A DNA stretch of 64,000 nucleotides from Cordylochernes scorpioides (Eukaryota; Arthropoda; Arachnida; Pseudoscorpiones; Chernetidae): positions 136,467,456-136,531,455 of the forward strand of contig CP092863.1 of NCBI GenBank assembly GCA_030710605.1, given 5' to 3'. Below are positions 1-64,000 of the stretch, piece by piece. The position numbers and the translations under genes are program-made. Each line of letters opens with the position of its first letter. Within the stretch, counting starts at the first letter, position 1. The notes under the pieces were generated by a model, which worked only from the letters and a program-made list of their open reading frames with translations, was not told where the DNA came from and made no database searches.

Positions 1-142
1 GCTCTGGCACATTTGTAAATGCAAAAGTCGAACTGCTTTTCACATGTGTAGACATGTGGTGCACTTACAGTAAGATCAGTCGTCTACTTCTACTCACCAT
101 GATTATCATGGCCTGTACCACGTGTACTTGGGATAAGCAAAA
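1..142 (+). mobile_element. SINE-A, 3' part (truncated by window edge)
   Basis: Matches the 3' body of the tRNA-derived SINE-A family seen complete at 7433, 29376, 31649, 45511 and 49677: it starts at the gctctggcac motif and ends in the ggataagcaa motif followed by A/T. The tRNA-like head lies before the window. Confidence 0.8.
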
Positions 143-880
143 TATTTTTTTTTTTCCGAATAAAAAAGACAATACAAATACACTTGCATACATATATAAC
201 ACAAACATAGATGCACATAAACATAATTTGACCCAAAAAACCTATTTGCATAGGTATACAACAAAAACACAAATATAAATTTACACATACAAAACACATT
301 TGAATACATATATAACATAAACAAAGACACACAAACAAAAACACTTTTGTAGACATAAAACAAAAACACTTGCAAAAAAAAAACACACACAAAAATACAC
401 TTGCACACAAACAAAACACACTTGCACACAAACAAAACACACTTGCATACATATACATTACAAATACACTTGTATGCATATACAAAACAAACATATAGGC
501 ACAAAAATAATTTCATACAAAACATACTTGCACAGATATACAATACGAATAAAAACACATAAAAACCTAACTTTACACAAACATATTTGCATACATATAC
601 AACAAAAAGACACACATACACAAACAAACCACACATTTACCTACTTATGAAACAAAAACACATACAAACCTTCAAACACGCAAACGAAGCGCAGTTGCAT
701 ACATATACAGACATACATACAACACACACAAATACACAAGCAAGCACATTTGCATACACAAAATTCACACATACACTCAAACACAAACACGTACGCATAT
801 ACAAAAACAATCGCACACATACACATGCATACACACAAACAAAAATACACATCTACCTAAATACGGAGACATACAAAAAA
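143..880. repeat. AC-rich degenerate minisatellite
   Basis: About 740 bases almost free of G on the plus strand, built of variants of cttgcatacatatacaa and acacaaacaaaaacac with no fixed period. Long open frames on either strand (Cys/Val/Phe-rich or Thr/His-rich) come from the skewed composition and are not genes. Confidence 0.85.
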
Positions 881-882
881 TA

Positions 883-1503
883 AGACCAAATCCAAATAAA
901 TTAATAGTGTGTGACGTTTCGGTAACAGTGTAGTTACCATCATAAGACAAAAGAATAAATGAGAAAAAAATATCACAGCATGTTCTTAAATAGTCTTCTT
1001 CTTCTTTCTTATCTCCACTCAAACATATTAGGGTATCAGTTAGTAAAGCTTGTTGATGGTGTCTGTTTAACAACCATCATGACTGGGTGAAGTAGAATGC
1101 CTTTGTCATTAAAACTGGGACCACTACTCAGTGGCAGGCTGACTTAGCTCCAAAAGAAATGGCCGCCTCTGACATGAGAACAGACGCCATATGCAGCTGC
1201 TCCTAACATGGAATACAGACATCTTGTATCCCTGGATTAGGAGCCCTTACAGGGTACTATCAGCCAGGCCAGCTGAGACCAGGTTTTTTAGTGAGCTTGT
1301 TACTACTTCCCCTCCTCCTTTTTCATCCGTGCTTGGGACCGGCAAAGGCGAAGTCTTAAATAGTACTGTTATCAAATAACAAGTAAAAGTACTATTTAAG
1401 AACATGCTGCGATGTTTATTTTTTCTCATTTATTCTTTTGTCTGGTAACAACACTGTTACCGAAACATCACACACTAATTGATTTGGATTTGGTCTTATT
1501 TTC
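883..1503. mobile_element. Foldback element D (hammerhead-like, degenerate), split by retroposon E
   Basis: Left arm 883-993 and right arm 1365-1503 are reverse complements sharing gtgtgtgacgtttcggtaac and the agaacatgctg motif. In each arm a hammerhead-like core is recognisable but damaged: CTTATGA in the left arm (G5 changed) and a deletion of the CTGANGA box in the right arm, while GAAACGTC/GAAACATC follow. Confidence 0.7.
994..1354 (-). mobile_element. Retroposon E, near full length, with 10-bp target duplication
   Basis: Flanked by CTTAAATAGT at 984-993 and 1355-1364. On the minus strand it begins near gcctttgccggtcccaagc and ends with a gataagaaagaagaagaag tail. Same unit at 25335-25681 (+) and truncated at 20838-21107 (-). 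No clear pol III boxes; the purine tail and target duplication point to LINE-driven insertion, and the sequence resembles RTE-type LINE ends, which is only a resemblance. Confidence 0.75.
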
Positions 1504-1910
1504 TTATAACTATAATCTATAATCCAAATTGTGTGCTTTACCACAAATACGGTAAGTAAGACACACAATCACATACATAATACATTTATAGCTATGCAAA
1601 TTAACAATAAAAAATGATAATGATGATGAGCGATCATAAAAGAGACTCCTAAAATTAATTAATTTTACGATTTTTCAATGATAGCAGTGATACCAGATTT
1701 GTGGTTATAAAAGTTTTCCCTCAAATATAAAACTATTAATTTCAGAAAACCTTTATGAATCTTTTTTTTTTAAATCCGTATTCAATATTTGAGATTATTT
1801 TTTACTTACGTCAATGTTATCAGATTAATGTTTGTGAAAATATTTTTAAAAATCTATAAAATATCATAGAATAATTATTTAAAATCAATATAAATATTCA
1901 TTTTATCGTA
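1504..1910. other. AT-rich spacer, nothing recognised
   Basis: About 400 bases of AT-rich sequence; I see no coding signal, hairpin or family match. Confidence 0.6.
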
Positions 1911-2125
1911 AAGATAAAGGCTGCCTGGCTGACATTCATATTTCTTCACATAAAATAATATTTTTTCCATTGCAGTAAGGGCAGTAGAAATTGTTTAATT
2001 TCAAAAGGAATCTTGCGCGTTTAAAATAGTTTCGAATTTTGATAAAAGATATTTCGGCCAGTAAATATTTTTATTGTCTCGACGTTTCGACAAAAATCTT
2101 TTGTCCTTGTCAGGAGCGAACAAAA
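1911..2125 (-). mobile_element. Foldback family Q/F composite with decayed hammerhead motif
   Basis: Contains the family F phrase gcagtaagggcagtagaaat (about 1973-1992) and the Q phrase ttcggccagt, then on the minus strand 2079-2120 CTGACAA, a 7-bp stem II, GAAA and CGTC. The invariant G8 of the hammerhead box is replaced, so this copy should be inactive. Confidence 0.6.
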
Positions 2126-2283
2126 ATTAAAACATTAGGCAAAGCTTTAGAAATTATTCAAAGACTGCAAGGGCGTTCTCACGCGATATTTGAAATTTTG
2201 TAAAACATCTAAAGCACGAGTCTCGAAAAACAAATATTTAACTCACAAAAGACTATGATCTTTTAAATACATTATATAAATAT

Positions 2284-2518
2284 ATATATATGAAAAAACA
2301 ATAGGAAAAAATAAAAAATAAGTGGGTTAGGTGTTGATATTAAAAATTCGTGGATGGCTTTTCCTTGATTTATCAAGAAATTGGATTGGCCAAATATCAC
2401 GGAGCAAGCTAAATAAACGTTTAGTTTATTTTTGCTCCACTAGATGGCGCTCGGCCATCTAAAAAGCAGATGTGCTCGTGGTCAGGAGATGCCTTCTTTA
2501 TTTTTAATATATATATAT
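2284..2518 (+). mobile_element. Hammerhead retroposon J, single arm
   Basis: From 2347 (ttcgtgg) it matches the body of J found as a foldback at 58145-58560, through the tagatggcgctc motif to the tail gatgccttctttatttttaa and a TA microsatellite. The match begins within about two bases of the ribozyme cleavage position predicted in the full J copy; the preceding 60 bases recur at 32335. Confidence 0.75.
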
Positions 2519-2932
2519 AGTGAGAAGTTATAAAACAAAAATAATAGATTTTTATTGGATGAAGTAGTGTATCAGAAGAATTTGTTAAAAGAAGCAATGT
2601 TACAAAAGAAAGAATCTGTAAGCCTTTTCTCTTCCTTTAATAGAAAAGTAGCAAAGTGATGTTAAGTTTGTAAGATAAATAAAAAAAATCTTTCTTTACA
2701 TTCCATTTACTCCATAGAAACTTTGTAAATAAATTCCTGGTTATTTGGTCAAAAATAACATTTCTTATAACGAAAGGTGAAATTGTCTTAAAAGTAAACA
2801 GACGATTGTTGGATTAACTGTGTGGACATAAAATGGAAGATAAAAATTAAAAATGAGAAGTATAAAATTACCAATAAAAAGATTTATGAATTAAAAAAAA
2901 ATAGTTCTAAAAAATATCGAAATACAGTTAAA
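2519..2932. other. AT-rich spacer, nothing recognised
   Basis: No gene, no family match and no notable hairpin seen in this stretch. Confidence 0.55.
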
Positions 2933-2934
2933 CC

Positions 2935-3100
2935 TGTCTATACGCTCCCTCTTGGGACTCACCAAAATAGGGTGCTATAGAGAGGGGATGCTATAGACAG
3001 GTTAATTTTAATGTAAATCGCTTCGTACTACTTATTTAAAATCGGGCGCTATAGAGAGGGAGGCGCTATTTAGAGGGGGCGTTATAGACAGGTTTAACTG
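2935..3100. mobile_element. pogo-like MITE P1 (166 bp)
   Basis: Perfect 18-bp terminal inverted repeats CAGTTAAACCTGTCTATA, flanked on both sides by TA (2933-2934, 3101-3102). The interior repeats gctatagagaggg. Size, TA target and CAG ends fit a pogo/Tigger-type non-autonomous element. Confidence 0.8.
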
Positions 3101-3186
3101 TATAGTATTTATGTTTTTAAAAAAATATACTTTTTCCTTTTTATATAAAAATACACACATAAATTAAACGTATTAAGCCTATTTTT

Positions 3187-3366
3187 AAGAGTCAGTGGAC
3201 GAGTGGTTTAAACCCTGGATTCCCGACAGTCATGAACCGGGATTGAATCCCGCGTTAACCTTTTGTTTAATATGTGAATAACCTTCACATCTCATTCATT
3301 GTTGTAAATATCATAAACTAGGTTGTTCTTGTTGAGCGGTACCTAATAAAGTGATTTTGAAACAAG
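3187..3366 (+). mobile_element. SINE-C (tRNA-derived)
   Basis: tRNA-like head with box A-like gacgagtggtttaaacc and box B-like gggattgaatcccgc, then a body ending in a hairpin (aggttg...ggtacc) directly followed by AATAAAG. Minus-strand copies at 11549, 12054, 12246 and 59346, and one more at about 54900. Confidence 0.8.
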
Positions 3367-3404
3367 AAGAAAGGGTAAACATATTTTAAAATATAAGAAA
3401 AAAG

Positions 3405-3545
3405 CATCTTCAAATCGTGCAACTGAAAGTTGTTAATGGCGCAAGCCATCAGCAACTTTCAGTTGCATGATAAGAAGATGCCTTTTTCTTAATTTATGCA
3501 TCTTATCCCAGTACAAAATCACATTTGTACTATTTTTTTACATTT
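3405..3545 (+). mobile_element. Foldback family L, partial
   Basis: Carries tgcaactgaaagttg / gcgcaagccatcagcaac... in inverted order around a short centre, then the L tail catcttatcccagtacaa, as in the copies at 40255 and 48022. No ribozyme core is retained. Confidence 0.65.
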
Positions 3546-3658
3546 TAAAATATAGACTTGACTTAGATGAGCTTTGTCACTTTACCAGCTATAGCATCTC
3601 TTTGGTAGGGAAGAGACAGATTCTGCTTATTTCATATATAACCTCTCGTAGCTATTAG

Positions 3659-3925
3659 AGATTGAAACATCTTTATTACATCTTTCATATCCCTATATAT
3701 ATAAAAGTCAGTGAATGTATGTATGTATATAAAATAAAAGGATTTAAAAGCGCGAATGTTTCTTTTATACATAAAACGAACTTCTACTGTCCTTACTGCG
3801 ATGAAAAAATATATTGGGAGGGCTTGGCTCATCAGTGGTGAACCTGAAGTTCGTTTTATGTATAAAAGAAACATTCGCGCTTTTAAATCCTTTTATTTTA
3901 TATGTATAGATGGCGCGTTATTGCT
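3659..3925 (-). mobile_element. Foldback family F, variant F'
   Basis: Inverted arms gaatgtttcttttatacata / tatgtataaaagaaacattc enclose the F centre on the minus strand (CTGATGAGCCAAG). Ends next to atagatggcgcgttattgc, the terminal motif of the family. The GAAA half of the core is deleted here. Confidence 0.75.
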
Positions 3926-4290
3926 TTGTGTTAATGTATGTATGTATGTTTGTCGGCTATACACGTCCACAATACGTAACTAACCTGACTAAATTATTAA
4001 CAGTGTATAGAGTAGAATCTGGAAAAACCTATTGTGAAAATTTCAGGTCTCTATCCCAAATATTCTTCGAGTTATTTGTAAATTTGCGATGCAAATTTGC
4101 CCTTACACTCTCAAGAAACGTCTCTAGCAGTGAAGATGGGAGGTAATATCAGCTGACCTAATGTACACGTAAAACGTGTTTTTCTTGACACTTCCAATAC
4201 AAAATTTTCAAATATTGTTGTGAAAATTTGTATTTTTATTTTATATTTTAAATACACACAAAGTTTGGAGCGGGAGTTTCACAAGAGTGA
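3926..4290. other. Unassigned spacer
   Basis: Begins with a tgtatgtatgtatgtttgtc run like the leader of several animal transposons, and shows weak open frames without recognisable motifs. I cannot assign it. Confidence 0.4.
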
Positions 4291-4295
4291 CATCC

Positions 4296-4705
4296 ACTTT
4301 CTTCCTGTGGTGAATCTGTATAAGACTGGTGGTCTTAATAAAGCTGTATGTGTGTATCAAATATTGTTGGTGCTGCGCTGCCTGGAGTATAGGAGCTTCA
4401 TCTATGCTTCCTTTCTTCCTGTGGTGAATCTGTATAAGACCGGTGGTCTTAATAAAGCTGTATGTGTGTATCAAATATTGTTGGGGTGCTGCGCTGCCTG
4501 GAGTATAGGAGCTTCATCTATGCTTCCTTTCTTCCTGTGGTGAATCTGTATAAGACCGGTGGTCTTAATAAAGCTGTATGTGTGTATCAAATATTGTTGG
4601 GTTCTGTGCTGCCTGGAGTATAGGAGCTCTATCTATGCTTCCTTCCTGTGGTGAATCTGTATAAGACTGATGGTCTTAATAAAGCTGTATGTGTGTTATC
4701 AATTA
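4296..4705 (+). repeat. G array: four ~112-bp units of a LINE-type 3' tail
   Basis: Each unit contains gaatctgtataagac, the hairpin AAGACCGGTGGTCTT and then AATAAAGC plus a tgtatgtgtg tract. Larger arrays at 18350-18860 (-) and 30185-31395 (+). The core matches the 3' end of the LINE fragment ending at 44530. Confidence 0.85.
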
Positions 4706-5184
4706 GATAACAGAGATATTTTTAAAAGAACGAAAGGTATCGTGCAAGAACCCAAATCCCAGAAGACTTCAAAAGACATTTCCAGAATTATTAATTACCC
4801 CATATCGTGAGAGATAGACTATCACTAAAATAGAGAAACGAGAGATAATCTTATTACAAAAAAAAAAAAGAAAAGAAAGTGACGGGCAATAATCCCCAAA
4901 GGAAATCAGATCGAAGAGCCACTGACAGATCGTCCTTGGAGCAGCCATTAGAGCCGGGAACAAAGCCAGCGACGAGGTGGAAAAAAGCCTGATGACAGGA
5001 GCGACTTCTTAAATTAAAGTTTCCCGACAGAAATTAGCGCCTTTTATTTCTACGGTCATTAGTGCTGGTCGTAATTATGATTTTTTTTGTTAGTGGTAGA
5101 TACATAGCCTGGTGTCCAGGTGAACGCCTGGATAACCAACGTCTGTTTTACCTATCTTTCAATAGGATTACTATATCTTCTAGA
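4706..5184. other. Unassigned spacer
   Basis: No gene or repeat family recognised, apart from an A-run near 4860 and poly-T near 5083. Confidence 0.5.
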
Positions 5185-5838
5185 TAGTGGACATTGCTGC
5201 TGCTGTGATAGAGATGTACGGAGACATCTGAGGCTCTTCATTGGACACGACAACAACAACAGAACATTGACATAGACCCAGAACTTTACACGCCCAAGAT
5301 AGAGAACATTACAACTGCTGTGATAGAGATGCATGGGGATACCTGAGGCTCTTCTTTGGACACGACAACTACAACAGAAAATTGACATGGACCCAGAACT
5401 TTACACACCCAAGATAGAGAACATTGCGACTACTGTGATAGAGATGCATGGGGATACCTGAGGCTCTTCTTTGGACACAACAACAACAACAGAAAATTGA
5501 CATGGACCCAGAACTTTACACACCCAAGATAGAGGACATTGCGACTGCTGTGATAGAGATGCAATGGAGACATCTGAGGCTCTTCATTGGACACAACAAA
5601 ACCAACAGAAAATTGACATGGACCCAGAACTTTACACACCCAAGATAGAGGACATTGCGACTGCTGTAATAGAGATGCATGGAGACATCTGAGGCTCTTC
5701 ATTGGACACAACAAAACCAACAGAAAATTGACATGGACCCAGAACTTTACACACCCAAGATAGAGGACATTGCGACTGCTGTGATAGAGATGCATGGAGA
5801 CATCTGAGGCTCTTCATTGGACACAACAACAACAATAT
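5185..5838 (+). repeat. R array: about six 115-bp tandem units
   Basis: Units each carry gatagagatgcatgg, gaggctcttcattgg and end in a (caa)n tract; spacing of gcatgg is 115-116 bases. The (caa)n end and the LINE fragment directly after suggest serial duplication of a retroposon 3' end. Long frames across it are repeat artefacts. Confidence 0.85.
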
Positions 5839-6127
5839 CTCCCTGAGAGGGAGAAACTCCTCAGGCAGCTCTCGCCAGAAAACAAGACCATTCTGTGCGA
5901 ATTCCTCAACATGGCAATTGAGCATGTTGGGACAAGACCTCCATTATGTTCAAGCGCCTATCCGGACTCAGGGCGGCTTGTAGCCCTTGATGTAATCTAG
6001 ACGTCCCTCGGGGAAAGCCTCAAGTCTGATGTTATGTATATATTTTATTATATAATGCTGATAGCTGTAATCTTGTTGAAAGTTTGATTATATGTTGACT
6101 GGAAGTCAATAAAGTATGTTTCAATCA
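5839..6127 (+). pseudogene. LINE-type 3' end with short coding remnant
   Basis: An open stretch to a stop near 6000 encodes a remnant containing LSPENKTILCEFLNMA and ends before a 3' untranslated part with hairpin TTGACT-gga-AGTCAA (6095-6109) overlapping AATAAAG. The minus-strand fragment at 6340-6575 encodes a clearly related peptide (SPKHKTILFLDTAM), so this is conserved retroelement coding sequence. The domain itself is not one I recognise. Confidence 0.6.
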
Positions 6128-6339
6128 CAAAAATTTAATCAATAGGATTATGAAACATGATGGCGTGAGTTGATCTACCTCGTGTTCTCTAAAGTGGGCG
6201 GTATCCTCCCAAAAGGACAATTGACAATTAAACAACTTTATTGACATCTCGTCAACGTTTACACTCACAAAGAGTTATCAGAGCAAGTTAAATATGATAA
6301 AAATATAATGATAAATAAATATTTACATTTAATATTTAC

Positions 6340-6575
6340 ATCAGGCGGAGCCCTCACCGAGGGGACGTCTGGATTACATCAGGAGCTTAAGGCCACCCTG
6401 AGTTCAGACAATCCCTCGCGAATAATGGAATCGCAGTCCCGAGCATGGCAGTGTCGAGGAACAGAATAGTCTTGTGTTTAGGCGAATGTCGCGCGAGGAG
6501 AGGCTCCCTAAAATTGGGCCATACGGCCGCAAATACGATCTCCTGGTCTTCTATAAGGAGGGGGCTGAAGCTTTC
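6340..6575 (-). pseudogene. LINE-type 3' fragment related to 5839-6127
   Basis: Read on the minus strand it encodes HSPKHKTILFLDTAM and then a stop, followed by gtaatccagacgtcccctcgg, closely matching the plus-strand 3' region at about 5990-6015. GC-rich relative to its surroundings, as for transposon coding DNA. Confidence 0.6.
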
Positions 6576-6629
6576 TAGGAGGATTAATAGTGACTTAAGA
6601 AGAATTAAGGGAGAATATATGTGGTATGG

Positions 6630-6900
6630 AGGTTGGTAAAAAAGTTATATAAACCGTTGAATTTGACTGCCACGACCAAGGATCGAATCCCGCCTTGGTA
6701 ACTTTTTTCTGAAAAGAAATTGCTTTAATATACCCCGAGATTACTGCAAAAATCCAATCCCACCAGTGAGTACAAGTAACCAAATGGAGCTCTAGCACAC
6801 TTATAAATGCAAAAGTCGACATGTATGTAAACATGTGGTGCACTTACAGTAATTGTAGTCGCATACTAACCACCATGATTATGATAACATACATAGGAAC
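6630..6900 (+). mobile_element. SINE-A, diverged copy
   Basis: Head (ggatcgaatcccgcc, box B-like), middle (accagtgagtacaagtaacc) and 3' body (acatgtggtgcacttacagt) of SINE-A are all recognisable but with many substitutions. A GA microsatellite (6942-6960) follows. Confidence 0.75.
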
Positions 6901-7199
6901 ACAGCATATGGTCTATGGAATAGCTCTGAAGTCCATTATAGAGAGAGAGAGAGAGAGAGAAGAATTATCTAAGGACATAAATGTGAAAAACTATGATATT
7001 GAAGGGGAAGTTACAGAATATGTCTTGCAAAGTGAGATGGTGACCCTAATTAGTATCAGAGCTCTAGGCTCTAGCTGATCAAAGCATTATTTCGGGAAAA
7101 AGCGTATCTTAATTTTTTATGTCAATAAAAACGGACGGAAATGTTTCTTTTTATTATAGCGCGATAATTTACGAGTTTTCAAACCTCACGCGGTTTTTT

Positions 7200-7375
7200 T
7201 TACTCCGATATAAAGTCCGCCCTAGACTGACGAGGGCCATTAGCCCGAAACCATGGTCTCTAGGTGGACACTTCTCAGTTTGTCCAAGCTGGTGTTGTGA
7301 TTTTGTCACCGACCCGAGGCCGCTAGTTTTCGGAGACAGTTAATAGATAGCGTTTATTTATAGCGTCTATTTTGA
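7200..7375 (+). mobile_element. Hammerhead retroposon K, single arm
   Basis: Starts with a hammerhead ribozyme (7221-7264) and continues with ggtggacacttctcagtttg, tgttgtgattttgtcaccga and ends near gcgtctattttgatgg, matching either arm of the K foldback at 26426-26875. Confidence 0.8.
7221..7264 (+). ncRNA. Hammerhead ribozyme, complete minimal type I (family K)
   Basis: Stem I CCTAGA (7221-7226) pairs perfectly with TCTAGG (7259-7264). Between them: CTGACGA (7227-7233), stem-loop II GGGC-catta-GCCC (7234-7246), GAAA (7247-7250), stem III ACC/GGT closing a 2-base loop (7250-7257; ACCATGGT is a palindrome) and C17 at 7258 giving a GUC cleavage site. All invariant core positions are present. 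Predicted self-cleavage follows 7258. The short palindromic stem III is typical of small hammerheads of Penelope-like elements and retrozymes, which may work as dimers. Confidence 0.88.
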
Positions 7376-7432
7376 TGGAAGTAGTAACCTTTATTTTTAT
7401 TTTATACTTTATTTTATTTATTTTTTATTTTA

Positions 7433-7742
7433 TGGGGGGTCGGTGGAAGGCTGGTATAAACCGTTGGTTTTCGACTGCTACGACCCGGGTTCGATTCCCG
7501 CATTGGACACTTTTTTCTGATAAAAAAAAGAAAATGCTCCAATGTCTCCCTATTCTTGCAAAAGACCAACCTCACCAGCGAGTGCAAGTAACCAAACGGT
7601 ACTCTGGCATATTTATTTGTAAGTGCAAACTGCTTTTCACGTGTTTAGACATGTGGTGCACTTACAGTAAAAGCAGTCGCCCTCTACCCACCATGATTAT
7701 CATGGCCTGTACCATGTGTACTAGGGATAAGCAAAAAAAAAT
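7433..7742 (+). mobile_element. SINE-A, full length
   Basis: tRNA-like head ggtcggtggaaggctgg ... cgggttcgattcccgc (box B), then cagcgagtgcaagtaacc, a 3' body with acatgtggtgcacttacagt, ending ggataagcaaaaaaaa. One of at least nine copies in the window. Confidence 0.88.
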
Positions 7743-9046
7743 ATATATATATACTCCAGACAAAAATACCCGTCTTCTACTCCAATTAGATACACCTATT
7801 AAAGAACCGTTAAGTTTGAAAAAAACTCGTCTTTTAGCTCGTTATAATATAAAAAACAATCATATGTTGTTCTTTGACTTTTTATGTTATTTATGGCTAT
7901 ATTATATTTATGATATATTATAAAATATATTATTATTTAGAAAAATATTTTTTAAATAATTATTCAAAAGATGAGAATAAAAATGTATTCAATGTTTTAA
8001 AAGAGATATATTTCTCCATGAACCACTCATTATTTATTCACTTCTCGACGTTTCGATTACTCCCTGTTACCCTCTCCCCTTTAAAGGAAATTCTTACACA
8101 AACTCCTAACAAGCAAATGATATTTAAAATCACGAATTTGAGAATACAAATCCTTATATCTATAAAAATGGAATCCAAAATCGATGTTTGTTATCGCGTT
8201 GCGCAAAATCTACAGAATCAATCATTATGAAATTTCGCATGTAGGTAGCTGAAGATTTCGTTTAACATATAGGCTATTCAAAAAACTAAAAAAGTTATTG
8301 AGCTTTTTTTGAAAAATATAAAACCAAAAAGCGTTAGTTCCAGCCTTTTACCGCTTGGGTGCAGCACTGGTCGCGACGATAAATGAATTTGATTGGTTAA
8401 TAATTAACACGTGGTTTGTTTACACGATGAATGTTAGTTTGTTCACACGATGAATGTTTTTAAAAGATAAGGTTATTCAATCGCCGTAAAACTTCAGGAA
8501 GTTATTTACTATACTACTGGGAAGATTTTGCTTTGAATTCGATTTGAAATAAATATTCTTTGAAATTTTATTTACAAATCTTCTACTTTCACTCGCAAGC
8601 AGCGCCTCTCGCGGCATCTGGTGAAATTATATTTACAAATTGTAACAATGCTTAAAATGTGTTCCAAGTATAATAAATTTAATTAGAAATATAGTAATAT
8701 AATATTCCAAAGACGTTGTAGAAAAATTTGGCATCTCAATATTAATATATATTTAAAGAAAATATTGTAACGTTTTTGTGTTAAATGTTAAAATGTTGTA
8801 ATGTTAAAATATATTTTTACATTGTTAATTTAATTTGCTGTTGTTTTATAATAATGGAGATGCGAATTTAATTGTTGTTGTTGTTTTTTATCGTTTGTTT
8901 ATATAAAAAAATTACATTGTATGTGATGATGATAACAAAAATGAATTTTTAAAAATATATATATAATTCATTGAGAAAAAAAAGAAATAATTAATTATAA
9001 AATCAACAAACGTGACAATAGCTTGCATAATATAAATAGAAAATAT
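7743..9046. other. AT-rich spacer with one decayed foldback motif
   Basis: Mostly unassigned. Around 8045-8095 a cgacgtttcgatta motif resembles the GAAACGTCGAGA half of a Q-type hammerhead read on the minus strand; the rest shows no gene or repeat I can name. Confidence 0.5.
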
Positions 9047-9186
9047 TTAATCTTCGAAATTTGAACAAATACACTTATGTTGTTGTTGATTATTCTTCAA
9101 GTCGTTTAAACAATCTCCATTAGGTTCCATTGTCTCAGCTTTTCTATTATAGTCCTGGGGTTTTTCCAGAAATCCTTTTTTGGAGG

Positions 9187-9387
9187 ATTGTGGACAAAAT
9201 TTAAAGAAGTTGTACCTTTCAGCATGTATATCAGGATTCAGACAATAACTCTGAAAGATATTACAGTGACCTTTATTGAAGACACACGAGATAACCAAGT
9301 GCGAACAACCTCTGTCTCTTAAAAAAGAAAGGCGACCGGCGACATAAAAATATGAAAATTTCTTAAGTTTTATTCATGAGTGTATGT
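9187..9387 (-). mobile_element. MITE H, single internal unit
   Basis: One 111-bp internal unit (the same as in the arrays at 42033, 51849 and 61768) between ends related to cactcatggacaaaactta; the right end is attcatgagtgta. The short minus-strand frame beginning MVISCVFNKGHCN is the unit's reading frame, not a gene. Confidence 0.75.
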
Positions 9388-9734
9388 CTATATGGTATTA
9401 ATACTTCAAAAAAATCCCATATTTCATCCCTTGAGCGTCAAACAAAAAGTTCCAGAACTGCATTTATCAATTTGATGTTATTCTCGATGTGTCTTACGCG
9501 AGGGAAATGTATCATTGATCTGAAAATTTGATCGACCTGTGGAACAAGGTCTGGGGAGTAAGCTGGGTGGGGTAAAAACTAAATTCTTACCAAATTTCAT
9601 TAAGTATTAACCACGCCCTGTAAAGCAGAGTATAAGAGAGTAACCCCATTCGCTTTATTAGAAAACATTTTTGAAAAGTCGGTTGAACACACAGCCTTGC
9701 ACGGTCTGGCATTTAGGTTGTTGTTACAGGTTCC
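9388..9734. other. Unassigned spacer
   Basis: No gene or repeat recognised. Confidence 0.5.
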
Positions 9735-10205
9735 ACACATAATCCTGACACTGAAATCCAGACAGACCAAAATTCCCCTACAAGGACAAATCCTGATACA
9801 GCCCAAAATCTCGACAGGAACAAAATCCCAACAGACCAGAATCCCGACACCCTAAATTCTGACAACACAAATTCCCTACAGGGAAAAAAATCCCTACAGA
9901 CCAAAATATCGACACAGTCGAATTAGGAAAAATTCCAGCAAATAAAAGAATCACTGCAATCAGGAATCATTTCAGGACGAGTTGTATCCAGTCAATTTGA
10001 AAAAACACTGACTCTTTCAAATTCAGATTATAAGTCCGGTTCGCCCGATTTGATTGAGTATTTGTATAACATTTTTATTATTAATTTTATGATTTGTCGG
10101 GAAATTGGTCTATAGGGAATTTGGTTGTCGGGATTTTTGAGATGTTGAGATTTTGGCTGTTGAGATATTGAGATAACGGAATTTCCGCTGTGAGGATTTT
10201 GATTT
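9735..10205. repeat. Inverted pair of short-period degenerate repeats
   Basis: Left side 9735-9915 repeats variants of gacagaccaaaatcccgaca at roughly 20-25 bases; right side 10095-10205 repeats its complement (gtcgggatttt, ggtctatagggaa). Together they form an imperfect foldback around a 180-base centre. Confidence 0.65.
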
Positions 10206-10614
10206 GGATCCGTTTCACCACGACCTATTACGACTATTACCAGCTTTTAGTGATCAAGGAACGCAATTCTCAAAATATTATATGACAATGAAAAGGCGAT
10301 CACTACATTATATACCCGACAATGGACGATAACCTAGTTGACAAGAAAGACCTATGTGAGTGACTCAAGTGCACACACACGTGCGACAACTAGAAGTGCC
10401 ATGGCTTACCTACCGCCTAACAGCTCCTGACAGGAAGGATCGTCTGCACCCAAATTCAGACGAGTTAGCTGTACCGTCTACTGGATGGTCTAGGTATGTA
10501 CACGGGAACACGTTCACACAATAGATAAATCTCCCAATTCACACAATAGACATGGCTCAAACTACCACTCAATATAAACAGACCTATATACTGGTAAATT
10601 AATTTATAATACAA
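10206..10614. other. Unassigned spacer
   Basis: Slightly GC-richer stretch (10300-10500) without a coding frame I can support. Confidence 0.5.
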
Positions 10615-11160
10615 AATAATGCGGCTTATGATTGTAGAACGACATTTCAAAATTATCCCGCATGTGTTTCTTTTGGAACGAAAAAACTAAATTTATTTTA
10701 AGGAGAAATAACGATTATTTCTAATCTTAGGGATGATGTATGAAAGGATGAATTGTGAAGAGTAATGATTAGGTTAGAAATAATCGTTATTTCTCCTTAA
10801 AATAAATTTCGATTTTTTGTTCAAAAAGAAACACATGCCGGATAATTTTCAAATGTCGTTCTACAATCATAAACCGCATTATATTGTATTGCACATTACT
10901 TTGTATAATATTTACGAACAGAAAAATATGACCAGGGTAGCCTAGTGTACATGGCATCTGCCAGCTAAGTGGAACACTGTGAGTTCGATTCCCATCCCTG
11001 GACACTTTTATATTTCCGTTTATTATTACTCCTTACAATTCATCCTTTCATACTTCATAGCTAAGGTTAGAAATAATCGTTATTTCTCCTTAAAATATAT
11101 TTCGATTTTATCGTTCAAAAAGAAACACATGCGGGATAATTTTCAAATGTCTGTTCTATA
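10615..11160. mobile_element. SINE-B foldback plus an adjacent SINE-B copy
   Basis: 10615-10905 is an inverted pair of SINE-B tails (ggagaaataacgattatttc and its complement). 10930-11160 is a SINE-B with tRNA-like head (box B gagttcgattcccat) and the same tail ending gcgggataattttcaaatgt. Confidence 0.75.
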
Positions 11161-11548
11161 AACAGACCTATATCTCACTTTCTATAAGGGAAATATTTCC
11201 TTGATAGAGATAATTAAATTCCATGTATATATATCTGTTTCTTATGGATCATTTAAAGGAAGAGAATATAATGAAAAACATTATCTTGATACTATACGTT
11301 TCTGATAGCTCAGCGCCATCTTGCGGAAAAAATAGTAACTAAACGATAAAGTGGGATTTTTTTTTCCAATTAAATTATTTTCTTCCACTTCTGTATAAAA
11401 TTATGTGTAAAATAATATCTGATTATAATTCGTGTCTTATCGACGATTTATTGTATCGTGTTTTCTCCTCCTGTAGAAGAAAGGGCTTTTCATGTCTGAA
11501 AACTAGAGATTTGAAAATTATTTTTTTTTAAAGAAACTTATTCGTTTC
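11161..11548. other. AT-rich spacer
   Basis: Nothing recognised beyond a gcgccatcttgcgg motif near 11312 reminiscent of hammerhead-retroposon tails. Confidence 0.45.
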
Positions 11549-12038
11549 CAAAATCAATTTATTAGGTACCGTTCAACAAGATCAACCTAGTTTATGATAT
11601 TTACAACAATGAATAATATGTGATGGTTATTCATATACTAGCTGAATGACCCGGGCAACGCCCAGGGTTTACCCGATTAAATGCTTTTATTCAAATACTA
11701 TTCGTTACAATTATAAATTGGCGCCGTGGATGTCATTCTTGTATAAATATATAAATGAGTTTTAAAAATTGTAAAAAAAAAAAAAATGCTTCGGCCGGGA
11801 ATCGAACCCGGCAGGTGAGCATTCTACCACTGAACCACCGATGATTATGAGAAATAGCCATATTTGGGTATTTATTCCATTCACAAAAGCAAACGGTGAC
11901 AGAATTTATTAAGAAATAATTGATTATGACGCTGATAACTGTATATATTAATTGAACAAAAAGGTTAACACGGGATTCAATCTCTGTTCATGACTGTCGG
12001 AAATCGAGGATGTTACCCACTTGTCCACCGACTTTTTA
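11549..12038 (-). mobile_element. SINE-C interrupted by a Helitron-like element
   Basis: 3' body (ttattaggtaccgttcaac, 11549 on) and tRNA-like head (gattcaatctctgttcatga ... cccacttgtccaccgac, to 12035) of one SINE-C copy are separated by the element at 11638-11950. The uninterrupted sequence is seen in the two copies that follow. Confidence 0.8.
11638..11950 (-). mobile_element. Helitron-like element HLE1 with a tRNA-Gly remnant
   Basis: On the minus strand it ends with a GC hairpin followed by ten bases and CTAG (11638-11641), the Helitron 3' signature. It carries a deleted tRNA-Gly-like segment (11787-11833: D arm and T arm kept, anticodon 3' half lost). Inserted in SINE-C with no clear target duplication, as expected for Helitrons. 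The 5' end is not sharply defined. Confidence 0.7.
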
Positions 12039-12053
12039 TACATGTCAATGCCG

Positions 12054-12420
12054 GTTCAAAATCACTTTATTAGGTACCACTCAACAAGATCAACCTAGTT
12101 TATGATATTTACAACAATGAATAATATGTGAAGGTTATTCATATATTAAACAAAAGGTTAACGCGGGATTCAATCTCTGTTCATGACTGTCGGGAATCGA
12201 GGGTGTTACCCACTTGTCCACCGACTTTTTATACATGTCAATGCCGTTTCAAAATCAATTTATTAGGTACCACTCAACAAGAGCAACCTAGTTTATGATA
12301 TTTACAACAATGAATAATATGTGAAGGTTATTTACATGTTGAACAAAATGTTAACACGGGATTCAATCTCTGTTCATGACTGTCGGGAATCGAGGGTGTT
12401 ACCCACTTGTCCACCGACGT
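12054..12420 (-). repeat. Two more SINE-C copies in tandem
   Basis: Copies at 12054-12224 and 12246-12418, each from ttattaggtacc to the tRNA-like head, with the same atacatgtcaatgcc linker before each. With 11549-12038 this makes a three-unit tandem array with a ~190-bp period. Confidence 0.8.
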
Positions 12421-12518
12421 TTACAAAGAAACATGTCCTTGGAAGCCTGATGTATTCACTATAATATGGATACAAGGGATTGTTATATTGAATAGAATAC
12501 TGTGAATATATATTTATT

Positions 12519-13090
12519 ATACTTAGTACACGTAGTACAGGCTATGATAATCATGGTGGGAATCAAATTGACAACTGCTTTTACTGTAAGTGCATCACAT
12601 ATCTACATAATTTTTAAAATAGAGCAATCCATAAATAAATCTTTAATTAAAAAGGCATATATTGGATCAAAATATCATTTATTTTACCAATATTTCAGTT
12701 GGCTGAATGCCAACCTTTATCAAGGTGTTATAACATTTTAATGTGTGTCAACAACAAGCATGTGACAGGCTTTAAAATGTTTTAACACTTTGATAAAGGT
12801 TGGCGTTCAACCAACAGAAATAGTGGTAAAATAAATGATATTTTGATCCAATATATGCCTTTTTAATTAAATATCTACTTATGTGAAAAGCAGTTCGACT
12901 TTTGAACCACAAATATAGAGACCCGTTTAGTTTTACTTGTACTTGCTGGTGGAATTAGACTTTTGCAAGAATAGGGAGCCATTAGAGCATTTTTTTTATT
13001 ATAAAAAAGTTCCCAATGCGGGATTCGAACACAGGTCGTAGCGGTCAAAAACCAAACGGTTTAGAACACCCTTCCACCGACGCCCCATAC
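12519..13090 (-). mobile_element. SINE-A split by foldback S
   Basis: 3' end (ttagtacacgtagtacagg) at 12519 and head (box B complement cgggattcgaacacagg, then ttccaccgacgcccc) near 13018-13085 belong to one copy; 264 bases at 12607-12870 are inserted. Confidence 0.85.
12607..12870. mobile_element. Foldback S with 8-bp target duplication
   Basis: Flanked by ATATCTAC (12599-12606 and 12871-12878). The arms (ttaattaaaaaggcatatat and complement; gccaacctttatcaa and complement) form a long snap-back. The arm pattern TTGATAA-stem-GAAA-TATT resembles a decayed hammerhead core. Other copies: 25825, 32800, 43471. Confidence 0.75.
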
Positions 13091-13828
13091 TTTAAAAATG
13101 CTTTTGATGACGTCAATTTCCTGTTAAACTTTACTGGTGAGGTCAAAGTTATTTTTATATGCAAATATGTGACGTCACGTCACGTATTCAGTTTCTTCAA
13201 CCCAGGTCAATGACAAGTATCACGTGATATTAGACAACGAATAGATTGGCTTAAAACTCATTATAAACTTTTTTCTTTTTTTTTAAGATATGAAGAAAGG
13301 AAATCTCGAAAGTTGATTATCCTCCAATGATATGGTGCAGCCAAATAGTCATGAGCATCGATAAAGAAAATTACAAAAATTTGATCAATTTTGCAAATTT
13401 ATTTACAACTTTCTTTTAAATTGGAAAAGGGAGAGGGAAACTTAGAAGGAAAAGAATTGCGATGCTTGCTTTGTGTGTTTTGCTTTGTTGTTTGTTTTTC
13501 TCTTTGGACAATTTTCTTTGGTTAATTATGTAAAATAATGAATTGAACAGGATTGTATATGCCTCATTTGTTGTGATGTAGAGAGAGGTGTTGACGCAAA
13601 TATCCCTGAGTTAGGGATATCGCGTTTCATGATGTTAATAAAGGTTAAGTAATCATATTTCAGTTGGTTTTATTTTCTCTATATAATAACGTTGGAAAAT
13701 ACCATATTTATTTTTGTAAATATTGTATATTTTATCAAATATATCTATTTATGATATTGATTTAGTTATCACACAAACAAATAATAATAAGACACTTTTT
13801 ACTCTAAATAAAAAATAAATCTTTAATA
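13091..13828. other. Unassigned spacer
   Basis: No gene. A small palindrome (atatccctgagttagggatat) at about 13600-13620 and a T-run near 13270 are the only structures noted. Confidence 0.5.
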
Positions 13829-14403
13829 CAGTAGTAGAGCCTCCCTGTAAAGTACAACACCTAATTGCAGAGCCAAACTGTCCTTTAGGGAGAGATGTCT
13901 TCTTACCGGAGAGTTGCTAAATAGTAAAAATGGTAATTTTGCAAATGAAAACTATAGAGAGGTGTAAAACGAAAATTGCAATTATACCTCGAATGTTTCT
14001 TCTAAACAAAAATCGAAATTTATTTTAAAGAGAAATAGCGATTATTTCTAACTTTAAGGATGAAGTATGATAGGATGAATTTGTGAAGAGTAATGACAAA
14101 CGGAAAAATAAAAGTGTCCAGGGATGGGAATTGAACCCACAGTGTTCCGCTTACCGGGCAGATGCCATGTCCACACTTTTATTTTTTCCGTTTGTCATTG
14201 CTCTTCACAATTCATCCTATCGTACTTCATCCTTAAAGTTAGAAATAATCGCTATTTCTCTTTAAAATAAATTTCGATTTTTGTTTAGAAGAAACATTCG
14301 CGGTATAATTGCAATTTTCGTTTTACAATCATCAGCCGCGTTATATTGTATTTTATAGAGAGGTGTTCTCTAACGCAAATGTCCTCTCATAAAGATTCTA
14401 CTG
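13829..14403 (+). mobile_element. pogo-like MITE N, interrupted
   Basis: CAGTAGTAGAGCCTCCCTGT start and a matching end near 14403 agree with the uninterrupted copy at 28820-29179. A SINE-B foldback sits inside at 13966-14353. Confidence 0.75.
13966..14353. mobile_element. SINE-B foldback with 13-bp target duplication
   Basis: Flanked by TATAGAGAGGTGT at 13953-13965 and 14354-14366. Long arms are complementary; the tRNA-like head (complement of gtgtccaggga, 14116-14160) lies at the centre. A 13-bp duplication of variable sequence suggests insertion by target-primed reverse transcription. Confidence 0.8.
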
Positions 14404-14419
14404 AATAAATCAACAACGC

Positions 14420-14636
14420 GCCATCTCTATATATAAGGAATGGAAGCATTCAAAAATCACGGATGTTTCTTTTACACATAAATAAAAAAATCTACTGTTA
14501 TTTCTGCAATGAAAAAAATATATTGGGAGGGCTCGGCTCATCAGTGGGGAACCCTCCCAGCGGTTTCACCAATTTAATCTACCAGCCCACTTCTTAGAGC
14601 TCTAATACTGTATTGGATCATTCTGCTTATATATTC
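14420..14636 (-). mobile_element. Foldback family F'
   Basis: Minus-strand centre CTGATGAGCC (about 14530-14540) and GAAACCGCTGGGAGGG in the F order; terminal cgcgccatctctatata at 14409. Confidence 0.75.
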
Positions 14637-14638
14637 TA

Positions 14639-15048
14639 CTAGCCGATTGACCCGGGCAACGCCCGTGTTTTACCCGATTGAATGTTTTTATTCAAATACT
14701 ATTTGTTACAATTATAAATTGGCGCCTTAAATATATCCCTAATGATAATAGTACTTACATATGTACATAAGTATGTGTATATATATACACCTTAATAGTA
14801 CAAAAGCTACATACCTATACTTTCGATATTTGCGGACCTATAATGAGGTATTGTTAACGATAGATTATTTAAGGAGCGACCCGCTCCAACACAATAGTTA
14901 CAAAAACAACAAAGCGAGTGGGAGGGGGGGGGGGGGGCAAAGGTGGCGTGATCGTAGCCAACCAATAGGAGAGCGCCATTCCAAAAAAAAAAAAAAGCAA
15001 ACGGTGACAGAGATGAAAAAGAATTGATGACGCTCGTAACTGTATATA
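14639..15048 (-). mobile_element. Helitron-like element HLE2
   Basis: Minus-strand 3' end: hairpin with acgggcgttgcccgggt, then CTAG at 14639-14642. Interior has ggcgccaatttataattg, a G-run at about 14925-14937 and gcaaacggtgacag; 5' motif tatacagttacgagcg at about 15030-15048. Confidence 0.75.
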
Positions 15049-15347
15049 GAATACTGAAGGGTGGAATATTAGAAATGGTATTCAGGGAAACTATGGACAT
15101 TTTAGGACAGTAGAAATATATATATTATTTGCATCGAGCAATGCTCTTCCTCAAACAATAAGACAAAGCCAGTTAGGAATAAATTAATTATAAAGCAATT
15201 TTTGATACGTATGAAAAGAGATATTTGTGCTTTTAAACGCTTTCATTTATTATGTAAATCTTCAAAAACACAGAATATACATTTGTCGGTTAGTCCAATA
15301 TACAACACCCTAGCTCGGTTATCTCTTTTAGTCTTACATATTAATAA

Positions 15348-15761
15348 CTAGCCGAATGACCCGGGCAACGCCCGTGTTTTACCCGATTGAATGTTTGGAT
15401 TCAAATACTATTTGTTACAATTATAAATTGGCGCCTTAAATAAATGCATATGTTAGTTAATAACTATAGCCTATGTGCTTTATTTGTCTATGTACTGTTG
15501 GCTTCCGTAGGCGTCTCTTACTGGGAAAAAGAAAGAGAGGATTCCATTTAGTTATTAACTAATATATGCATTTATTAAGGGAGCGACCCGCTCCAACACA
15601 ATAGTTACAAAAACGAAAAAGCGAGTGGGGGGGGGGGCAAAGGTGGCGTGATCGTAGCCAACCAATAGGAGAGCGCCATTCCAAAAAAAAAAAAAAGCAA
15701 ACGGTGACAGAGATAAAAACTGAGGAATTAAGAACGCATGACGCGCTCGTAACTGTATATA
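15348..15761 (-). mobile_element. Helitron-like element HLE3
   Basis: Same structure as HLE2 (CTAG 15348-15351, hairpin, G-run near 15627, tatacagttacgagcg 5' motif), plus an interior block cctatgtgctttatttgtct shared with HLE4 and HLE5. Confidence 0.78.
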
Positions 15762-15779
15762 AAATTATGTGATATATAT

Positions 15780-16165
15780 TCATGGACAAAATTTAAGGAA
15801 GTAGAAGTCTTTGATGTCGCCGGCCGTCTGTTTATTTAAAGAAGAGCACGAATGTTTCTTTTCCGCCTAAAACAAACTACTACTGTGCTTACTGCGATGG
15901 GACAATATTGAGGGGGGGCTTGGCTCATCAGTGGTGAACCCTCCTAGCGGTTTCCCCAGTTTAATCTACCAGATCGCTTCTTAGAGTTCTACTATTATAT
16001 TGGACGATTCTGCTTATATATCCGACATTGTAGGATGGAATCTTGGTTATGGTATTTTAAGCAAATTATGGATATAAGTTTCGAAGACAGTGGTAATTAC
16101 ATATACAAATACAAGGGCAGTTAGTCATAAATTAGACATAAGACAATAACGCGCCATCTATATTT
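15780..16165 (-). mobile_element. MITE H end followed by foldback F'
   Basis: 15780-15830 is one end of MITE H (catggacaaaatttaaggaagt ... gccggccgtct). 15835-16165 is an F' copy with minus-strand CTGATGAGCC near 15922 and the gcgccatctata terminus at 16151. Confidence 0.7.
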
Positions 16166-16170
16166 TTAAA

Positions 16171-16740
16171 ATGAATCAATTAAAGCACGAATTTATATAT
16201 ATATTGAAGCTATGCAGCAAAGAAGTAGAAGAGAAGAAGTGGGCAAGCCAAGAGAAGAAGGCATGCAGGGGCCCCTTCAAGGAAGTGTTGATTGACAAAT
16301 TCCAGAGGAGGGAGCGGCAGACAGGGAGTCCAGCTGATGTCGTCGTGAAGGAAGCCGGCCGGCCTGCCGGGGATTTGTGTGCCGAGAAGACATGTCATTC
16401 TGGGGGAAGAAGTCTGTCTGGTGACAACGGGACCTGCAGTAAGGAGAACGGCGGTGACGACAGACGCGGCAAGTTGGTTACGAGGAAGTGGGCTCCGAGA
16501 CTGTGTGGATTAACAAGAGGAGGACGGTGCAAAGAAGGACGAGGAGGAACCTACCTGGGGGTGGCATTGAAGGCAAATCAATCTCCTATGTATAGTTATT
16601 AATATCCCTTTTTAAAGATCTGGTAATAAATCCATAGTACTAAGCTGTATCTAAAACGAACCCACATTGTCTTCTCAGAAACCTTGCACGCAAACATCGA
16701 CGGCAGAGAAGAGTCGTAACAATATGATTAAATAAAGGGT
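16171..16740 (+). other. GC-rich segment with a 143-codon open frame, unassigned
   Basis: Frame 16171-16602 encodes a basic, Lys/Arg/Gly-rich product without a motif I recognise. The segment is far more GC-rich than its surroundings and ends with aataaatcc and a gagtcgtaac motif near 16720, which could be the end of a long terminal repeat. A retroelement leader or gag fragment is possible but unproven. Confidence 0.35.
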
Positions 16741-16848
16741 CCACCACTGATGATCCATTCGTCTCTCTCTTTCACAATTGCTATTGAATTTTTTATATTC
16801 ATTAAAAGATACCTGTCTGTAGAAATAGGTTCAACTATATATATTATG

Positions 16849-17100
16849 ATGCATTAGCGCGCCATCTGTTATCAAAATTCGAAACTATTATAAAGGCATA
16901 TGATTCTTTTAAAATAAAACAATTTCTACTGCCCTTACTGCAATGGGAAAATTAATGGGAAGGCCTGGCTCATCAGTGGTGAACCCTCCAGCGGTTTCGC
17001 CAGTTTAATCTACCATACCGCTGTTATATTGTATTTTTCCATCTTACTTTTATAGTGATACTGTTGCTAGACTCTTGGAATGGGTATTTTATATGAACTA
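16849..17100 (-). mobile_element. Foldback family F
   Basis: From tgatgcattagcgcgccatc through the minus-strand boxes CTGATGAGCC (about 16965-16976) and GGCGAAAC (about 16990) to ttggaatgggtattttat. Confidence 0.8.
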
Positions 17101-17195
17101 TGGACATAAGCTTTTCATAATTCTATATATTTAAAAGGAAAAGTAGCGTTTTAAATGTATAGATTTAAAATATTTACATGTATAATATATCCTGG

Positions 17196-17400
17196 AGATA
17201 GAGGCTGCCTGGCCGGCATTCATATTTCATTGAAAAATAGATACTTCGGCCAGTTATAGTTTTTTATTTTTTCAACGTTTCGTCAAAAATCTTTTGTCTT
17301 CGTCAGTAGAATAATTATTTATTTCTCATGACGAAGACAGAAGATTTTTGTCGAAACGTTGAGAAAAGAAAAACTAGGTAACAAGACCAAATAAATAAAT
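17196..17400. mobile_element. Foldback Q with two opposed hammerhead motifs
   Basis: Minus-strand motif 17269-17311 has intact CTGACGA, stem II and GAAA but mismatched stem I. Plus-strand motif 17323-17365 has matched stem I TTCTC/GAGAA and GAAA-CGTT but C3 of the core is A. Arms share ggccagt and the aaatagatacttcgg phrase. Confidence 0.72.
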
Positions 17401-17528
17401 AGTGTGTGACGTTTCGGTAACAGCGTTGTTACCATCTTCAGACAAAAGTACTGATTATATACGACGCTGTTACCAAAACGTCACACACTATTTATTTATT
17501 TGGTCTTATTACCTTGTGTTTATAATCT
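17401..17528. mobile_element. Foldback D with hammerhead-like core
   Basis: Minus strand 17404-17446: CTGAAGA, stem II GGTAACA/TGTTACC, GAAA, CGTC. The opposite arm (17461-17490) has lost the first box and reads AAAA in place of GAAA. Stem I is only three pairs, so activity is doubtful. Confidence 0.65.
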
Positions 17529-17529
17529 A

Positions 17530-17940
17530 CTAGACGAATGACCCGGGCAACGCCCGGGTTTACCCGATTAAATGTTTTGATTCAAATACTATTTGTTACA
17601 ATTATAAATTGGCGCCTTAATTAATTGCATATGTTAGTTAATAACTATAGCCTATGTGCTTTATCTGTCTATGTACTGTTGGCTTCCGTAGGCGTCTCTT
17701 ACTGGGAAAAAGAAAGAGAGGATTCCATTTGGTTATTATCTAATATATGCATTTATTTAGGGAGCGACCCGCTCCAACACAATAGTTAAATGGCGAGTGG
17801 GGGGGGGGGGGGGGGGGGGGGCAAAGGTGGCGTGACCGTAGCCAACCAATAGGAGGGTGCCATTCAAAAAAAAAAGCAAACGGTGACAGAGTTGATTGAT
17901 TAGGAGATTAGGAGATGAGGAATGACGCTCGTAACTGTAA
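17530..17940 (-). mobile_element. Helitron-like element HLE4
   Basis: CTAG at 17530-17533, hairpin cccgggcaacgcccggg, long G-run (about 17798-17821) and 5' motif ttacagttacgagcg. Flanks resemble those of HLE5, so both appear to sit in the same site of a larger D-containing repeat. Confidence 0.75.
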
Positions 17941-18349
17941 AATCTATAATCTAAATTGTGCCTTATCATTGAGATAATAAAAAACTCTAACTGGCCGAAG
18001 TGTCTATTTTTCACAGAGAAATGTATAATATACTTAGAGAAACTGTGGATATAATTGCAGAAATACCAATAGAAATGCTGCGTTATAAGTATTGCTATGG
18101 CATGGCTATAGACTTACCCAACCCCGCCAGTTCTATTGATCGGTCTGCCATATAAAATATTAAAAGAGCACTATAGCTTATATGGCCATCGCGCAATATT
18201 GGGGAGCTGAATAAATATTGAAATCTCACACGTGGGAGAATTTTATAGCATCTCCCTCCCTTCTCTTCAATTAAATTCCAATTTTCATTTATTGACTGAA
18301 GCGCTGTTTGGTTGGAATTTATTTCTAGAATTAAGGAATACACATACAC

Positions 18350-18860
18350 ACAAAGCTTTATTAAGACCACCGGTCTTATACAGATTCACCACAGGAAGGA
18401 AGCGTAGATGGAGCTCCAATACTCCAGGCAGCACAGAACCCAATAATATTTGATACACACAAAGCTCTATTAAGACCACCGGTCTTATACAGATTCACCA
18501 CAGGAAGGAAGCATAGATGGAGCTCCTATACTCCATACAGCACAGAACCCAACAATATTTGATACACACATACAGCTTTATTAAGACCACCAGTCTTATA
18601 CAGATTCACCACAGGAAGGAAGCATAGATGGAGTTCCTATACTCCAGACAGCACAGAACCCAACAATATTTGATGCACACATACAGCTTTATTAAGACCA
18701 CCAATCTTATACAGATTCACCACAGGAAGGAAGCATAGATGGAGCTCCTATACTCCAGGCAGCACAGAACCCAACAATATTTGATACACACATACAGCTT
18801 TATCAAGACCACCGGTCTTATACAGATTCACCACAGGAAGAAAAAATAGATGGAGCGAAT
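18350..18860 (-). repeat. G array, five to six units, minus strand
   Basis: Units of about 111 bases, each reading on the minus strand gaatctgtataagac, hairpin, AATAAAGC. Same family as 4296 and 30185. Confidence 0.85.
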
Positions 18861-18904
18861 TAAGGAATACTATATCTTTTGATCTTACAGGAACTGTAAT
18901 AACT

Positions 18905-19085
18905 GTCACAACACCCAACTCACTCCGGACTATATATACCCGGCCATCCTTGCAGCCTTCTATGTGCAGACACCAATCCAGAAGAGGACATCCATACGGA
19001 CAAGGTACCCAAGTTGGCCGGTATTGTGATCAGGATGCATGGACCGATCTGATCTGCTCCATGGACAAGACACCACCACCATATC
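18905..19085 (+). other. Possible gag-related fragment
   Basis: An open frame ends in SMDKTPPPY, which resembles IMDKTPPYP upstream of the zinc knuckle encoded at 35751-35957 on the minus strand. The similarity is short; I treat it as a hint of a shared LTR-retrotransposon source. Confidence 0.3.
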
Positions 19086-19154
19086 TTTTGATATATTTAG
19101 AATTCTACTTTTTATACAATGTTTTATATACCAATAAGGCACAATTTGGATTAT

Positions 19155-19559
19155 TCTATATACAGTTACGAGTGTCATGCGTTCTTAATTCTTCATCTCT
19201 GTCACCGTTTGCTTTTTTTTTGGAATGGCGCTCTCCTATTGGTTGGCTACGATCACGCCACCTTTGCCCCCCCCCCCCCCCACTCGCTTTTTGGTTTTTG
19301 TAACTATTGTGTTGGAGCGGGTCGCTCCTTAAATAAATGCATATATGTTAATAACTAAATGGAATCCTCTCTTTCTTTTTCCCAGTAAGAGACGCCTACG
19401 GAAGCCAACAGTACATAGACAGATAAAGCACATAGGCTATAGTTATTAACTAATATATGCATTTATTTAAGGCGCCAATTTATAATTGTAACAAATAGTA
19501 TTTGAATAAAAACATTCAATCGGGTTAAAACACGGGCGTTGCCCGTGTCATTCGGCTAG
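19155..19559 (+). mobile_element. Helitron-like element HLE5
   Basis: 5' tctatatacagttacgag, C-run at about 19266-19281, the shared interior block, ggcgccaatttataattg and a 3' hairpin cacgggcgttgcccgtg followed by CTAG at 19556-19559. Confidence 0.8.
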
Positions 19560-19564
19560 TAGAT

Positions 19565-19790
19565 TATAAACACAAGGTAATAAGACCAAATATCCAAATA
19601 AATAAATAGTGTGTGACGTTTCAGTAACAGCGTTGTTACAATCTTTAGACAAAAGTACTGAATGAGAAAAAAAAAAACATGCTGTGATATTTTTTTCTCA
19701 TTCAATACTTTTGTCTGATGATGGTAACAATACTGTTACCGAAACGTCTCACACTATTTATTTGGATTTGGACTTATTACCTTATGTTAT
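19565..19790. mobile_element. Foldback D
   Basis: Inverted arms with gtgtgtgacgtttcagtaac (left) and gttaccgaaacgtctcac (right) around aaacatgctgtgatatttttt. The right arm holds the ribozyme-like motif listed separately. Confidence 0.72.
19712..19752 (+). ncRNA. Hammerhead-like motif (family D)
   Basis: CTGATGA (19715-19721), stem-loop II with GGTAACA/TGTTACC (19723-19740), GAAA (19741-19744), then CGTC with a palindromic ACGT in place of stem III and a GUC site. Stem I is only about three pairs (TGT/TCA-ACA type), so this is a core without proven cleavage capacity. Confidence 0.6.
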
Positions 19791-20150
19791 ATACACTAAA
19801 AAAGAATATCTCTCTCCATTTGTTAATGTGTGCATTTACTCTGAAACTGATAATATTGTCAAGAAGCTCCATCCAGATGGGACACCTGTCAATCATCCCT
19901 GGACCCCGGGGGGACCACAGGTGTGAGGGGTTCTCGGAACCTTATCTGCAAATAAGGAAAACGGGACGGTGGCTGACGACTCTCATTATCTTTAGCTTGG
20001 GATAAGTTGTTCTCCCTATAAATACCTCTTACATATTGGAGAACTAAAAGGTAAATACCCACCTTTATAAAAATTAATTATTCCCAAATTTTCCTTGCTT
20101 TATTTATCTCCGCGTCAATATAGATAGAAATTTTGCCGGGAGGTTATAAC

Positions 20151-20409
20151 ATATACAGTTACGAGCGTCTTTCCTAATCAATCAACCGACCGACTCTGTC
20201 ACCGTTTGCTTTTATTGGTTGGCTACGGTCACGCCACCTTGCCCCCCCCCCCCCCTGCCGGCGGCGCGCGCCCGTTGGCTGCCGGCGAGCACGTGACTTC
20301 CCTGTGCGCGGGCATGGCGGGCGGTAGGCGGTAGAATTGCAACAAATAGTAATTGAATCAAAACATTCAATCGGGTAAAACACGGGCGTTGCCCGGGCCA
20401 TTAGGCTAG
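20151..20409 (+). mobile_element. Helitron-like element HLE6, short
   Basis: 5' atatacagttacgagcgtc, C-run near 20241-20254, then a GC-rich insert (ggcggcgcgcgcccgttgg) not seen in other copies, and the 3' hairpin with CTAG at 20406-20409. Confidence 0.72.
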
Positions 20410-20454
20410 TTGAAATATAGAGATAAAGTTCACCTCTCCCTTCAAGATAGACGC

Positions 20455-20585
20455 CATCTATGTTAAAGCTGGTGTTGTCGCTTTGTCACCGACCCGAGGC
20501 CGTTAGTTTGAGGCGACGGTTAATAGCGTCTAGCTTTCACGTCTTTTTTGACGGGAGAGGTGACCATTGTCTTTATAGAAATTGA
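20455..20585 (+). mobile_element. Hammerhead retroposon K, 3' part only
   Basis: Matches K from gctggtgttgt...tttgtcaccgaccc to ttttgacgggagaggtgacc. The ribozyme part is missing. Confidence 0.7.
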
Positions 20586-20673
20586 TAAAATTATCAAACT
20601 TGTTAAAATCATTAAGAAAATAGAAAAGGCATCGCCTTATCGTACAACTACAGATAGGCAAGTACAGCCTGCA

Positions 20674-20713
20674 CCACGCTGACGAGGGCCAACAGCTCGA
20701 AACGCGTATGTGG
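20674..20713 (+). ncRNA. Hammerhead ribozyme, intact core (J/L-like)
   Basis: Stem I CCACG (20674-20678) pairs with TGTGG (20709-20713, one G-T). CTGACGA (20679-20685); stem II GGGC-caaca-GCTC (20686-20698, one G-T); GAAA (20699-20702); stem III AC/GT around gc (palindrome ACGCGT) and A17 at 20708, a GUA site. The body downstream to about 20830 (tggcttttcttgatt...ggttggccaaatatc) matches J. Confidence 0.8.
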
Positions 20714-20837
20714 TTGGCTTTTCTTGATTAATCGAGAAAATGGGTTGGCCAAATATCAGGGAACAGACTAAACAACATTGAGTTGATTTCTGTATCTTTG
20801 GTATGTGTTGGGTCCCCATCAGAGTTTTGCAGGCTGT

Positions 20838-21107
20838 ACCTCTTCTTCTTCTTTCTTATCTCCACTCAATCATATCAGGGTATCGATTTGTGACCCTTGA
20901 TGGTGTCTGTTTGACAACCATCATGACTGGGTGAAGTAGTCTGCCTTTGTCATTAAGACTTGGAGCACTACTCAGTGGCAGGCCGACTTAGCTTTAAAAA
21001 AATGGCCGCCTCTGACATGAGGAACAGACACCATGTACAGCCGCTCCTAACATGGAGTACAAACGCTGCTCATCCTGTATCCCTGGATTAGGACTGACTG
21101 TACCTTA
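20838..21107 (-). mobile_element. Retroposon E, truncated
   Basis: 3' tail complement cttcttcttctttcttatctcc followed by the E body to ccctggattagga; the 5' ~90 bases are missing compared with the copies at 994 and 25335. Confidence 0.75.
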
Positions 21108-21520
21108 ATGACTAAAATAAAAAGTGGTCCTAGAGCACGGTAAAATGTCAATAGTCTATAATAATAAAAAAAACGATATATTTAGATATTTATTCCGATA
21201 GATGGCATACACAATCAGGAAAATGTTTTTTTTTTTACTATAAATATCTAAATAGTTGAGAGTCTCCTATCCACCATTAGGTGGAACAATTCAATTGTCG
21301 ACAATGGAATTTCCGTGGAGGGAACCGAAGCCAACAATTGAATAACCTACTCAACTCTGATTGGATTAAGCTCCATTTAGGGAGTTGTTTTATATCCATC
21401 TAACTTATAGACATGGGGTATGTCCATTTAACTGTGGTTAGTACCATTTGAACAACCTTCTGTAAAAATCATTGCAGTAAGTACAATAGATTTTCGCGAT
21501 AATATTGTAACAAAGTATTT
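21108..21520. other. Unassigned spacer with an L-like motif
   Basis: tttattccgatagatggc at about 21188-21206 matches family L tails; the rest is not assigned. Confidence 0.45.
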
Positions 21521-21524
21521 ATTG

Positions 21525-21760
21525 TAAAACGACATTTGAAAATTATCCCGCATGTGTTTCTTTTCAACGAAAAATCAAAATATTTTTCAAGGAGAAATAA
21601 CGATTATTTCTAACCTTATGGATGAGGTATGAAAAGATGAATTGTGAAGAGGGATGATTATTTCTCGTTGAAATAAATTTTGATTTTTCGTTTAAAAGAA
21701 ACACATGCGGGATTATTTTCAAATGTCGTTTTACAATCACAAACCGCATTATATTGTATT
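21525..21760. mobile_element. SINE-B tail foldback
   Basis: Inverted tails ggagaaataacgattatttc and tcaaatgtcgttttacaatc, without the tRNA-like head. Confidence 0.7.
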
Positions 21761-21764
21761 TATT

Positions 21765-21955
21765 ATGATGCATTAGCGCGCCATCTGTTATCAAAATTCG
21801 AAACTATTATAGACACGTATGATTCTTTTTAAAAATAAACAATTTCTACTGCCCTTATTTCAATGGAAAAATTAATGGGAGGGCCTGGCTCATCAGTGGT
21901 GAACCCTCCCAGCAGTTTCGTCAGTTTAATCTACCATACCGCTGTATTTATTATT
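21765..21955 (-). mobile_element. Foldback family F, single arm
   Basis: From tgatgcattagcgcgccatc to ttaatctaccataccgctg with minus-strand CTGATGAGCC; the GAAA box is present as GACGAAAC. Confidence 0.75.
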
Positions 21956-22084
21956 AATAGAGTATCATTATTTATGCTTATATGTTGTTATTCTGTAAAC
22001 TTCCCTTTTTGCTTATCTTTTGTTTGTCATTCATAGTTTGTTCTTGCCTTGAATAAATTGCTGTGTTAACCTTAAGTTTATCTT

Positions 22085-22260
22085 TCCTAATTTTCCACGT
22101 AGCAATATAAAATAACAGAAAGGAGCTTCATGTGTAAAACACGTTCATTCCGCTAGCTTTCGAAAGATATTCATTCAACGCCCGTTGAAGAATGGTGTCG
22201 TTCGAAAGCTAGCGGAATAAACGTATTTTATACAAGAATCTCCTTTTTGTACTTTTATAT
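22085..22260. mobile_element. Small foldback with gctttcgaa arms
   Basis: ccgctagctttcgaa (about 22150) and ttcgaaagctagcgg (about 22203) are perfect inverted repeats around ttcaacgcccgttgaagaa. The architecture is that of families W/X (box, stem, GAAAGCT). Confidence 0.6.
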
Positions 22261-22375
22261 TATCACAATATAGTAATGGTAATCAAAAAGTGGTTTTCTA
22301 CAAAGACAGTAGAAGTGATTTATTTGTGGAAATAAACATTCGCGTCTTAATGTTTTCATTTTGTTATATATTAAT

Positions 22376-22691
22376 ATATATAGTTTTCAGCGTCATAATC
22401 AAGCAACAATTCTTAATTCTGTCACCGTTTGCTTTGTGAATGGAATAAATACCCAAATATGGCCATTTCTCATAACCATCGGTGGTTCCGTGGTAGAATG
22501 TTCGCCTGCCACGTCGGCGGCCCGGGTTCGATTCCCGGCCGATGCATTTTTTTTTTTACAATTTTTAAAACTCATTTATATATTATACAAGAATGACATT
22601 CACGGCGCCAATTTATAATTGTAACGAATTGTATTTGAATAAAGGCATTTAATCGGGTAAACCCCGGGCGTTGCCCGGGTCATTCGGCTAG
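22376..22691 (+). mobile_element. Helitron-like element HLE7 carrying a tRNA-Gly-like gene
   Basis: 3' end: hairpin cccgggcgttgcccggg, cattcgg and CTAG (22688-22691). Interior: gtcaccgtttgctt, the tRNA-like gene at 22476-22546, a T-run, then ggcgccaatttataattg. Same subtype as HLE1. Confidence 0.78.
22476..22546 (+). tRNA. tRNA-Gly(GCC)-like gene inside HLE7, probable pseudogene
   Basis: Full cloverleaf: acceptor 22476-22482 with 22539-22545 (six of seven pairs; first pair is C-C), D arm ggttccgtggtagaa, anticodon loop with GCC, T arm gggttcgattccc, and a T-run as pol III stop. Internal boxes look intact. The acceptor mismatch and its place inside a repeat (remnant also in HLE1) argue for a hitch-hiking gene or SINE-like module rather than a functional tRNA gene. 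Confidence 0.7.
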
Positions 22692-22744
22692 TATGTTATA
22701 AAAAGAAAAGAGAGATTTTCTGCTTGAATTTAGATCATGTTGAG

Positions 22745-23032
22745 GATTATGGTAATGCAGTCGTGACAAAAATCTTGAAAGTATAATAACAAAAATAGTT
22801 TTGATCAGAGGTTGTTTTTATTGAGCTTATGGGATATATAAAAACATAATTTAATAAAAGTACTGTATGGCTTAAAGCGTAAGAATAAAAAAAAATGTAA
22901 AACTTATTTACATAATGTACAAAAGATTTGAGCCGGCCAACGGGAAACTACAACAACGAGTTTTTATAGGGGAAGAGTGACCTCTGGTGGTCGATTTAAC
23001 AGAGTATTTGAATCTATGAAATTATAATTTAA
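22745..23032 (+). repeat. Repeat family O
   Basis: Closely matches 36460-36750: atagttttgatcag, cataatttaataaaagtac, gcgtaagaataaaaaaaaat and tttgagccggccaacggg, ending with a tctggtggtcg motif. Nature unknown (possibly another foldback or terminal repeat). Confidence 0.65.
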
Positions 23033-23500
23033 AATGAAATAACATATCGAACTGCGATAGAGCAAACAATACAAAATGACTTAACAAGAATAACCCAATC
23101 AAAGTTATATTCCCACTATAGAGATATATATACAACGTTTACCACCGAAGAATATTTCTTAAGTGAACTCCCTTTTCCTGTCATAAGATTAATCGCACAA
23201 TTTAGAACCCTTTCAATTTTTTTCAGAGAACACCATCTGATTTTATTGAGGCGTGAAGACCTGAAATGCACTTTCTGTGGATCAGGAATAACAACGGAGA
23301 TGTTGCACTACTTATTTGACTGTGCTGCTCTGTCTGAGGAAAGACGAAAACTAAATGATAAAACGGGGCAACTTTGTCCTTCATTTTCGGCACTGATTAA
23401 TGAAATATCAAAGAATAGGTATATAGCGATGGCGATATTTGGATTCCACAAGACTATATCCCGGAAAAAGGCCACACAGTGTTCTCCCCATCCATTGTGA
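23033..23500 (+). pseudogene. LINE C-terminal fragment with Cys/His motif
   Basis: An uninterrupted frame of about 155 codons runs from 23033 to a stop at 23498-23500. It contains EYFLSELPFPVIRLIAQFRT and then CTFCGSGITTEMLHYLFDC, the C-x2-C-x8-H-x4/5-C motif found at the C-terminus of many non-LTR retrotransposon ORF2 proteins. Reverse transcriptase and endonuclease are missing, so it is a 5'-truncated copy. The 3' part to about 23560 has hairpin TAGGGC-GCCCTA (23517-23533), AATAAAG and a ttgtt tail. Confidence 0.75.
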
Positions 23501-23584
23501 ACTGGCGAATCCTGTATAGGGCGAGAGGCCCTAAATAAAGGCTTTTTGTTGTTTTTTTTTGTTGAAATAACATATCAATATAAC

Positions 23585-24430
23585 ATATATATGGCGCGTT
23601 ATTGCTTTGTATTTATGTCTAACTTGTCCTTATTGTTTGCGGAAGAACATTGCTCGATTCAAATATTTGAATGTAATTCTACTGTCCTATAATCTTATGT
23701 CCATAGTTTACTTAAATACCATTTCTGAGATTTCACCCTTCAGTGTAACATATATAAGCAGAATGATCAAATACAGAATTAGATATCTAGAGAAGCGGTT
23801 TGGTAGATTAAATTGGCGAAACCGCTTGGAGGGTTCACCTCTGATGAGCCAAGCCCTCTTACGCTGTCATACATGTAAGTTTCTACATGGCAGGCTGTAA
23901 AGAAAATAGTTATATGCTATAATAATATATATAAATTTATATTATATATATAAGTTATGAATATTCAAAGCTATTAAAGACGCGTATGATTCTTTTGAAA
24001 ATTAAACAATTTCTACTGCCCTTACTGTAATGGAAAAATTAAATTGGTAGATTAAACTGGAGAAACAGCTGGGAGGTTTCACTACTGATGAGTCAGGCCC
24101 TCCCTTTACATTTGTTAGAATATTACACAGAGTAACAATGGCTATAGATGAGCTTGTGTTTGAAAAGGAACTTGTATATATATAATTATCGCTTTTGTTG
24201 TTTTCATGTAGACATATATACCAAGATTTGTTTTGTATAATTGCTATTAATAATAAATAATATGTAATGTTAAATTGGTTACGGATTCTTCCTTCTTACT
24301 TACTTTAATTACATAACACGTGTTTCAATTGCAGTAAAGACAGTGGATATTATTTAATTTTTTTAAAAAGAATCATACGCGTCTATAATAGTTTCGAATT
24401 TTGATAACAGATGGAGCGTTAATGCATCAT
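23585..24430. mobile_element. Two family F copies
   Basis: 23590-23875 is an F' copy (plus-strand CTGATGAGCC near 23846). 23970-24430 is an F foldback with both arms (cgcgtatgattctttt at about 23982 and its complement near 24372), centre CTGATGAGTCAGG and complement terminus tggagcgttaatgcatca. Confidence 0.75.
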
Positions 24431-24744
24431 ATATAAGTTATATTTTTATCTAAAAAGAAGAATAACAAGTGGAATATTCTGCTGTCTTAAAAAAAACAAC
24501 AACGACAAGATATTCTTCAATTTGAAAACACTTGTTGAAGAAAGAAAAAATTGACAAAATAAAAGGTTGGTAATATAAATCTAATTTGCACACCCACAGT
24601 TATTTTAATTAAAATTCCCTAAATTCCTTTTTTAGTTGTGGTAATTTTAAGACAGGTTTTTTATAATTATGAATAGAAACTCAATTTTAAGGGAGTTGTA
24701 ACAATCTGTTAATAAATAGAAATGGTTTCCTGGAACTATTCTGG

Positions 24745-24945
24745 AATGTGGGATGAACCGACAGGCAGCAATCTGTATTTCCAGACTCAAAACTGACAGC
24801 TATATTAGACCGCTCCTCTTCCAGGATGGTGTAAAGACACAATGTACCATCTACAGGACCAAAGAGACCTCACCAGACCACCTTTTGGAATGTATGGGAG
24901 CCTCAAGACAGGACCTGTATATTCCAACCCTACCGAGTTTGTGAA
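24745..24945 (+). pseudogene. LINE C-terminal fragment
   Basis: Frame encodes AICISRLKTDSYIRPLLF and CTIYRTKETSPDHLLEC, an R-L-x-T-x-Y then Cys...His..Cys arrangement typical of LINE C-termini. The second Cys of the C-x2-C pair is replaced, consistent with decay. A 3' untranslated, AT-rich stretch follows. Confidence 0.6.
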
Positions 24946-25164
24946 TTTTATCAATAGATATAGGCTCCATGACCTTGTATTATTATACAATTGTCTAATA
25001 TATATAATATATATAAATTGTTTCTTCTACAATTTTTCTGTTCATTAGAAGGTCCCTTGCTATCTTCATGGGCTATACTTCTCTATCTTATATTCTAATG
25101 TTTATAATGTTCATTATAAGGAGGTGGTGTAGACCATTGGTTTTCGTCAAACTACATACATACA

Positions 25165-25250
25165 AAGTAGATATGTAGATGGCACTCTGCCATCTAAAAA
25201 GCACATGTGCTCGTGGTCAGGAGATGCCTTCTTTTTTTTAATACATATAT
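25165..25250 (+). mobile_element. Hammerhead retroposon J, tail only
   Basis: tagatggcactctgccatct, gcacatgtgctcgtggtcag, gatgccttctttttt and a TA tract; the ribozyme and most of the body are absent. Confidence 0.7.
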
Positions 25251-25261
25251 ACGTATTAGAT

Positions 25262-25816
25262 TTTCTCATCCCTGGACACTTTATTTTTCCGTTCATCATT
25301 ACTCTTCACAATTCATCCTTTCATACTTCATCCCAACTCCGCCTTTGCCGGTCCCAAGCCCGGATAAAACAGGAGGAGGGGGAACAGTAACAAGATCGCT
25401 AAAAAACCTGGGTTCAGTGGCCCGGCTGATAGTACCCTGTAAGGGCTCCAGGATGAGTCTGTACTCCCATGTTAGGAGCAGCTGTACATGGCGTCTGTTC
25501 CTCATGTCAGAGGTGGCCATTTCTTTCGGAGCAAAGTTAGTGGCCTGCTACTGAGTAGTGCTCCCAGCCTTAATGACAAAGGCAATCTACTATACCCAGT
25601 CATGATGGTTGTCAAACAGACACCATCAAGGGTCAAAACTTGATACCCTAATATGATTGAGTGGAGATAAGAAAGAAGAAGATACTTCATCCCTAAGGTT
25701 AGAAATAATCGTTATTTCTCCTTAAAATAAATTTCGATTTTTCGTTCAAAAGAAACCCATGCGGGATAATTTTCAAATGTCGTTCTACAATCATTAGCCG
25801 CTTTATATTGTATTAT
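25262..25816 (+). mobile_element. SINE-B tail split by retroposon E
   Basis: Left piece 25262-25334 (cctggacactttatttttcc ... atacttcatccc) and right piece 25694-25816 (taaggttagaaataatcg ... ttatattgtatt) form one SINE-B body. Confidence 0.8.
25335..25681 (+). mobile_element. Retroposon E, full length, 12-bp target duplication
   Basis: Flanked by ATACTTCATCCC at 25323-25334 and 25682-25693. Begins aactccgcctttgccgg and ends ggagataagaaagaagaag. Nearly the same length as the copy at 994-1354, so the unit is defined at about 350 bp. Confidence 0.82.
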
Positions 25817-25824
25817 AAAAAGGC

Positions 25825-26330
25825 ATATATTGGATTGCATATAAGATTTATTTGCCAATATTTCAGTTAGCTGAACGTCAACCTTTATCAAGGTATTACA
25901 TTTTTGCATAAACAAACTCAGCGGCGCATAGTGTTATAATATTACAGTTGAAATATTTTTAAAATGAAATATTGGAAAATAAATCTTTTATTCAATCGAA
26001 TATATGCCTTTTTATTATGTAATGATATAAATATGGATTGCTCTATTTTCATATATATATATTTAAAATAAAAGCATATTTTGGATCAAAATAAATTTAT
26101 TAAAATTCAATATTTCGACGAGGCTGTTCGCCTATCTTCTTCTCGGAAAAATTCAAAAACCTTGTAAGCTTATTGTCCGCGTGATAATTTTGAATTTTTC
26201 CGAGAAGAAGATAGGCGAACAACCTCGTCGAAATATTGAATTTTAATAAATTTATTTATTCAAAATATATGCTTTTATTTTAAATATCATAAAAATGGAT
26301 TGCTCTATATTTAAGATATATATATATATT
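25825..26330. mobile_element. Foldbacks S and T in series
   Basis: S (25825-26045): gcatatattggat arms with gtcaacctttatcaagg. T (26065-26330): arms gaatttttccgagaagaaga and complement with ttcgacgaggctgttcgcc; on the minus strand T reads AGAAGA, a stem AGGC/GCCT, GAAA and palindromic ATAT, which looks like a decayed hammerhead core. Confidence 0.7.
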
Positions 26331-26425
26331 AAAAATAAAAAGGCATCTCCTGACCACGAGCACATGTGCTTTTTAGATGGCAGAGCTTTATTTTTTTCTA
26401 TTGTTTTTTCATATATATATATATG
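26331..26425 (-). mobile_element. Hammerhead retroposon J, tail only
   Basis: Complement of the J tail (ggcatctcctgaccacgagc ... agatggcagagc) followed by the attgttttttcatatata module also present at 2284 and 32335. Confidence 0.7.
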
Positions 26426-26875
26426 GAAGCAATGGTCGCCTCTCCCGTCAAAATAAACGTCAGAATCTGACGCCATCTATTGACCGTGGCCGCAACTAGC
26501 GGCATCGGGTCGGTGACAAAGCCACAACACCAACTTTGGCAAACTGATAAGCGTCCACCTAGAGATCATGGTTTCTGGCTAATGGCCCTCGTCAGTCTAG
26601 GGCGGACTTTATTCCATGAGATCCACACGGGATCTAATGGAATCCTCATAATCTACCAAAGAGGTGTTTTGCTGGTAATGTGCCCGAGGCAAGGTGTTTA
26701 GCCCGAAACCATGATCTCTAGGTGGACGCTTATCAGTTTGCCAAAGTTGGTGTTGTGGCTTTGTCACTGACTCGATGCCGCTAGTTGCGGCGACGGTCAA
26801 TAGATGGCGTCAGATTCTGACGTTTATTTTGACGGGAGAGGCGACCATTGCTTCCATGGATTAATTTCCTCCCGG
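26426..26875. mobile_element. Foldback K, both arms
   Basis: Arms run from the gacgggagaggcgaccattg end inwards: left 26426-26601, right 26690-26850, in opposite orientation. Left arm has a complete but damaged ribozyme (26558-26601, minus). The right arm begins inside the ribozyme (GCCCGAAACCATGATC, about 26701-26716), its first half replaced by unrelated sequence. Confidence 0.82.
26558..26601 (-). ncRNA. Hammerhead ribozyme, degenerate (family K)
   Basis: Stem I CCTAGA/TCTAGG and CTGACGA and GAAA are intact, but stem II has lost its core-proximal pair (GCCA instead of GCCC) and stem III reads CCATGATC, breaking one pair. Probably weak or inactive. Confidence 0.75.
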
Positions 26876-26884
26876 CAAATTTTC

Positions 26885-26970
26885 CATCTATATATATATA
26901 TATGTGGTGATGTGTTTTATCTTGTTGGATGACTGTAGTGTGGTATGTTTGGTTGTCTCCTGATATTCAA
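26885..26970 (-). repeat. LTR-related repeat I, short fragment
   Basis: tgttggatgactgtagtgtgg matches the complement of 44960-44985 and the plus strand at 32930, placing it in the LTR-like family described at 44690. Confidence 0.5.
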
Positions 26971-27164
26971 AAGATGAATTAACTGCAGAAAGAATTCTTC
27001 AAAGTATTCAAGAAGTTATAAAAAAATATCTACAGTAGACTCTCCTATAACGCGATTAATGTGTTCCGTGTTGTATGAAACCGCGTTATAGGAATTCGCG
27101 TTGTACGAAATAAAACTTGTATAACGCGAATGTTGTTAGGGTAAATTGTTAGTAAAAAATATCA

Positions 27165-27420
27165 TGTAAAAATGTATTGTATAAAATGATGTATATAGGA
27201 AAAATAATTATATACTAAAACAAAACTAAATGTTATATTATTTTATATGCAAATGTATATAAAAAACAAATTAAAGTTTATTCACTACGTAAAATTTGTT
27301 TTTTTTATATACATTTGCATATAAAATAATATAACATTTAGTTTTGTTTTAGTATATAATTATTTTTCCTATATACATCATTTTATACAATACATTTTTA
27401 CATGATTCAGTATATCTCCT
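27165..27420. repeat. Long near-perfect palindrome
   Basis: Arms of about 120 bases (aaaatgtattgtataaaatg at 27169 to its complement ending near 27403) around ttaaagtttattcactacg. Would extrude as a large hairpin. Confidence 0.85.
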
Positions 27421-27695
27421 TTTCAAATTTTCTTTATTTCCAACTTTATTCATCATGCTTGGGGAGCAAGTTTCGTAATTTTTTATATTTGCAAAATATT
27501 TACATGTAAATTCAAATTTAATACCTTATATGCGTTAAAAATATTATTTTAAGCTTTAAAACTCAATTTAACACGATTTTAAAAAAATTACTTACAGAAA
27601 CACATGTGCAATTATATTGATAAAGTATACAACACTACTTCGTTCAAAAACAACAAAAAAAAATGAAAAACGCGTGTGCATAAAAATTAAATGTA

Positions 27696-27944
27696 CAGTG
27701 GTACCTCGACATACGAACGCCCCAACATACGAGTTTTTCGAGATACGAGCCGACGAGCAAGTGATTTTTTGCTTTGAGTTACGAGCGAAATTCGAGATAC
27801 GAGCTCGGTTCGGTAGTGTTGAAGATATTAATCTGTGATTTTAAATGGGAATTTTGTATGGGGAAATTTGCTTCGAGATACGAGTAATTCAAGATACGAG
27901 CAAGGTTGCGGAACGAATTAAACTCGTATGTCGAGGTACCACTG
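27696..27944. mobile_element. pogo/Tigger-like MITE P3 (249 bp), nested
   Basis: Terminal repeats CAGTGGTACCTCGACATACG, flanked by TA at 27694-27695 and 27945-27946. CAGTGGTACCTCG is a well-known type of Tigger/pogo end. Inside P2. Confidence 0.88.
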
Positions 27945-28064
27945 TATTGTACAGTTGTCAATATGGAAATTTCCGCATTTTATTTTATAACGCGTTATAC
28001 GAAAATTCGCGTTGTATGAATAAATTTGTCGCAATTTTTTATCGCGTTATAGGAGAGTCTACTG

Positions 28065-28661
28065 TATTAACAATTTTATATGATTAATGATACTAATAGA
28101 GAAATGGCAATACCACAAAAATGCAATTTTAAAAGTTTAATTATATATATAAACAAATACATAAAGAAAATTGACATTTTTATGAATAAAATTCATATTA
28201 ATCAAATCATCAGATTTGAAAGGAAAAAGAATATAATTGAGATAAGTATATTAACAACCTGACAAATATTAAAATTATTCAAGAAAATATTTTGATTAAA
28301 AAATAATAATTTTCAACTTTAGAATGCGATTACACAGTTTAGGTATTTAAGTTATATATATGATTGTTTTAAATAGGTTTTTGATTAAAATTTATTGAGA
28401 TGAAAACCTTTTGAACATAAATTTTTAAAAAATATAGGTGGGAATTTTGATTGTTAATATTGAAAAATAGAAGTTTCGTGGAGACACTTGAATGTATTTC
28501 TTTGTTGTTCTAAGAAAAAGGCTTGTTCAGTTTTTGCTATGTAAATGAACTTCAGCAAAAAAGCTCCAACTATTTTTTTGAAGCTTTCAAATTTAGGGAA
28601 GTTGATTTTACAGAGTTGTATATGAGGCTTCTAAATTTAGCGATTTGGTCTTTTTTTTTAT
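28065..28661. other. AT-rich spacer
   Basis: Nothing recognised before the assembly gap. Confidence 0.5.
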
Positions 28662-28761
28662 NNNNNNNNNNNNNNNNNNNNNNNNNNNNNNNNNNNNNNN
28701 NNNNNNNNNNNNNNNNNNNNNNNNNNNNNNNNNNNNNNNNNNNNNNNNNNNNNNNNNNNNN
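28662..28761. other. Assembly gap (100 N)
   Basis: Exactly 100 N, a conventional placeholder, so true size is unknown. Missing exons of the SLC35F-like gene could lie here. Confidence 0.99.
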
Positions 28762-28819
28762 GTTGATATTAGATTTAGGTTAAAATATCTAACTTCTCAT
28801 AGCCTTAATTATGTAAATA

Positions 28820-29179
28820 CAGTAGAACTACCTCCCTGTAAAGGACACCTAATTGCAGAACCAAAGTGTATTTTACGAAGAGGTGTTCTCTTACCAGAGA
28901 GTTGCTACAGTAGAACTACCTCCCTGTAAAGGACAACACCTAATTGTAGAGCCAAAGTGTCTTTTAGGAAGAGGTGTCCTCTTACCTGAGAGCAGCTACA
29001 GTAGAACTACCTCTCTTTAAAGGACAACAACTAATTGTAGAACCAAAGTGTCTTTTAGGGAGAGGTGTCCTGTTACCGGAGAGTTGATAAATTGTAAAAA
29101 TGGTAATTTTGCAAATGAAAACTATCCTTTGTAGAGAGGTGTCCTCTAGCCGGGTGTCTGCTAAAGGAAGGTTTTACTG
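28820..29179 (+). mobile_element. pogo-like MITE N with tripled head
   Basis: Starts CAGTAGAACTACCTCCCTGT after TA and ends ggaaggttttactg before TA (29180-29181). The first ~90 bases recur at 28820, 28908 and 28999, so the head is present three times. Confidence 0.8.
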
Positions 29180-29375
29180 TATTTGGTTTCAGATCTCCTT
29201 CTTTTTGTATGGCGAATCATTACAATGCGGAATGTCTTAATAAGTTTTTGTTGTTGTTGATTATATTAGGTTTTTATGAGGTTAGGTTGAGATAAGGAAA
29301 GACTTAGGTTGAGGCTAGGATAGCTTAATATTAGTTAAGGTTCAGATAAGGTTAGATTAGTTTATGGCCAAATTA

Positions 29376-29680
29376 TGGGGGTCGGTGGAAGGATGGTCTA
29401 AACCGTTGGTTTTCAACCGCTACGACCCGGGTTTGATTCCCGCATTGGACACTTTTTTTCTGATTAAAAAGAATGATCCAATGGCCCCCGATATTTGCAA
29501 AAGTCAAATCCCACCAGCGAGTGTAAGTAACGGGGCTCTGGCACATTTGTAAGTACAAAGTCGAACTGCTTTTCACATGTGTAGACATGTGGTGCACTTA
29601 GAGTAAAAGCAGTCGCCTACTTCTACCCACCATGATTATCATGGCCCGTATCACGTGTACTAGGGATAAGCAAAAAAAAA
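29376..29680 (+). mobile_element. SINE-A, full length
   Basis: Head gtcggtggaaggatggtc, box B cgggtttgattcccgc, body and ggataagcaaaaaaaa tail. Lies about 110 bases from exon C of the host gene, downstream of its splice donor. A ttaggttgagataagg microsatellite-like run (29272-29345) precedes it. Confidence 0.88.
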
Positions 29681-29793
29681 GTCAAATTAAGGTTAAGTTA
29701 GCGAGAAAATTTAGCCGTACGTCACTTGAAGGGTTCACGAGAAAAGGAAAATAGAGTATAAAACATGTGTGGTGTAAGTGGGAGGTACTGTAC

Positions 29794-29922
29794 CTTGTGT
29801 ATGGCCGCTCCAGCAGCCGCTGCGGACGCTAGCACCACACCACCCAGTGTAGTCGAGCGGTATGCACCATCCATGTAAGCCAGGAGGGCAGTTCCCGTGT
29901 TACACATGATTACAGCCACGAT
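29794..29922 (-). CDS. SLC35F3/4-like: SLC35F3/F4-like transporter, exon C (partial gene)
   Basis: Exon of a nucleotide-sugar/drug-metabolite transporter-superfamily protein. The 129-bp exon encodes 43 residues: a membrane segment IVAVIMCNTGTALLAYM, a short loop, and a second, LGGVVLASAAAAGAAI, ending IHK. Acceptor is cag at 29923-29925 (minus), donor gt at 29793-29792 (gtacag), both phase 0. It joins in frame to exon B; the junction GVR-IVA matches the position and sequence style of vertebrate SLC35F3/F4, where the corresponding region reads as a conserved I-V-A-x-I-M helix followed by an alanine-rich helix. SLC35F3 has been linked to thiamine transport; substrate here is not determinable. 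The C-terminal exons are not seen in 1-29793. Confidence 0.85.
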
Positions 29923-30184
29923 CTGAACACACCGCGTTAGCCTTAGAAACTCACAGATATCTGTCAGAATGATTAGAAGTTATTTCTTAAAAAACATAGT
30001 TTTCTATACAGTCATCGTTCGGAGAGATTAATAGAATCGCCGAATGTCGTGGTCCATTTGGATGATGAAAGTGAAGATTAGAACGCGGCTGATTCCACAC
30101 TCGCCTTTTCAGTGAAACGTTAACCTTGACGTATGCACGGTGGAATCTGTGGCCATTGGACATGTGTCGGACCTGGAGGATGTT

Positions 30185-31395
30185 GTTGGGTTCTGTGCTG
30201 CCTGGAGTATATGAGCTCTATCTATGCTTCCTTCCTGTGGTGAATCTGTATAAGACCGGTGGTCTTAATAAAGCTGTATGTGTGTATCAAATATTGTTGG
30301 GTTCTGTGCTGCCTGGAGTATAGGAGCTCCATCTATGCCTCCTTCCTATTGTGAATCTATATAAGTCTGGTGGTCTTAATAAAGCTGTATGTGTGTATCA
30401 AATATTGTTGGGTTCTGTGCTGCCTGGAGTATAGGAGCTCCATCTATGCTTCCTTCCTGTGGTGAATCTGTATAAGACCGGTGGTCTTAATAGAGCTGTA
30501 TGTGTGTATCAAATATTGTTGGGTTCTGTGCTGCCTGGAGTATAGGAGCTCCATCTATGCTTTCTTTCTATGGTGAATCTTTTTAAGACTGGTGGTCTTA
30601 ATAAAGCTGTATGAGTGTATCAAATATTGTTGGGTTCTGTGCTGCCTGGAGTATAGGAGCTCTATCTATGTTTCCTTCCTGTGGTGAATATGTATAAGAC
30701 CGGTGGTCTTAATAAAGCTGTATGGGTGTATCAAATATTGTTGGGTTCTGTGCTGCCTGGAGTATAGGAGCTCTATCTATGCTTCCTTCCTGTGGTGAAT
30801 CTGTATAAGACTGGTGGTCTTAATAAAGCTGTATGTGTGCATCAAATATTGTTGGGTTCTGTGCTGCCTGGAGTATAGGAGCTCCATCTATGCTCCCTTC
30901 CTGTGGTGAATCTGTATAAGACTGGTGGTCTTAATAAAGCTGTATGTGTGTATCAAATATTGTTGGGTTCTGTGCTGCCTGGAGTATAGGAGCTCCATCT
31001 ATGCTTTCTTTCTATGGTGAATCTTTTTAAGACTGGTGGTCTTAATAAAGCTGTATGAGTGTATCAAATATTGTTGGGTTCTGTGCTGCCTGGAGTATAG
31101 GAGCTCCATCTATGTTTTCTTTCTTCCTGTGGTGAATCTGTATAAGACCGGTGGTCTTAATAAAGCTGTATGTGTGTATCAAATATTGTTGGGTTCTGTG
31201 CTGCCTGGAGTATAGGAGCTCCATCTATGCTTTCTTTCTATGGTGAATCTTTTTAAGACTGGTGGTCTTAATAAAGCTGTATGAGTGTATCAAATATTGT
31301 TGGGTTCTGTGCTGCCTGGAGTATAGGAGCTCCAACTATGCTTTATTTCTATGCTGAATCTGTTTAAGACTGGTGGTCTTATTAAATCTGTATAT
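30185..31395 (+). repeat. G array, eleven ~111-bp units
   Basis: Eleven copies of the hairpin-AATAAAGC unit with drifted variants (ccggt, ctggt centres; aatctttttaag in three alternating units, suggesting higher-order duplication of unit pairs). Located in the intron or downstream region just 3' on the plus axis of exon C. Confidence 0.9.
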
Positions 31396-31648
31396 GTGTT
31401 TATTTTATACAATTATACTTTAGACAAAAACTTTTATATACGAAGAAGGAAAGTTATTTCATGGCTCTAAATAAAACAATTCCGCAGTCAATGGTCTGAA
31501 ATAATATTATATATATATCACAGATTTATACTAGCAATATCTCTATAATGACCATTTAGACGGTATTCCTCTAATTCCCATCAAGGTACTTGAAAGATGA
31601 TATGAAATCGAAGCTGTCTCGCTACTGATGAAGGCTATAACATGAAAC
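31396..31648. other. Spacer with a weak hammerhead-like motif
   Basis: CTGATGA followed by a poor stem and GAAACCGG at about 31624-31650 recalls the cores described elsewhere, but stem II does not pair. Low weight. Confidence 0.4.
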
Positions 31649-31960
31649 CGGGGGTCAGTGGAAGGATAGTCTAAACCGTTGGTTTTCGACCGCTACGACC
31701 CGGGTTCGATTCCCGCATTGGGCACTTTTTTTCTGATTAAATAAAATGCTCCAATGGCCCCCCTATTCTTGCAAAATTCCAACCCCACCAGTGAGTGCAA
31801 GTAACAAAACGGGGCTCTGGCACATTTGTAAGTGCAAATTCGAACTGCTTTTCACATGTGTAGATATGTGGTTCACTTAGAGTAAAAGCAGTCGCTAACT
31901 ACCCACCATGATTATCATGGCATGTACCACGTGTACTTGGGATAAGCAAAAAAAAAAAAC
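31649..31960 (+). mobile_element. SINE-A, full length
   Basis: Head, perfect box B (gggttcgattccc) and body as in other copies; ends in an A-run at 31951-31961. Confidence 0.88.
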
Positions 31961-32280
31961 CGAAACCATGGCTTTTGTCTGAATTTTCCAAAACTAATGT
32001 TGTAGCTCATTTTCTATGTCCACCTTTACGCTATATGGGATAGATAAGCCAAATATATGGTTTTAATGGATTTTGAAGAATTCCAGAATGAAGATTCCAG
32101 ATTTTTCAAGTTTGACGGTTTGGCGAGTTCTATAAGACTCAGAAAGAAAAGAAAATTCATGGAAAAAAATGATGACGAGTTTTCAAACTTTTTCAACTTG
32201 TCGCCGCCATTCCTGACGTTTTCTCGTGGGGATAGAATTTCTGTCAGAATCTGACGTCTCATTCAAAGAAGAAATAAAAT
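31961..32280. mobile_element. Diverged K-related fragment
   Basis: ccgaaaccatggc at the start and tcagaatctgacg at the end recall K arms (GAAACCATGG and cagattctgacg), with unrelated coding-like sequence between. Tentative. Confidence 0.4.
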
Positions 32281-32334
32281 TGAAATGATTAAATTAAGGA
32301 ACTTGCAATTTTTTTTTGAGAGAGGAAAGAATAC

Positions 32335-32790
32335 TTTATATCTATATGAAAAAAAAAACAATAGAAAAAACAAAAGATAAGTGGGTCAGGTGTTGATATT
32401 AAAAATAAAGATGGATCTCATGTAATAATTGAAGTACCTTTTCATGTAGACCTTTTGGAATAACCATTCTATTCTCAAGAAGAATACGTTTCTGGAGAAT
32501 GGTGAAGTCATCAATCCTTTTCAAATAAGGAATGAGATCATCATTGGGACTTGAGGGTAACTCCCCTGTCTCAATAATTTTATAATATTTGAATAAAGTT
32601 CTGTCTAAATGTGTTTCATGAGCCACAAGAACATGGTCAATGATGGAAGTATTTAAGAGTAAAATATCACCACTCCCATCATTATATTCCAAACTATTCT
32701 TTTGAAACTCTGGAAATCTAGAAAGGAAATTTTTATGCTCGTGGTCAGGAAATGCCTTCTTTATTTTTAATATATATATATATATATATC
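32335..32790. mobile_element. J-type ends enclosing a retrotransposon pol fragment
   Basis: Left end (atagaaaaaacaaaagataa ... gtgttgatattaaaaa) equals the module at 2284-2346; right end (tatgctcgtggtcagg ... gccttctttatttttaa) equals the J tail. Between them the J body is replaced by 32405-32735. Confidence 0.6.
32399..32692 (-). pseudogene. Ty3/Gypsy-like Pol fragment upstream of integrase zinc domain
   Basis: A 97-codon frame ending ILLENRMVIPKGLHEKVLQL LHEIH. The pattern L-x2-x-R-hydrophobic-V-I-P-K/x-L-x2-x-V-L-x-L-L-H is characteristic of the segment just before the H2C2 zinc finger of Ty3/Gypsy integrases, and the frame stops at the first His of that finger. No RT, RNase H or catalytic integrase core is present, so this is a dead fragment. 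Confidence 0.7.
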
Positions 32791-33120
32791 AATTAAAAAG
32801 GCATATATTGGATCAAAATATCATTTATTTTATCAATATGCCTTTTTAATTAAAGATTTATTTATGGATTGCTCTATTTTCAAAATCAATATATATATAT
32901 ATGTAGTAATGTAGTTTATGCTGTTGGATGAATGCAGTGTGGCATGTTGGTTAGAAGCAGTCGTGGTTGTTGAGCGATGGGTGGTGAGGACACACAGGAG
33001 ACAGGATCCAGAGGCAAAAACCCGTGAGGAAATAGATCGGGGAGGAAAGATAGAAGGTCCCAGAACAACCCCTAGAACAACTGGCGTCGAGGCCACCTCG
33101 GTGAGAACTGCACTTTGATC

Positions 33121-35740
33121 ATCCCGTCTAGCCGCTTATAAGCCGCTTTTAAGTAAGATAAGTCCCCTAGGGGAGATAATGAAGTCGTGATACTTGTTTA
33201 CCAAGGGGGTTGTTTGTTAACTTCGCTATCTTCCCTCTTTCCTTGTACTCCCACACAGGCCATTTTATTTTACATATTTCTAAATATTATGACAGATGTC
33301 CCCCTTTCAAAGAAGAATTTGTGCAGGAAATTATTTGAGGGTGGGAAATAATTTGGCTATGTACAAATTAATTTTATGTGTAGGTTAATATGGTACAGAG
33401 TGTAGGTATGGACAATCATAGCTATGTACAATATGGATACGTGAATGAGGAGGTGAAGAGAATGGAAAGGTGGAAAGTAAGAGAGCTGTAAAGTAAGTGG
33501 TTCAACATTCTAAAATGAACAAAGGAAGCCATTAGAAAGAGGCTGGAGCAAATAGTCATCTCTGCAGCATTCGTCAACAAAACGTATTGAGACATTTTAC
33601 AGAGATACTTTAGAATGAAGGAGATTGATTAGGCAGACAACTTATGTGCGGTTCTCTTGATGACACTAAAATTAATAAATTTAACAAATAATGGACATGC
33701 ACGTACGTGAAAAAGACCTTCGGGGTCGAGTGAGAAAAAAAGTGGACCTTTGCGGTCAATTGACAAAAAATAATACCTCTGAGGTCGAATGGTTGAAAAA
33801 AAAAAAAGCCTTGACTTTCAGTACCTAAGTTTCAATGTAGGAATAGATACACTGCAGAAAGACTGAGAGGTTCAGCGAAAATTTGGTCATTGGTTCATAA
33901 AAAACATAAGTTGATATACGAAAAATTAAAAACAAGAGTTTTTTTTTTTTTTTTTTCAAGAGCGATGGTGAAAGATAAGAAAAAATTTCGAGAGAACATG
34001 TTATTGAGAAGAAAATAAGGCATTGTAAGCTTGAAAGGTTGTGGCATGATATCTGAAAATTGTCCATTAATTGAATTATAAATGGGAGATATGTATGTTA
34101 AATATAAAAGGCAAAGTTTTTAAAACACCACCAACAAAAAAAAAAAAAAAACATAAGTAAAAGTGACATAAAAGTTGAAATAAAGTTTGAAATTTGAAAA
34201 AAAGTGTGTGTGTGGTGGGGCTTAAATTAAAAGAGATTTTAAAATTAACAATAAATAATAATAAAAGATAAAAGTTGGTCGAGGTGAAATTCTGAAGATC
34301 ATTAAGACTGGGGAACTCTACACTTTAAGATATTTTTCAGGCGGACATGGCAAGGGGAAACTTGTCATGGGCTTTCTATGCTATAAGTGTAGAGTACGAG
34401 AAATGAGATTGAGGTTGACAATTGTGTGAGCTCAGGACTGAGGTAAATATAAAACTACATACAATGTTAGAACCTCGGCGAACAGAGCGAGGGGAGACTT
34501 GCCCTGGGCCAATCTAACTTATCTATGCAGTTACTTGTGTAGCGAGTCCGAGGGGAAAAGTCCCGTGTGTAGGTGAGGAAGTCGAACGGACTTATATTTA
34601 ATTTGCGGAAAGTATGCGCGCACAGTGCCAAAAATTGGGACGAGGACTGCGTTGTCCGTTACAAGTGACAAGCTGCTCGGACACGAGGTGTTTGAACCGT
34701 CGTGGGAGCTTGTGCAAGGCGATGATTTCGCGGTGGGTTGAAAGTAAGACCCATGTCTGCGCGAAATGATGACGGACCGGACAAAATCAGCGACGATGTT
34801 TAACGTACCTCCGTGGGAAATATCGGAGGTAGGCTATATCGTGCTGGTTTGGACAATGGACAAACATAGATTTGAAGACAGGGTCCGTTTGGCGAACGTG
34901 TGGCGCGAGAAGAAGAAGCGAACTGTGTCGCTCGATGCAGATTGTTCAAGTGCGAACAAAAAGGGGTTGATAAATATCTAGCAGTTAGTCAATCTGCATC
35001 CTGTGACGAACACACCATTGGCTAGATGGTGTGGGTCGGTGGATAGGCTAGAGATGAACTACGAAATAAATTATCATAAATGAAGGGCGAAGGTTAGGAT
35101 TTTGAAATGGCAATATAGAAGTTCGATAATTGATAAATCAATAATTCTCTATAAAGGTCCTGAGCTGGAATAAAGTTAACAAAGTTGTAAGAATGAGAGG
35201 GGCATTAAGGGGAAGATAGATAAGAGTCACCAAGGGTTGGTTGTAAGCAAGGCTCACGTGGCGGTTGGAATTCTTCGACGCCTGAATTACAGGGTGAATT
35301 TTGAATCGATTAGGGAAAGAAATTATTTTTCGTGAGCCGTGCTTACAAGTAGGAGCAGTCTATACAAAAGTTTAGGTGCTGAAAGCATATTTTTATAAAT
35401 AATTTGATTATGAAAAATCTATTGTTAATAGTAAAAATCGTAAAGCGTTAATAGGTAGAATTCCTTTTTTTTTTAAGAGTTTTTTTTAAGAGTTACGTTA
35501 AAAATGGAAATTATTTAATTAAAATAACGATTGTTAAATTCTACTGGTAAGGTAACTAATTAAATGAGTTACAAACATCTAGATAAATAGTATGGAGCAT
35601 AAAATCATTGTTAATAGGCATGAAGAGAATAAATGGAGCTAATTATGTAAATATTGGGACAATTTACAAGGAATGACTTATTTAAAGAATGAATGGAAGG
35701 GGTAAAACAATTTCACTTACAGGTTATGCTGGTTTAGAGA
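33121..35740. other. Interior of the putative LTR element, unassigned
   Basis: Moderately GC-rich between 34.4 and 35.1 kb, with short open frames on both strands but no recognisable protease, RT or integrase. Contains a short phased ggtcgaatg/ggtcgagtg repetition at 33710-33800. Confidence 0.4.
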
Positions 35741-35750
35741 GCAGGTAAGT

Positions 35751-35957
35751 TCATTGAGATTCGGGAGAGTTCTGTCTGTGACACTGAGCGTACCAGTGTT
35801 GTACATCACAGTAGCGGCAGGGATATGGCGGAGTCTTGTCCATGATGATGGAAGGTGTCCTGCTCTGGCACGGTGGTCGTTCTTGGGTAGATCTAGTGCT
35901 GGAAGAAGTGCGTGGCAGCTCCATCTCCGTCGTAGGTGAATACTTCTTCGGGATCAC
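35751..35957 (-). pseudogene. gag-like frame with CCHC zinc knuckle
   Basis: 68 codons on the minus strand; Pro/Ser/Thr-rich, then CRYCDVQHWYAQC, a C-x2-C-x3-H-x4-C knuckle (one residue shorter than the canonical C-x2-C-x4-H-x4-C). Upstream, another frame starting at 36030 (MIDQTQLNCNHSSSS) overlaps in a different phase and would need a frameshift to join. Fits a retrotransposon nucleocapsid region. Confidence 0.55.
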
Positions 35958-36440
35958 GGTTCAAAGGTTGGCGAGGAAGGGGTTGAGGGCTCGAAGAGGA
36001 GTGGTTACAGTTGAGTTGGGTTTGGTCGATCATCGTGGCTTGGCTTCTTGTTTCTTCATACTCCGGTATATGAGGGATTCGCTTCCCGGCCAGATCTTAT
36101 CCTGTCGACTTTTCAATGTGGCAATCTAGTGGTAAATGTGGTGAGGAGAGAAATAATCACACGACGAGTGTTAGAGCAATCATCCAGGCAGCCAGCCGAG
36201 AGAGCGCGAGACGTTATCTTCTGCTGAACGACTGTTTTCCCTATGTACACAACCGGGGGGGGGGGGGGGGTAATCAGGATAGTCGCCAGGTGGTGACGCC
36301 CCCCCCCTCAGGAATGTGGACAAAATGGTCGTGAGATAGTTGTCTAAAGTGTCTCGCTTTAGCTGCTCATCTCTCTCTCGTTGGCTGTTGGTTTGTTTTA
36401 TTAATCCTGGAAGAGCATATATTATGACATATATATATTA

Positions 36441-36900
36441 GGAAAAATGATTTCTGCTGTTTTTTGTATGCAGTCGCGGAAAATCTTGAAAAGAAAAAAT
36501 AGTTTTGATCAGAAATAGCTTTAATTAAGCTTATAAAACATAAATACATAATTTGATAAAGTACTACCTGACTTAAGGCGTAAGAATAAAAAAAAATGAA
36601 AGACTTATTCACATAATTACAAAAGGTTTGAGCCGGCCATCGGGAAACAACAACAATAGGTTATATAAAGGGAAGTCGCGACATCTGGTGGTATACTTAA
36701 CAGAATAGTTTAATCTGTGAAATAAAATCTTAAATAAAATAATATTTTTATATAACATATATATATATATATGCTATATAAAATAATTTTATTTCATTTT
36801 TTTGAATCATATTTTCTATAACACACTACTCTGTAAAGTCGACAGCCAGATGTCGCGGCTTTCCCTATATAAATTCATTGATATTGTTTTCCTTTTACAC
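36441..36900. repeat. Repeat O, with a partial inverted arm
   Basis: 36460-36750 matches 22745-23032. At 36840-36890 agccagatgtcgcggctttc is the complement of gaagtcgcgacatctggtgg (36672-36692), so O is present as an inverted pair here around a TA microsatellite. Confidence 0.65.
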
Positions 36901-37429
36901 CTGTCTCTCTCTTTTATCTTCCCTGGCCTGGGGAATCTAACTTTTTTTGTACAACCTTTGTGGCGTGCAGGACCTTGGTACTTTGCTATAGTTTATTGAG
37001 GCTTGTCTGCTTGCTACATACATTTTTCGGGCCTCTCTCTGATATTTTTTTATCGCCTTGTCAAATGATTTAATTTTTATTTTATTCTAAGGATGACAAA
37101 AAAAAATTGTCGAAAGATTGAAAGAATAAAAAACAATTTTCTGGCCAAATTATATTTTATTTTAAAGAATTATAAAGTTTTTTTTAATTCGTAAACGAAA
37201 CACTCGTACATTTTTTTTATTTCTTATATCTAAATTAGTGTTAGAAAACATGGGAACCGATCTAGAGACCTCCCATGAAAATTATACATAGAGGAACTAT
37301 ACCAAATAACTATACAAAGAGCCAAACAGATATGTACAGACCAAGATATTTATAAAAAAAAGTGATGAAGAAAATTAGAGCGGAGTTAGAACAATCCGAA
37401 TATCCAGTTGGCTTCATGTTGTTGTTGTT

Positions 37430-37840
37430 GTTTCTTATCCCCTTGTGTAAAGATTACATGAGTTCATGCTTCTCGAGCTGTTTTATGATGAGCAGCGGCC
37501 TCTCCCAAAGGTCCTGTTTAGTGCATCTATTGCAAGCCAAAATGTGTTCTGGAGCTGCAGGTACCAAACTACATTTTGGGCAAGTGGGATAAATTTTGTT
37601 GTTATTTTCTATCTTCAATGGCCTCAGATGGCCTGTTCTAAATCTTGTTAGTGTTGTTTGATGCTGTCTTTTTCTGATGTTCAGAGCTCCTCCTGGGTTC
37701 ACTCCACTGTACCAACTGTGCTTAGGTGGGATCCTCCAGTTCTTGTTTATTTTTGTTTTGGCTATTGTTTCTACTTCTTTAAAAGTAAGTTTATTTTTCT
37801 GTGGCAAGGTTTCTTTTGTGCCCCTTTTCGCTATTTGACT
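37430..37840 (-). pseudogene. LINE C-terminal fragment, RNase H end plus Cys/His motif
   Basis: Minus-strand frame reads IAKRGTKETLPQ at the start (like the conserved end of retroelement RNase H domains), then TTLTRFRTGHL, then YPTCPKCSLVPAAPEHILAC and a stop at 37454. The R-x-R-T-G-H-L and C-x2-C-x9-H-x3-C signatures are typical of Jockey/I-type LINEs that carry RNase H. Ends with a (caa)n tail near 37420. A 5'-truncated insertion. Confidence 0.78.
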
Positions 37841-37919
37841 TCATAAATAAATGGATTAGAAGATGTTGTACTAAATTCGAAAAATCACGTTAGAACGCCC
37901 TTGCAACCTCAGAACAATT

Positions 37920-38070
37920 TTTAACACCTTGCCAAATGTTTTATTTTATTTACTTCTCCTGACGAAGACAAAAGATTTTTGTCGAAACGTTGAGAAAATA
38001 AAAAACTCTAACTGGTCGAAGTATCTATTTTTAATAGAAATATGAATGCCAGCCAGGTAACCTTTATCTT
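37920..38070 (+). mobile_element. Foldback Q, single arm
   Basis: Starts with the ribozyme at 37954 and continues aaataaaaaactctaactgg ... tcgaagtatctatttttaat ... atgaatgccagccagg, the complement order of 17196-17290. Confidence 0.72.
37954..37996 (+). ncRNA. Hammerhead ribozyme (family Q)
   Basis: Stem I TTCTC (37954-37958) pairs perfectly with GAGAA (37992-37996). CTGACGA (37959-37965), stem II GACAAAA/TTTTGTC (37967-37983), GAAA (37984-37987), palindromic ACGT as stem III (37987-37990) and T17, a GUU site. Core invariant bases are intact; the loop-less stem III would need a dimer to form. Confidence 0.7.
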
Positions 38071-38324
38071 TTTATATACCAAAAGAGACAGAAATTCGAT
38101 ATAATAAACACCAATAGCATTCTGTCATTGAAATCTGTCATTGAAAGAGGCAATGGATTGATAGCAACCTAATAAACAGGAGCGATATATAAGAAAGAGA
38201 AGAAGAAAAATAAAAAAAGTAGATTAGATCGATAAATCAAACGAATAAATATAGATGAGAGAGAGAGTGAGGATGATAAATGGGAAACTGCACAAGATGG
38301 ATGAAAACATCCATTATGATTATG

Positions 38325-38720
38325 ATGCATTAGCGCGCCATCTGTTATTAAAATTCGAAACTATTTTAGACGCGTATGATTCTTTTTTGAAATTAAACAA
38401 TTTCCACTGCCCTTACTGCAATGGAAAAATTAATTGTATGTAATTCTACTGTCTTCAAAGCTTATGTCCATAGTTATCTAAAATATATCCATTCCAAGAG
38501 TCTAGCAACAGAGTATCACTATAAAAGTAAAATCGAAAAATGCAATATAACAGCGGTATGGTAGATTAAACTGGCGAAACCGCTGGGAGGGTTCACCACT
38601 GATGAGCCAGGCCCCCCATTAATTTTTCCATTGCAGTTAGGGCAGTATAAATTGTTTAATTCCAAGAAGAATCATACGCGTCTATAATAGTTTCGAATTA
38701 CTCAATATAATATATCTGAA
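38325..38720. mobile_element. Foldback family F, both arms
   Basis: Left arm tgatgcattagcgcgccatc ... actgcaatggaaaaatta (38325-38432); right arm in opposite orientation to 38700. The F core at 38571-38610 is the clearest in the window and is listed separately. Confidence 0.8.
38571..38610 (+). ncRNA. Permuted hammerhead-like core (family F representative)
   Basis: CTGGC (38571-38575), GAAA (38576-38579), a 19-base insert with possible small stems CC/GG and GGT/ACC (38580-38598), CTGATGA (38599-38605), GCCAG (38606-38610). CTGGC and GCCAG are perfectly complementary, giving stem II in an open, type II-like order. The expected U16.1 before the cleavage base is not evident, so it may be a decayed or non-cleaving version. 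Confidence 0.55.
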
Positions 38721-38769
38721 CTCTCTTTACTTGATTACAAGATGCTCTGGTCACCGTAAAATATCAATG

Positions 38770-39240
38770 AAAGTTGAATCAATATTTGTTTACAATTCTC
38801 TCTTTCCATGCCTTGGGCCGACCTGCGTCGAAACTGCTTCTCGGGGCACGACGCAGATGTCGCTCTACGGCTGGCTCTCCACGCCCTAACCACATCCTGC
38901 CTCGAGACGTGCCAACTGTGCCGCCTGTGGGTCCAGCGACGGGTCGCTGGCCCACAGATAATGCAGTTGCCGAGCCGTGCGACCCCTACTCCGGGAGGTG
39001 TTCGCTTCCTGCGAAGTGCCCCTGGATCTGTAGGCCTGGCTCTTCGGCGTCGGCCTCCATCCCGAGGCAGTGAAACTAACAAGTGTGGCGAAGGCTACCA
39101 TCTACAAGTACCATCTTGGTCTTGAGGTAGGTAACACCAGCCATCACATCGACCTGCCCACTCTGTGGGAAATAAATCTCGCAGTCCATCGGTGCCGGAG
39201 TTTTTCCCGCTGTAGGCGTCACCTCTATGAAGACTGTATA
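38770..39240. other. GC-rich island, unassigned
   Basis: About 60 percent GC by eye against AT-rich surroundings, with overlapping frames of 60-115 codons on both strands. None shows a motif I recognise, although a Cys pair (CQLCRL, plus) is visible. Could be transposon coding sequence or an unrelated exon. Confidence 0.35.
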
Positions 39241-39399
39241 TATTTTATATGTATATTTATAAATTATTTTTATATTTGCATTTATTTATTCATATATTTA
39301 TAATTATATATTCTTATTTATTCATATATATATTGTATTTAACCTTATATAATCTTATATGATCTTTGTAATGGAGAAGTTTCAATCTCTTTCTAACCA

Positions 39400-39625
39400 T
39401 TTCTAAGATTCCATCCTTCAGTGCAGCATATATAAGTGGAATGATCCAATACAGTATTAGAGCTCCAAAGAAGCGGTCTGGTAGATTAAATTGGTGAAAC
39501 CGCTGGGAGGGTTCACTACTGATAAACCAAGCCCTTCCAAATATTTTTCATCGCAGTAAGGACAGTAGAAGTTTGATTTATTTGTGAAAAGAAACATTCG
39601 CGTCTTAATGTTTTCATTCTCAGAT
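39400..39625 (+). mobile_element. Foldback family F'
   Basis: gtagattaaattggtgaaac then CTGATAAACCAAG near 39514 (second box damaged), followed by gcagtaaggacagtagaag and attcgcgtcttaatg. Confidence 0.72.
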
Positions 39626-39639
39626 ATACGAAAATTGCT

Positions 39640-40245
39640 ATTTACTTTTATAAAATATATAAAAAACCTTGCGTAATAAGTTTCATTATTACAAAAACGG
39701 CGCGAGCTTTCCAGTTATAGATCTTCAACAGGCGAAATAACAACAGAGAGTGAGCACGTGGAATGGGGACGAGAATTACTAAATTATGGAAATTTAATCT
39801 TGATTTGAAGTATGACAGAATTGTTCTGTGATGTCTTCTATTGATACTGTTCTTTGATAACAGGGATTTTAGGATCAATCTTTCTGACTTGGACGGTATA
39901 TTACAGTAGTGGCAGGTTTTCTAGATTGAATGTATGGTCTGTATTTGTGGTATGCTGGTATTATGCGTGTTCTTGGGCTCTTAGTTTTTATATTGTATAT
40001 GTGTTATTCTGTTGTTTTACTGTTCTTATGTTTGGATATGTGGGATTGAAGGATTTCTGACTTGGACGGTATATAACAGTAGGGACAGGTAAGGTTAAAA
40101 CTATCTCCACTCCCCATGCTCACTCTTAGTTGTAACTTCACTTGTTAAAGATCGAAAGCTTGAAAGCTCTCGCTGTTTTTATAATAAAGGAACTTATTGT
40201 GCAAGTAAAAAATAGTACAAATGTGATATTGTACTAGAATAAAGT
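39640..40245. mobile_element. Foldback W, widely spaced arms
   Basis: gcgcgagctttccagttatag with aacaggcg (39698-39735) and its counterpart gatcgaaagcttgaaagctc (40150-40170), plus gagtgagcacgtgg / ccatgctcactc. The centre contains a twice-repeated gacttggacggtatat motif. A second W lies at 43600-43760. Confidence 0.55.
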
Positions 40246-40254
40246 GCCTAAATT

Positions 40255-40430
40255 ATGAAAAAAGGCATCTCCTTATCGTGCAACTGAAATTTGCTGATGG
40301 CTTGCGCCATCTATCGGAATAAATTTCAACTATATTCATTCAAAAATCAACGAGAATAATTTATTCCGATAGATGGCGCAAGCCATCAGAAACATTCAGT
40401 TGCACGATGAGGAGATGCCTTTTTTTCATA
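40255..40430. mobile_element. Foldback L, compact
   Basis: ggcatctccttatcgtgcaa and its complement at 40405-40422, with gcgccatctatcggaataaa arms. The centre is short and lacks a ribozyme. Confidence 0.8.
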
Positions 40431-40499
40431 AATTATTGCGCAAGGTGTTTTTTGATATTTTATAAAATGTCTTCAATCGTTATATATAGATGAATTATA

Positions 40500-40745
40500 T
40501 TAAGTTGCACTAGCGCGCCATCTGTTATCAAATTACAAAACTATTTTAGACGCGTAATATTCTTTTTAAAATGAAACAATTTCTACTGCCCTTACTGCAA
40601 TGGAAAAATTAAAGGGAGGGCCTGGCTCATCAGTGGTGGACCCTCCCAGCGGTTTCGCCAGTTTAAGTAAGGGCAGTAGAAATTGTTTCATTTTAAAAAG
40701 AATATTACGCGTCTAAAATAGTTTTGTAATTTGATACATAGATGA
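40500..40745. mobile_element. Foldback family F next to exon B
   Basis: actagcgcgccatctgttat at 40508, minus-strand CTGATGAGCC near 40625 and a second inverted tail ending near 40745. Its end is about 60 bases from the exon B splice donor. Confidence 0.8.
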
Positions 40746-40803
40746 GTTTGGGATTTTTTTTAATCAGCAATCTTGTGTAACTATGGTTGATAAAGCCACT
40801 CAC

Positions 40804-41023
40804 CCTGACTCCAACGAACTGTTCATGCAGGATGACCCAGGATAGGAGATAGGCGAAGGTCACCTTAGTGGCGTACAGAGCCAAGGCGGCCGTTGCGTCC
40901 AGTATACTGAGAGATTGGATGAGTAAATAGAGAGTGAGCACCCACAGACAAGCGAACACACTGCCGCGGCCCACCAGTTGGAGTACAGATAGACCTTTGT
41001 CCTGGTACTGCTGAATGTTGTCT
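40804..41023 (-). CDS. SLC35F3/4-like: SLC35F3/F4-like transporter, exon B
   Basis: 220-bp exon: one base completing a codon from exon A, then 73 codons. It encodes DNIQQYQDKGLSVLQLVGRG, a membrane segment FACLWVLTLYLLIQSLSI, the motif LDATAALALYATK, a second segment and WVILHEQFVGVR. Pattern T/S-x-x-x-A-L-x-x-x-x-K-x-x-F-x-x-L-L-S-W-x-x-L is the hallmark of the SLC35F3/F4/F5 group (EamA/DMT fold). Acceptor ttgttacag at 41024-41032, donor gtgagt at 40803-40798, phase 2 in and phase 0 out, matching exons A and C. Transposon insertions lie within about 60 bases on both sides. Confidence 0.9.
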
Positions 41024-41064
41024 CTGTAACAACACCCAAACATAGAAATTACACATTGTTTATT

Positions 41065-41357
41065 ATAGAACGACATTTGAAAATTATCCCGCATGTGTTT
41101 CTTTTGAACGAAAAATCGAAATTTATTTTAAGGAGAAATAACGATTATTTCTAACCTTAGGGATGAAGTATGAAAGGATGAATTGTGAAGAGTAATGATA
41201 AACGGAAAAATAAAAGTGTTCAGGGATGTTCCATATAAATAATCGTTATTTCTCCTTAAAATAAATTTCGATTTTTCGTTCAAAAGAAACACATGCGGTA
41301 TAATTTTCAAATGTCGTTCTATACAATTATAAGCCGCATTATATTGTATTATAAATT
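41065..41357. mobile_element. SINE-B foldback just upstream of the exon B acceptor
   Basis: Flanked by ACATTGTTTATT at 41053-41064 and 41358-41369. Inverted SINE-B tails with a head remnant (aaagtgttcaggga, about 41215-41228) at the centre. In transcript direction it ends about 40 bases before the exon B acceptor. Confidence 0.82.
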
Positions 41358-41529
41358 ACATTGTTTATTGATGGAATATTCAATTCAACTTTAATAATGT
41401 TCAACTATAACAACATTGTGCGATGTACCGCTAAGGATAATGACGCCAAATGAAAAAGAAAAAAAAACTAGAGAAGAGAAGAGAGATAAAAATAAAAAAA
41501 AAACTATTTATATATATTTTATATCTAAA

Positions 41530-41790
41530 CACATATAATATATGATCCATTCCAAGAGTCTAGCAACAGTATCACTATAAAAGGAAGATCGAAAAATGCA
41601 ATATAACAGCGGTATGGTAGATTAAACTGGGGAAACCGCTGGCAGGGATTTACCACTGATGAGCCAGGCCCTCCCATTAATTTTTCCATTGTAGTAAGGG
41701 CAGTAGAAATTGTTTATTTTTCAAAAAGAATCTTACGCGTCTGAAATAGTTTCAAATTTTCATAACAGATGGCGCGCTAGTGTATCATAA
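41530..41790 (+). mobile_element. Foldback family F
   Basis: gatccattccaagagtctag ... gtagattaaactggggaaac ... CTGATGAGCC near 41655 ... gataacagatggcgcgctag. Confidence 0.78.
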
Positions 41791-41814
41791 TACATATAAT
41801 ATATAGGCAATGCA

Positions 41815-42008
41815 GGCTCCTACAGCGTATCAATATATCGCCAACTACCCTGGCTGTCCTACAGTTTAGAAGTCTGTCTTGGTTGCCTTAGAAACCCAGT
41901 TCACCAAGTGTTTCAAGGCCGGTTTGTTTCCTGGTAGATTCAACGGGGCAGAGCTGTTGAAAGAAGGCAGTTCAAAGAGTGTAGCCGTCTGGATTTGCTA
42001 TAGTTGTA
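41815..42008 (-). pseudogene. LINE C-terminal end and 3' untranslated fragment
   Basis: Minus-strand frame ends LPGNKPALKHLVNWVSKATK-TDF-stop, homologous to LPRKKSAWQHLINWTSTG at 56282-56545. Both are followed by a conserved ggta/ggtagttggcga 3' segment. A short frameshift lies upstream. Confidence 0.65.
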
Positions 42009-42032
42009 AAATAATTTATAATGAAAATTATT

Positions 42033-42812
42033 TATACTCATAGACAAAACTTAAGGAAGTTGTACCTTTCAGCATGTATATCGGGATTCAGACAATAAAT
42101 CTGAAAGATATTACAGTGATCTGTATTGAAGACACACGAGATAACCAAGTGTGAACAAAACTTAAGGAAGTTGTACCTTTTAGCATGTATATCGGGATTC
42201 AGACAATAACTCTGAAAGATATTACAGTGACCTGTATTGAAGACACACGAGATAACCAAGTGTGAACAAAACTTAAGGAAGTTGTACTTTTTAGCATGTA
42301 TATCGGGATTCAGACAATAAATCTGAAAGATATTACAGTGATCTGTATTGAAGACACACGAGATAACCAAGTGTGAACAAAACTTAAGGAAGTTGTACCT
42401 TTTAGCATGTATATCGGGATTCAGACAATAACTCTGAAAGATATTACAGTGACCTGTATTGAAGACACACGAGATAACCAAGTGTGAACAAAACTTAAGG
42501 AAGTTGTACCTTTCAGCATGTATATCGGGATTCAGACAATAACTCTGAAAGATATTACAGTGACCTGTATTGAAGACACACGAGATAACCAAGTGTAAAC
42601 AAAACTTAAGGAAGTTGTACTTTTTAGCATGTATATCGGGATTCAGACAATAACTCTGAAAGATATTACAGTGACCTTTATTGAAGACATACGAGATAAC
42701 CAAGTATGAACAAAATTACCTCTCTCTCCTTAAAAAAAAAAAAAAAAAAAAATAGACGACCGGCGACATCAAATACTTTCAACTTCCTCAAATTTTGTCC
42801 ATGAGTGTAAAT
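42033..42812 (-). mobile_element. MITE H with six 111-bp internal units
   Basis: Ends are inverted (actcatagacaaaacttaag at left, cttcctcaaattttgtccat at right) next to TA. Six tandem 111-bp units (42040-42710), then an A-run and the gacgaccggcgacatcaaa block. Because 111 is divisible by three, one minus frame stays open for 221 codons. Confidence 0.85.
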
Positions 42813-43470
42813 AAATATATCAAAGAGCGTTTTGGGGGGCGTCTAATAAAAAAGAACACAATTAAATAATTAACGAGAGTGTACCTCTAATTGATTTAAA
42901 TAATAAAATAAAAAATCCATTTGTTATTGTTTAGAAAGAATTCGTGACGTAAATATTAACACTAAAATAATTAGAAGAAATCCCAATCAAACTGAACAAC
43001 CCTCGTTGAAATTGTCTTTCAATAGGTGTTTGTTTTTTTTAGTTTTTATGGAAGAAAGAAAACAATTGGCACAAGAATTCTAATTAGCTGGATGTCTAAG
43101 ACATCCTGGCGTCAGCCAAGACACGCATCTATAGGTACTTCCTCGGTGTGGAACTGAGGAGTGAAGACCTTGTCTGGAGGAGAACTCTCTCAAGGTGGGG
43201 AAACCTTCCTTGCTGAAGACATTTGTACACAACTATATATATATAGTCCCCTACATTTTATATGCCCTTTTACTATTTTATTTTTTTACCTTTTTTAAAA
43301 AGAATTAATAAAATGGTTTAAATTGTCAAATTGTCTAAGATTGTGTGTTTTCAGTACGGAATGTATGTGTGAACGATTCGAGGTAAATCCTTCATTAGAT
43401 AGATTTATTCCAAACTATTAGAGACGTGTATATGATAAATTCAGATATAAGAAAATTTGCGGTTTACTTT
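42813..43470. other. Unassigned spacer
   Basis: AT-rich with one GC-richer patch (43090-43220) containing ggatgtctaagacatcc, a perfect inverted repeat. No frame or family recognised. Confidence 0.45.
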
Positions 43471-44050
43471 ATAAAATCTTTAATTAAAAAGGCATATATT
43501 GGATCAAAATATCATTTATTTTACTAATATTTTGATCCAATATATGCCTTTTTAATTAAAGATTTATTTATGGATTGCTCTATTTTCAAAACCTTATAAA
43601 ATATTCGTAAAACTTAGGCAATATGTTTATTTATTACGAAAACACTTCGAGCTTTCGACCTCTCGCTCTTCAACAGACAAAAATTATAATCTAAGAGTGG
43701 GCAAGGGAGGTGAGATGGCTATTTATATTGAGAGTGAACACGTGAGGCGAGATTTGCATATATGATTCTTTTAAAAATTTAAACAATTTATACTGCCCTT
43801 ACAGCAATTAAATAATTAATGGAAGGGCCTGGCTCATCAGGGGTAAACCCTTTCAGCAGTTTCGCCAGTTTAATTTACCATCAATGAAGAATTAATGGGA
43901 GGGCCTGGTTCACCAGTGGTGAACCCTCCCAGCGCTTTCGCCAGTTTAATCTACCATCAATGAAAAAAATGAATGGAAGGGCCTGGCTCATCAGTGGTAA
44001 ACCCACCCAGCGGTTTCTGCAGTTGAATGTATCAGATATATTTATGAGTA
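43471..44050. mobile_element. Foldback S, foldback W, and three F cores in series
   Basis: 43471-43595 is a short S palindrome; 43600-43755 is W with cttcgagctttcgacctc; 43761-44050 has three consecutive minus-strand F centres (near 43830, 43905 and 43985), the only tandem F cluster seen. Confidence 0.7.
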
Positions 44051-44289
44051 AAATAAATTTCTGAATTAATTGATTTACCATATTTTGTGTTTAAAAATAC
44101 TAAATATTATAAAATTGAAATGAGAATTAATGCCATTATTTTTTACTGAAATACAATCATAGACAAAACTTAAGTAAGTTTTATATTTTGATATCGCAGG
44201 TCGTCTTTTTTAAAGGGACAAAGATAATTTATTAAGAAGAAGATAGGCGAACAAACTCGTCGAAATATAAACCTCCTTTTTGTGTCTGG
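44051..44289. mobile_element. MITE H end and T fragment
   Basis: catagacaaaacttaagtaa ... gatatcgcaggtcgtct (44158-44210) is an H end; gaagataggcgaacaaactc (44242-44262) is a T arm. Confidence 0.6.
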
Positions 44290-44530
44290 ATGCTATATTT
44301 ATGGCGAACTAAATAACTTAGTCCTTATTTCTGCTCCGCGCTTATGGAATTGAAGACTTGAGGCGATGGCGTCGACCTTTCATATTAAATCTTACTTTTC
44401 CTTATTACTAATAATTGTATATAGTTGCGGAACTACTGGTTTCCCGTGCTGCTCTTTTCCTGTTATTGCACCTTGTACGGAGAATCTGTATAAGACTAAC
44501 GTCTTAATAAAGGCTTTGTGTGTGTGTGTG
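44290..44530 (+). pseudogene. LINE 3' end (CR1/L2-like) with hairpin tail
   Basis: A frame reads ELNNLVLISAPRLWN then a stop, and STFHIKSYFSLLL after it; the (s)APRLWN-x-LP ... F-K-x-x-L-K pattern marks the C-terminus of CR1/L2-type LINEs and of similar families. The 3' end has AAGAC-taac-GTCTT then AATAAAGG and a (tg)n tail, the parent-like form of the G array. Confidence 0.65.
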
Positions 44531-44615
44531 AACCTTGTCGAAATATCGAATTTCAAATAAATATATTTGATCCAAAATATATAACCACATTTTAATATAT
44601 GTTTTAATATATTCC
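44531..44615. mobile_element. Foldback T arm
   Basis: aaccttgtcgaaatatcgaa ... tatttgatccaaaatatata is one arm of T; a second lies at 45895-46005. Confidence 0.6.
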
Positions 44616-44689
44616 AATATATATCTATGTCTCCATGTGTTGTATAGTTGTAGTATAATTGCCAAGGTGACAGAAATAAAATTTCGAGT

Positions 44690-45200
44690 GAGTGACAGTC
44701 GGCGCCAGTGGAGGAAAAAGGCCCGAAAAACATGTCGGGTTCCCCTTGGGGTGTGCCCCTTCTTACTCAAACAGATCAGTACGCTTTGAGACACGAGGAT
44801 TGACAGACCCCTCTAGACAGAACTGCCCTGACCGGTGTCGGCTTCACTTACTCTCTCACCATCTCTATGGTGATATCCAACATACTTTGTCCTTTTGTGT
44901 AATCCCAATCACGCCTGAACCCACTCTAAACATTGTGGCCACCACGACTGCAACCAACATGCCACACTGCATTCATCCAACAGGATAACAAACTACATTA
45001 CTACATATATGTCATAATATATACTCTTCCAGGAATAATAAAGCAAACCTACAGTTGATCCAGAGAGAGAGACGGGCGGGTAAAGTCCGGTCACTTTAGA
45101 CATCGGCGACATTCCAAGTGGCGACCACAGGGGCCGTTACTTGGAACTTCGAGGACTATTGAGACAGTGGGGGATTGTGTGCGATACGAACGGCCGCCCG
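44690..45200 (+). mobile_element. LTR and leader of an LTR retrotransposon
   Basis: GC-richer block with aggaataataaagc (polyadenylation-like) at about 45033-45046, followed by a gagagagagac tract and, at 45119-45130, GTGGCGACCACAGG, resembling a primer-binding site. The part 45005-45130 recurs in reverse at 36290-36440 and 44930-45010 recurs in reverse at 32895-32960. No gag or pol follows. Confidence 0.5.
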
Positions 45201-45510
45201 GCTGTGGCCGGTTCCGTCTCTCTCCCTCTTTCTCTGGTTGTCTGGGTTTCTCTTCCAAATTGTGGTGTCCTTATTTATTTTTCCACCTTATTATTATACC
45301 ACATATAAATATTTAATTAGTATCTAAAGACATTTATTATCATTTCTTTTGCATTCTTGTAGAAGAACGGAAATGCCGAAAGCTTAAGAATTAACTAATA
45401 AATTACAAAAAAAAAAAAGTTTCTGAGTATAAGTTTCTTACTTTATTGAATTTTCTCTCAAATTTTCAGGTACTCTAAACCCTTCTACAGGAGTTTACAA
45501 CGTTTACTGG

Positions 45511-45824
45511 AGGTCGGTGGAAGGCTGGTTTAAACCGTTTGGTTTTCGACTACTACGACCCGGGTTCGATTCCCGCATTGGACACTTTTTTTCTGCTTAA
45601 AAAAAATGCTCCAATGGCCCCCGATTCTTGCAAAAGTCCAACCCCACCAGCGAGTGCAAGTAACCAAACGAGGCTCTGGAACATTTGTAAGTGCAAAGTC
45701 GAACTGCTTTTCACATGTGTAGACATGTGGTGCGCTTACAGTAAAAAGCAGTCGCTAACTACCCACCATGATTATCCTGGCCTGTACCACGTGTACTAGG
45801 GATAAGCAAAAAAAAAAAAAACAC
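45511..45824 (+). mobile_element. SINE-A, full length
   Basis: Head ggtcggtggaaggctggttt, box B gggttcgattccc, body, tail ggataagcaaaaaaaaaaaa. A gtagaagaacggaaatgccgaaagctt motif (45359-45385) upstream resembles a decayed W/X core. Confidence 0.88.
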
Positions 45825-45879
45825 AACGAACACAAACAGGAATATAAAAGAAATGACAATAAACGCCTTTAAATACTAA

Positions 45880-46232
45880 TTAAATATTTATATTAAAATG
45901 CGGTCATATATTTTGGATCAAATATATTTATTAGAAATTCGATATTTTGACGAGATTGTTCTCCATCTTCTTCTTAATAAATTGTCTTTGTCGATAACGA
46001 CTATAATAATCTTCTTGGTTATATTTAGACGACAAGACGAAATAAAAGAAGAAGAGTTTCTTTAAAGAAACTCTTCTTCTTTTATTTCGTCTTCTCGTCT
46101 AAATTGTCTTTGTCTCTCTAAAAAAAAGACGACCGACGACATCAAAATATGAAACTTATTTAAGTTACAACAACAACAACAACAACCTTTATCAAGACAC
46201 TATTGTCTTACAAGGGGATAAAAGGTTATATA
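45880..46232. mobile_element. T arm, small palindrome, H end
   Basis: 45895-46005 T arm; 46020-46102 near-perfect palindrome (gaaataaaagaagaagag/ctcttcttcttttatttc); 46103-46170 H-type gacgaccgacgacatcaaaa; then (caa)n and a retroposon end at 46180-46225. Confidence 0.6.
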
Positions 46233-46234
46233 TA

Positions 46235-47522
46235 CAGTGTGGCAAATAATTTTTAAGAATGGGTTTGTAAAATAAAAAAGAAACAAGCTAATTCAATTTC
46301 TACTATTTTTTTATTCAAAATAATCCCCTCCGGATTCAATACATATGTTACAACGATTTAATAAGGAATTAAATGCCTCTTGCAGGCCACTTTGAGGAAT
46401 TGCCTCCAAAGTGCTCGTCGCAGCGGTCTGGATGGTCGGGATATCATAAAAAAAGCAACCTTTTAACTTCAATTTTATTTTTGGGAATAAATAAAAGTCA
46501 CATTGTGCTAAATCAGGCGAGTACGGAGGATGATTCAACACACAGACGTTATTTTTGGCCAAAAAGCGACGAACAGTGAGTGATGAGTGACTCGGTGCAT
46601 TATCATGCAGCAAACACCAACTGTCTTCATCGCGATATTCTGCACGAATGCGACGATTTCTAGCAATCAAACGTTTCAAAACGTTTAAATAATACTCTCC
46701 AGTAATGGTTTGTCCAGCGGGAACAAATTCTTTGTGGATAATACCTCTACTATCGAAAAAGGTAATCAGCATTGTTTTGATTTTTGATGGCACTTTTCGC
46801 GTTTTTTTGGCTTGTGGAGAGTTTTTTGACTTCTATTCGGCACTTTGGCGCTTTGTCTTTGGGTCATACTGAAAACACCATGTTTCATCACCCGTAACAA
46901 TTGATTTCAGGAAGTTTGAATTATTTTCATAGGCAGAAATGATGTCCCTGCAATGTGCAATTCACACTGATTTCTGCTCGCCCGTTAAAGTGTGTGGAAC
47001 AAATTTAGTACAGACTTTAGTTTTACCTAAATCTTCATGCAGAATGGTTCGAATCGTTTCTTTGTTGATGTGTAAAACCTCTGCCATCATTGTTTTCAAC
47101 AAATTCTCGCACTTTTTCTATACTTTCTGGTGTCTTTGAAGAACTTGGTCGTCCAGTATGCTTATCATCTTCTAGCGTATTTCTTCCATCCGAAAAACGT
47201 TTGTGCCAAATGAAAACATTTGATTTACTCAAACATAACGTACCATAAACTTGCTTCATCAAAATATATGTTTCCGATGCACTTCTACCAAGTTTTGCAT
47301 TAAATTTAATGACCGCTCTCTGTTCCATCTCAGAATTCCGACGAACAAAAATTTTTACTTTTCAAAAATCGCCTGTATGTTTTTAAAGAGTTAACCAAAA
47401 TGGCTGAAACAAAGCCACGCGCTAGATAAGGCTTCGAATATATATACGCATGCGCAATTTCATAACTGGCTCTGCTATTGGCCTTTATCTAGCGCGAGTC
47501 TTAAAAATTATTTGCCGCACTG
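46235..47522 (-). mobile_element. Complete mariner element, 1288 bp
   Basis: Terminal repeats CAGTGTGGCAAATAATTTTT at 46235 and the complement ending 47522 (one mismatch, GGC/GCC), flanked by TA at 46233-46234 and 47523-47524. Length is that of a standard mariner. The only open reading information is the inactivated transposase at 46311-47328. Confidence 0.95.
46311..47328 (-). pseudogene. mariner transposase, inactivated
   Basis: Nearly full length (~339 codons; family ~345). Start MEQRAVIKFNAKLG at 47328, N-terminal helix-turn-helix part with YGTLCLSKSNVFIWHKRFSDG. Catalytic D,D34D: D in VTGDETWC, D in LLHDNAPSH, and D in QCDFYLFP with exactly 34 residues between the last two; PPYSPDLAQCD is the mariner signature. 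Three lesions: a frameshift near 47085-47095 and in-frame stops after GEQKSV (about 46965) and after KRQSAE (about 46835). The C-terminal 160 codons (46311-46793) remain open. Confidence 0.93.
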
Positions 47523-47575
47523 TAGATGTACATGAGTGAGAGGAGGAAAAGCAATTTAGAGGGGAGGGGGAGCAA

Positions 47576-47800
47576 TCAGCCGTTGTCTGTGGAGTTGAGC
47601 ATTTCTTCCCTCATTTTATCAATCGCCTTGAAAAATGTTAAATATTTACAAACAAATGTTTTATCCAGCAGGAGAGTAGTAAACATTTTATATACATGTT
47701 GTTCATTATAGTGAGTTAGCCCCGAAATTTCGCGAATTTCCAGTCTTTTTTCATATAGGAATGGGCAATGGAATAGATAGTGGACCAACTTATTTAAGTT
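47576..47800 (-). pseudogene. LINE C-terminal fragment
   Basis: Minus-strand frame with LVHYLFHCPFLYEKRLEIRE, the H-x3/4-C half of the LINE C-terminal motif plus the following helix; the Cys pair is cut away by an H end at 47800. Stops at 47576. Confidence 0.6.
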
Positions 47801-47929
47801 TTGTCTATGAGTGTAATTACAAAAAAATAATGACAATAATTCTCATTTTTAGTATTTTAAACAACAATTTTCTAACTAATATTTATATTCCATAAAATAA
47901 TTCCTTGTATCAATATTGAGTAAAATTAA

Positions 47930-48556
47930 TCAGACCTCCAGGGAAAAGTGTCTTTTCAAAACTTTTTTATTCTCTAGCTTTCAGGAACGAACGCCCTTCT
48001 ACAGGAGAAAACTTGGTATAATGTTATGAAAAAAGGCATCTCCTTATCGTGCAACTGAGAGTTACTTATGGCTTGCGCCATCTATCGGAATAAATATCAA
48101 CTATTCTCGTTGATTTTTAATTATTCCACAATTGACCAAATACCCATTCTTTATTAATAGAGAAAAGCTAACCACGGATGCGTTTTGGGCTGTTGGCCCT
48201 CATCAGCGTGGTGCAAGTTGTCCGTGTTTAGTAATCAAGAATGGGTATTTGACCAATTCTGGAATAATTAAAAAATCAACGAGAATAGGCTATATTTATT
48301 CCGATAGATGGCGCAAGCCATCAGAAACTTTCAGTTGCACGATAAGGAGATGCCTTTTTCATAATTATGCACCTTATCCCAGTACAATGTCACATTTGTA
48401 CTATATTTTCACATTGGATAATGATTTGACAATGATTTAACTCGTGTTCTATTGGTAAATTGTCATACCAAGTTTTCTTCCGAAGAAAGTCGCTCGTACC
48501 TGAAAGCTAGAGAATGAAAATGTTTTGAAAATACAATTTTCACTGAAAGCCTGATA
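47930..48556. mobile_element. Foldback X with foldback L inserted at its centre
   Basis: X arms 47930-48022 and 48462-48556 (gaaaacttggta / taccaagttttc inner ends) match the uninterrupted X at 55955-56108. L (48023-48420) fills the centre: left arm to 48213, right arm from 48229. X arms read CTGTAGA or decayed variants, a stem and GAAAGCTA with stem I TTCTC/GAGAA, i.e. a drifted hammerhead. Confidence 0.75.
48172..48213 (-). ncRNA. Hammerhead ribozyme, G12 mutated (family L)
   Basis: Minus strand: stem I ACCACG/CGTGGT is perfect (6 pairs), CTGATGA intact, stem II GGGC-caaca-GCCC perfect, but GAAA reads AAAA and stem III is CGCATC. Loss of G12 should abolish cleavage. Confidence 0.72.
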
Positions 48557-48654
48557 TATTTTACTCAATATTATTTATAACATATAAATTATTTACATAT
48601 TTCAGAAATGCTAAGAAAATTATTTAGCATTTATTTTTTTATATAAATTTAAAC

Positions 48655-49030
48655 ACTATGTCCCCCTAGGGACACTTGAGCTGTCATACATGTATGCCTT
48701 TACATTTGTCTATACATATATATATATATATAATAATTTCAGGCCGTGAATAGAATAGTCATATGATATTAACAATGAGAAAGAGAGAGAAAAAAGAACT
48801 GTGTACAAAAGAAAGAAGTGTCTGGCAATATGTAAAATCAACATAATATAAATTATCAGTTTCTTAAAAGACATTTGTTGCTATATAATTTAAAATATAT
48901 CTACAAAAGGTATTAAATTTAATATACATTTCTTTACTAGAAATAAAAATACTTGGTTCTGTTACTATCAAATTATTTTTGATTCTGTAGTCTTGAAAAA
49001 CAGGACAATTCAGTAAAAGATGTATTGATA
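48655..49030 (-). pseudogene. LINE C-terminal fragment and 3' end
   Basis: Minus-strand frame with LSIHLLLNCPVFQDYRIKN (H-x4-C motif) to a stop near 48866; the 3' part contains the hairpin tgtccctagggggaca (about 48662-48679), also present at 56885-56905. Confidence 0.6.
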
Positions 49031-49034
49031 AACT

Positions 49035-49545
49035 ATTTAACATAGTTATATTATGATGCATTAGCGCGCCATCTGTTATCAAAATTCGAAACTATTATAG
49101 ACGCGTATGATTCTTTTTAAAATAAACAATTTCTATTGCCCTTACTGCAATGAAAAAATTAATGGGAGGGACTGACTCATCAGTGGTGAACCCTCCCAGC
49201 GGTTTCGCCAGTTTAATCTACCATACCGCTGTTATATTGTATTTTTCAATATTCCTTTTATAGTGATACTGTCGCTAGACTCTTGGAATGGGTATTTTAT
49301 ATGAACTATGGACATAAGCCCTGAGGACAGTAGAATTACATATAATTATAAATATAACAGCGGTATGGTAGATTAAACTGGCGAAACCGCTGGGAGGGTT
49401 CACCACTGATGAGCCAGGCCCTCCCATTAATTTTTTCATTACAGTAAGGAGAGTAGAAATTGTTTTACGTTTTACGATTGTTTTACTCGTATTTTAAAAA
49501 GAATCATACGCGTCTGTAATAGTTTCGAATTTTAATATTTAGCAT
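49035..49545. mobile_element. Foldback family F, both arms
   Basis: Left arm from tgatgcattagcgcgccatc (49056) with minus-strand CTGATGAG core near 49175; right arm with plus-strand CTGGCGAAAC (about 49378) and CTGATGAGCCAGG (about 49405). Confidence 0.82.
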
Positions 49546-49676
49546 AGTATTTGTTTATGGTGTAATATAATTGAAATTGAGTTTTTTATTCGTATATACA
49601 GATGGATATACTCCTGTAGAATGTTTTACAGTACCCGATATCTTGAGAGAATATTTAATAAAATAAGAAACATATG

Positions 49677-49985
49677 GGGGTCGGTGGAAGGATGGTCTAA
49701 ACCGTTGGTTTTCGACCGCTACGACTCGGGTACGATTCCCGCATTGGACACTTTTTTATGTTAAAAAAATGCTCCAATGACCCCCAATTCTTGCAAAAGT
49801 CCAACCCCACCAGCGATTACAAGTGACCAAACGGGGCTCTGGCACATTTGTAAGTACAAAGTCGAACTGCTTTTCACATGTGTAGACATGTGGTGTACTT
49901 ACAGTAAAAGCAGTCGCTAACTTCTACCCACCATGATTATCATGTCCTGTACCACGTGTACTAGGGATAAGCGAAAAAAAAAGAA
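49677..49985 (+). mobile_element. SINE-A, full length
   Basis: Head gtcggtggaaggatggtc, box B gggtacgattccc, body and gggataagcgaaaaaaaa tail. About 160 bases from the exon A donor. Confidence 0.88.
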
Positions 49986-50143
49986 GGAACATATCCTCGG
50001 AGACTGAGTTTTATTGTAATCTAAATTTCAGAGGAATTTTCTGATTTTATTGATAAAATAGATATAAAAAAGTTAATCCAGAAAGCTGTTACCATGTTTA
50101 CATAATACCAATCTCTATGTGTCTGGACTGAGGATGTACTTAC

Positions 50144-50435
50144 GTTAGGATCTTGCGGAAAGGCTGAGATTGCGCTGGGGAGACCAGACGGGCTAGGAAG
50201 AAGGCAGGCAGGAAGAGCAGGTTGGGCAGAGAACAGAACCACGCTGTGAAGAGCGGTGCACGGAATGTCCGACGTCGTGTTAACTTGAGCACGTGCACAG
50301 CACCTGCCCAGCACATCGCCATGGCCAGGCCGAGCGCGGCCCCACATAGAGCACGCCGTGTAGCCGCTAGTCTCTCACGGCGGCGTGTCAGCGCTGTTCG
50401 TAGATAGGCGTCTTCAGCGTTCCCTGAATCCCCTT
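50144..50435 (-). CDS. SLC35F3/4-like: SLC35F3/F4-like transporter, exon A (5' end uncertain)
   Basis: GC-rich exon ending at the strong donor gtaagt (50143-50138), phase 2. It encodes an Arg-rich stretch (RTALTRRRERLAATRRALC), membrane segment LGLAMAMCWAGAVHVLKL, the motif TFRAPLFTAWFCSL, a second membrane segment LLFLPAFFLARLV and a polar end FRKILT. W-x-G-x-x-H-x-L-K-L followed by F-x-A-P-x-F-x-x-W-F is the start of the membrane domain in SLC35F3/F4/F5. The upstream limit is not fixed: a cag at 50436-50438 could be the acceptor, but the intron side is a minisatellite with no good pyrimidine tract. N-terminal exons are not identified. Confidence 0.85.
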
Positions 50436-50454
50436 CTGTCACATGGTAGATGTG

Positions 50455-51320
50455 TCGGTTACACTGTGTTTTATTGTAGATACAATGTTATTACACTGTG
50501 TTTTATTGTAGATACAATTGTTGTTATACTGTGTTTTACTGTAGGTACAATGTTATTGCACTGTGTTTTATTGTAGATACAATATTATTACACTGTGTTT
50601 TATTGTAGGTACAATGTTATTACACTGTGTTTTATTGTAGGTACAATGTTATTACACTGTGTTTTATTGTAGATACAATGTTATTACACTGTGTTTTATT
50701 GTAGATACAATGTTATTACACTGTGTTTTATTGTAGGTACAATGTTATTACACTGTGTTTTATTGTAGATACAATGTTATTACACTGTGTTTTATTGTAG
50801 ATACAATGTTATTACACTGTGTTTTATTGTAGGTACAATGTTATTACACTGTGTTTTATTGTAGATACAATGTTATTACACTGTGTTTTATTGTAGATAA
50901 AATGTTATTACACTGTGTTTTATTGTAGATACAATGTTATTACACTGTGTTTTATTGTAGATACAATTGTTGTTATACTGTGTTTTACTGTAGATACAAT
51001 ATTATTACACTGTGTTTTATTGTAGATACAATGTTGTTACACTGTGTTTTATTGTAGATACAATGTTATTACACTGTGTTTTATTGTAGATACAATGTTA
51101 TTACACTGTGTTTTATTGTAGATACAATTGTTGTTACACTGTGTTTTATTGTAGATACAATGTTATTACACTGTGTTTTATTGTAGATACAATTGTTGTT
51201 ACACTGTGTTTTATTGTAGATACAATGTTGTTATACTGTATTTTATTGTAGATACAATGTTGTTACACTGTGTTTTATTGTAGATACAATTGTTGTTATA
51301 CTGTGTTTTACTGTAGAAAC
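50455..51320. repeat. 32-bp minisatellite, about 27 copies
   Basis: Unit gatacaatgttattacactg + tgttttattgta repeats with few substitutions and occasional caattgttgtta variants. It starts about 20 bases beyond exon A. Confidence 0.95.
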
Positions 51321-51430
51321 AATCTTCAATAGCAAAAATGAAATAAATTCCTTATGTCTCCTTAAAATAACTAGACGACCGGCGACATCAAAGACTATCC
51401 ACTTCATTAAGATTTGTCCATATGAGTGTA
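51321..51430 (-). mobile_element. MITE H end
   Basis: ctagacgaccggcgacatca ... attaagatttgtccatatga + gtgta, one terminal part of H. Confidence 0.65.
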
Positions 51431-51848
51431 TTTTATTTAAAAAAAATCAAAATATGGACATTTGTTAGAAAGTAAAATTAATCACAAGATATTTAATACA
51501 CTTTATATTTTATATCATAATGCAGAGGTTGTGTTGGCAAAGGTAATTTACAGGCGTATGATCAGACGGGACTTTGATAATATTTCTATCATTGTAGAAA
51601 AGATAGTAAAAAATGATTTATTAAAAACATTATAGTCCTAAATAGCTTAAATTTCTTATGTTAACTTTCTTAAGTGCATAGTCACTACCTACCTACCCCA
51701 TGATAATCATTTATTGTACCACATGTACTAGAGATAATCTTTTTTAAAATGTTAGACGATTATTACCCTATAAGAGACTAGCTTCCTTTCTCTATATCTG
51801 TTCGTTAAACGAGCCAAATCTCTAGTGTGTCTATAATAGACATACACT

Positions 51849-52620
51849 CTCATGGACAAAACTCAAGGAAGTTGTACCTTTTAACATGTATATCGGGATT
51901 CAGACAATAACTCTGAAAGATATTACAGTGACCATTATTGAAGACACACGAGATAACCAAGTGTGAACAAAACTTAAGTATGTTGTACCTTTTAGCATGT
52001 ATATCGGGATTGTGACAATAACTCTGAAATATATTACAGTGACCTTTATTGAAGACACACGAGATAACCAAGTGTGAACAAAACTTAAGGAAGTTGTACC
52101 TTTCAGCATGTATATCGGGATTCAGACAATAACTCTGAAATATATTACAGTGACCTTTATTGAAGACACACGAGATAACCAAGTGTGAACAAAACTTAAG
52201 TAAGTTGTACCTTTTAGCATGTATATCGGGATTGTGACAATAACTCTGAAATATATTACAGTGACCTTTATTGAAGACACACGAGATAACCAAGTGTGAA
52301 CAAAACTTAAGGAAGTTTTACCTTTCAGCATGTATATCGGGATTCAGACAATAACTCTGAAATATATTACAGTGACCTTTATTGAAGACACACGAGATAA
52401 CCAAGTGTGAACAAAACTTAAGGAAGTTGTACCTTTCATCATGTATATCGGGATTGTTACAATAACTCTGAAAGATATTACAGTGACCTTTATTGAAAAC
52501 ACACGAGATAACCAAATGTAAACAAAATTACCTCTGTCTCCTTCAAAAAAAGAAGAAAAAAAAAAGACGACCGACGACATCAAAAACTTTTACTTCCTTA
52601 AATTTTATCTATGAGTGTAT
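51849..52620 (-). mobile_element. MITE H with six 111-bp units
   Basis: actctcatggacaaaactca ... left end; units 51849-52510; gacgaccgacgacatcaaaa block; right end taaattttatctatgagtg. Part of arm 1; arm 2 has only three units. Confidence 0.85.
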
Positions 52621-53310
52621 GAGCATAGTTATCTTGCCATCAATTAGTATAATTAAGCTATATCTCTATAGATAAATATATAATTAAAGGAGAAATTAAA
52701 CACATTAAAAAATGACATAAACACATGGACAAAACTTAATGAAGTGGAACGTCTCTGATGTTCTCGGTCGTCTATTTATTTTAAAGAAGACAGACAAATT
52801 ATTTATTTAAAAAATAGACATTTCGGCCAGTTAAAGTTTTATTTTCTCAACTTTTCAACCAAAATGTTTAATTAAAAATCTATTTATGGATTGCTATATT
52901 TTCAAAAAAATAGTTTATGTATGTAAGGAGTTAGAAAATACACAGAAGAGACAATCTTTAACCGAAGCAATTAACACTAAGTAAACAATACAACACTGAT
53001 TGCATCACAAAGGCAAACATTGAGAAGTCAATTGTGACACCATTTGTTACAATCTACCATGAATAAATAGAATGTATTGTGTTAATGACATTACAATTGC
53101 TAAATTGAGATGGAAATTATGTTAAATTGATGTTTAATTCAATTGCGGAGTGTATTGTGGCAATTATACATGGGGGAATAATGTCCAATAGCAACCATTG
53201 TATTATATGTTATCTCAATGGAATGGAGCCAAGATATAGCTCTGTGTGTACATATAGTTCCCAATAACTTTATTAGGTGCCACCGCTCAAAAAGATCAAC
53301 CTAGATAATC

Positions 53311-53511
53311 ATTATATAAAAGGGCGTACCTGGATCTGTAAAGAAAAAAAAAAACAATTTTTTCTTAAAATATTTCGAGAGATTGCTCCCTCTTTATCAA
53401 CTGTATAGTAACTGGGCAATAAATTGATAAAGAGGGAGCAATCTCTCGAAATATTTTAAGAAAAAATTGGTTTTTTTTCTTTACAGATCCAGGTACGCCC
53501 TTTTATATAAT
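53311..53511. mobile_element. Foldback MITE present only in arm 1
   Basis: Perfect outer arms attatataaaagggcgtacc and complement, internal tttcgagagattgctccctc arms. A larger insertion up to about 53540 is bracketed by ctagataatc and ctagatcatc. Arm 2 (about 61085-61095) has an empty site. Confidence 0.8.
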
Positions 53512-53984
53512 CTTAATTAATGGATCGCCTTTTAACTCAAACTAGATCATCATGTTTACTGTGGGGGGTGTACAGGGTTTGTTCATTTACAATTATATTG
53601 ATGTCGTTGAGTCTTTGGGGATATTGTTCTTGAGAAGGTTTTGTCTGGCTTGTTTGATATTCAAGGTGGGTTTGTTTTTTCACTTTTCGTCATTCTGGCT
53701 TAATTGATGGAGAATATGTCTAGGTTTTAAATTTCTTATTTTCCTTTTTCCGCATTTGTAGTCTCCTTTTTCGGATTTTTCGTAGAATTTAAATTATTGT
53801 CTAATAATGTAGTCATTGTGATGTGTTTTTGATATTTAGATCGTTCCTTAGGGTTGTGTTCCGAACGTACTAGGGTGGAGACATGATTTTTCTGATCATT
53901 TTATTTTTTCAAAGACTTCTAACTTTTTAAGGTGTGTACATATAGTCAAATTATATACTTCATCAACCTTTTTAAAATTAAGAA

Positions 53985-54660
53985 AAAGACATCTTAACGT
54001 GTAACTGAAATTTACTGATGGCTTGCACCATCTATCGGAATAAATATCAACTATATGATATTTTATTTAATCAATAAATAATCATGGGTTTCGTTTCTTA
54101 GATCTTTTATTTATTAAGCTTTCGGCCTTAAATGCCCTTCATCACGGAGATCCAGAAGTATAACTTCACTGGTGGAGTTTAAATCAAATTAAATCAAAGT
54201 GTAAAAGAGCAGGGAAGAATTTATACTTGATATTTATTCCGATAGATGGTGCAAGCCATCAGCAACTTACAGTTTCACGATAAGGAGATGCCATTTTCTT
54301 AATTTAACCACCATTTATACCAGTACGATTTCACATTTTTACGATTTTTTCTTTAAAAAAAAATGCTTTTTTTTTGTCTTGATGTTTCGATCATTCAATG
54401 TCTCCATTCTCAAAGATAGAAAGCTAATAAGCAAAGAATTATCACTTTATAAAAGGGAAGTAAAATTGTTTTATTTTTTAAAGAATCATACGCGTCAAAA
54501 ATAAGAGAAAGGCCTATCCTGATCATAAAAATAAAAGTTACTGATGGCTTGCGCCATCTATCGGAATAAAAATCAATTATTTATTCCGATAGATGGTGAA
54601 AACTATCATTAACTATTAGTTATACGATTAGGAGATGCCATTTTCTTAATTTATCCGTCT
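53985..54660. mobile_element. Two L-type foldbacks around W/X-like core
   Basis: tgcaccatctatcggaataa arms at 54025 and 54235 enclose taagctttcggcc (54117-54130), whose complement reads GTGATGA, a stem and GAAAGCTT; a second pair (54545, 54585) follows. Mirror copies lie in arm 2 (60000-60660). Confidence 0.7.
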
Positions 54661-54714
54661 AATATCAGTACAATTTTAACTTTTTTGCTATTTTTCACAG
54701 CGGCAAAAATAGTT

Positions 54715-55166
54715 TAAACTTCTTAAAATGTGATAGACGAGTGGGTAGGGCGAGATAGACTGCTGCAGGTTAACCGCTAGGCGGTTGGAGGACTGGATAG
54801 CCCGACCGTACGACTAGGCAGCGGTGAGGACCCACAGAGTGGTGCGGAGACACTGGCCTAAACAGATCATCCGACCCTGTATCAAGCAATCAATGTTTGC
54901 TCCTTGTGTCTGGGACCCTGGCTCTCTGGATGAGTGGGTAACACCCTCGATTCCCGACAGCCATGAACCGGGATTGAATCCCGCGTTAACATTTTGTTTC
55001 AATATGTGAATAACCTTCACATATTATCCATTGTTACAAATATGTCCAGGGTAGCCTAGTGGACATGGCATCTGCCCGGTAAGCGGAACACTGTGGGTTC
55101 GATTCCCATCCCTGGACACTTTTATTTTTCCGTTTATCATTACTACTCACAATTAATCCTTTCATA
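54715..55166 (+). mobile_element. SINE-C with extended 5' head and nested SINE-B
   Basis: SINE-C head (gagtgggtaacaccctcgat, gggattgaatcccgc) preceded by about 150 bases (ggcggttggaggactggata ...) absent from other copies. SINE-B head (55047-55118, full cloverleaf with box B gggttcgattccc) is inserted in its body and runs to the gap. Confidence 0.75.
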
Positions 55167-55266
55167 NNNNNNNNNNNNNNNNNNNNNNNNNNNNNNNNNN
55201 NNNNNNNNNNNNNNNNNNNNNNNNNNNNNNNNNNNNNNNNNNNNNNNNNNNNNNNNNNNNNNNNNN
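55167..55266. other. Assembly gap (100 N)
   Basis: Exactly 100 N; hides the inner boundary of arm 1 of the inverted duplication. Confidence 0.99.
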
Positions 55267-55400
55267 ATTTGTAAGTACAAAAGTCGAACTGCTTCCTACA
55301 TGTATAATATATATGTTGTACTTACAGTATAGGCAGTCACTATCTACCCACTATGATTATCATAGCCTGTACTAAGTATACTAGCGCTAATACAAAAAAG
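55267..55400 (+). mobile_element. SINE-A, 3' part
   Basis: atttgtaagtacaaaagtcg ... tgttgtacttacagtatagg ... gcgctaatacaaaaaag; the 5' part is in the gap. Confidence 0.75.
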
Positions 55401-55844
55401 TAATGGGAGTTTGAGGACAAGACAAATGGAAGTTTTCTACCAGGTGATTTCTCTATCGAGGTTGCTACAGATTGATTTCTGACCTCCAATTGCCAATGTA
55501 TGACAAGGCCAACAATGTATCACCAATTCGGTTGCTATGGCAACACGACAATGATCGTCTGACAATTTTCTATTGATTTAATGTGAGACAGACAATGTGT
55601 GTATGTAAATTGTGTGTTTCTATAAGAAGTTCTTCAAATGAATTCGCCTCTAATCCTTATTATTATTTTGTTTATATTGTAGCAAATTATTTATTATTTT
55701 ATTAAAAGATTATTAATTTTTTATATATTTTATTACTCTGCGTAAACTTCCCTTATCTTGTATTTTTATCAAATTTCGTTTGTGTTTGTGCCTTAAATAA
55801 ATTGCCGTGTCATCATGAGGTTTGTCTTTCATAATTATCTACGT

Positions 55845-56108
55845 TAATAAAGCTGTATGTGTGTATCAAATATTGTTGGGTTCTATGCTACCTGGAGTAT
55901 AAGAGTTCCATCTATGCTTTCTTCCTGCGGTGAATCTTTTCAGGCTTTCATTCTTTTCTAGCTTTCTGGCACGGACCCCTTTCTACAGGAGAAAACTTCA
56001 TTATACCAGGTTTTCTCCTTTAGAAGGGCGTTCGTACCCGAAAGCTAGAGGATAAAAACGTTTCGAAAAGACACTTTTCCCTGGAGGTCTGGTTAATTTT
56101 ACTCAAAA
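55845..56108. mobile_element. Single G unit followed by intact foldback X
   Basis: 55845-55945 is one G unit lacking the hairpin's 5' half (taataaagctgtatgtgtg). 55955-56108 is X uninterrupted, arms tctagctttctggcacg and cgttcgtacccgaaagctag around aacttcattataccaggtt. Confidence 0.7.
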
Positions 56109-56269
56109 AAGTTCTCTGTTCTCGTTTTTTTTTCTCTCTCTTTCTCCTTCTTAATATCATATGACTATTCTTTACGGCCTAAAATTATTGTAAATAAATA
56201 TATATATATTTATTTAAGTAACCCAGGTTCCTGGAGCGTACAGAAGTCGCCAACTACCCGGGATGTCCT

Positions 56270-56545
56270 TCTGACCTAAGTCTTCTTGGATTTATATACA
56301 ATGCCAGTGGAGGTCCAATTAATGAGGTGTTGCCAGGCAGATTTCTTTCTTGGGAGATTTTCTAGGGATGCTGGACATATGTTGGTGATACCTAGGAGAG
56401 TGGCTGTCTGGAATCTTTGGTATTGGAAGGTTGGGCAAAAAGTGAAGAGGAGGTGGTCTACGGTTTGGTCTTCATCTTGGCAGTGGGGGCAAGTTGGGTC
56501 TTCTTTCGATACCGTTGCAAGGTCTGCCTGAATGTAACCATATAT
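56270..56545 (-). pseudogene. LINE C-terminal fragment with Cys/His motif
   Basis: Minus-strand frame: ADLATVSKEDPT, then CPHCQDEDQTVDHLLFTFC (C-x2-C-x8-H-x5-C), then LPRKKSAWQHLINWTSTG and a stop near 56272. Clear LINE ORF2 C-terminus; sister copy at 41815-42008. Shares the 3' ggtagttggcga segment. Confidence 0.78.
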
Positions 56546-57038
56546 ATATATAATTTGTTTGTTGTTAGATAAAGGGTTGATAAGACAAAGGATCGATAAG
56601 ATAAAGAGTTGAAGCTGCAGTCGTGATAAAAAAGATAATTATTTACCATCAAGCAGTTTTTAATTTCAATTACTTGGGGAAAGATTACACATTTGTTATT
56701 TTCACAATATATATAATTTATAAAGTTAATCCTATATTAGTGATTCAAAAAGATAGATATGTTAACTATGCATATTTACAACAAAACTGAAAGTCATTCT
56801 AAAAAACGATGATAAAAAGGTTGAGATTTCAGATTATAATATGTATAGACAATTGTAAAGGCATACATACATGTATGACAGCGCAAGTGTCCCTAGGGGG
56901 ACATAGCGCTATAAATTGAAATAAAAGTAAACAAAGACAAATGAGGTAATGAAAGTGAAATATGACAAAGAAAGATGTAATGAGGTAGAAAGAGACAAAT
57001 AGAACTACCACAGATGTGTCAGCATAAACATATGACAA
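56546..57038. other. Spacer with a LINE 3' hairpin
   Basis: At 56862-56915 aaggcatacatacatgtatg ... gtgtccctaggggga matches the 3' end of the LINE at 48655. The rest is not assigned. Confidence 0.45.
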
Positions 57039-57221
57039 ATGTGTCTTTCCACGCATGCGCTGAGAAACAATCCAATAAACAAATATATTATAGAAGCCGA
57101 GAGACGTCGTCTGACACCATGTATTGCTGTTTTAAAATGGATTGGCAGATTTTCTACATTGTATCCAATAAATTTGGTTGAATCAGCTGCTGGATTTGTC
57201 TTCTGCCTTCTCAAACAATGA
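57039..57221 (+). other. Short coding-like frame, unknown
   Basis: Encodes INKYIIEAERRRLTPCIAV and LKWIGRFSTLYPINLVESA-type sequence, with normal-looking amino-acid use but no motif I know. It may be another transposon fragment; it ends where an F copy begins. Confidence 0.3.
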
Positions 57222-57670
57222 AAATTCGAAACTATTATAGACGTGTATGATTCTTTTTAAACTTAAACAATTTCTACTGCCCCCCTTACTGCAATGAAAA
57301 ATTAATGAAAGGGCCTGGCTCATCAATGGTGACCCCTACTAGCGGTTTCGACAGTTTAATCTCCCATTATGACATTGACAATGTCATAAATACCTGTTTA
57401 TAACCCTTAAATTGGTAATAAAATATTGTAGCGGAAAAGAACAAGTTTTGTATATCTTAAGATATGAAAGTATTTAATACAATATGATACATTAGCACGC
57501 CCCCCCCCCCCATTTGTAATGAGAATTTTAAACTATTATAGACGTGTATATTTGATTCTTTTACAAATTAAACAATTTATACTGCCCTTACTGCAATAAA
57601 AAAATTAATTGGAGGGCCTGGCTCATCAGTGGTGAACCCTCCCAGCGGTTTCGCCAGTTTAATCTACCAT
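57222..57670 (-). mobile_element. Two family F single arms in series
   Basis: Cores on the minus strand near 57320 (TTGATGAGCC, damaged) and 57625 (CTGATGAGCC); both with gactgt/gtatgattcttt arms. The second has a C-run gcccccccccc replacing the usual gcgcgcc. Confidence 0.75.
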
Positions 57671-58040
57671 TATCACATTAACAATGTCATGAAGATTTGT
57701 TTATTACCTTTAAAATGATAATTAAAATAGTTTGGATTTATATTCTTCAAAATGTGTTGATAATATTTAATATGGTTATATATGGTTTTGACCAAGGACT
57801 TGATTGTTGTTGTGTGATGTGATCAATATATAGCGTGAGATGTTTTTAGTTCTTATAATAATTCTGTAATAATATTATACAAATATATAACAGTAGCATA
57901 CAATCTCTCTTTAATAGAAACTACACTACCTAAGTTTATTGAATATTAGGTAGAAAGAGTACATAACAATCTTATTATTACTAATCTGATAAGATGATAA
58001 CCATGTTTTTATTTTTATTAATCGATATAACATTTTTTTA
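57671..58040. other. AT-rich spacer
   Basis: Nothing recognised. Confidence 0.5.
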
Positions 58041-58140
58041 TATATTTGAAAGAAACCGCTGGGAGGGTTCACCACTGATGAGTCATACCCTCCCTCTTTC
58101 AATTTTCAATCATCACAGTATAAGGGCTGTAGATATAATT
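58041..58140 (+). mobile_element. Family F fragment
   Basis: gaaaccgctgggagggttca and CTGATGAGTCATACC; only the centre is retained. Confidence 0.7.
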
Positions 58141-58291
58141 ATATTAAAAATAAAGAAGGCATATCCTGACCACAAGCACATGTGCTTTTTAGATGACAGA
58201 GCGCCATCTAGTGGTGGAAAAATAAACTAAACGTTTATTTAGCTTATGATATTTGGTCAACCCAATTTCTTGATAAATCAAGAAAAGCCAT

Positions 58292-58331
58292 CCATGAACG
58301 CGTTTCGCGCTGTTGGCGCTCGTCAGCGTGG
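58292..58331 (-). ncRNA. Hammerhead ribozyme (J, left arm)
   Basis: Minus strand: CCACG (stem I), CTGACGA, stem II GCGC-caaca-GCGC, GAAA, palindromic ACGCGT stem III, T17, then CATGG with one mismatch to stem I. Core intact; stem I weakened. Confidence 0.75.
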
Positions 58332-58365
58332 AGTAGGCTATAACCACTGCGCCCAAAAAGATATT

Positions 58366-58405
58366 CCTCGCTGACGAGCGCCAACAGCGCGAAACGCATT
58401 CGTGG
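58366..58405 (+). ncRNA. Hammerhead ribozyme (J, right arm)
   Basis: CCTCG (stem I, 58366-58370), CTGACGA (58371-58377), stem II GCGC/GCGC, GAAA (58391-58394), CGCATT and CGTGG (58401-58405). One stem I mismatch and a broken stem III pair. Confidence 0.7.
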
Positions 58406-58589
58406 ATGGCTTTTCTTGATTTATCAAGAAATTGGGTTGGCCAAATATCACAAGCTAAATAAACGTTTAGTTTATTTTTTCTCCACTAGATGGCGCTCTG
58501 TCATCTAAAAAGTACATGTGTTCCTGGTCAGAATATGCCTTCTTTATTTTTAATATAATTTTATATATATAGATTTTTTTAATTTGAAA

Positions 58590-58855
58590 CTATTATAGAC
58601 GCGTATGATTCTTTTTAAAAATTTCACAATTTATACTGCCCTTACTGCAATAGAAAATTAATGAGAGGGCCTGGCTCATCAGTGGTGAACCCTCCCAACG
58701 GTTTTCGCTAGTTTAATCTACCATAATCCCATTATTTTTCCATTACAGTAAGGGCAGTAGAAATTGTTTAATTTTTAAAAGAATCATACGCATCTATAAT
58801 AGTGTAAAATTTTGATAACAGATGGCGCGCTAATGTATCATAATATTTTTTTTTT
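58590..58855. mobile_element. Foldback family F
   Basis: Left arm with minus-strand CTGATGAGCC near 58677 and right arm ccattacagtaagggcagta ... gataacagatggcgcgctaa. Confidence 0.78.
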
Positions 58856-59340
58856 TTTAAGAAAAATATCATTGAAAGAAAATATGTATAGAATTTACAT
58901 CAATAAATAGATAACACATCTTTAATCAAATTTAAAGATGATTTTCACATTAATACAATTTTCTCTCTTTTTTACATAAGGTACTTATGTAAATAACAAC
59001 CGCAAACATTTTTGAGGTAATATATTTTTAAATAAATCTTTGAAAGGTGTATTCTTGAATTATAGGTTTAAATAAAGAAAATTTAATAGAAATATTTGAT
59101 ATATGATTTTACTTTTTCTTTAGAAGTCAATACATACAGCTGGGAGAAATAGATTTGGTTATATTCTTTGATCTTTGTAAGTTTTGGAAGAGTAAATTTA
59201 CCTTTTGGAAATTGGACGGATGTTTTCTCACCTTGCTTTCTCAAACAAGTCGATGGTAAAGGGAAATGTAATATTTTGATTGTTTTATATAGCAACTGTT
59301 TTAATAGATACTAGAAGGTCTATGAAAAAATATGTGTTTA
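58856..59340. other. AT-rich spacer with a weak minus frame
   Basis: The 70-codon minus-strand frame 59083-59295 has LINE-like composition but no motif; not called. Confidence 0.4.
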
Positions 59341-59345
59341 AGAAG

Positions 59346-59720
59346 TCCTTGTTCTAAAATTACTTTATTAGGTACCGCTTAACAAGAGCAACCTAGTTTA
59401 TGATATTTGTAACAATGGAGAAAAGGAGGAGAAATAACGATTATTTCTAACCTTAGGGATGAGGTATGATAGGATTAATTGTGAGTAGTAATGATAAACG
59501 GAAAAAAAAAAGTGTCCAGGGATGGGAATCGAACCCACAGTGTTCCGCTTACCGGACAGATGCCATGTCCACTAGGCTACCCTGGACATATTTGTAACAA
59601 TGGATAATATGTGAAGGTTATTCACATATTGAAACAAAATGTTGACGTGGGATTCGATCCCAGTTCTTGGCTGTCGGGAATCCAGGGTGTTACCCACTCG
59701 TCCAGAGAGCCAGGGTCCCA
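59346..59720 (-). mobile_element. SINE-C interrupted by SINE-B with 17-bp target duplication
   Basis: SINE-C 3' end ttattaggtaccgcttaac at 59362; SINE-B (59424-59585, tRNA head 59517-59587) is bracketed by ATATTTGTAACAATGGA at about 59402-59418 and 59587-59603; SINE-C resumes to the head at 59700. Confidence 0.82.
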
Positions 59721-62295
59721 GACACAAGGAGCAAACATTGATTGCTTGATACAGGGTCGGGTGATCTGTTTAGGCCAGTGTCTCCGTACCACTCTTGGGG
59801 TCCTGACCGCTGCCTAGTCGTACGGTCGGGCTATCCAGTCCTCCAACCGCCTAGCGGTTAACCTGCAGCAGTCTATCTCGCCCTACCCACTCGTCTATCA
59901 CATTTTAAGTAGTTTAAACTATTTTTGCCGCTGTGAAAAATAGTAAAAAAAGTTAAAATTGTACTGATATTAGACGGATAAATTAAGAAAATGACATCTT
60001 CTAATCGTATAACTAATAGTTAATGATAGTTTTCACCATCTATCGGAATAAATAATTGATTTTTATTCCGATAGATGGCGCAAGCCATCAGTAACTTTTA
60101 TTTTTATGATCAGGATAGGCCTTTCTCTTATTTTTGACGCGTATGATTCTTTAAAAAATAAAACAATTTTACTTCCCTTTTATAAAGTGATAATTCTTTG
60201 CTTATTAGCTTTCTATCTTTGAGAATGGAGACATTGAATGATCGAAACATCAAGACAAAAAAAAAGAGCTTTTTTTTTCAAATAAAAAATCGTAAAAATG
60301 TGAAATTGTACTGGGAAATGGTGGTTAAATTAAGAAAATTGAATCTCCTTATCGTGAAACTGTAAGTTGCTGATGGCTTGCACCATCTATCGGAATAAAT
60401 ATCAAGTATAGATTCTTCCCTGCTCTTTTACACTTTGATTTAATTTGATTTAAACTCCACCAGTGAAGTTATACTTCTGGATCTCCGTGATGAAGGGCAT
60501 TTAAGGCCGAAAGCTTAATAAATAAAAGATCTAAGAAACGAAACCCATGATTATTTATTGATTAAATAAAATATCATATAGTTGATATTTATTCCGATAG
60601 ATGGTGCAAGCCATCAGTAAATTTCAGTTACACGATAAGAAGATGTCTTTTTCTTAATTATAAAAAGGTTGATGAAGTATATAATTTGACTATATGTACA
60701 CACCTTAAAAGTTAGAAGTCTTTGAAAATAAAATTATCAGAAAAATCATGTCTCCACCTTGGTTCGTTCGGAACACCAATCCTCAGGAACGATCTAAATA
60801 TCAAAAACACATCAATGACTACATTATTAGACAATAATTTAAATTCTACGAAAAATCCGAAAAGGAGACTACAAATGCGGAAAAAGGAAAATAAGAAATT
60901 TAAAACCTAGACAAATTCTCCATCAATTAAGCCAGAATGACGAAAAGTGAAAAAACAAACCCACCTTGAATTATCAAACAAGCCAGACAAAACCTTCTCA
61001 AGAACAATATCCCCAAGGACCCAACGACATCAATATAAATTGTAAATGAACAAACCCTGTACATCCCCCACAGTATAATATGATGATCTAGGTTGCTCTT
61101 TTTGAGCGGTGGCACCTAATAAAGTTATTGGGAACTATATGTACACACAGAGCTATATCTTGGCTCCATTCCATTGAGATAACATATAATACAATGGTTG
61201 CTATAGGACATTATTCCTCCATGTATATTTGCCACAATACCCTCCGCAATTGAATTAAACATCAATTTAACATAATTTACATCTCAATTTAGCAATTGTA
61301 ATGTCATTAACACAATACATTCTATTTATTCATGGTAGATTGTAACAAATGGTGTCACAATTGACTTCTCAATGTTTGCCTTTGTGATGCAATCAGTGTT
61401 GTATTGTTTACTTAGTGTTAATTGCTTCGGTAAAAGATTGTCTCTTCTGTGTATTTTCTAACTCCTAATATACATAAACTATTTTTATTTTTAAATATAG
61501 CAATCCATAAATAGATTTTTAATTAAACATTTTTGTTGAAAAGTTGAGAAAATAAAACTTTAACTGACCGAAATGTCTATTTTTTAAATAAATAATTTGT
61601 CTGTCTTCTTTAAAATAAATAGACGACCGAGAACATCAGAGACTTTCCACTTGATTAAGTTTTGTCCATGAGTTTATGTCATTTTTTAATGTGTTTAATT
61701 TCTCCTTTAAATATCTATTTATCTATAGATATAGCTTAATTATACTAATTGATGGCAAGATAACTATGCTCATACACTCATAGATAAAATTTAAGGAAGT
61801 AAAAGTTTTTGATGTGGTCGGTCGTCTTTTTTTTTTTTTTTTTTTTTTGAAGGAGACAGAGGCAATTTTGTTTACACTTGGTTATCTCGTGTGTTTTCAA
61901 TAAAGGTCACTGTAATATCTTTCATAGTTATTGTCTCAATCCCGATATACATGCTGAAAGGTACAACTTCCTTAAGTTTTGTTCACACTTGGTTATCTCA
62001 TGTGTCTTCAATAACGGTCACTGTAATATCTTTCAGAGTTATTGTCACAATCCCGATATACATGCTGAAAGGTACAACTTTCTTAAGTTTTGTTCACACT
62101 TGGTTATCTCGTGTGTCTTCAATAAAGGTCACTGTAATATATTTCAGAGTTATTGTCTGAATCCCGATATACATGCTGAAAGGTACAACTTCCTTGAGTT
62201 TTGTCCATGAGAGTGTATGTCTATTATAGACACACTAGAGATTTGGCTCGTTTAACGAACAGATATAGAGAAAGGAAGCTAGTCTCTTATCACAT
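59424..62295 (-). repeat. Inverted duplication, arm 2
   Basis: Reverse complement of 51765-55166; ends at aggaagctagtctcttat (62275-62291). Lacks the MITE of arm 1 at 53311 and has three rather than six H units (61768-62210). Confidence 0.9.
61768..62214 (+). mobile_element. MITE H with three 111-bp units
   Basis: Ends cactcatagataaaattta and ttttgtccatgagagtgt, three internal units (61878-62200), long T-run at 61829-61850. Confidence 0.85.
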
Positions 62296-63380
62296 ATAAT
62301 AAAGCGTTTGTTCGTTGAAGCCGAATAGGATTGGTCCATTCTGTGTCACGTGTTCAAGTTACGGATGTTATGGATGTTTGTTTGTTCCCTAACTCCTCTC
62401 TTAATATTTTTATTTTATACGACAATATTTCGTATACATATTACATTTAGTCCCGGAATTATTCAGGTAACTTCAAAATTATATTTAAACTTTTAAAAAT
62501 AACGCAGTTAGCAAAAATACGCATTTAGCTCGACGTTAAGCTCGACGTTAGCGACACGCTCGGCCATTGATTGAAATAAAACGAAATAATTTGATATATA
62601 AATATTCGTAATTTACACTAGCCACATCAGCCACATATTTGATAATATTCATAATTTACACTTTAAATACTTTTCATACTTGCCTTCTCTTTCTAATTTT
62701 TATAGTCTAAATATTTAAATGCGTACTTTTAACGACGACATTTTTCATTTTAGTAAATCTTAGTAATCTTTAGTAAATTTTACACTTTAATAACATTTTT
62801 CATTTTTCATTTTAGCACCGTTTTTATTTTGTTAAGGTCATTTTTCATAAAATGTCTGTTTGTCTGTATGTATGTTTGTTCCCTAACTACTCTCTTAATA
62901 TTCTATTTTATACGCCAATATTTAATTACGCCAGAAATTGGCTATTTTAATATTATTTATATTAAATATGCCTATGCGTATTTTTTATTTTATTAAATAT
63001 TTATATTCTTTATTCGATATTTAGTTAATATTCATTTCGATATTTAGTGAATATTCAAAATAGACGCTCAAAATAAAATAGAATAAAATTTCAATATATA
63101 TCGAAAATTGATCTATGTCACATTGTTATATTATATAGTGTTATATAGTGTTATATTATAGTGTAACGTTTTTTTTTTGCATTTTTACACTATACATTTT
63201 TACTCTATACTATAAAATGTTGATATTATGCCTTGAGAGTACAACTGAGAGTACACACTAAATAAAATAGTAAGAATAATGTTATTTCCAATTAAGGTTT
63301 TTCAATAACGAAAACATATTGATGTTAGAGTTTCAAAGAAAATCTAAAAATGAAAATGTTGTTGAAGTAAAAAAAATTAA
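62296..63380 (+). other. Probable 5' region of an autonomous Helitron
   Basis: Sits directly upstream of the Helitron coding fragment. tgtttgttccctaactcctc at about 62380 recurs near 62877 with its following 40 bases, a direct repeat about 500 bases apart; cgacgttaagctcgacgtta (62532-62551) is a local duplication. The 5' TC terminus could be near 62284 but I cannot fix it. Confidence 0.45.
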
Positions 63381-63805
63381 ATTGTGCTGTCTTATATTAT
63401 AGTTTTTTATTGTTGTCTCTTATAAATGTCTTAAAGTTGCAAAACCTATATATAAAGAAAAAAGAATGACCGTTTTCTCTTTATTATATCTACCTTTGCC
63501 AACAGGGACATGTTTCGAGGAAGATCAAATTCCCCTGCACCTTTGTGGCCAACTTGATCAAGTTTGCCCAAAATGTAGAGCAAAATTAAAAATTAAATTG
63601 TGCTGTCTTATATTATAGTTTTTTATTGTTGTCTCTTATAAATGTCTTAAAGTTGCAAAACCTATATATAAAGAAAAAAGAATGACCGTTTCTCTTTATT
63701 ATATCTACCTTTGCCAACAGGGACATGTTTCGAGGAAGATCAAATTCCCCTGCACCTTTGTGGCCAACTTGATCAAGTTTGCCCAAAATGTAGAGCAAAG
63801 TATTT
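63381..63805. repeat. 216-bp tandem duplication across the start of the Helitron frame
   Basis: 63381-63596 and 63597-63800 are nearly identical (attgtgctgtcttatattat at both starts). The first copy ends after gtagagcaaaattaaaa, cutting the reading frame; only the second continues into coding sequence. Confidence 0.9.
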
Positions 63806-63998
63806 CGAATTGGCACAAACGACATACAGTAAAACTTTTCATAAATGCTGTTCCAGAGGAAAAGTCGAACTTGAACCGATTCAAACCTCTGAACTACTTG
63901 AAAGTTTAATGACTGGAAAGCATCAACTTTCAAAGAACTTCATGGAAAACATCCGTTCCGTCAACAGTGCCCTAGCATTCGCTTCAATGGGAGCAAAC
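63672..63998 (+). CDS. Helitron Rep/helicase protein, N-terminal part (runs off window)
   Basis: Open for 109 codons to the window edge. Contains HLCGQLDQVCPKCRAKYF (C37/C40 pair), FHKCCSRGKVEL and NFMENIRSVNSALAFASMGA. This order, H-x-C-G-x-L-x5-C-x2-C-x-A, then C-C-x2-G-K-V, then N-I-R-x-x-N-x-A-x-A-F-A-S-x-G, is the standard region immediately before the Helitron-like N domain of Rep/Hel transposases. The protein would nick and unwind DNA for rolling-circle transposition. The start is unclear: the frame opens after a stop at 63669-63671 with no Met, and a cag at 63718-63720 could be a splice acceptor. Whether intact depends on sequence beyond 64000. Confidence 0.85.
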
Positions 63999-64000
63999 CT

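Follow-up and report, generated by a model that had tools for sequence, protein, structure and literature searches.

A predicted non-circularly permuted hammerhead in a probable Penelope-mobilised, non-autonomous retrozyme family of an animal genome

The commonest CTGATGA family of the window (the whole 64,000-nt stretch of DNA analysed here), which we call G and which is absent from the coordinates of the first-pass annotation, holds all three strands of a hammerhead in the order cleavage site, GAAA, CUGANGA (S-G-C; Table 1). The host genome matches that of the pseudoscorpion Cordylochernes scorpioides. We read G as a non-autonomous, Penelope-mobilised retrozyme with a type-SGC hammerhead that is predicted to self-cleave, and we give this reading a probability of about three in four. 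The features that carry it can be read directly in the DNA: the block order and the core, stems that are paired and covary, a tandem period, paired inserts of which a single arm is tailed, duplicated target sites around roughly half of these pairs, and reverse transcriptase (RT) and endonuclease domains elsewhere in the genome.

Results

Genomic organization of family G

At four genome loci G is repeated in tandem with a period of 371–373 nt and one ribozyme per unit, with up to five ribozymes in a row in one array; at locus L058 two G ribozymes lie 598 nt apart, outside this period. No RT or endonuclease is coded by G, the longest open stretch being 93 codons (in the doubled L071 stretch). 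A first look at the genome gave 671 and 1856 candidates for two G subfamilies, 40 of each being scored.

Head-to-head pairs of G numbered 25, six of which were set aside for an unclassified end, and 18 of the 19 classified pairs combine one tailed with one tail-less arm, the tail measuring 34 nt. Across arms there are two preferred 3′ points 34 nt apart and the 5′ ends vary. Target-duplication scores averaged 7.5, compared with 5.1 when partners were shuffled (6.0 at most in 300 shuffles); a duplication of 8–13 bp (score of at least 8) was seen in 9 of the 19 pairs and an exact one of 11–13 bp in 4, and a clear duplication is missing in 10. A number of inserts have their 5′ end close to the predicted cut, often with 2–4 extra bases. 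Of 26 ends that coincide with the site or lie upstream of it, 6 fall at the start of the reference string and are limits, not true ends. An RT stop at the 3′ edge of the ribozyme fitted 5 of the 14 independent window ends (duplicated or uncertain ends having been reduced by eye) but was rejected, the cluster being absent in the wider genome sample.

The first-pass annotation had tied the locus to Penelope-like elements, and for G the head-to-head inserts, the single tailed arm and the target duplications support that link. RVT_1 and GIY-YIG domains are present at genome loci L047/L048, in decayed copies, and an RT/GIY-YIG element adjoins one G array; a partial genome search found no autonomous Penelope element with G ends. 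This last result, and the presence in the same window of twister-bearing elements, one with a 12-bp target duplication, would fit the copying of G by another retrotransposon, for example an RTE-type LINE, yet we consider this unlikely, as head-to-head arms of which one is tailed have been described for Penelope and the tail signature has been called unique to it (PMC3846280, PMC11167929). In our preferred reading, a tandem transcript of G would cut itself once per 371–373-nt unit, after ACAGCGGUA and before UGGUAG, and may give rise to circular RNA; a Penelope-type RT/GIY-YIG endonuclease supplied in trans would copy the G RNA at both ends of the broken target. The RT would start at either of the two sites 34 nt apart, so that the two arms of a head-to-head pair would differ by the tail, and short target duplications would often flank the pair.

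Table 1 Positions in the window of hammerhead copies, inserts and the twister-bearing element
Position	Strand	Feature	Evidence
49359..49425	+	G, type-SGC hammerhead, intact; stems 4/5/7 bp, CTGATGA, GAAA, helix IV; predicted cut 49365/49366	
49164..49230	-	G, type-SGC hammerhead; head-to-head partner of 49359 copy; tailed arm ends at 49049	
49049..49537	.	Complete head-to-head G insert (minus arm tailed, plus arm tail-less); target duplication TTTARCATAGT, imperfect (10/11)	
38552..38617	+	G, type-SGC hammerhead, helix IV minus one base; tail-less arm of head-to-head pair	
16957..17022	-	G, type-SGC hammerhead, helix IV minus one base; single tailed copy	
41608..41675	+	G copy, mismatches in stem II and helix IV	
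21877..21943	-	G copy, stem II mismatch	
39472..39538	+	G, subfamily Gb; compensatory stem II TTGGT/ACCAA, core CTGATAA	
23794..23858	+	G, subfamily Gb; stem II TTGGC/GCCAA, one stem I mismatch	
14525..14591	-	G, subfamily Gb, decayed	
15912..15978	-	G, subfamily Gb, decayed	
58581..58845	.	Head-to-head G insert; one arm starts within ~2 nt of predicted cut; no clear duplication (poly-T flanks)	
7215..7269	+	K, canonical type I hammerhead in ~172-nt unit (about 7210-7381)	motif scans
26553..26607	-	K hammerhead, stems II and III mismatched, within foldback	motif scan
20667..20718	+	D, type I hammerhead, intact	motif scans, Rfam
48167..48218	-	D, type I hammerhead, GAAA to AAAA	motif scan
58287..58338	-	D, type I hammerhead, one stem I mismatch; stem II GCGC/GCGC	motif scan, Rfam
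58359..58410	+	D, type I hammerhead, one stem I mismatch; other arm of 58287..58338 foldback	motif scan, Rfam
37954..37996	+	J, minimal (Penelope-type) hammerhead, stem III ACGT	descriptor, Rfam
17269..17311	-	J, minimal hammerhead, stem II damaged	motif scan
17403..17444	-	Q, minimal hammerhead	descriptor
19712..19752	+	Q, minimal hammerhead, stem I weak	motif scan
25335..25681	+	Retroelement, truncated twister ribozyme at 5′ end, flanked by 12-bp target duplication	Rfam, flank comparison

Architecture and covariation of the predicted G ribozyme

The best reading of the G motif is a non-circularly permuted type-SGC hammerhead with a stem I/II interaction helix, for which cleavage is predicted. 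Stem I has 4 bp, the linker between stems I and II about 8 nt, and a 7-bp helix IV (GGGAGGG/CCCTCCC) joins the far sides of stems I and II. A scan for hammerheads in any strand order picked out four copies of G in S-G-C order, their stems I/II/III measuring 4/5–6/7 bp, at an S-G-C threshold that 0 of 100 controls reach; at a total score of at least 16 (G scores 16–17), 1200 controls gave 2 SGC matches and 6 of any order. An Rfam search with one G copy returned no ribozyme family and one weak lncRNA match.

Our alignment holds 87 distinct copies picked by similarity to the queries, 1 of 88 distinct sequences having been dropped for a long poly-A insertion. Among its 1905 cells 93.6% are paired, compared with 34–56% when the pairing is slid, and the proportion is 97.1% in stem I, 92.0% in stem II, 93.8% in stem III and 92.6% in helix IV. 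Cells in which both sides changed number 55 (shuffle mean 24.3, s.d. 3.5; 0 of 500 shuffles as high). Double-changed pairs number five, three in stems I and II and two in helix IV, which is not above the shuffle mean of 4.6, and the covariation rests on few independent events, mainly two stem II pairs that separate the subfamilies. This paucity of events, along with a nested fold of G that amounts essentially to two separate hairpins (a nested method cannot show pseudoknots), would be expected if the S-G-C fit had arisen by chance from a pair of conserved hairpins (AGCGGU/ACCGCU and GGGAGGG/CCCUCCC) within a foldback, with no ribozyme involved. We judge such a coincidence improbable: stems I and II, which would then be loop–loop pairs, are paired to the extent given above and hold three of the five double-changed pairs, the 99 nt of G permit just three three-stem geometries, of which one falls exactly on CTGATGA/GAA/TA, and 85 of 86 copies have A, C or T at position 17.

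Taking G as a type-SGC hammerhead, the core is intact in 49 of the 87 distinct copies, the other 38 being decayed or G8A; 25 copies combine an intact core with all pairs of stems I–III, and 24 also have a helix IV with at most one mismatch. The A at the G8 position, found in 23 of 87, probably inactivates the ribozyme; since these copies are expected to be inactive, copying may not need cleavage. Hammerhead mutants of the anole Penelope element still inserted in vitro.

Type I and minimal hammerheads

The first-pass annotation had placed several hammerhead families at 11 positions of the window; the families were borne out, and several of the listed copies proved to have damaged cores or stems. 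CTGANGA is exact at 10 of the 11 (the arm at 17323 reads ATGACGA), GAAA likewise at 10 (AAAA at 48172/48206), and the pairing described for stem II is present, as are stems III that are short and palindromic (ACCATGGT, ACGCGT, ACGT). Four positions (7227, 20679, 37959 and, on the minus strand, 17441) pass a descriptor that demands an exact core, stems I–III and a UH site and tolerates no more than one additional base behind the core; it gave 0 matches in 12 Markov controls. With one core mismatch allowed there are 9 matches in the window against a control mean of 0.5, and a stricter scan for type I found 2 (7227, 20679), where control windows averaged 0.02 (n = 100). The hammerhead motifs of the window are real and above chance.

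No Rfam hammerhead model matched the window at its gathering score. Two computational outcomes had been named as counting against the hammerheads, namely no model above threshold and as many motifs in shuffled controls; the first was found and the second was not, as shuffles carry fewer. Families K, D, J and Q score below gathering or not at all: Hammerhead_HH9 gives 24.2 and 22.1 bits at 58.3 kb and 15.9 bits for the D copy at 20663, Hammerhead_1 gives 10.9 bits at 37953, and K at 7221 has no Rfam hammerhead match even below gathering. When segments of K and D were folded by themselves, the nested minimum-energy structures were no better than those of shuffles (z 0.09, −0.58).

Judged from their letters, K and D have ordinary type I cores, and J and Q minimal Penelope-type cores. 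CUGANGA, GAAA, GUH and three stems in the order C-G-S occur together at 7227 (K), at 20679 (D) and in a further K copy at genome locus L021; the remaining listed K and D copies carry mismatches. All four families probably move in a way related to G. Families S, T, W and X, described as decayed and named without coordinates, were only sampled; in a CTGTAGA family (45490, 48004) the layout persists and the core is altered.

Three further candidates were discarded: a K copy at 20442 that seemed to begin at the cleavage site, which is a gapped alignment artefact through its partner's CGCCATCT; a J copy at 17969 beginning near its cut, dropped as ambiguous; and a hammerhead reading of the 14335 foldback copy, which is at chance level for that setting (6 matches against a control mean of 0.83). 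When the shared AGATGGCG motif is taken as a start codon, the K and D frames stay open for at least 18 codons and those of seven G copies close after 3.

Foldbacks and other elements of the window

The first-pass annotation had proposed that most foldbacks descend from hammerhead retroposons. Many do belong to such families: among 55 inverted repeats, 16 of the longest 25, some of whose arms consist of just the 3′ portion of a D-type element and lack the ribozyme. For the other 9, no similarity to the hammerhead families tested was detected. These 9, and the pieces of mariner-type transposase present in the window, would suit foldbacks that are DNA transposon derivatives (MITEs) merely holding old hammerhead fragments, an origin that is very unlikely given that G arms vary at the 5′ end but favour two 3′ points separated by 34 nt, that 18 of 19 classified pairs have one tailed arm, and that G also forms direct tandems.

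The twister elements of the window are not in the first-pass list. That at 25335, putatively of RTE type, matches twister at 53.1 bits (gathering 67.2) and starts between its 12-bp duplications, presumably at the point where twister cuts. Rfam miRNA matches were rejected as hairpin artefacts of the long inverted repeats, and exact-pattern scans of viral contigs and prokaryote genome contigs gave 0 matches.

Comparison with known systems

Non-circularly permuted hammerheads, including type-SGC (HRIMA-1 and a variant), were described in 2023 by Eckert et al. (PMC10085705), who reported 583 type-SGC sequences; almost all motifs came from metatranscriptomes only, and from genomes of known organisms they reported one type-GCS candidate and no type-SGC member. 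G shares with type-SGC the S-G-C order, the full core, stems I–III and a helix that connects stems I and II on their far sides, and with a few of its members a zero-length link from stem III to helix IV (PMC10085705). The published motif has a 5-bp stem I and typically a 3-nt stem I–II linker, and its variants differ in stem I sequence (PMC10085705); G departs from the HRIMA-1 form in having 4 rather than 5 bp in stem I and about 8 rather than typically 3 nt in the linker, and from type-SGC as published in belonging to the genomic DNA of an animal, where it forms both interspersed and tandem retroposons. We lean, if only slightly, towards the broader claim that the G hammerhead is active, that this animal genome therefore encodes a non-circularly permuted hammerhead in large numbers, and that it serves to process the RNA of a 371–373-nt retrozyme mobilised by Penelope. 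If so, type-SGC ribozymes of viroid-like circular RNAs would have a natural home, and perhaps their source, in genomic elements such as G. A sequenced animal with many copies would provide non-circularly permuted hammerheads with a host and a genetic vehicle, and would serve as a system in which to test them.

Metazoan non-LTR retrozymes are RNAs of about 170–400 nt with type I hammerheads (PMC7229834). G resembles them in its tandem units of a few hundred base pairs, its lack of a long open reading frame and its one hammerhead per unit, the unit length lying within the range of about 150–450 bp for retrozyme units, and differs from the published animal retrozymes in carrying type SGC instead of type I (PMC7229834). 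With Penelope-like elements and their solo or inverted pseudo-LTRs it shares head-to-head arms, short duplications and a hammerhead in the repeat, and its 34-nt tail recalls the optional 30–40 bp tail on one Penelope arm (PMC3846280, PMC11167929); unlike those elements, it encodes neither RT nor endonuclease. The tailed and tail-less arms and the target duplications that they share are genomic evidence that a non-coding RNA has been inserted in the Penelope manner.

The hammerheads published for Penelope elements belong to the minimal type I kind (PMC7761336), a further difference from G. Families K and D are close to the amphibian and invertebrate type I form, with a short stem III and a palindromic loop, and J and Q to the minimal GAAACGUH form, from which they differ by one extra base between CUGANGA and stem II (PMC7229834, PMC7761336). 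Beside these type I and twister elements in one locus, G would show a retroposon using a topologically different hammerhead for the same job.

Predicted type-SGC hammerhead in repeat family G

The first-pass annotation, which described hammerhead-bearing retroposons in the window, is right in its core, and its list lacks what is most interesting here, a type-SGC hammerhead (strand order site, GAAA, CUGANGA) in the TGGGAGGGTTCACCACTGATGAGCCAGGCCCTCCC family, G, with about 20 copies in the window. By the sequence evidence, this hammerhead would serve an arachnid's Penelope-mobilised retrozyme as its ribozyme. When the upstream part of G is included, all hammerhead parts are present in a different strand order: a site block AGCGGU A / UGGU, a GAAA block CUGGC GAA ACCGCU and a CUGANGA block ACCA CUGAUGA GCCAG, closed by GGGAGGG/CCCUCCC. 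An any-order hammerhead scan of the window picked up four copies of G besides one each of K and D, with none of 100 controls passing. The G copies scored 16–17; at 16 or above, 1,200 controls yielded two SGC matches and six of any order. The reversed window gave a single match of different order and score 10. A letter-blind geometry search of 99 nt of G allowed only three layouts with three stems of at least 4 bp each, one of which coincides exactly with CTGATGA, GAA and TA. Pairing holds in 91.5% of 342 cells over 19 copies from the window, truncated ones among them (35–55% when slid); double-changed pairs number four against a shuffle mean of 1.7, a count that 25 of 500 shuffles reached.

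Pairing and core across the genome

The window occupies G000:C1:136467456–136531455 of the 2.62-Gb, 24-contig assembly and is DNA of the host pseudoscorpion C. scorpioides; by homology search, all six relatives of the open stretch 37457–37840 (E up to 0.001) come from that species. Queries with G and its subfamily Gb gave 671 and 1,856 first-look candidates, sets that may overlap, and the best 40 of 671 and best 40 of 1,856 were scored; these scored copies are spread over many contigs. Fetched loci and the window together supplied 121 full G copies, 88 of them distinct and 87 aligned, with the proviso that overlapping loci can count one place twice. An any-order scan of 42 of these loci (L009–L050) found SGC matches in 25 of them, 37 in all, together with one K match and one of another order.

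In the 87 aligned copies, 93.6% of 1,905 cells are paired, falling to 34–56% when the partner strand is slid by 1–3 columns. Double-change cells number 55 against 24.3 (s.d. 3.5) in shuffles, none of 500 shuffles reaching as high; the count of double-changed pairs, 5, lies near its shuffle mean of 4.6. Stem II shows U-A/C-G and C-G/U-A changes, helix IV (the extra helix linking stems I and II) a G-C/A-U change, and stem I a single one. At position 17, 51 copies have C, 33 have A, and T and G occur once each. The core is intact in 49 of 87 copies, 25 of which also keep all stem I–III pairs and 24 additionally have at most one helix IV mismatch, fractions of core and pairing that are not representative of the whole family because the loci were chosen by similarity. 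Counting against function, the G8 position is A in 23 of the 87 (CTGATAA; column 63 of the alignment, A2). Many of these belong to one Gb lineage, which apparently spread despite a ribozyme predicted to be dead.

Architecture and 5′ ends of G

G occurs as direct tandems, found in both subfamilies, and as head-to-head inverted pairs. One array (L071) holds five ribozymes in succession, and L058 has one further ribozyme pair spaced 598 nt apart. In L009–L046 and the window we counted 25 head-to-head pairs and two tail-to-tail pairs; in the former, 3′ ends face outward and the inward 5′ ends are variable. The 3′ ends form two classes about 34 nt apart. Both ends could be assigned to a class in 19 pairs, of which 18 combine a tailed with a tail-less arm and one has two tailed arms. 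Target-duplication scores of the pair flanks average 7.5, against 5.1 for shuffled partners (maximum 6.0 in 300); nine of 19 pairs score at least 8 and ten are without clear target duplication. Exact duplications of 11–13 bp flank the pairs in L010, L013, L020 and L031.

From the window copies, 14 independent truncated 5′ ends were picked by eye; four of them lie no more than one base from the predicted cut (binomial P = 0.0009). The genome sample of head-to-head pairs, which includes two of those window cases, has 26 ends at the site or upstream of it, six of them at the reference limit; seven of the 26 fall within four bases of the site (P = 0.0003). The agreement is close and not base-exact, since several ends carry 2–4 additional bases matching GGTA. 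A D copy at 2346 likewise starts within three bases of its predicted cut.

Copies of a decayed element with a GIY-YIG endonuclease upstream of its reverse transcriptase (RT) adjoin the L034/L048 tandem array (GIY-YIG, 7.8e-07 in L048; RT, 7.5e-08 in L048 and 7.6e-09 in L047). In having the endonuclease first, the element resembles the permuted Penelope clade that Craig et al. 2021 reportedly described. It is a candidate mobiliser of G.

Coordinates of features in the window and in fetched genome loci (L numbers)
Feature	Position	Strand	Remark
Family K	7227; 26595	+; −	type I hammerhead
Family D	20679, 58371; 48206, 58326	+; −	type I hammerhead
G tandems	L034/L048, L023/L049, L050, L071		units of 371–373 nt, one ribozyme per unit
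Decayed Penelope-like element	L047:3981–6047; L048:672–2888	−	GIY-YIG upstream of RT
Retroelement	25335–25681	+	truncated type-P1 twister at 5′ end; 53.1 bits, below gathering
Retroelement	1354–997	−	truncated type-P1 twister at 5′ end; 31.3 bits, below gathering
AGATGGCG	2442, 26802, 40371, 41767, 48306, 58488		examples of 23 places
Foldback family (GCGG..CCGC with GTAAAACGA)	10596–10902, 13963–14327, 21521–21737, 41064–41323
Minisatellite	42038–42703, 51850–52293, 61851–62207		translation a repeated HLVISCVFNKGHCNIFQSYCLNPDIHA stretch
Mariner transposase pieces	46314–46832, 47038–47361	−

Listed hammerheads, foldbacks and other repeats

Of the 11 positions where hammerhead motifs had been listed, ten have an exact CTGANGA and ten GAAA, with one exception each. 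That such motifs exceed chance is borne out by a strict type I scan, which matched 7227 and 20679 against a control mean of 0.02 per window, and a relaxed scan was passed by 37959 (J) and 17441 on the minus strand (Q) and by none of 12 controls. The Rfam hammerhead models that the annotation had proposed gave nothing at the gathering score for the window or for single K, D, J and G segments, and nested folding of K and D segments alone was no better than shuffles. Better K and D copies carry the stem III palindrome ACCATGGT or ACGCGT, and stem II of D differs by locus (GGGC/GCCC to GCGC/GCGC). The K unit is about 172 nt; the best 40 scored of 1,820 first-look candidates are the query and 39 others at 88–93% identity, most of which span nearly the same 172 nt, and L021 holds a second intact ribozyme. 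Families J and Q are of the minimal GAAACGUH type. At 45490 and 48004, both on the minus strand, a repeat family (CTC-CTGTAGA-AGG..CCT-GAAA-..-GAG) shows a hammerhead-like layout with altered core.

Among 55 inverted repeats, the 25 longest include 16 that are similar to a hammerhead-bearing family, as the proposed descent of most foldbacks from hammerhead retroposons would have it, and nine that are not. AGATGGCG, seen 23 times against 0.57 expected in the window, recurs in the 3′ parts of all three families K, D and G, a hint that they have a replication signal in common. Its frame stays open for 18 or more codons in K and D and ends after three in seven G copies. The GCGG..CCGC foldbacks are without a hammerhead link in the window, and the loop of that at 13963–14327 holds a tRNA-like SINE piece. 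The closest named relatives of the mariner piece at 46314–46832 are C. scorpioides copies (up to 91%).

The plus-strand twister element is bounded by exact 12-bp target duplications, and its start is presumably the point where the aligned twister cuts.

Comparison with known systems

The name type SGC was given to this strand order by Eckert et al. 2023 (PMC10085705), who state that the fourth helix is required, by mutation, and that in a few members it follows stem III with zero bases in between; G shares both strand order and fourth helix. Full-text searches, with poor coverage of subscription papers and preprints, turned up nothing later on a type-SGC hammerhead in a genome; among nine matching papers, only PMC10085705 contains the terms HRIMA-1 or SGC hammerhead. 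According to the review PMC7761336, RTE elements have truncated twisters at their 5′ ends, which the element at 25335–25681 fits, and Penelope elements have the GAAACGUH form; J and Q share it with one extra base 3′ of the core. For Penelope itself, passages of PMC3846280 describe inverted pseudo-LTRs, one with an optional 31-bp tail, head-to-head as the commonest arrangement, and 8–10 bp duplications in some copies and absent in others, and passages of PMC11167929 a tail of 30–40 bp separating two RT start sites and insertion in which both target strands are cut, then extended. With these descriptions the head-to-head arms, one-sided tail and short target duplications of G agree.
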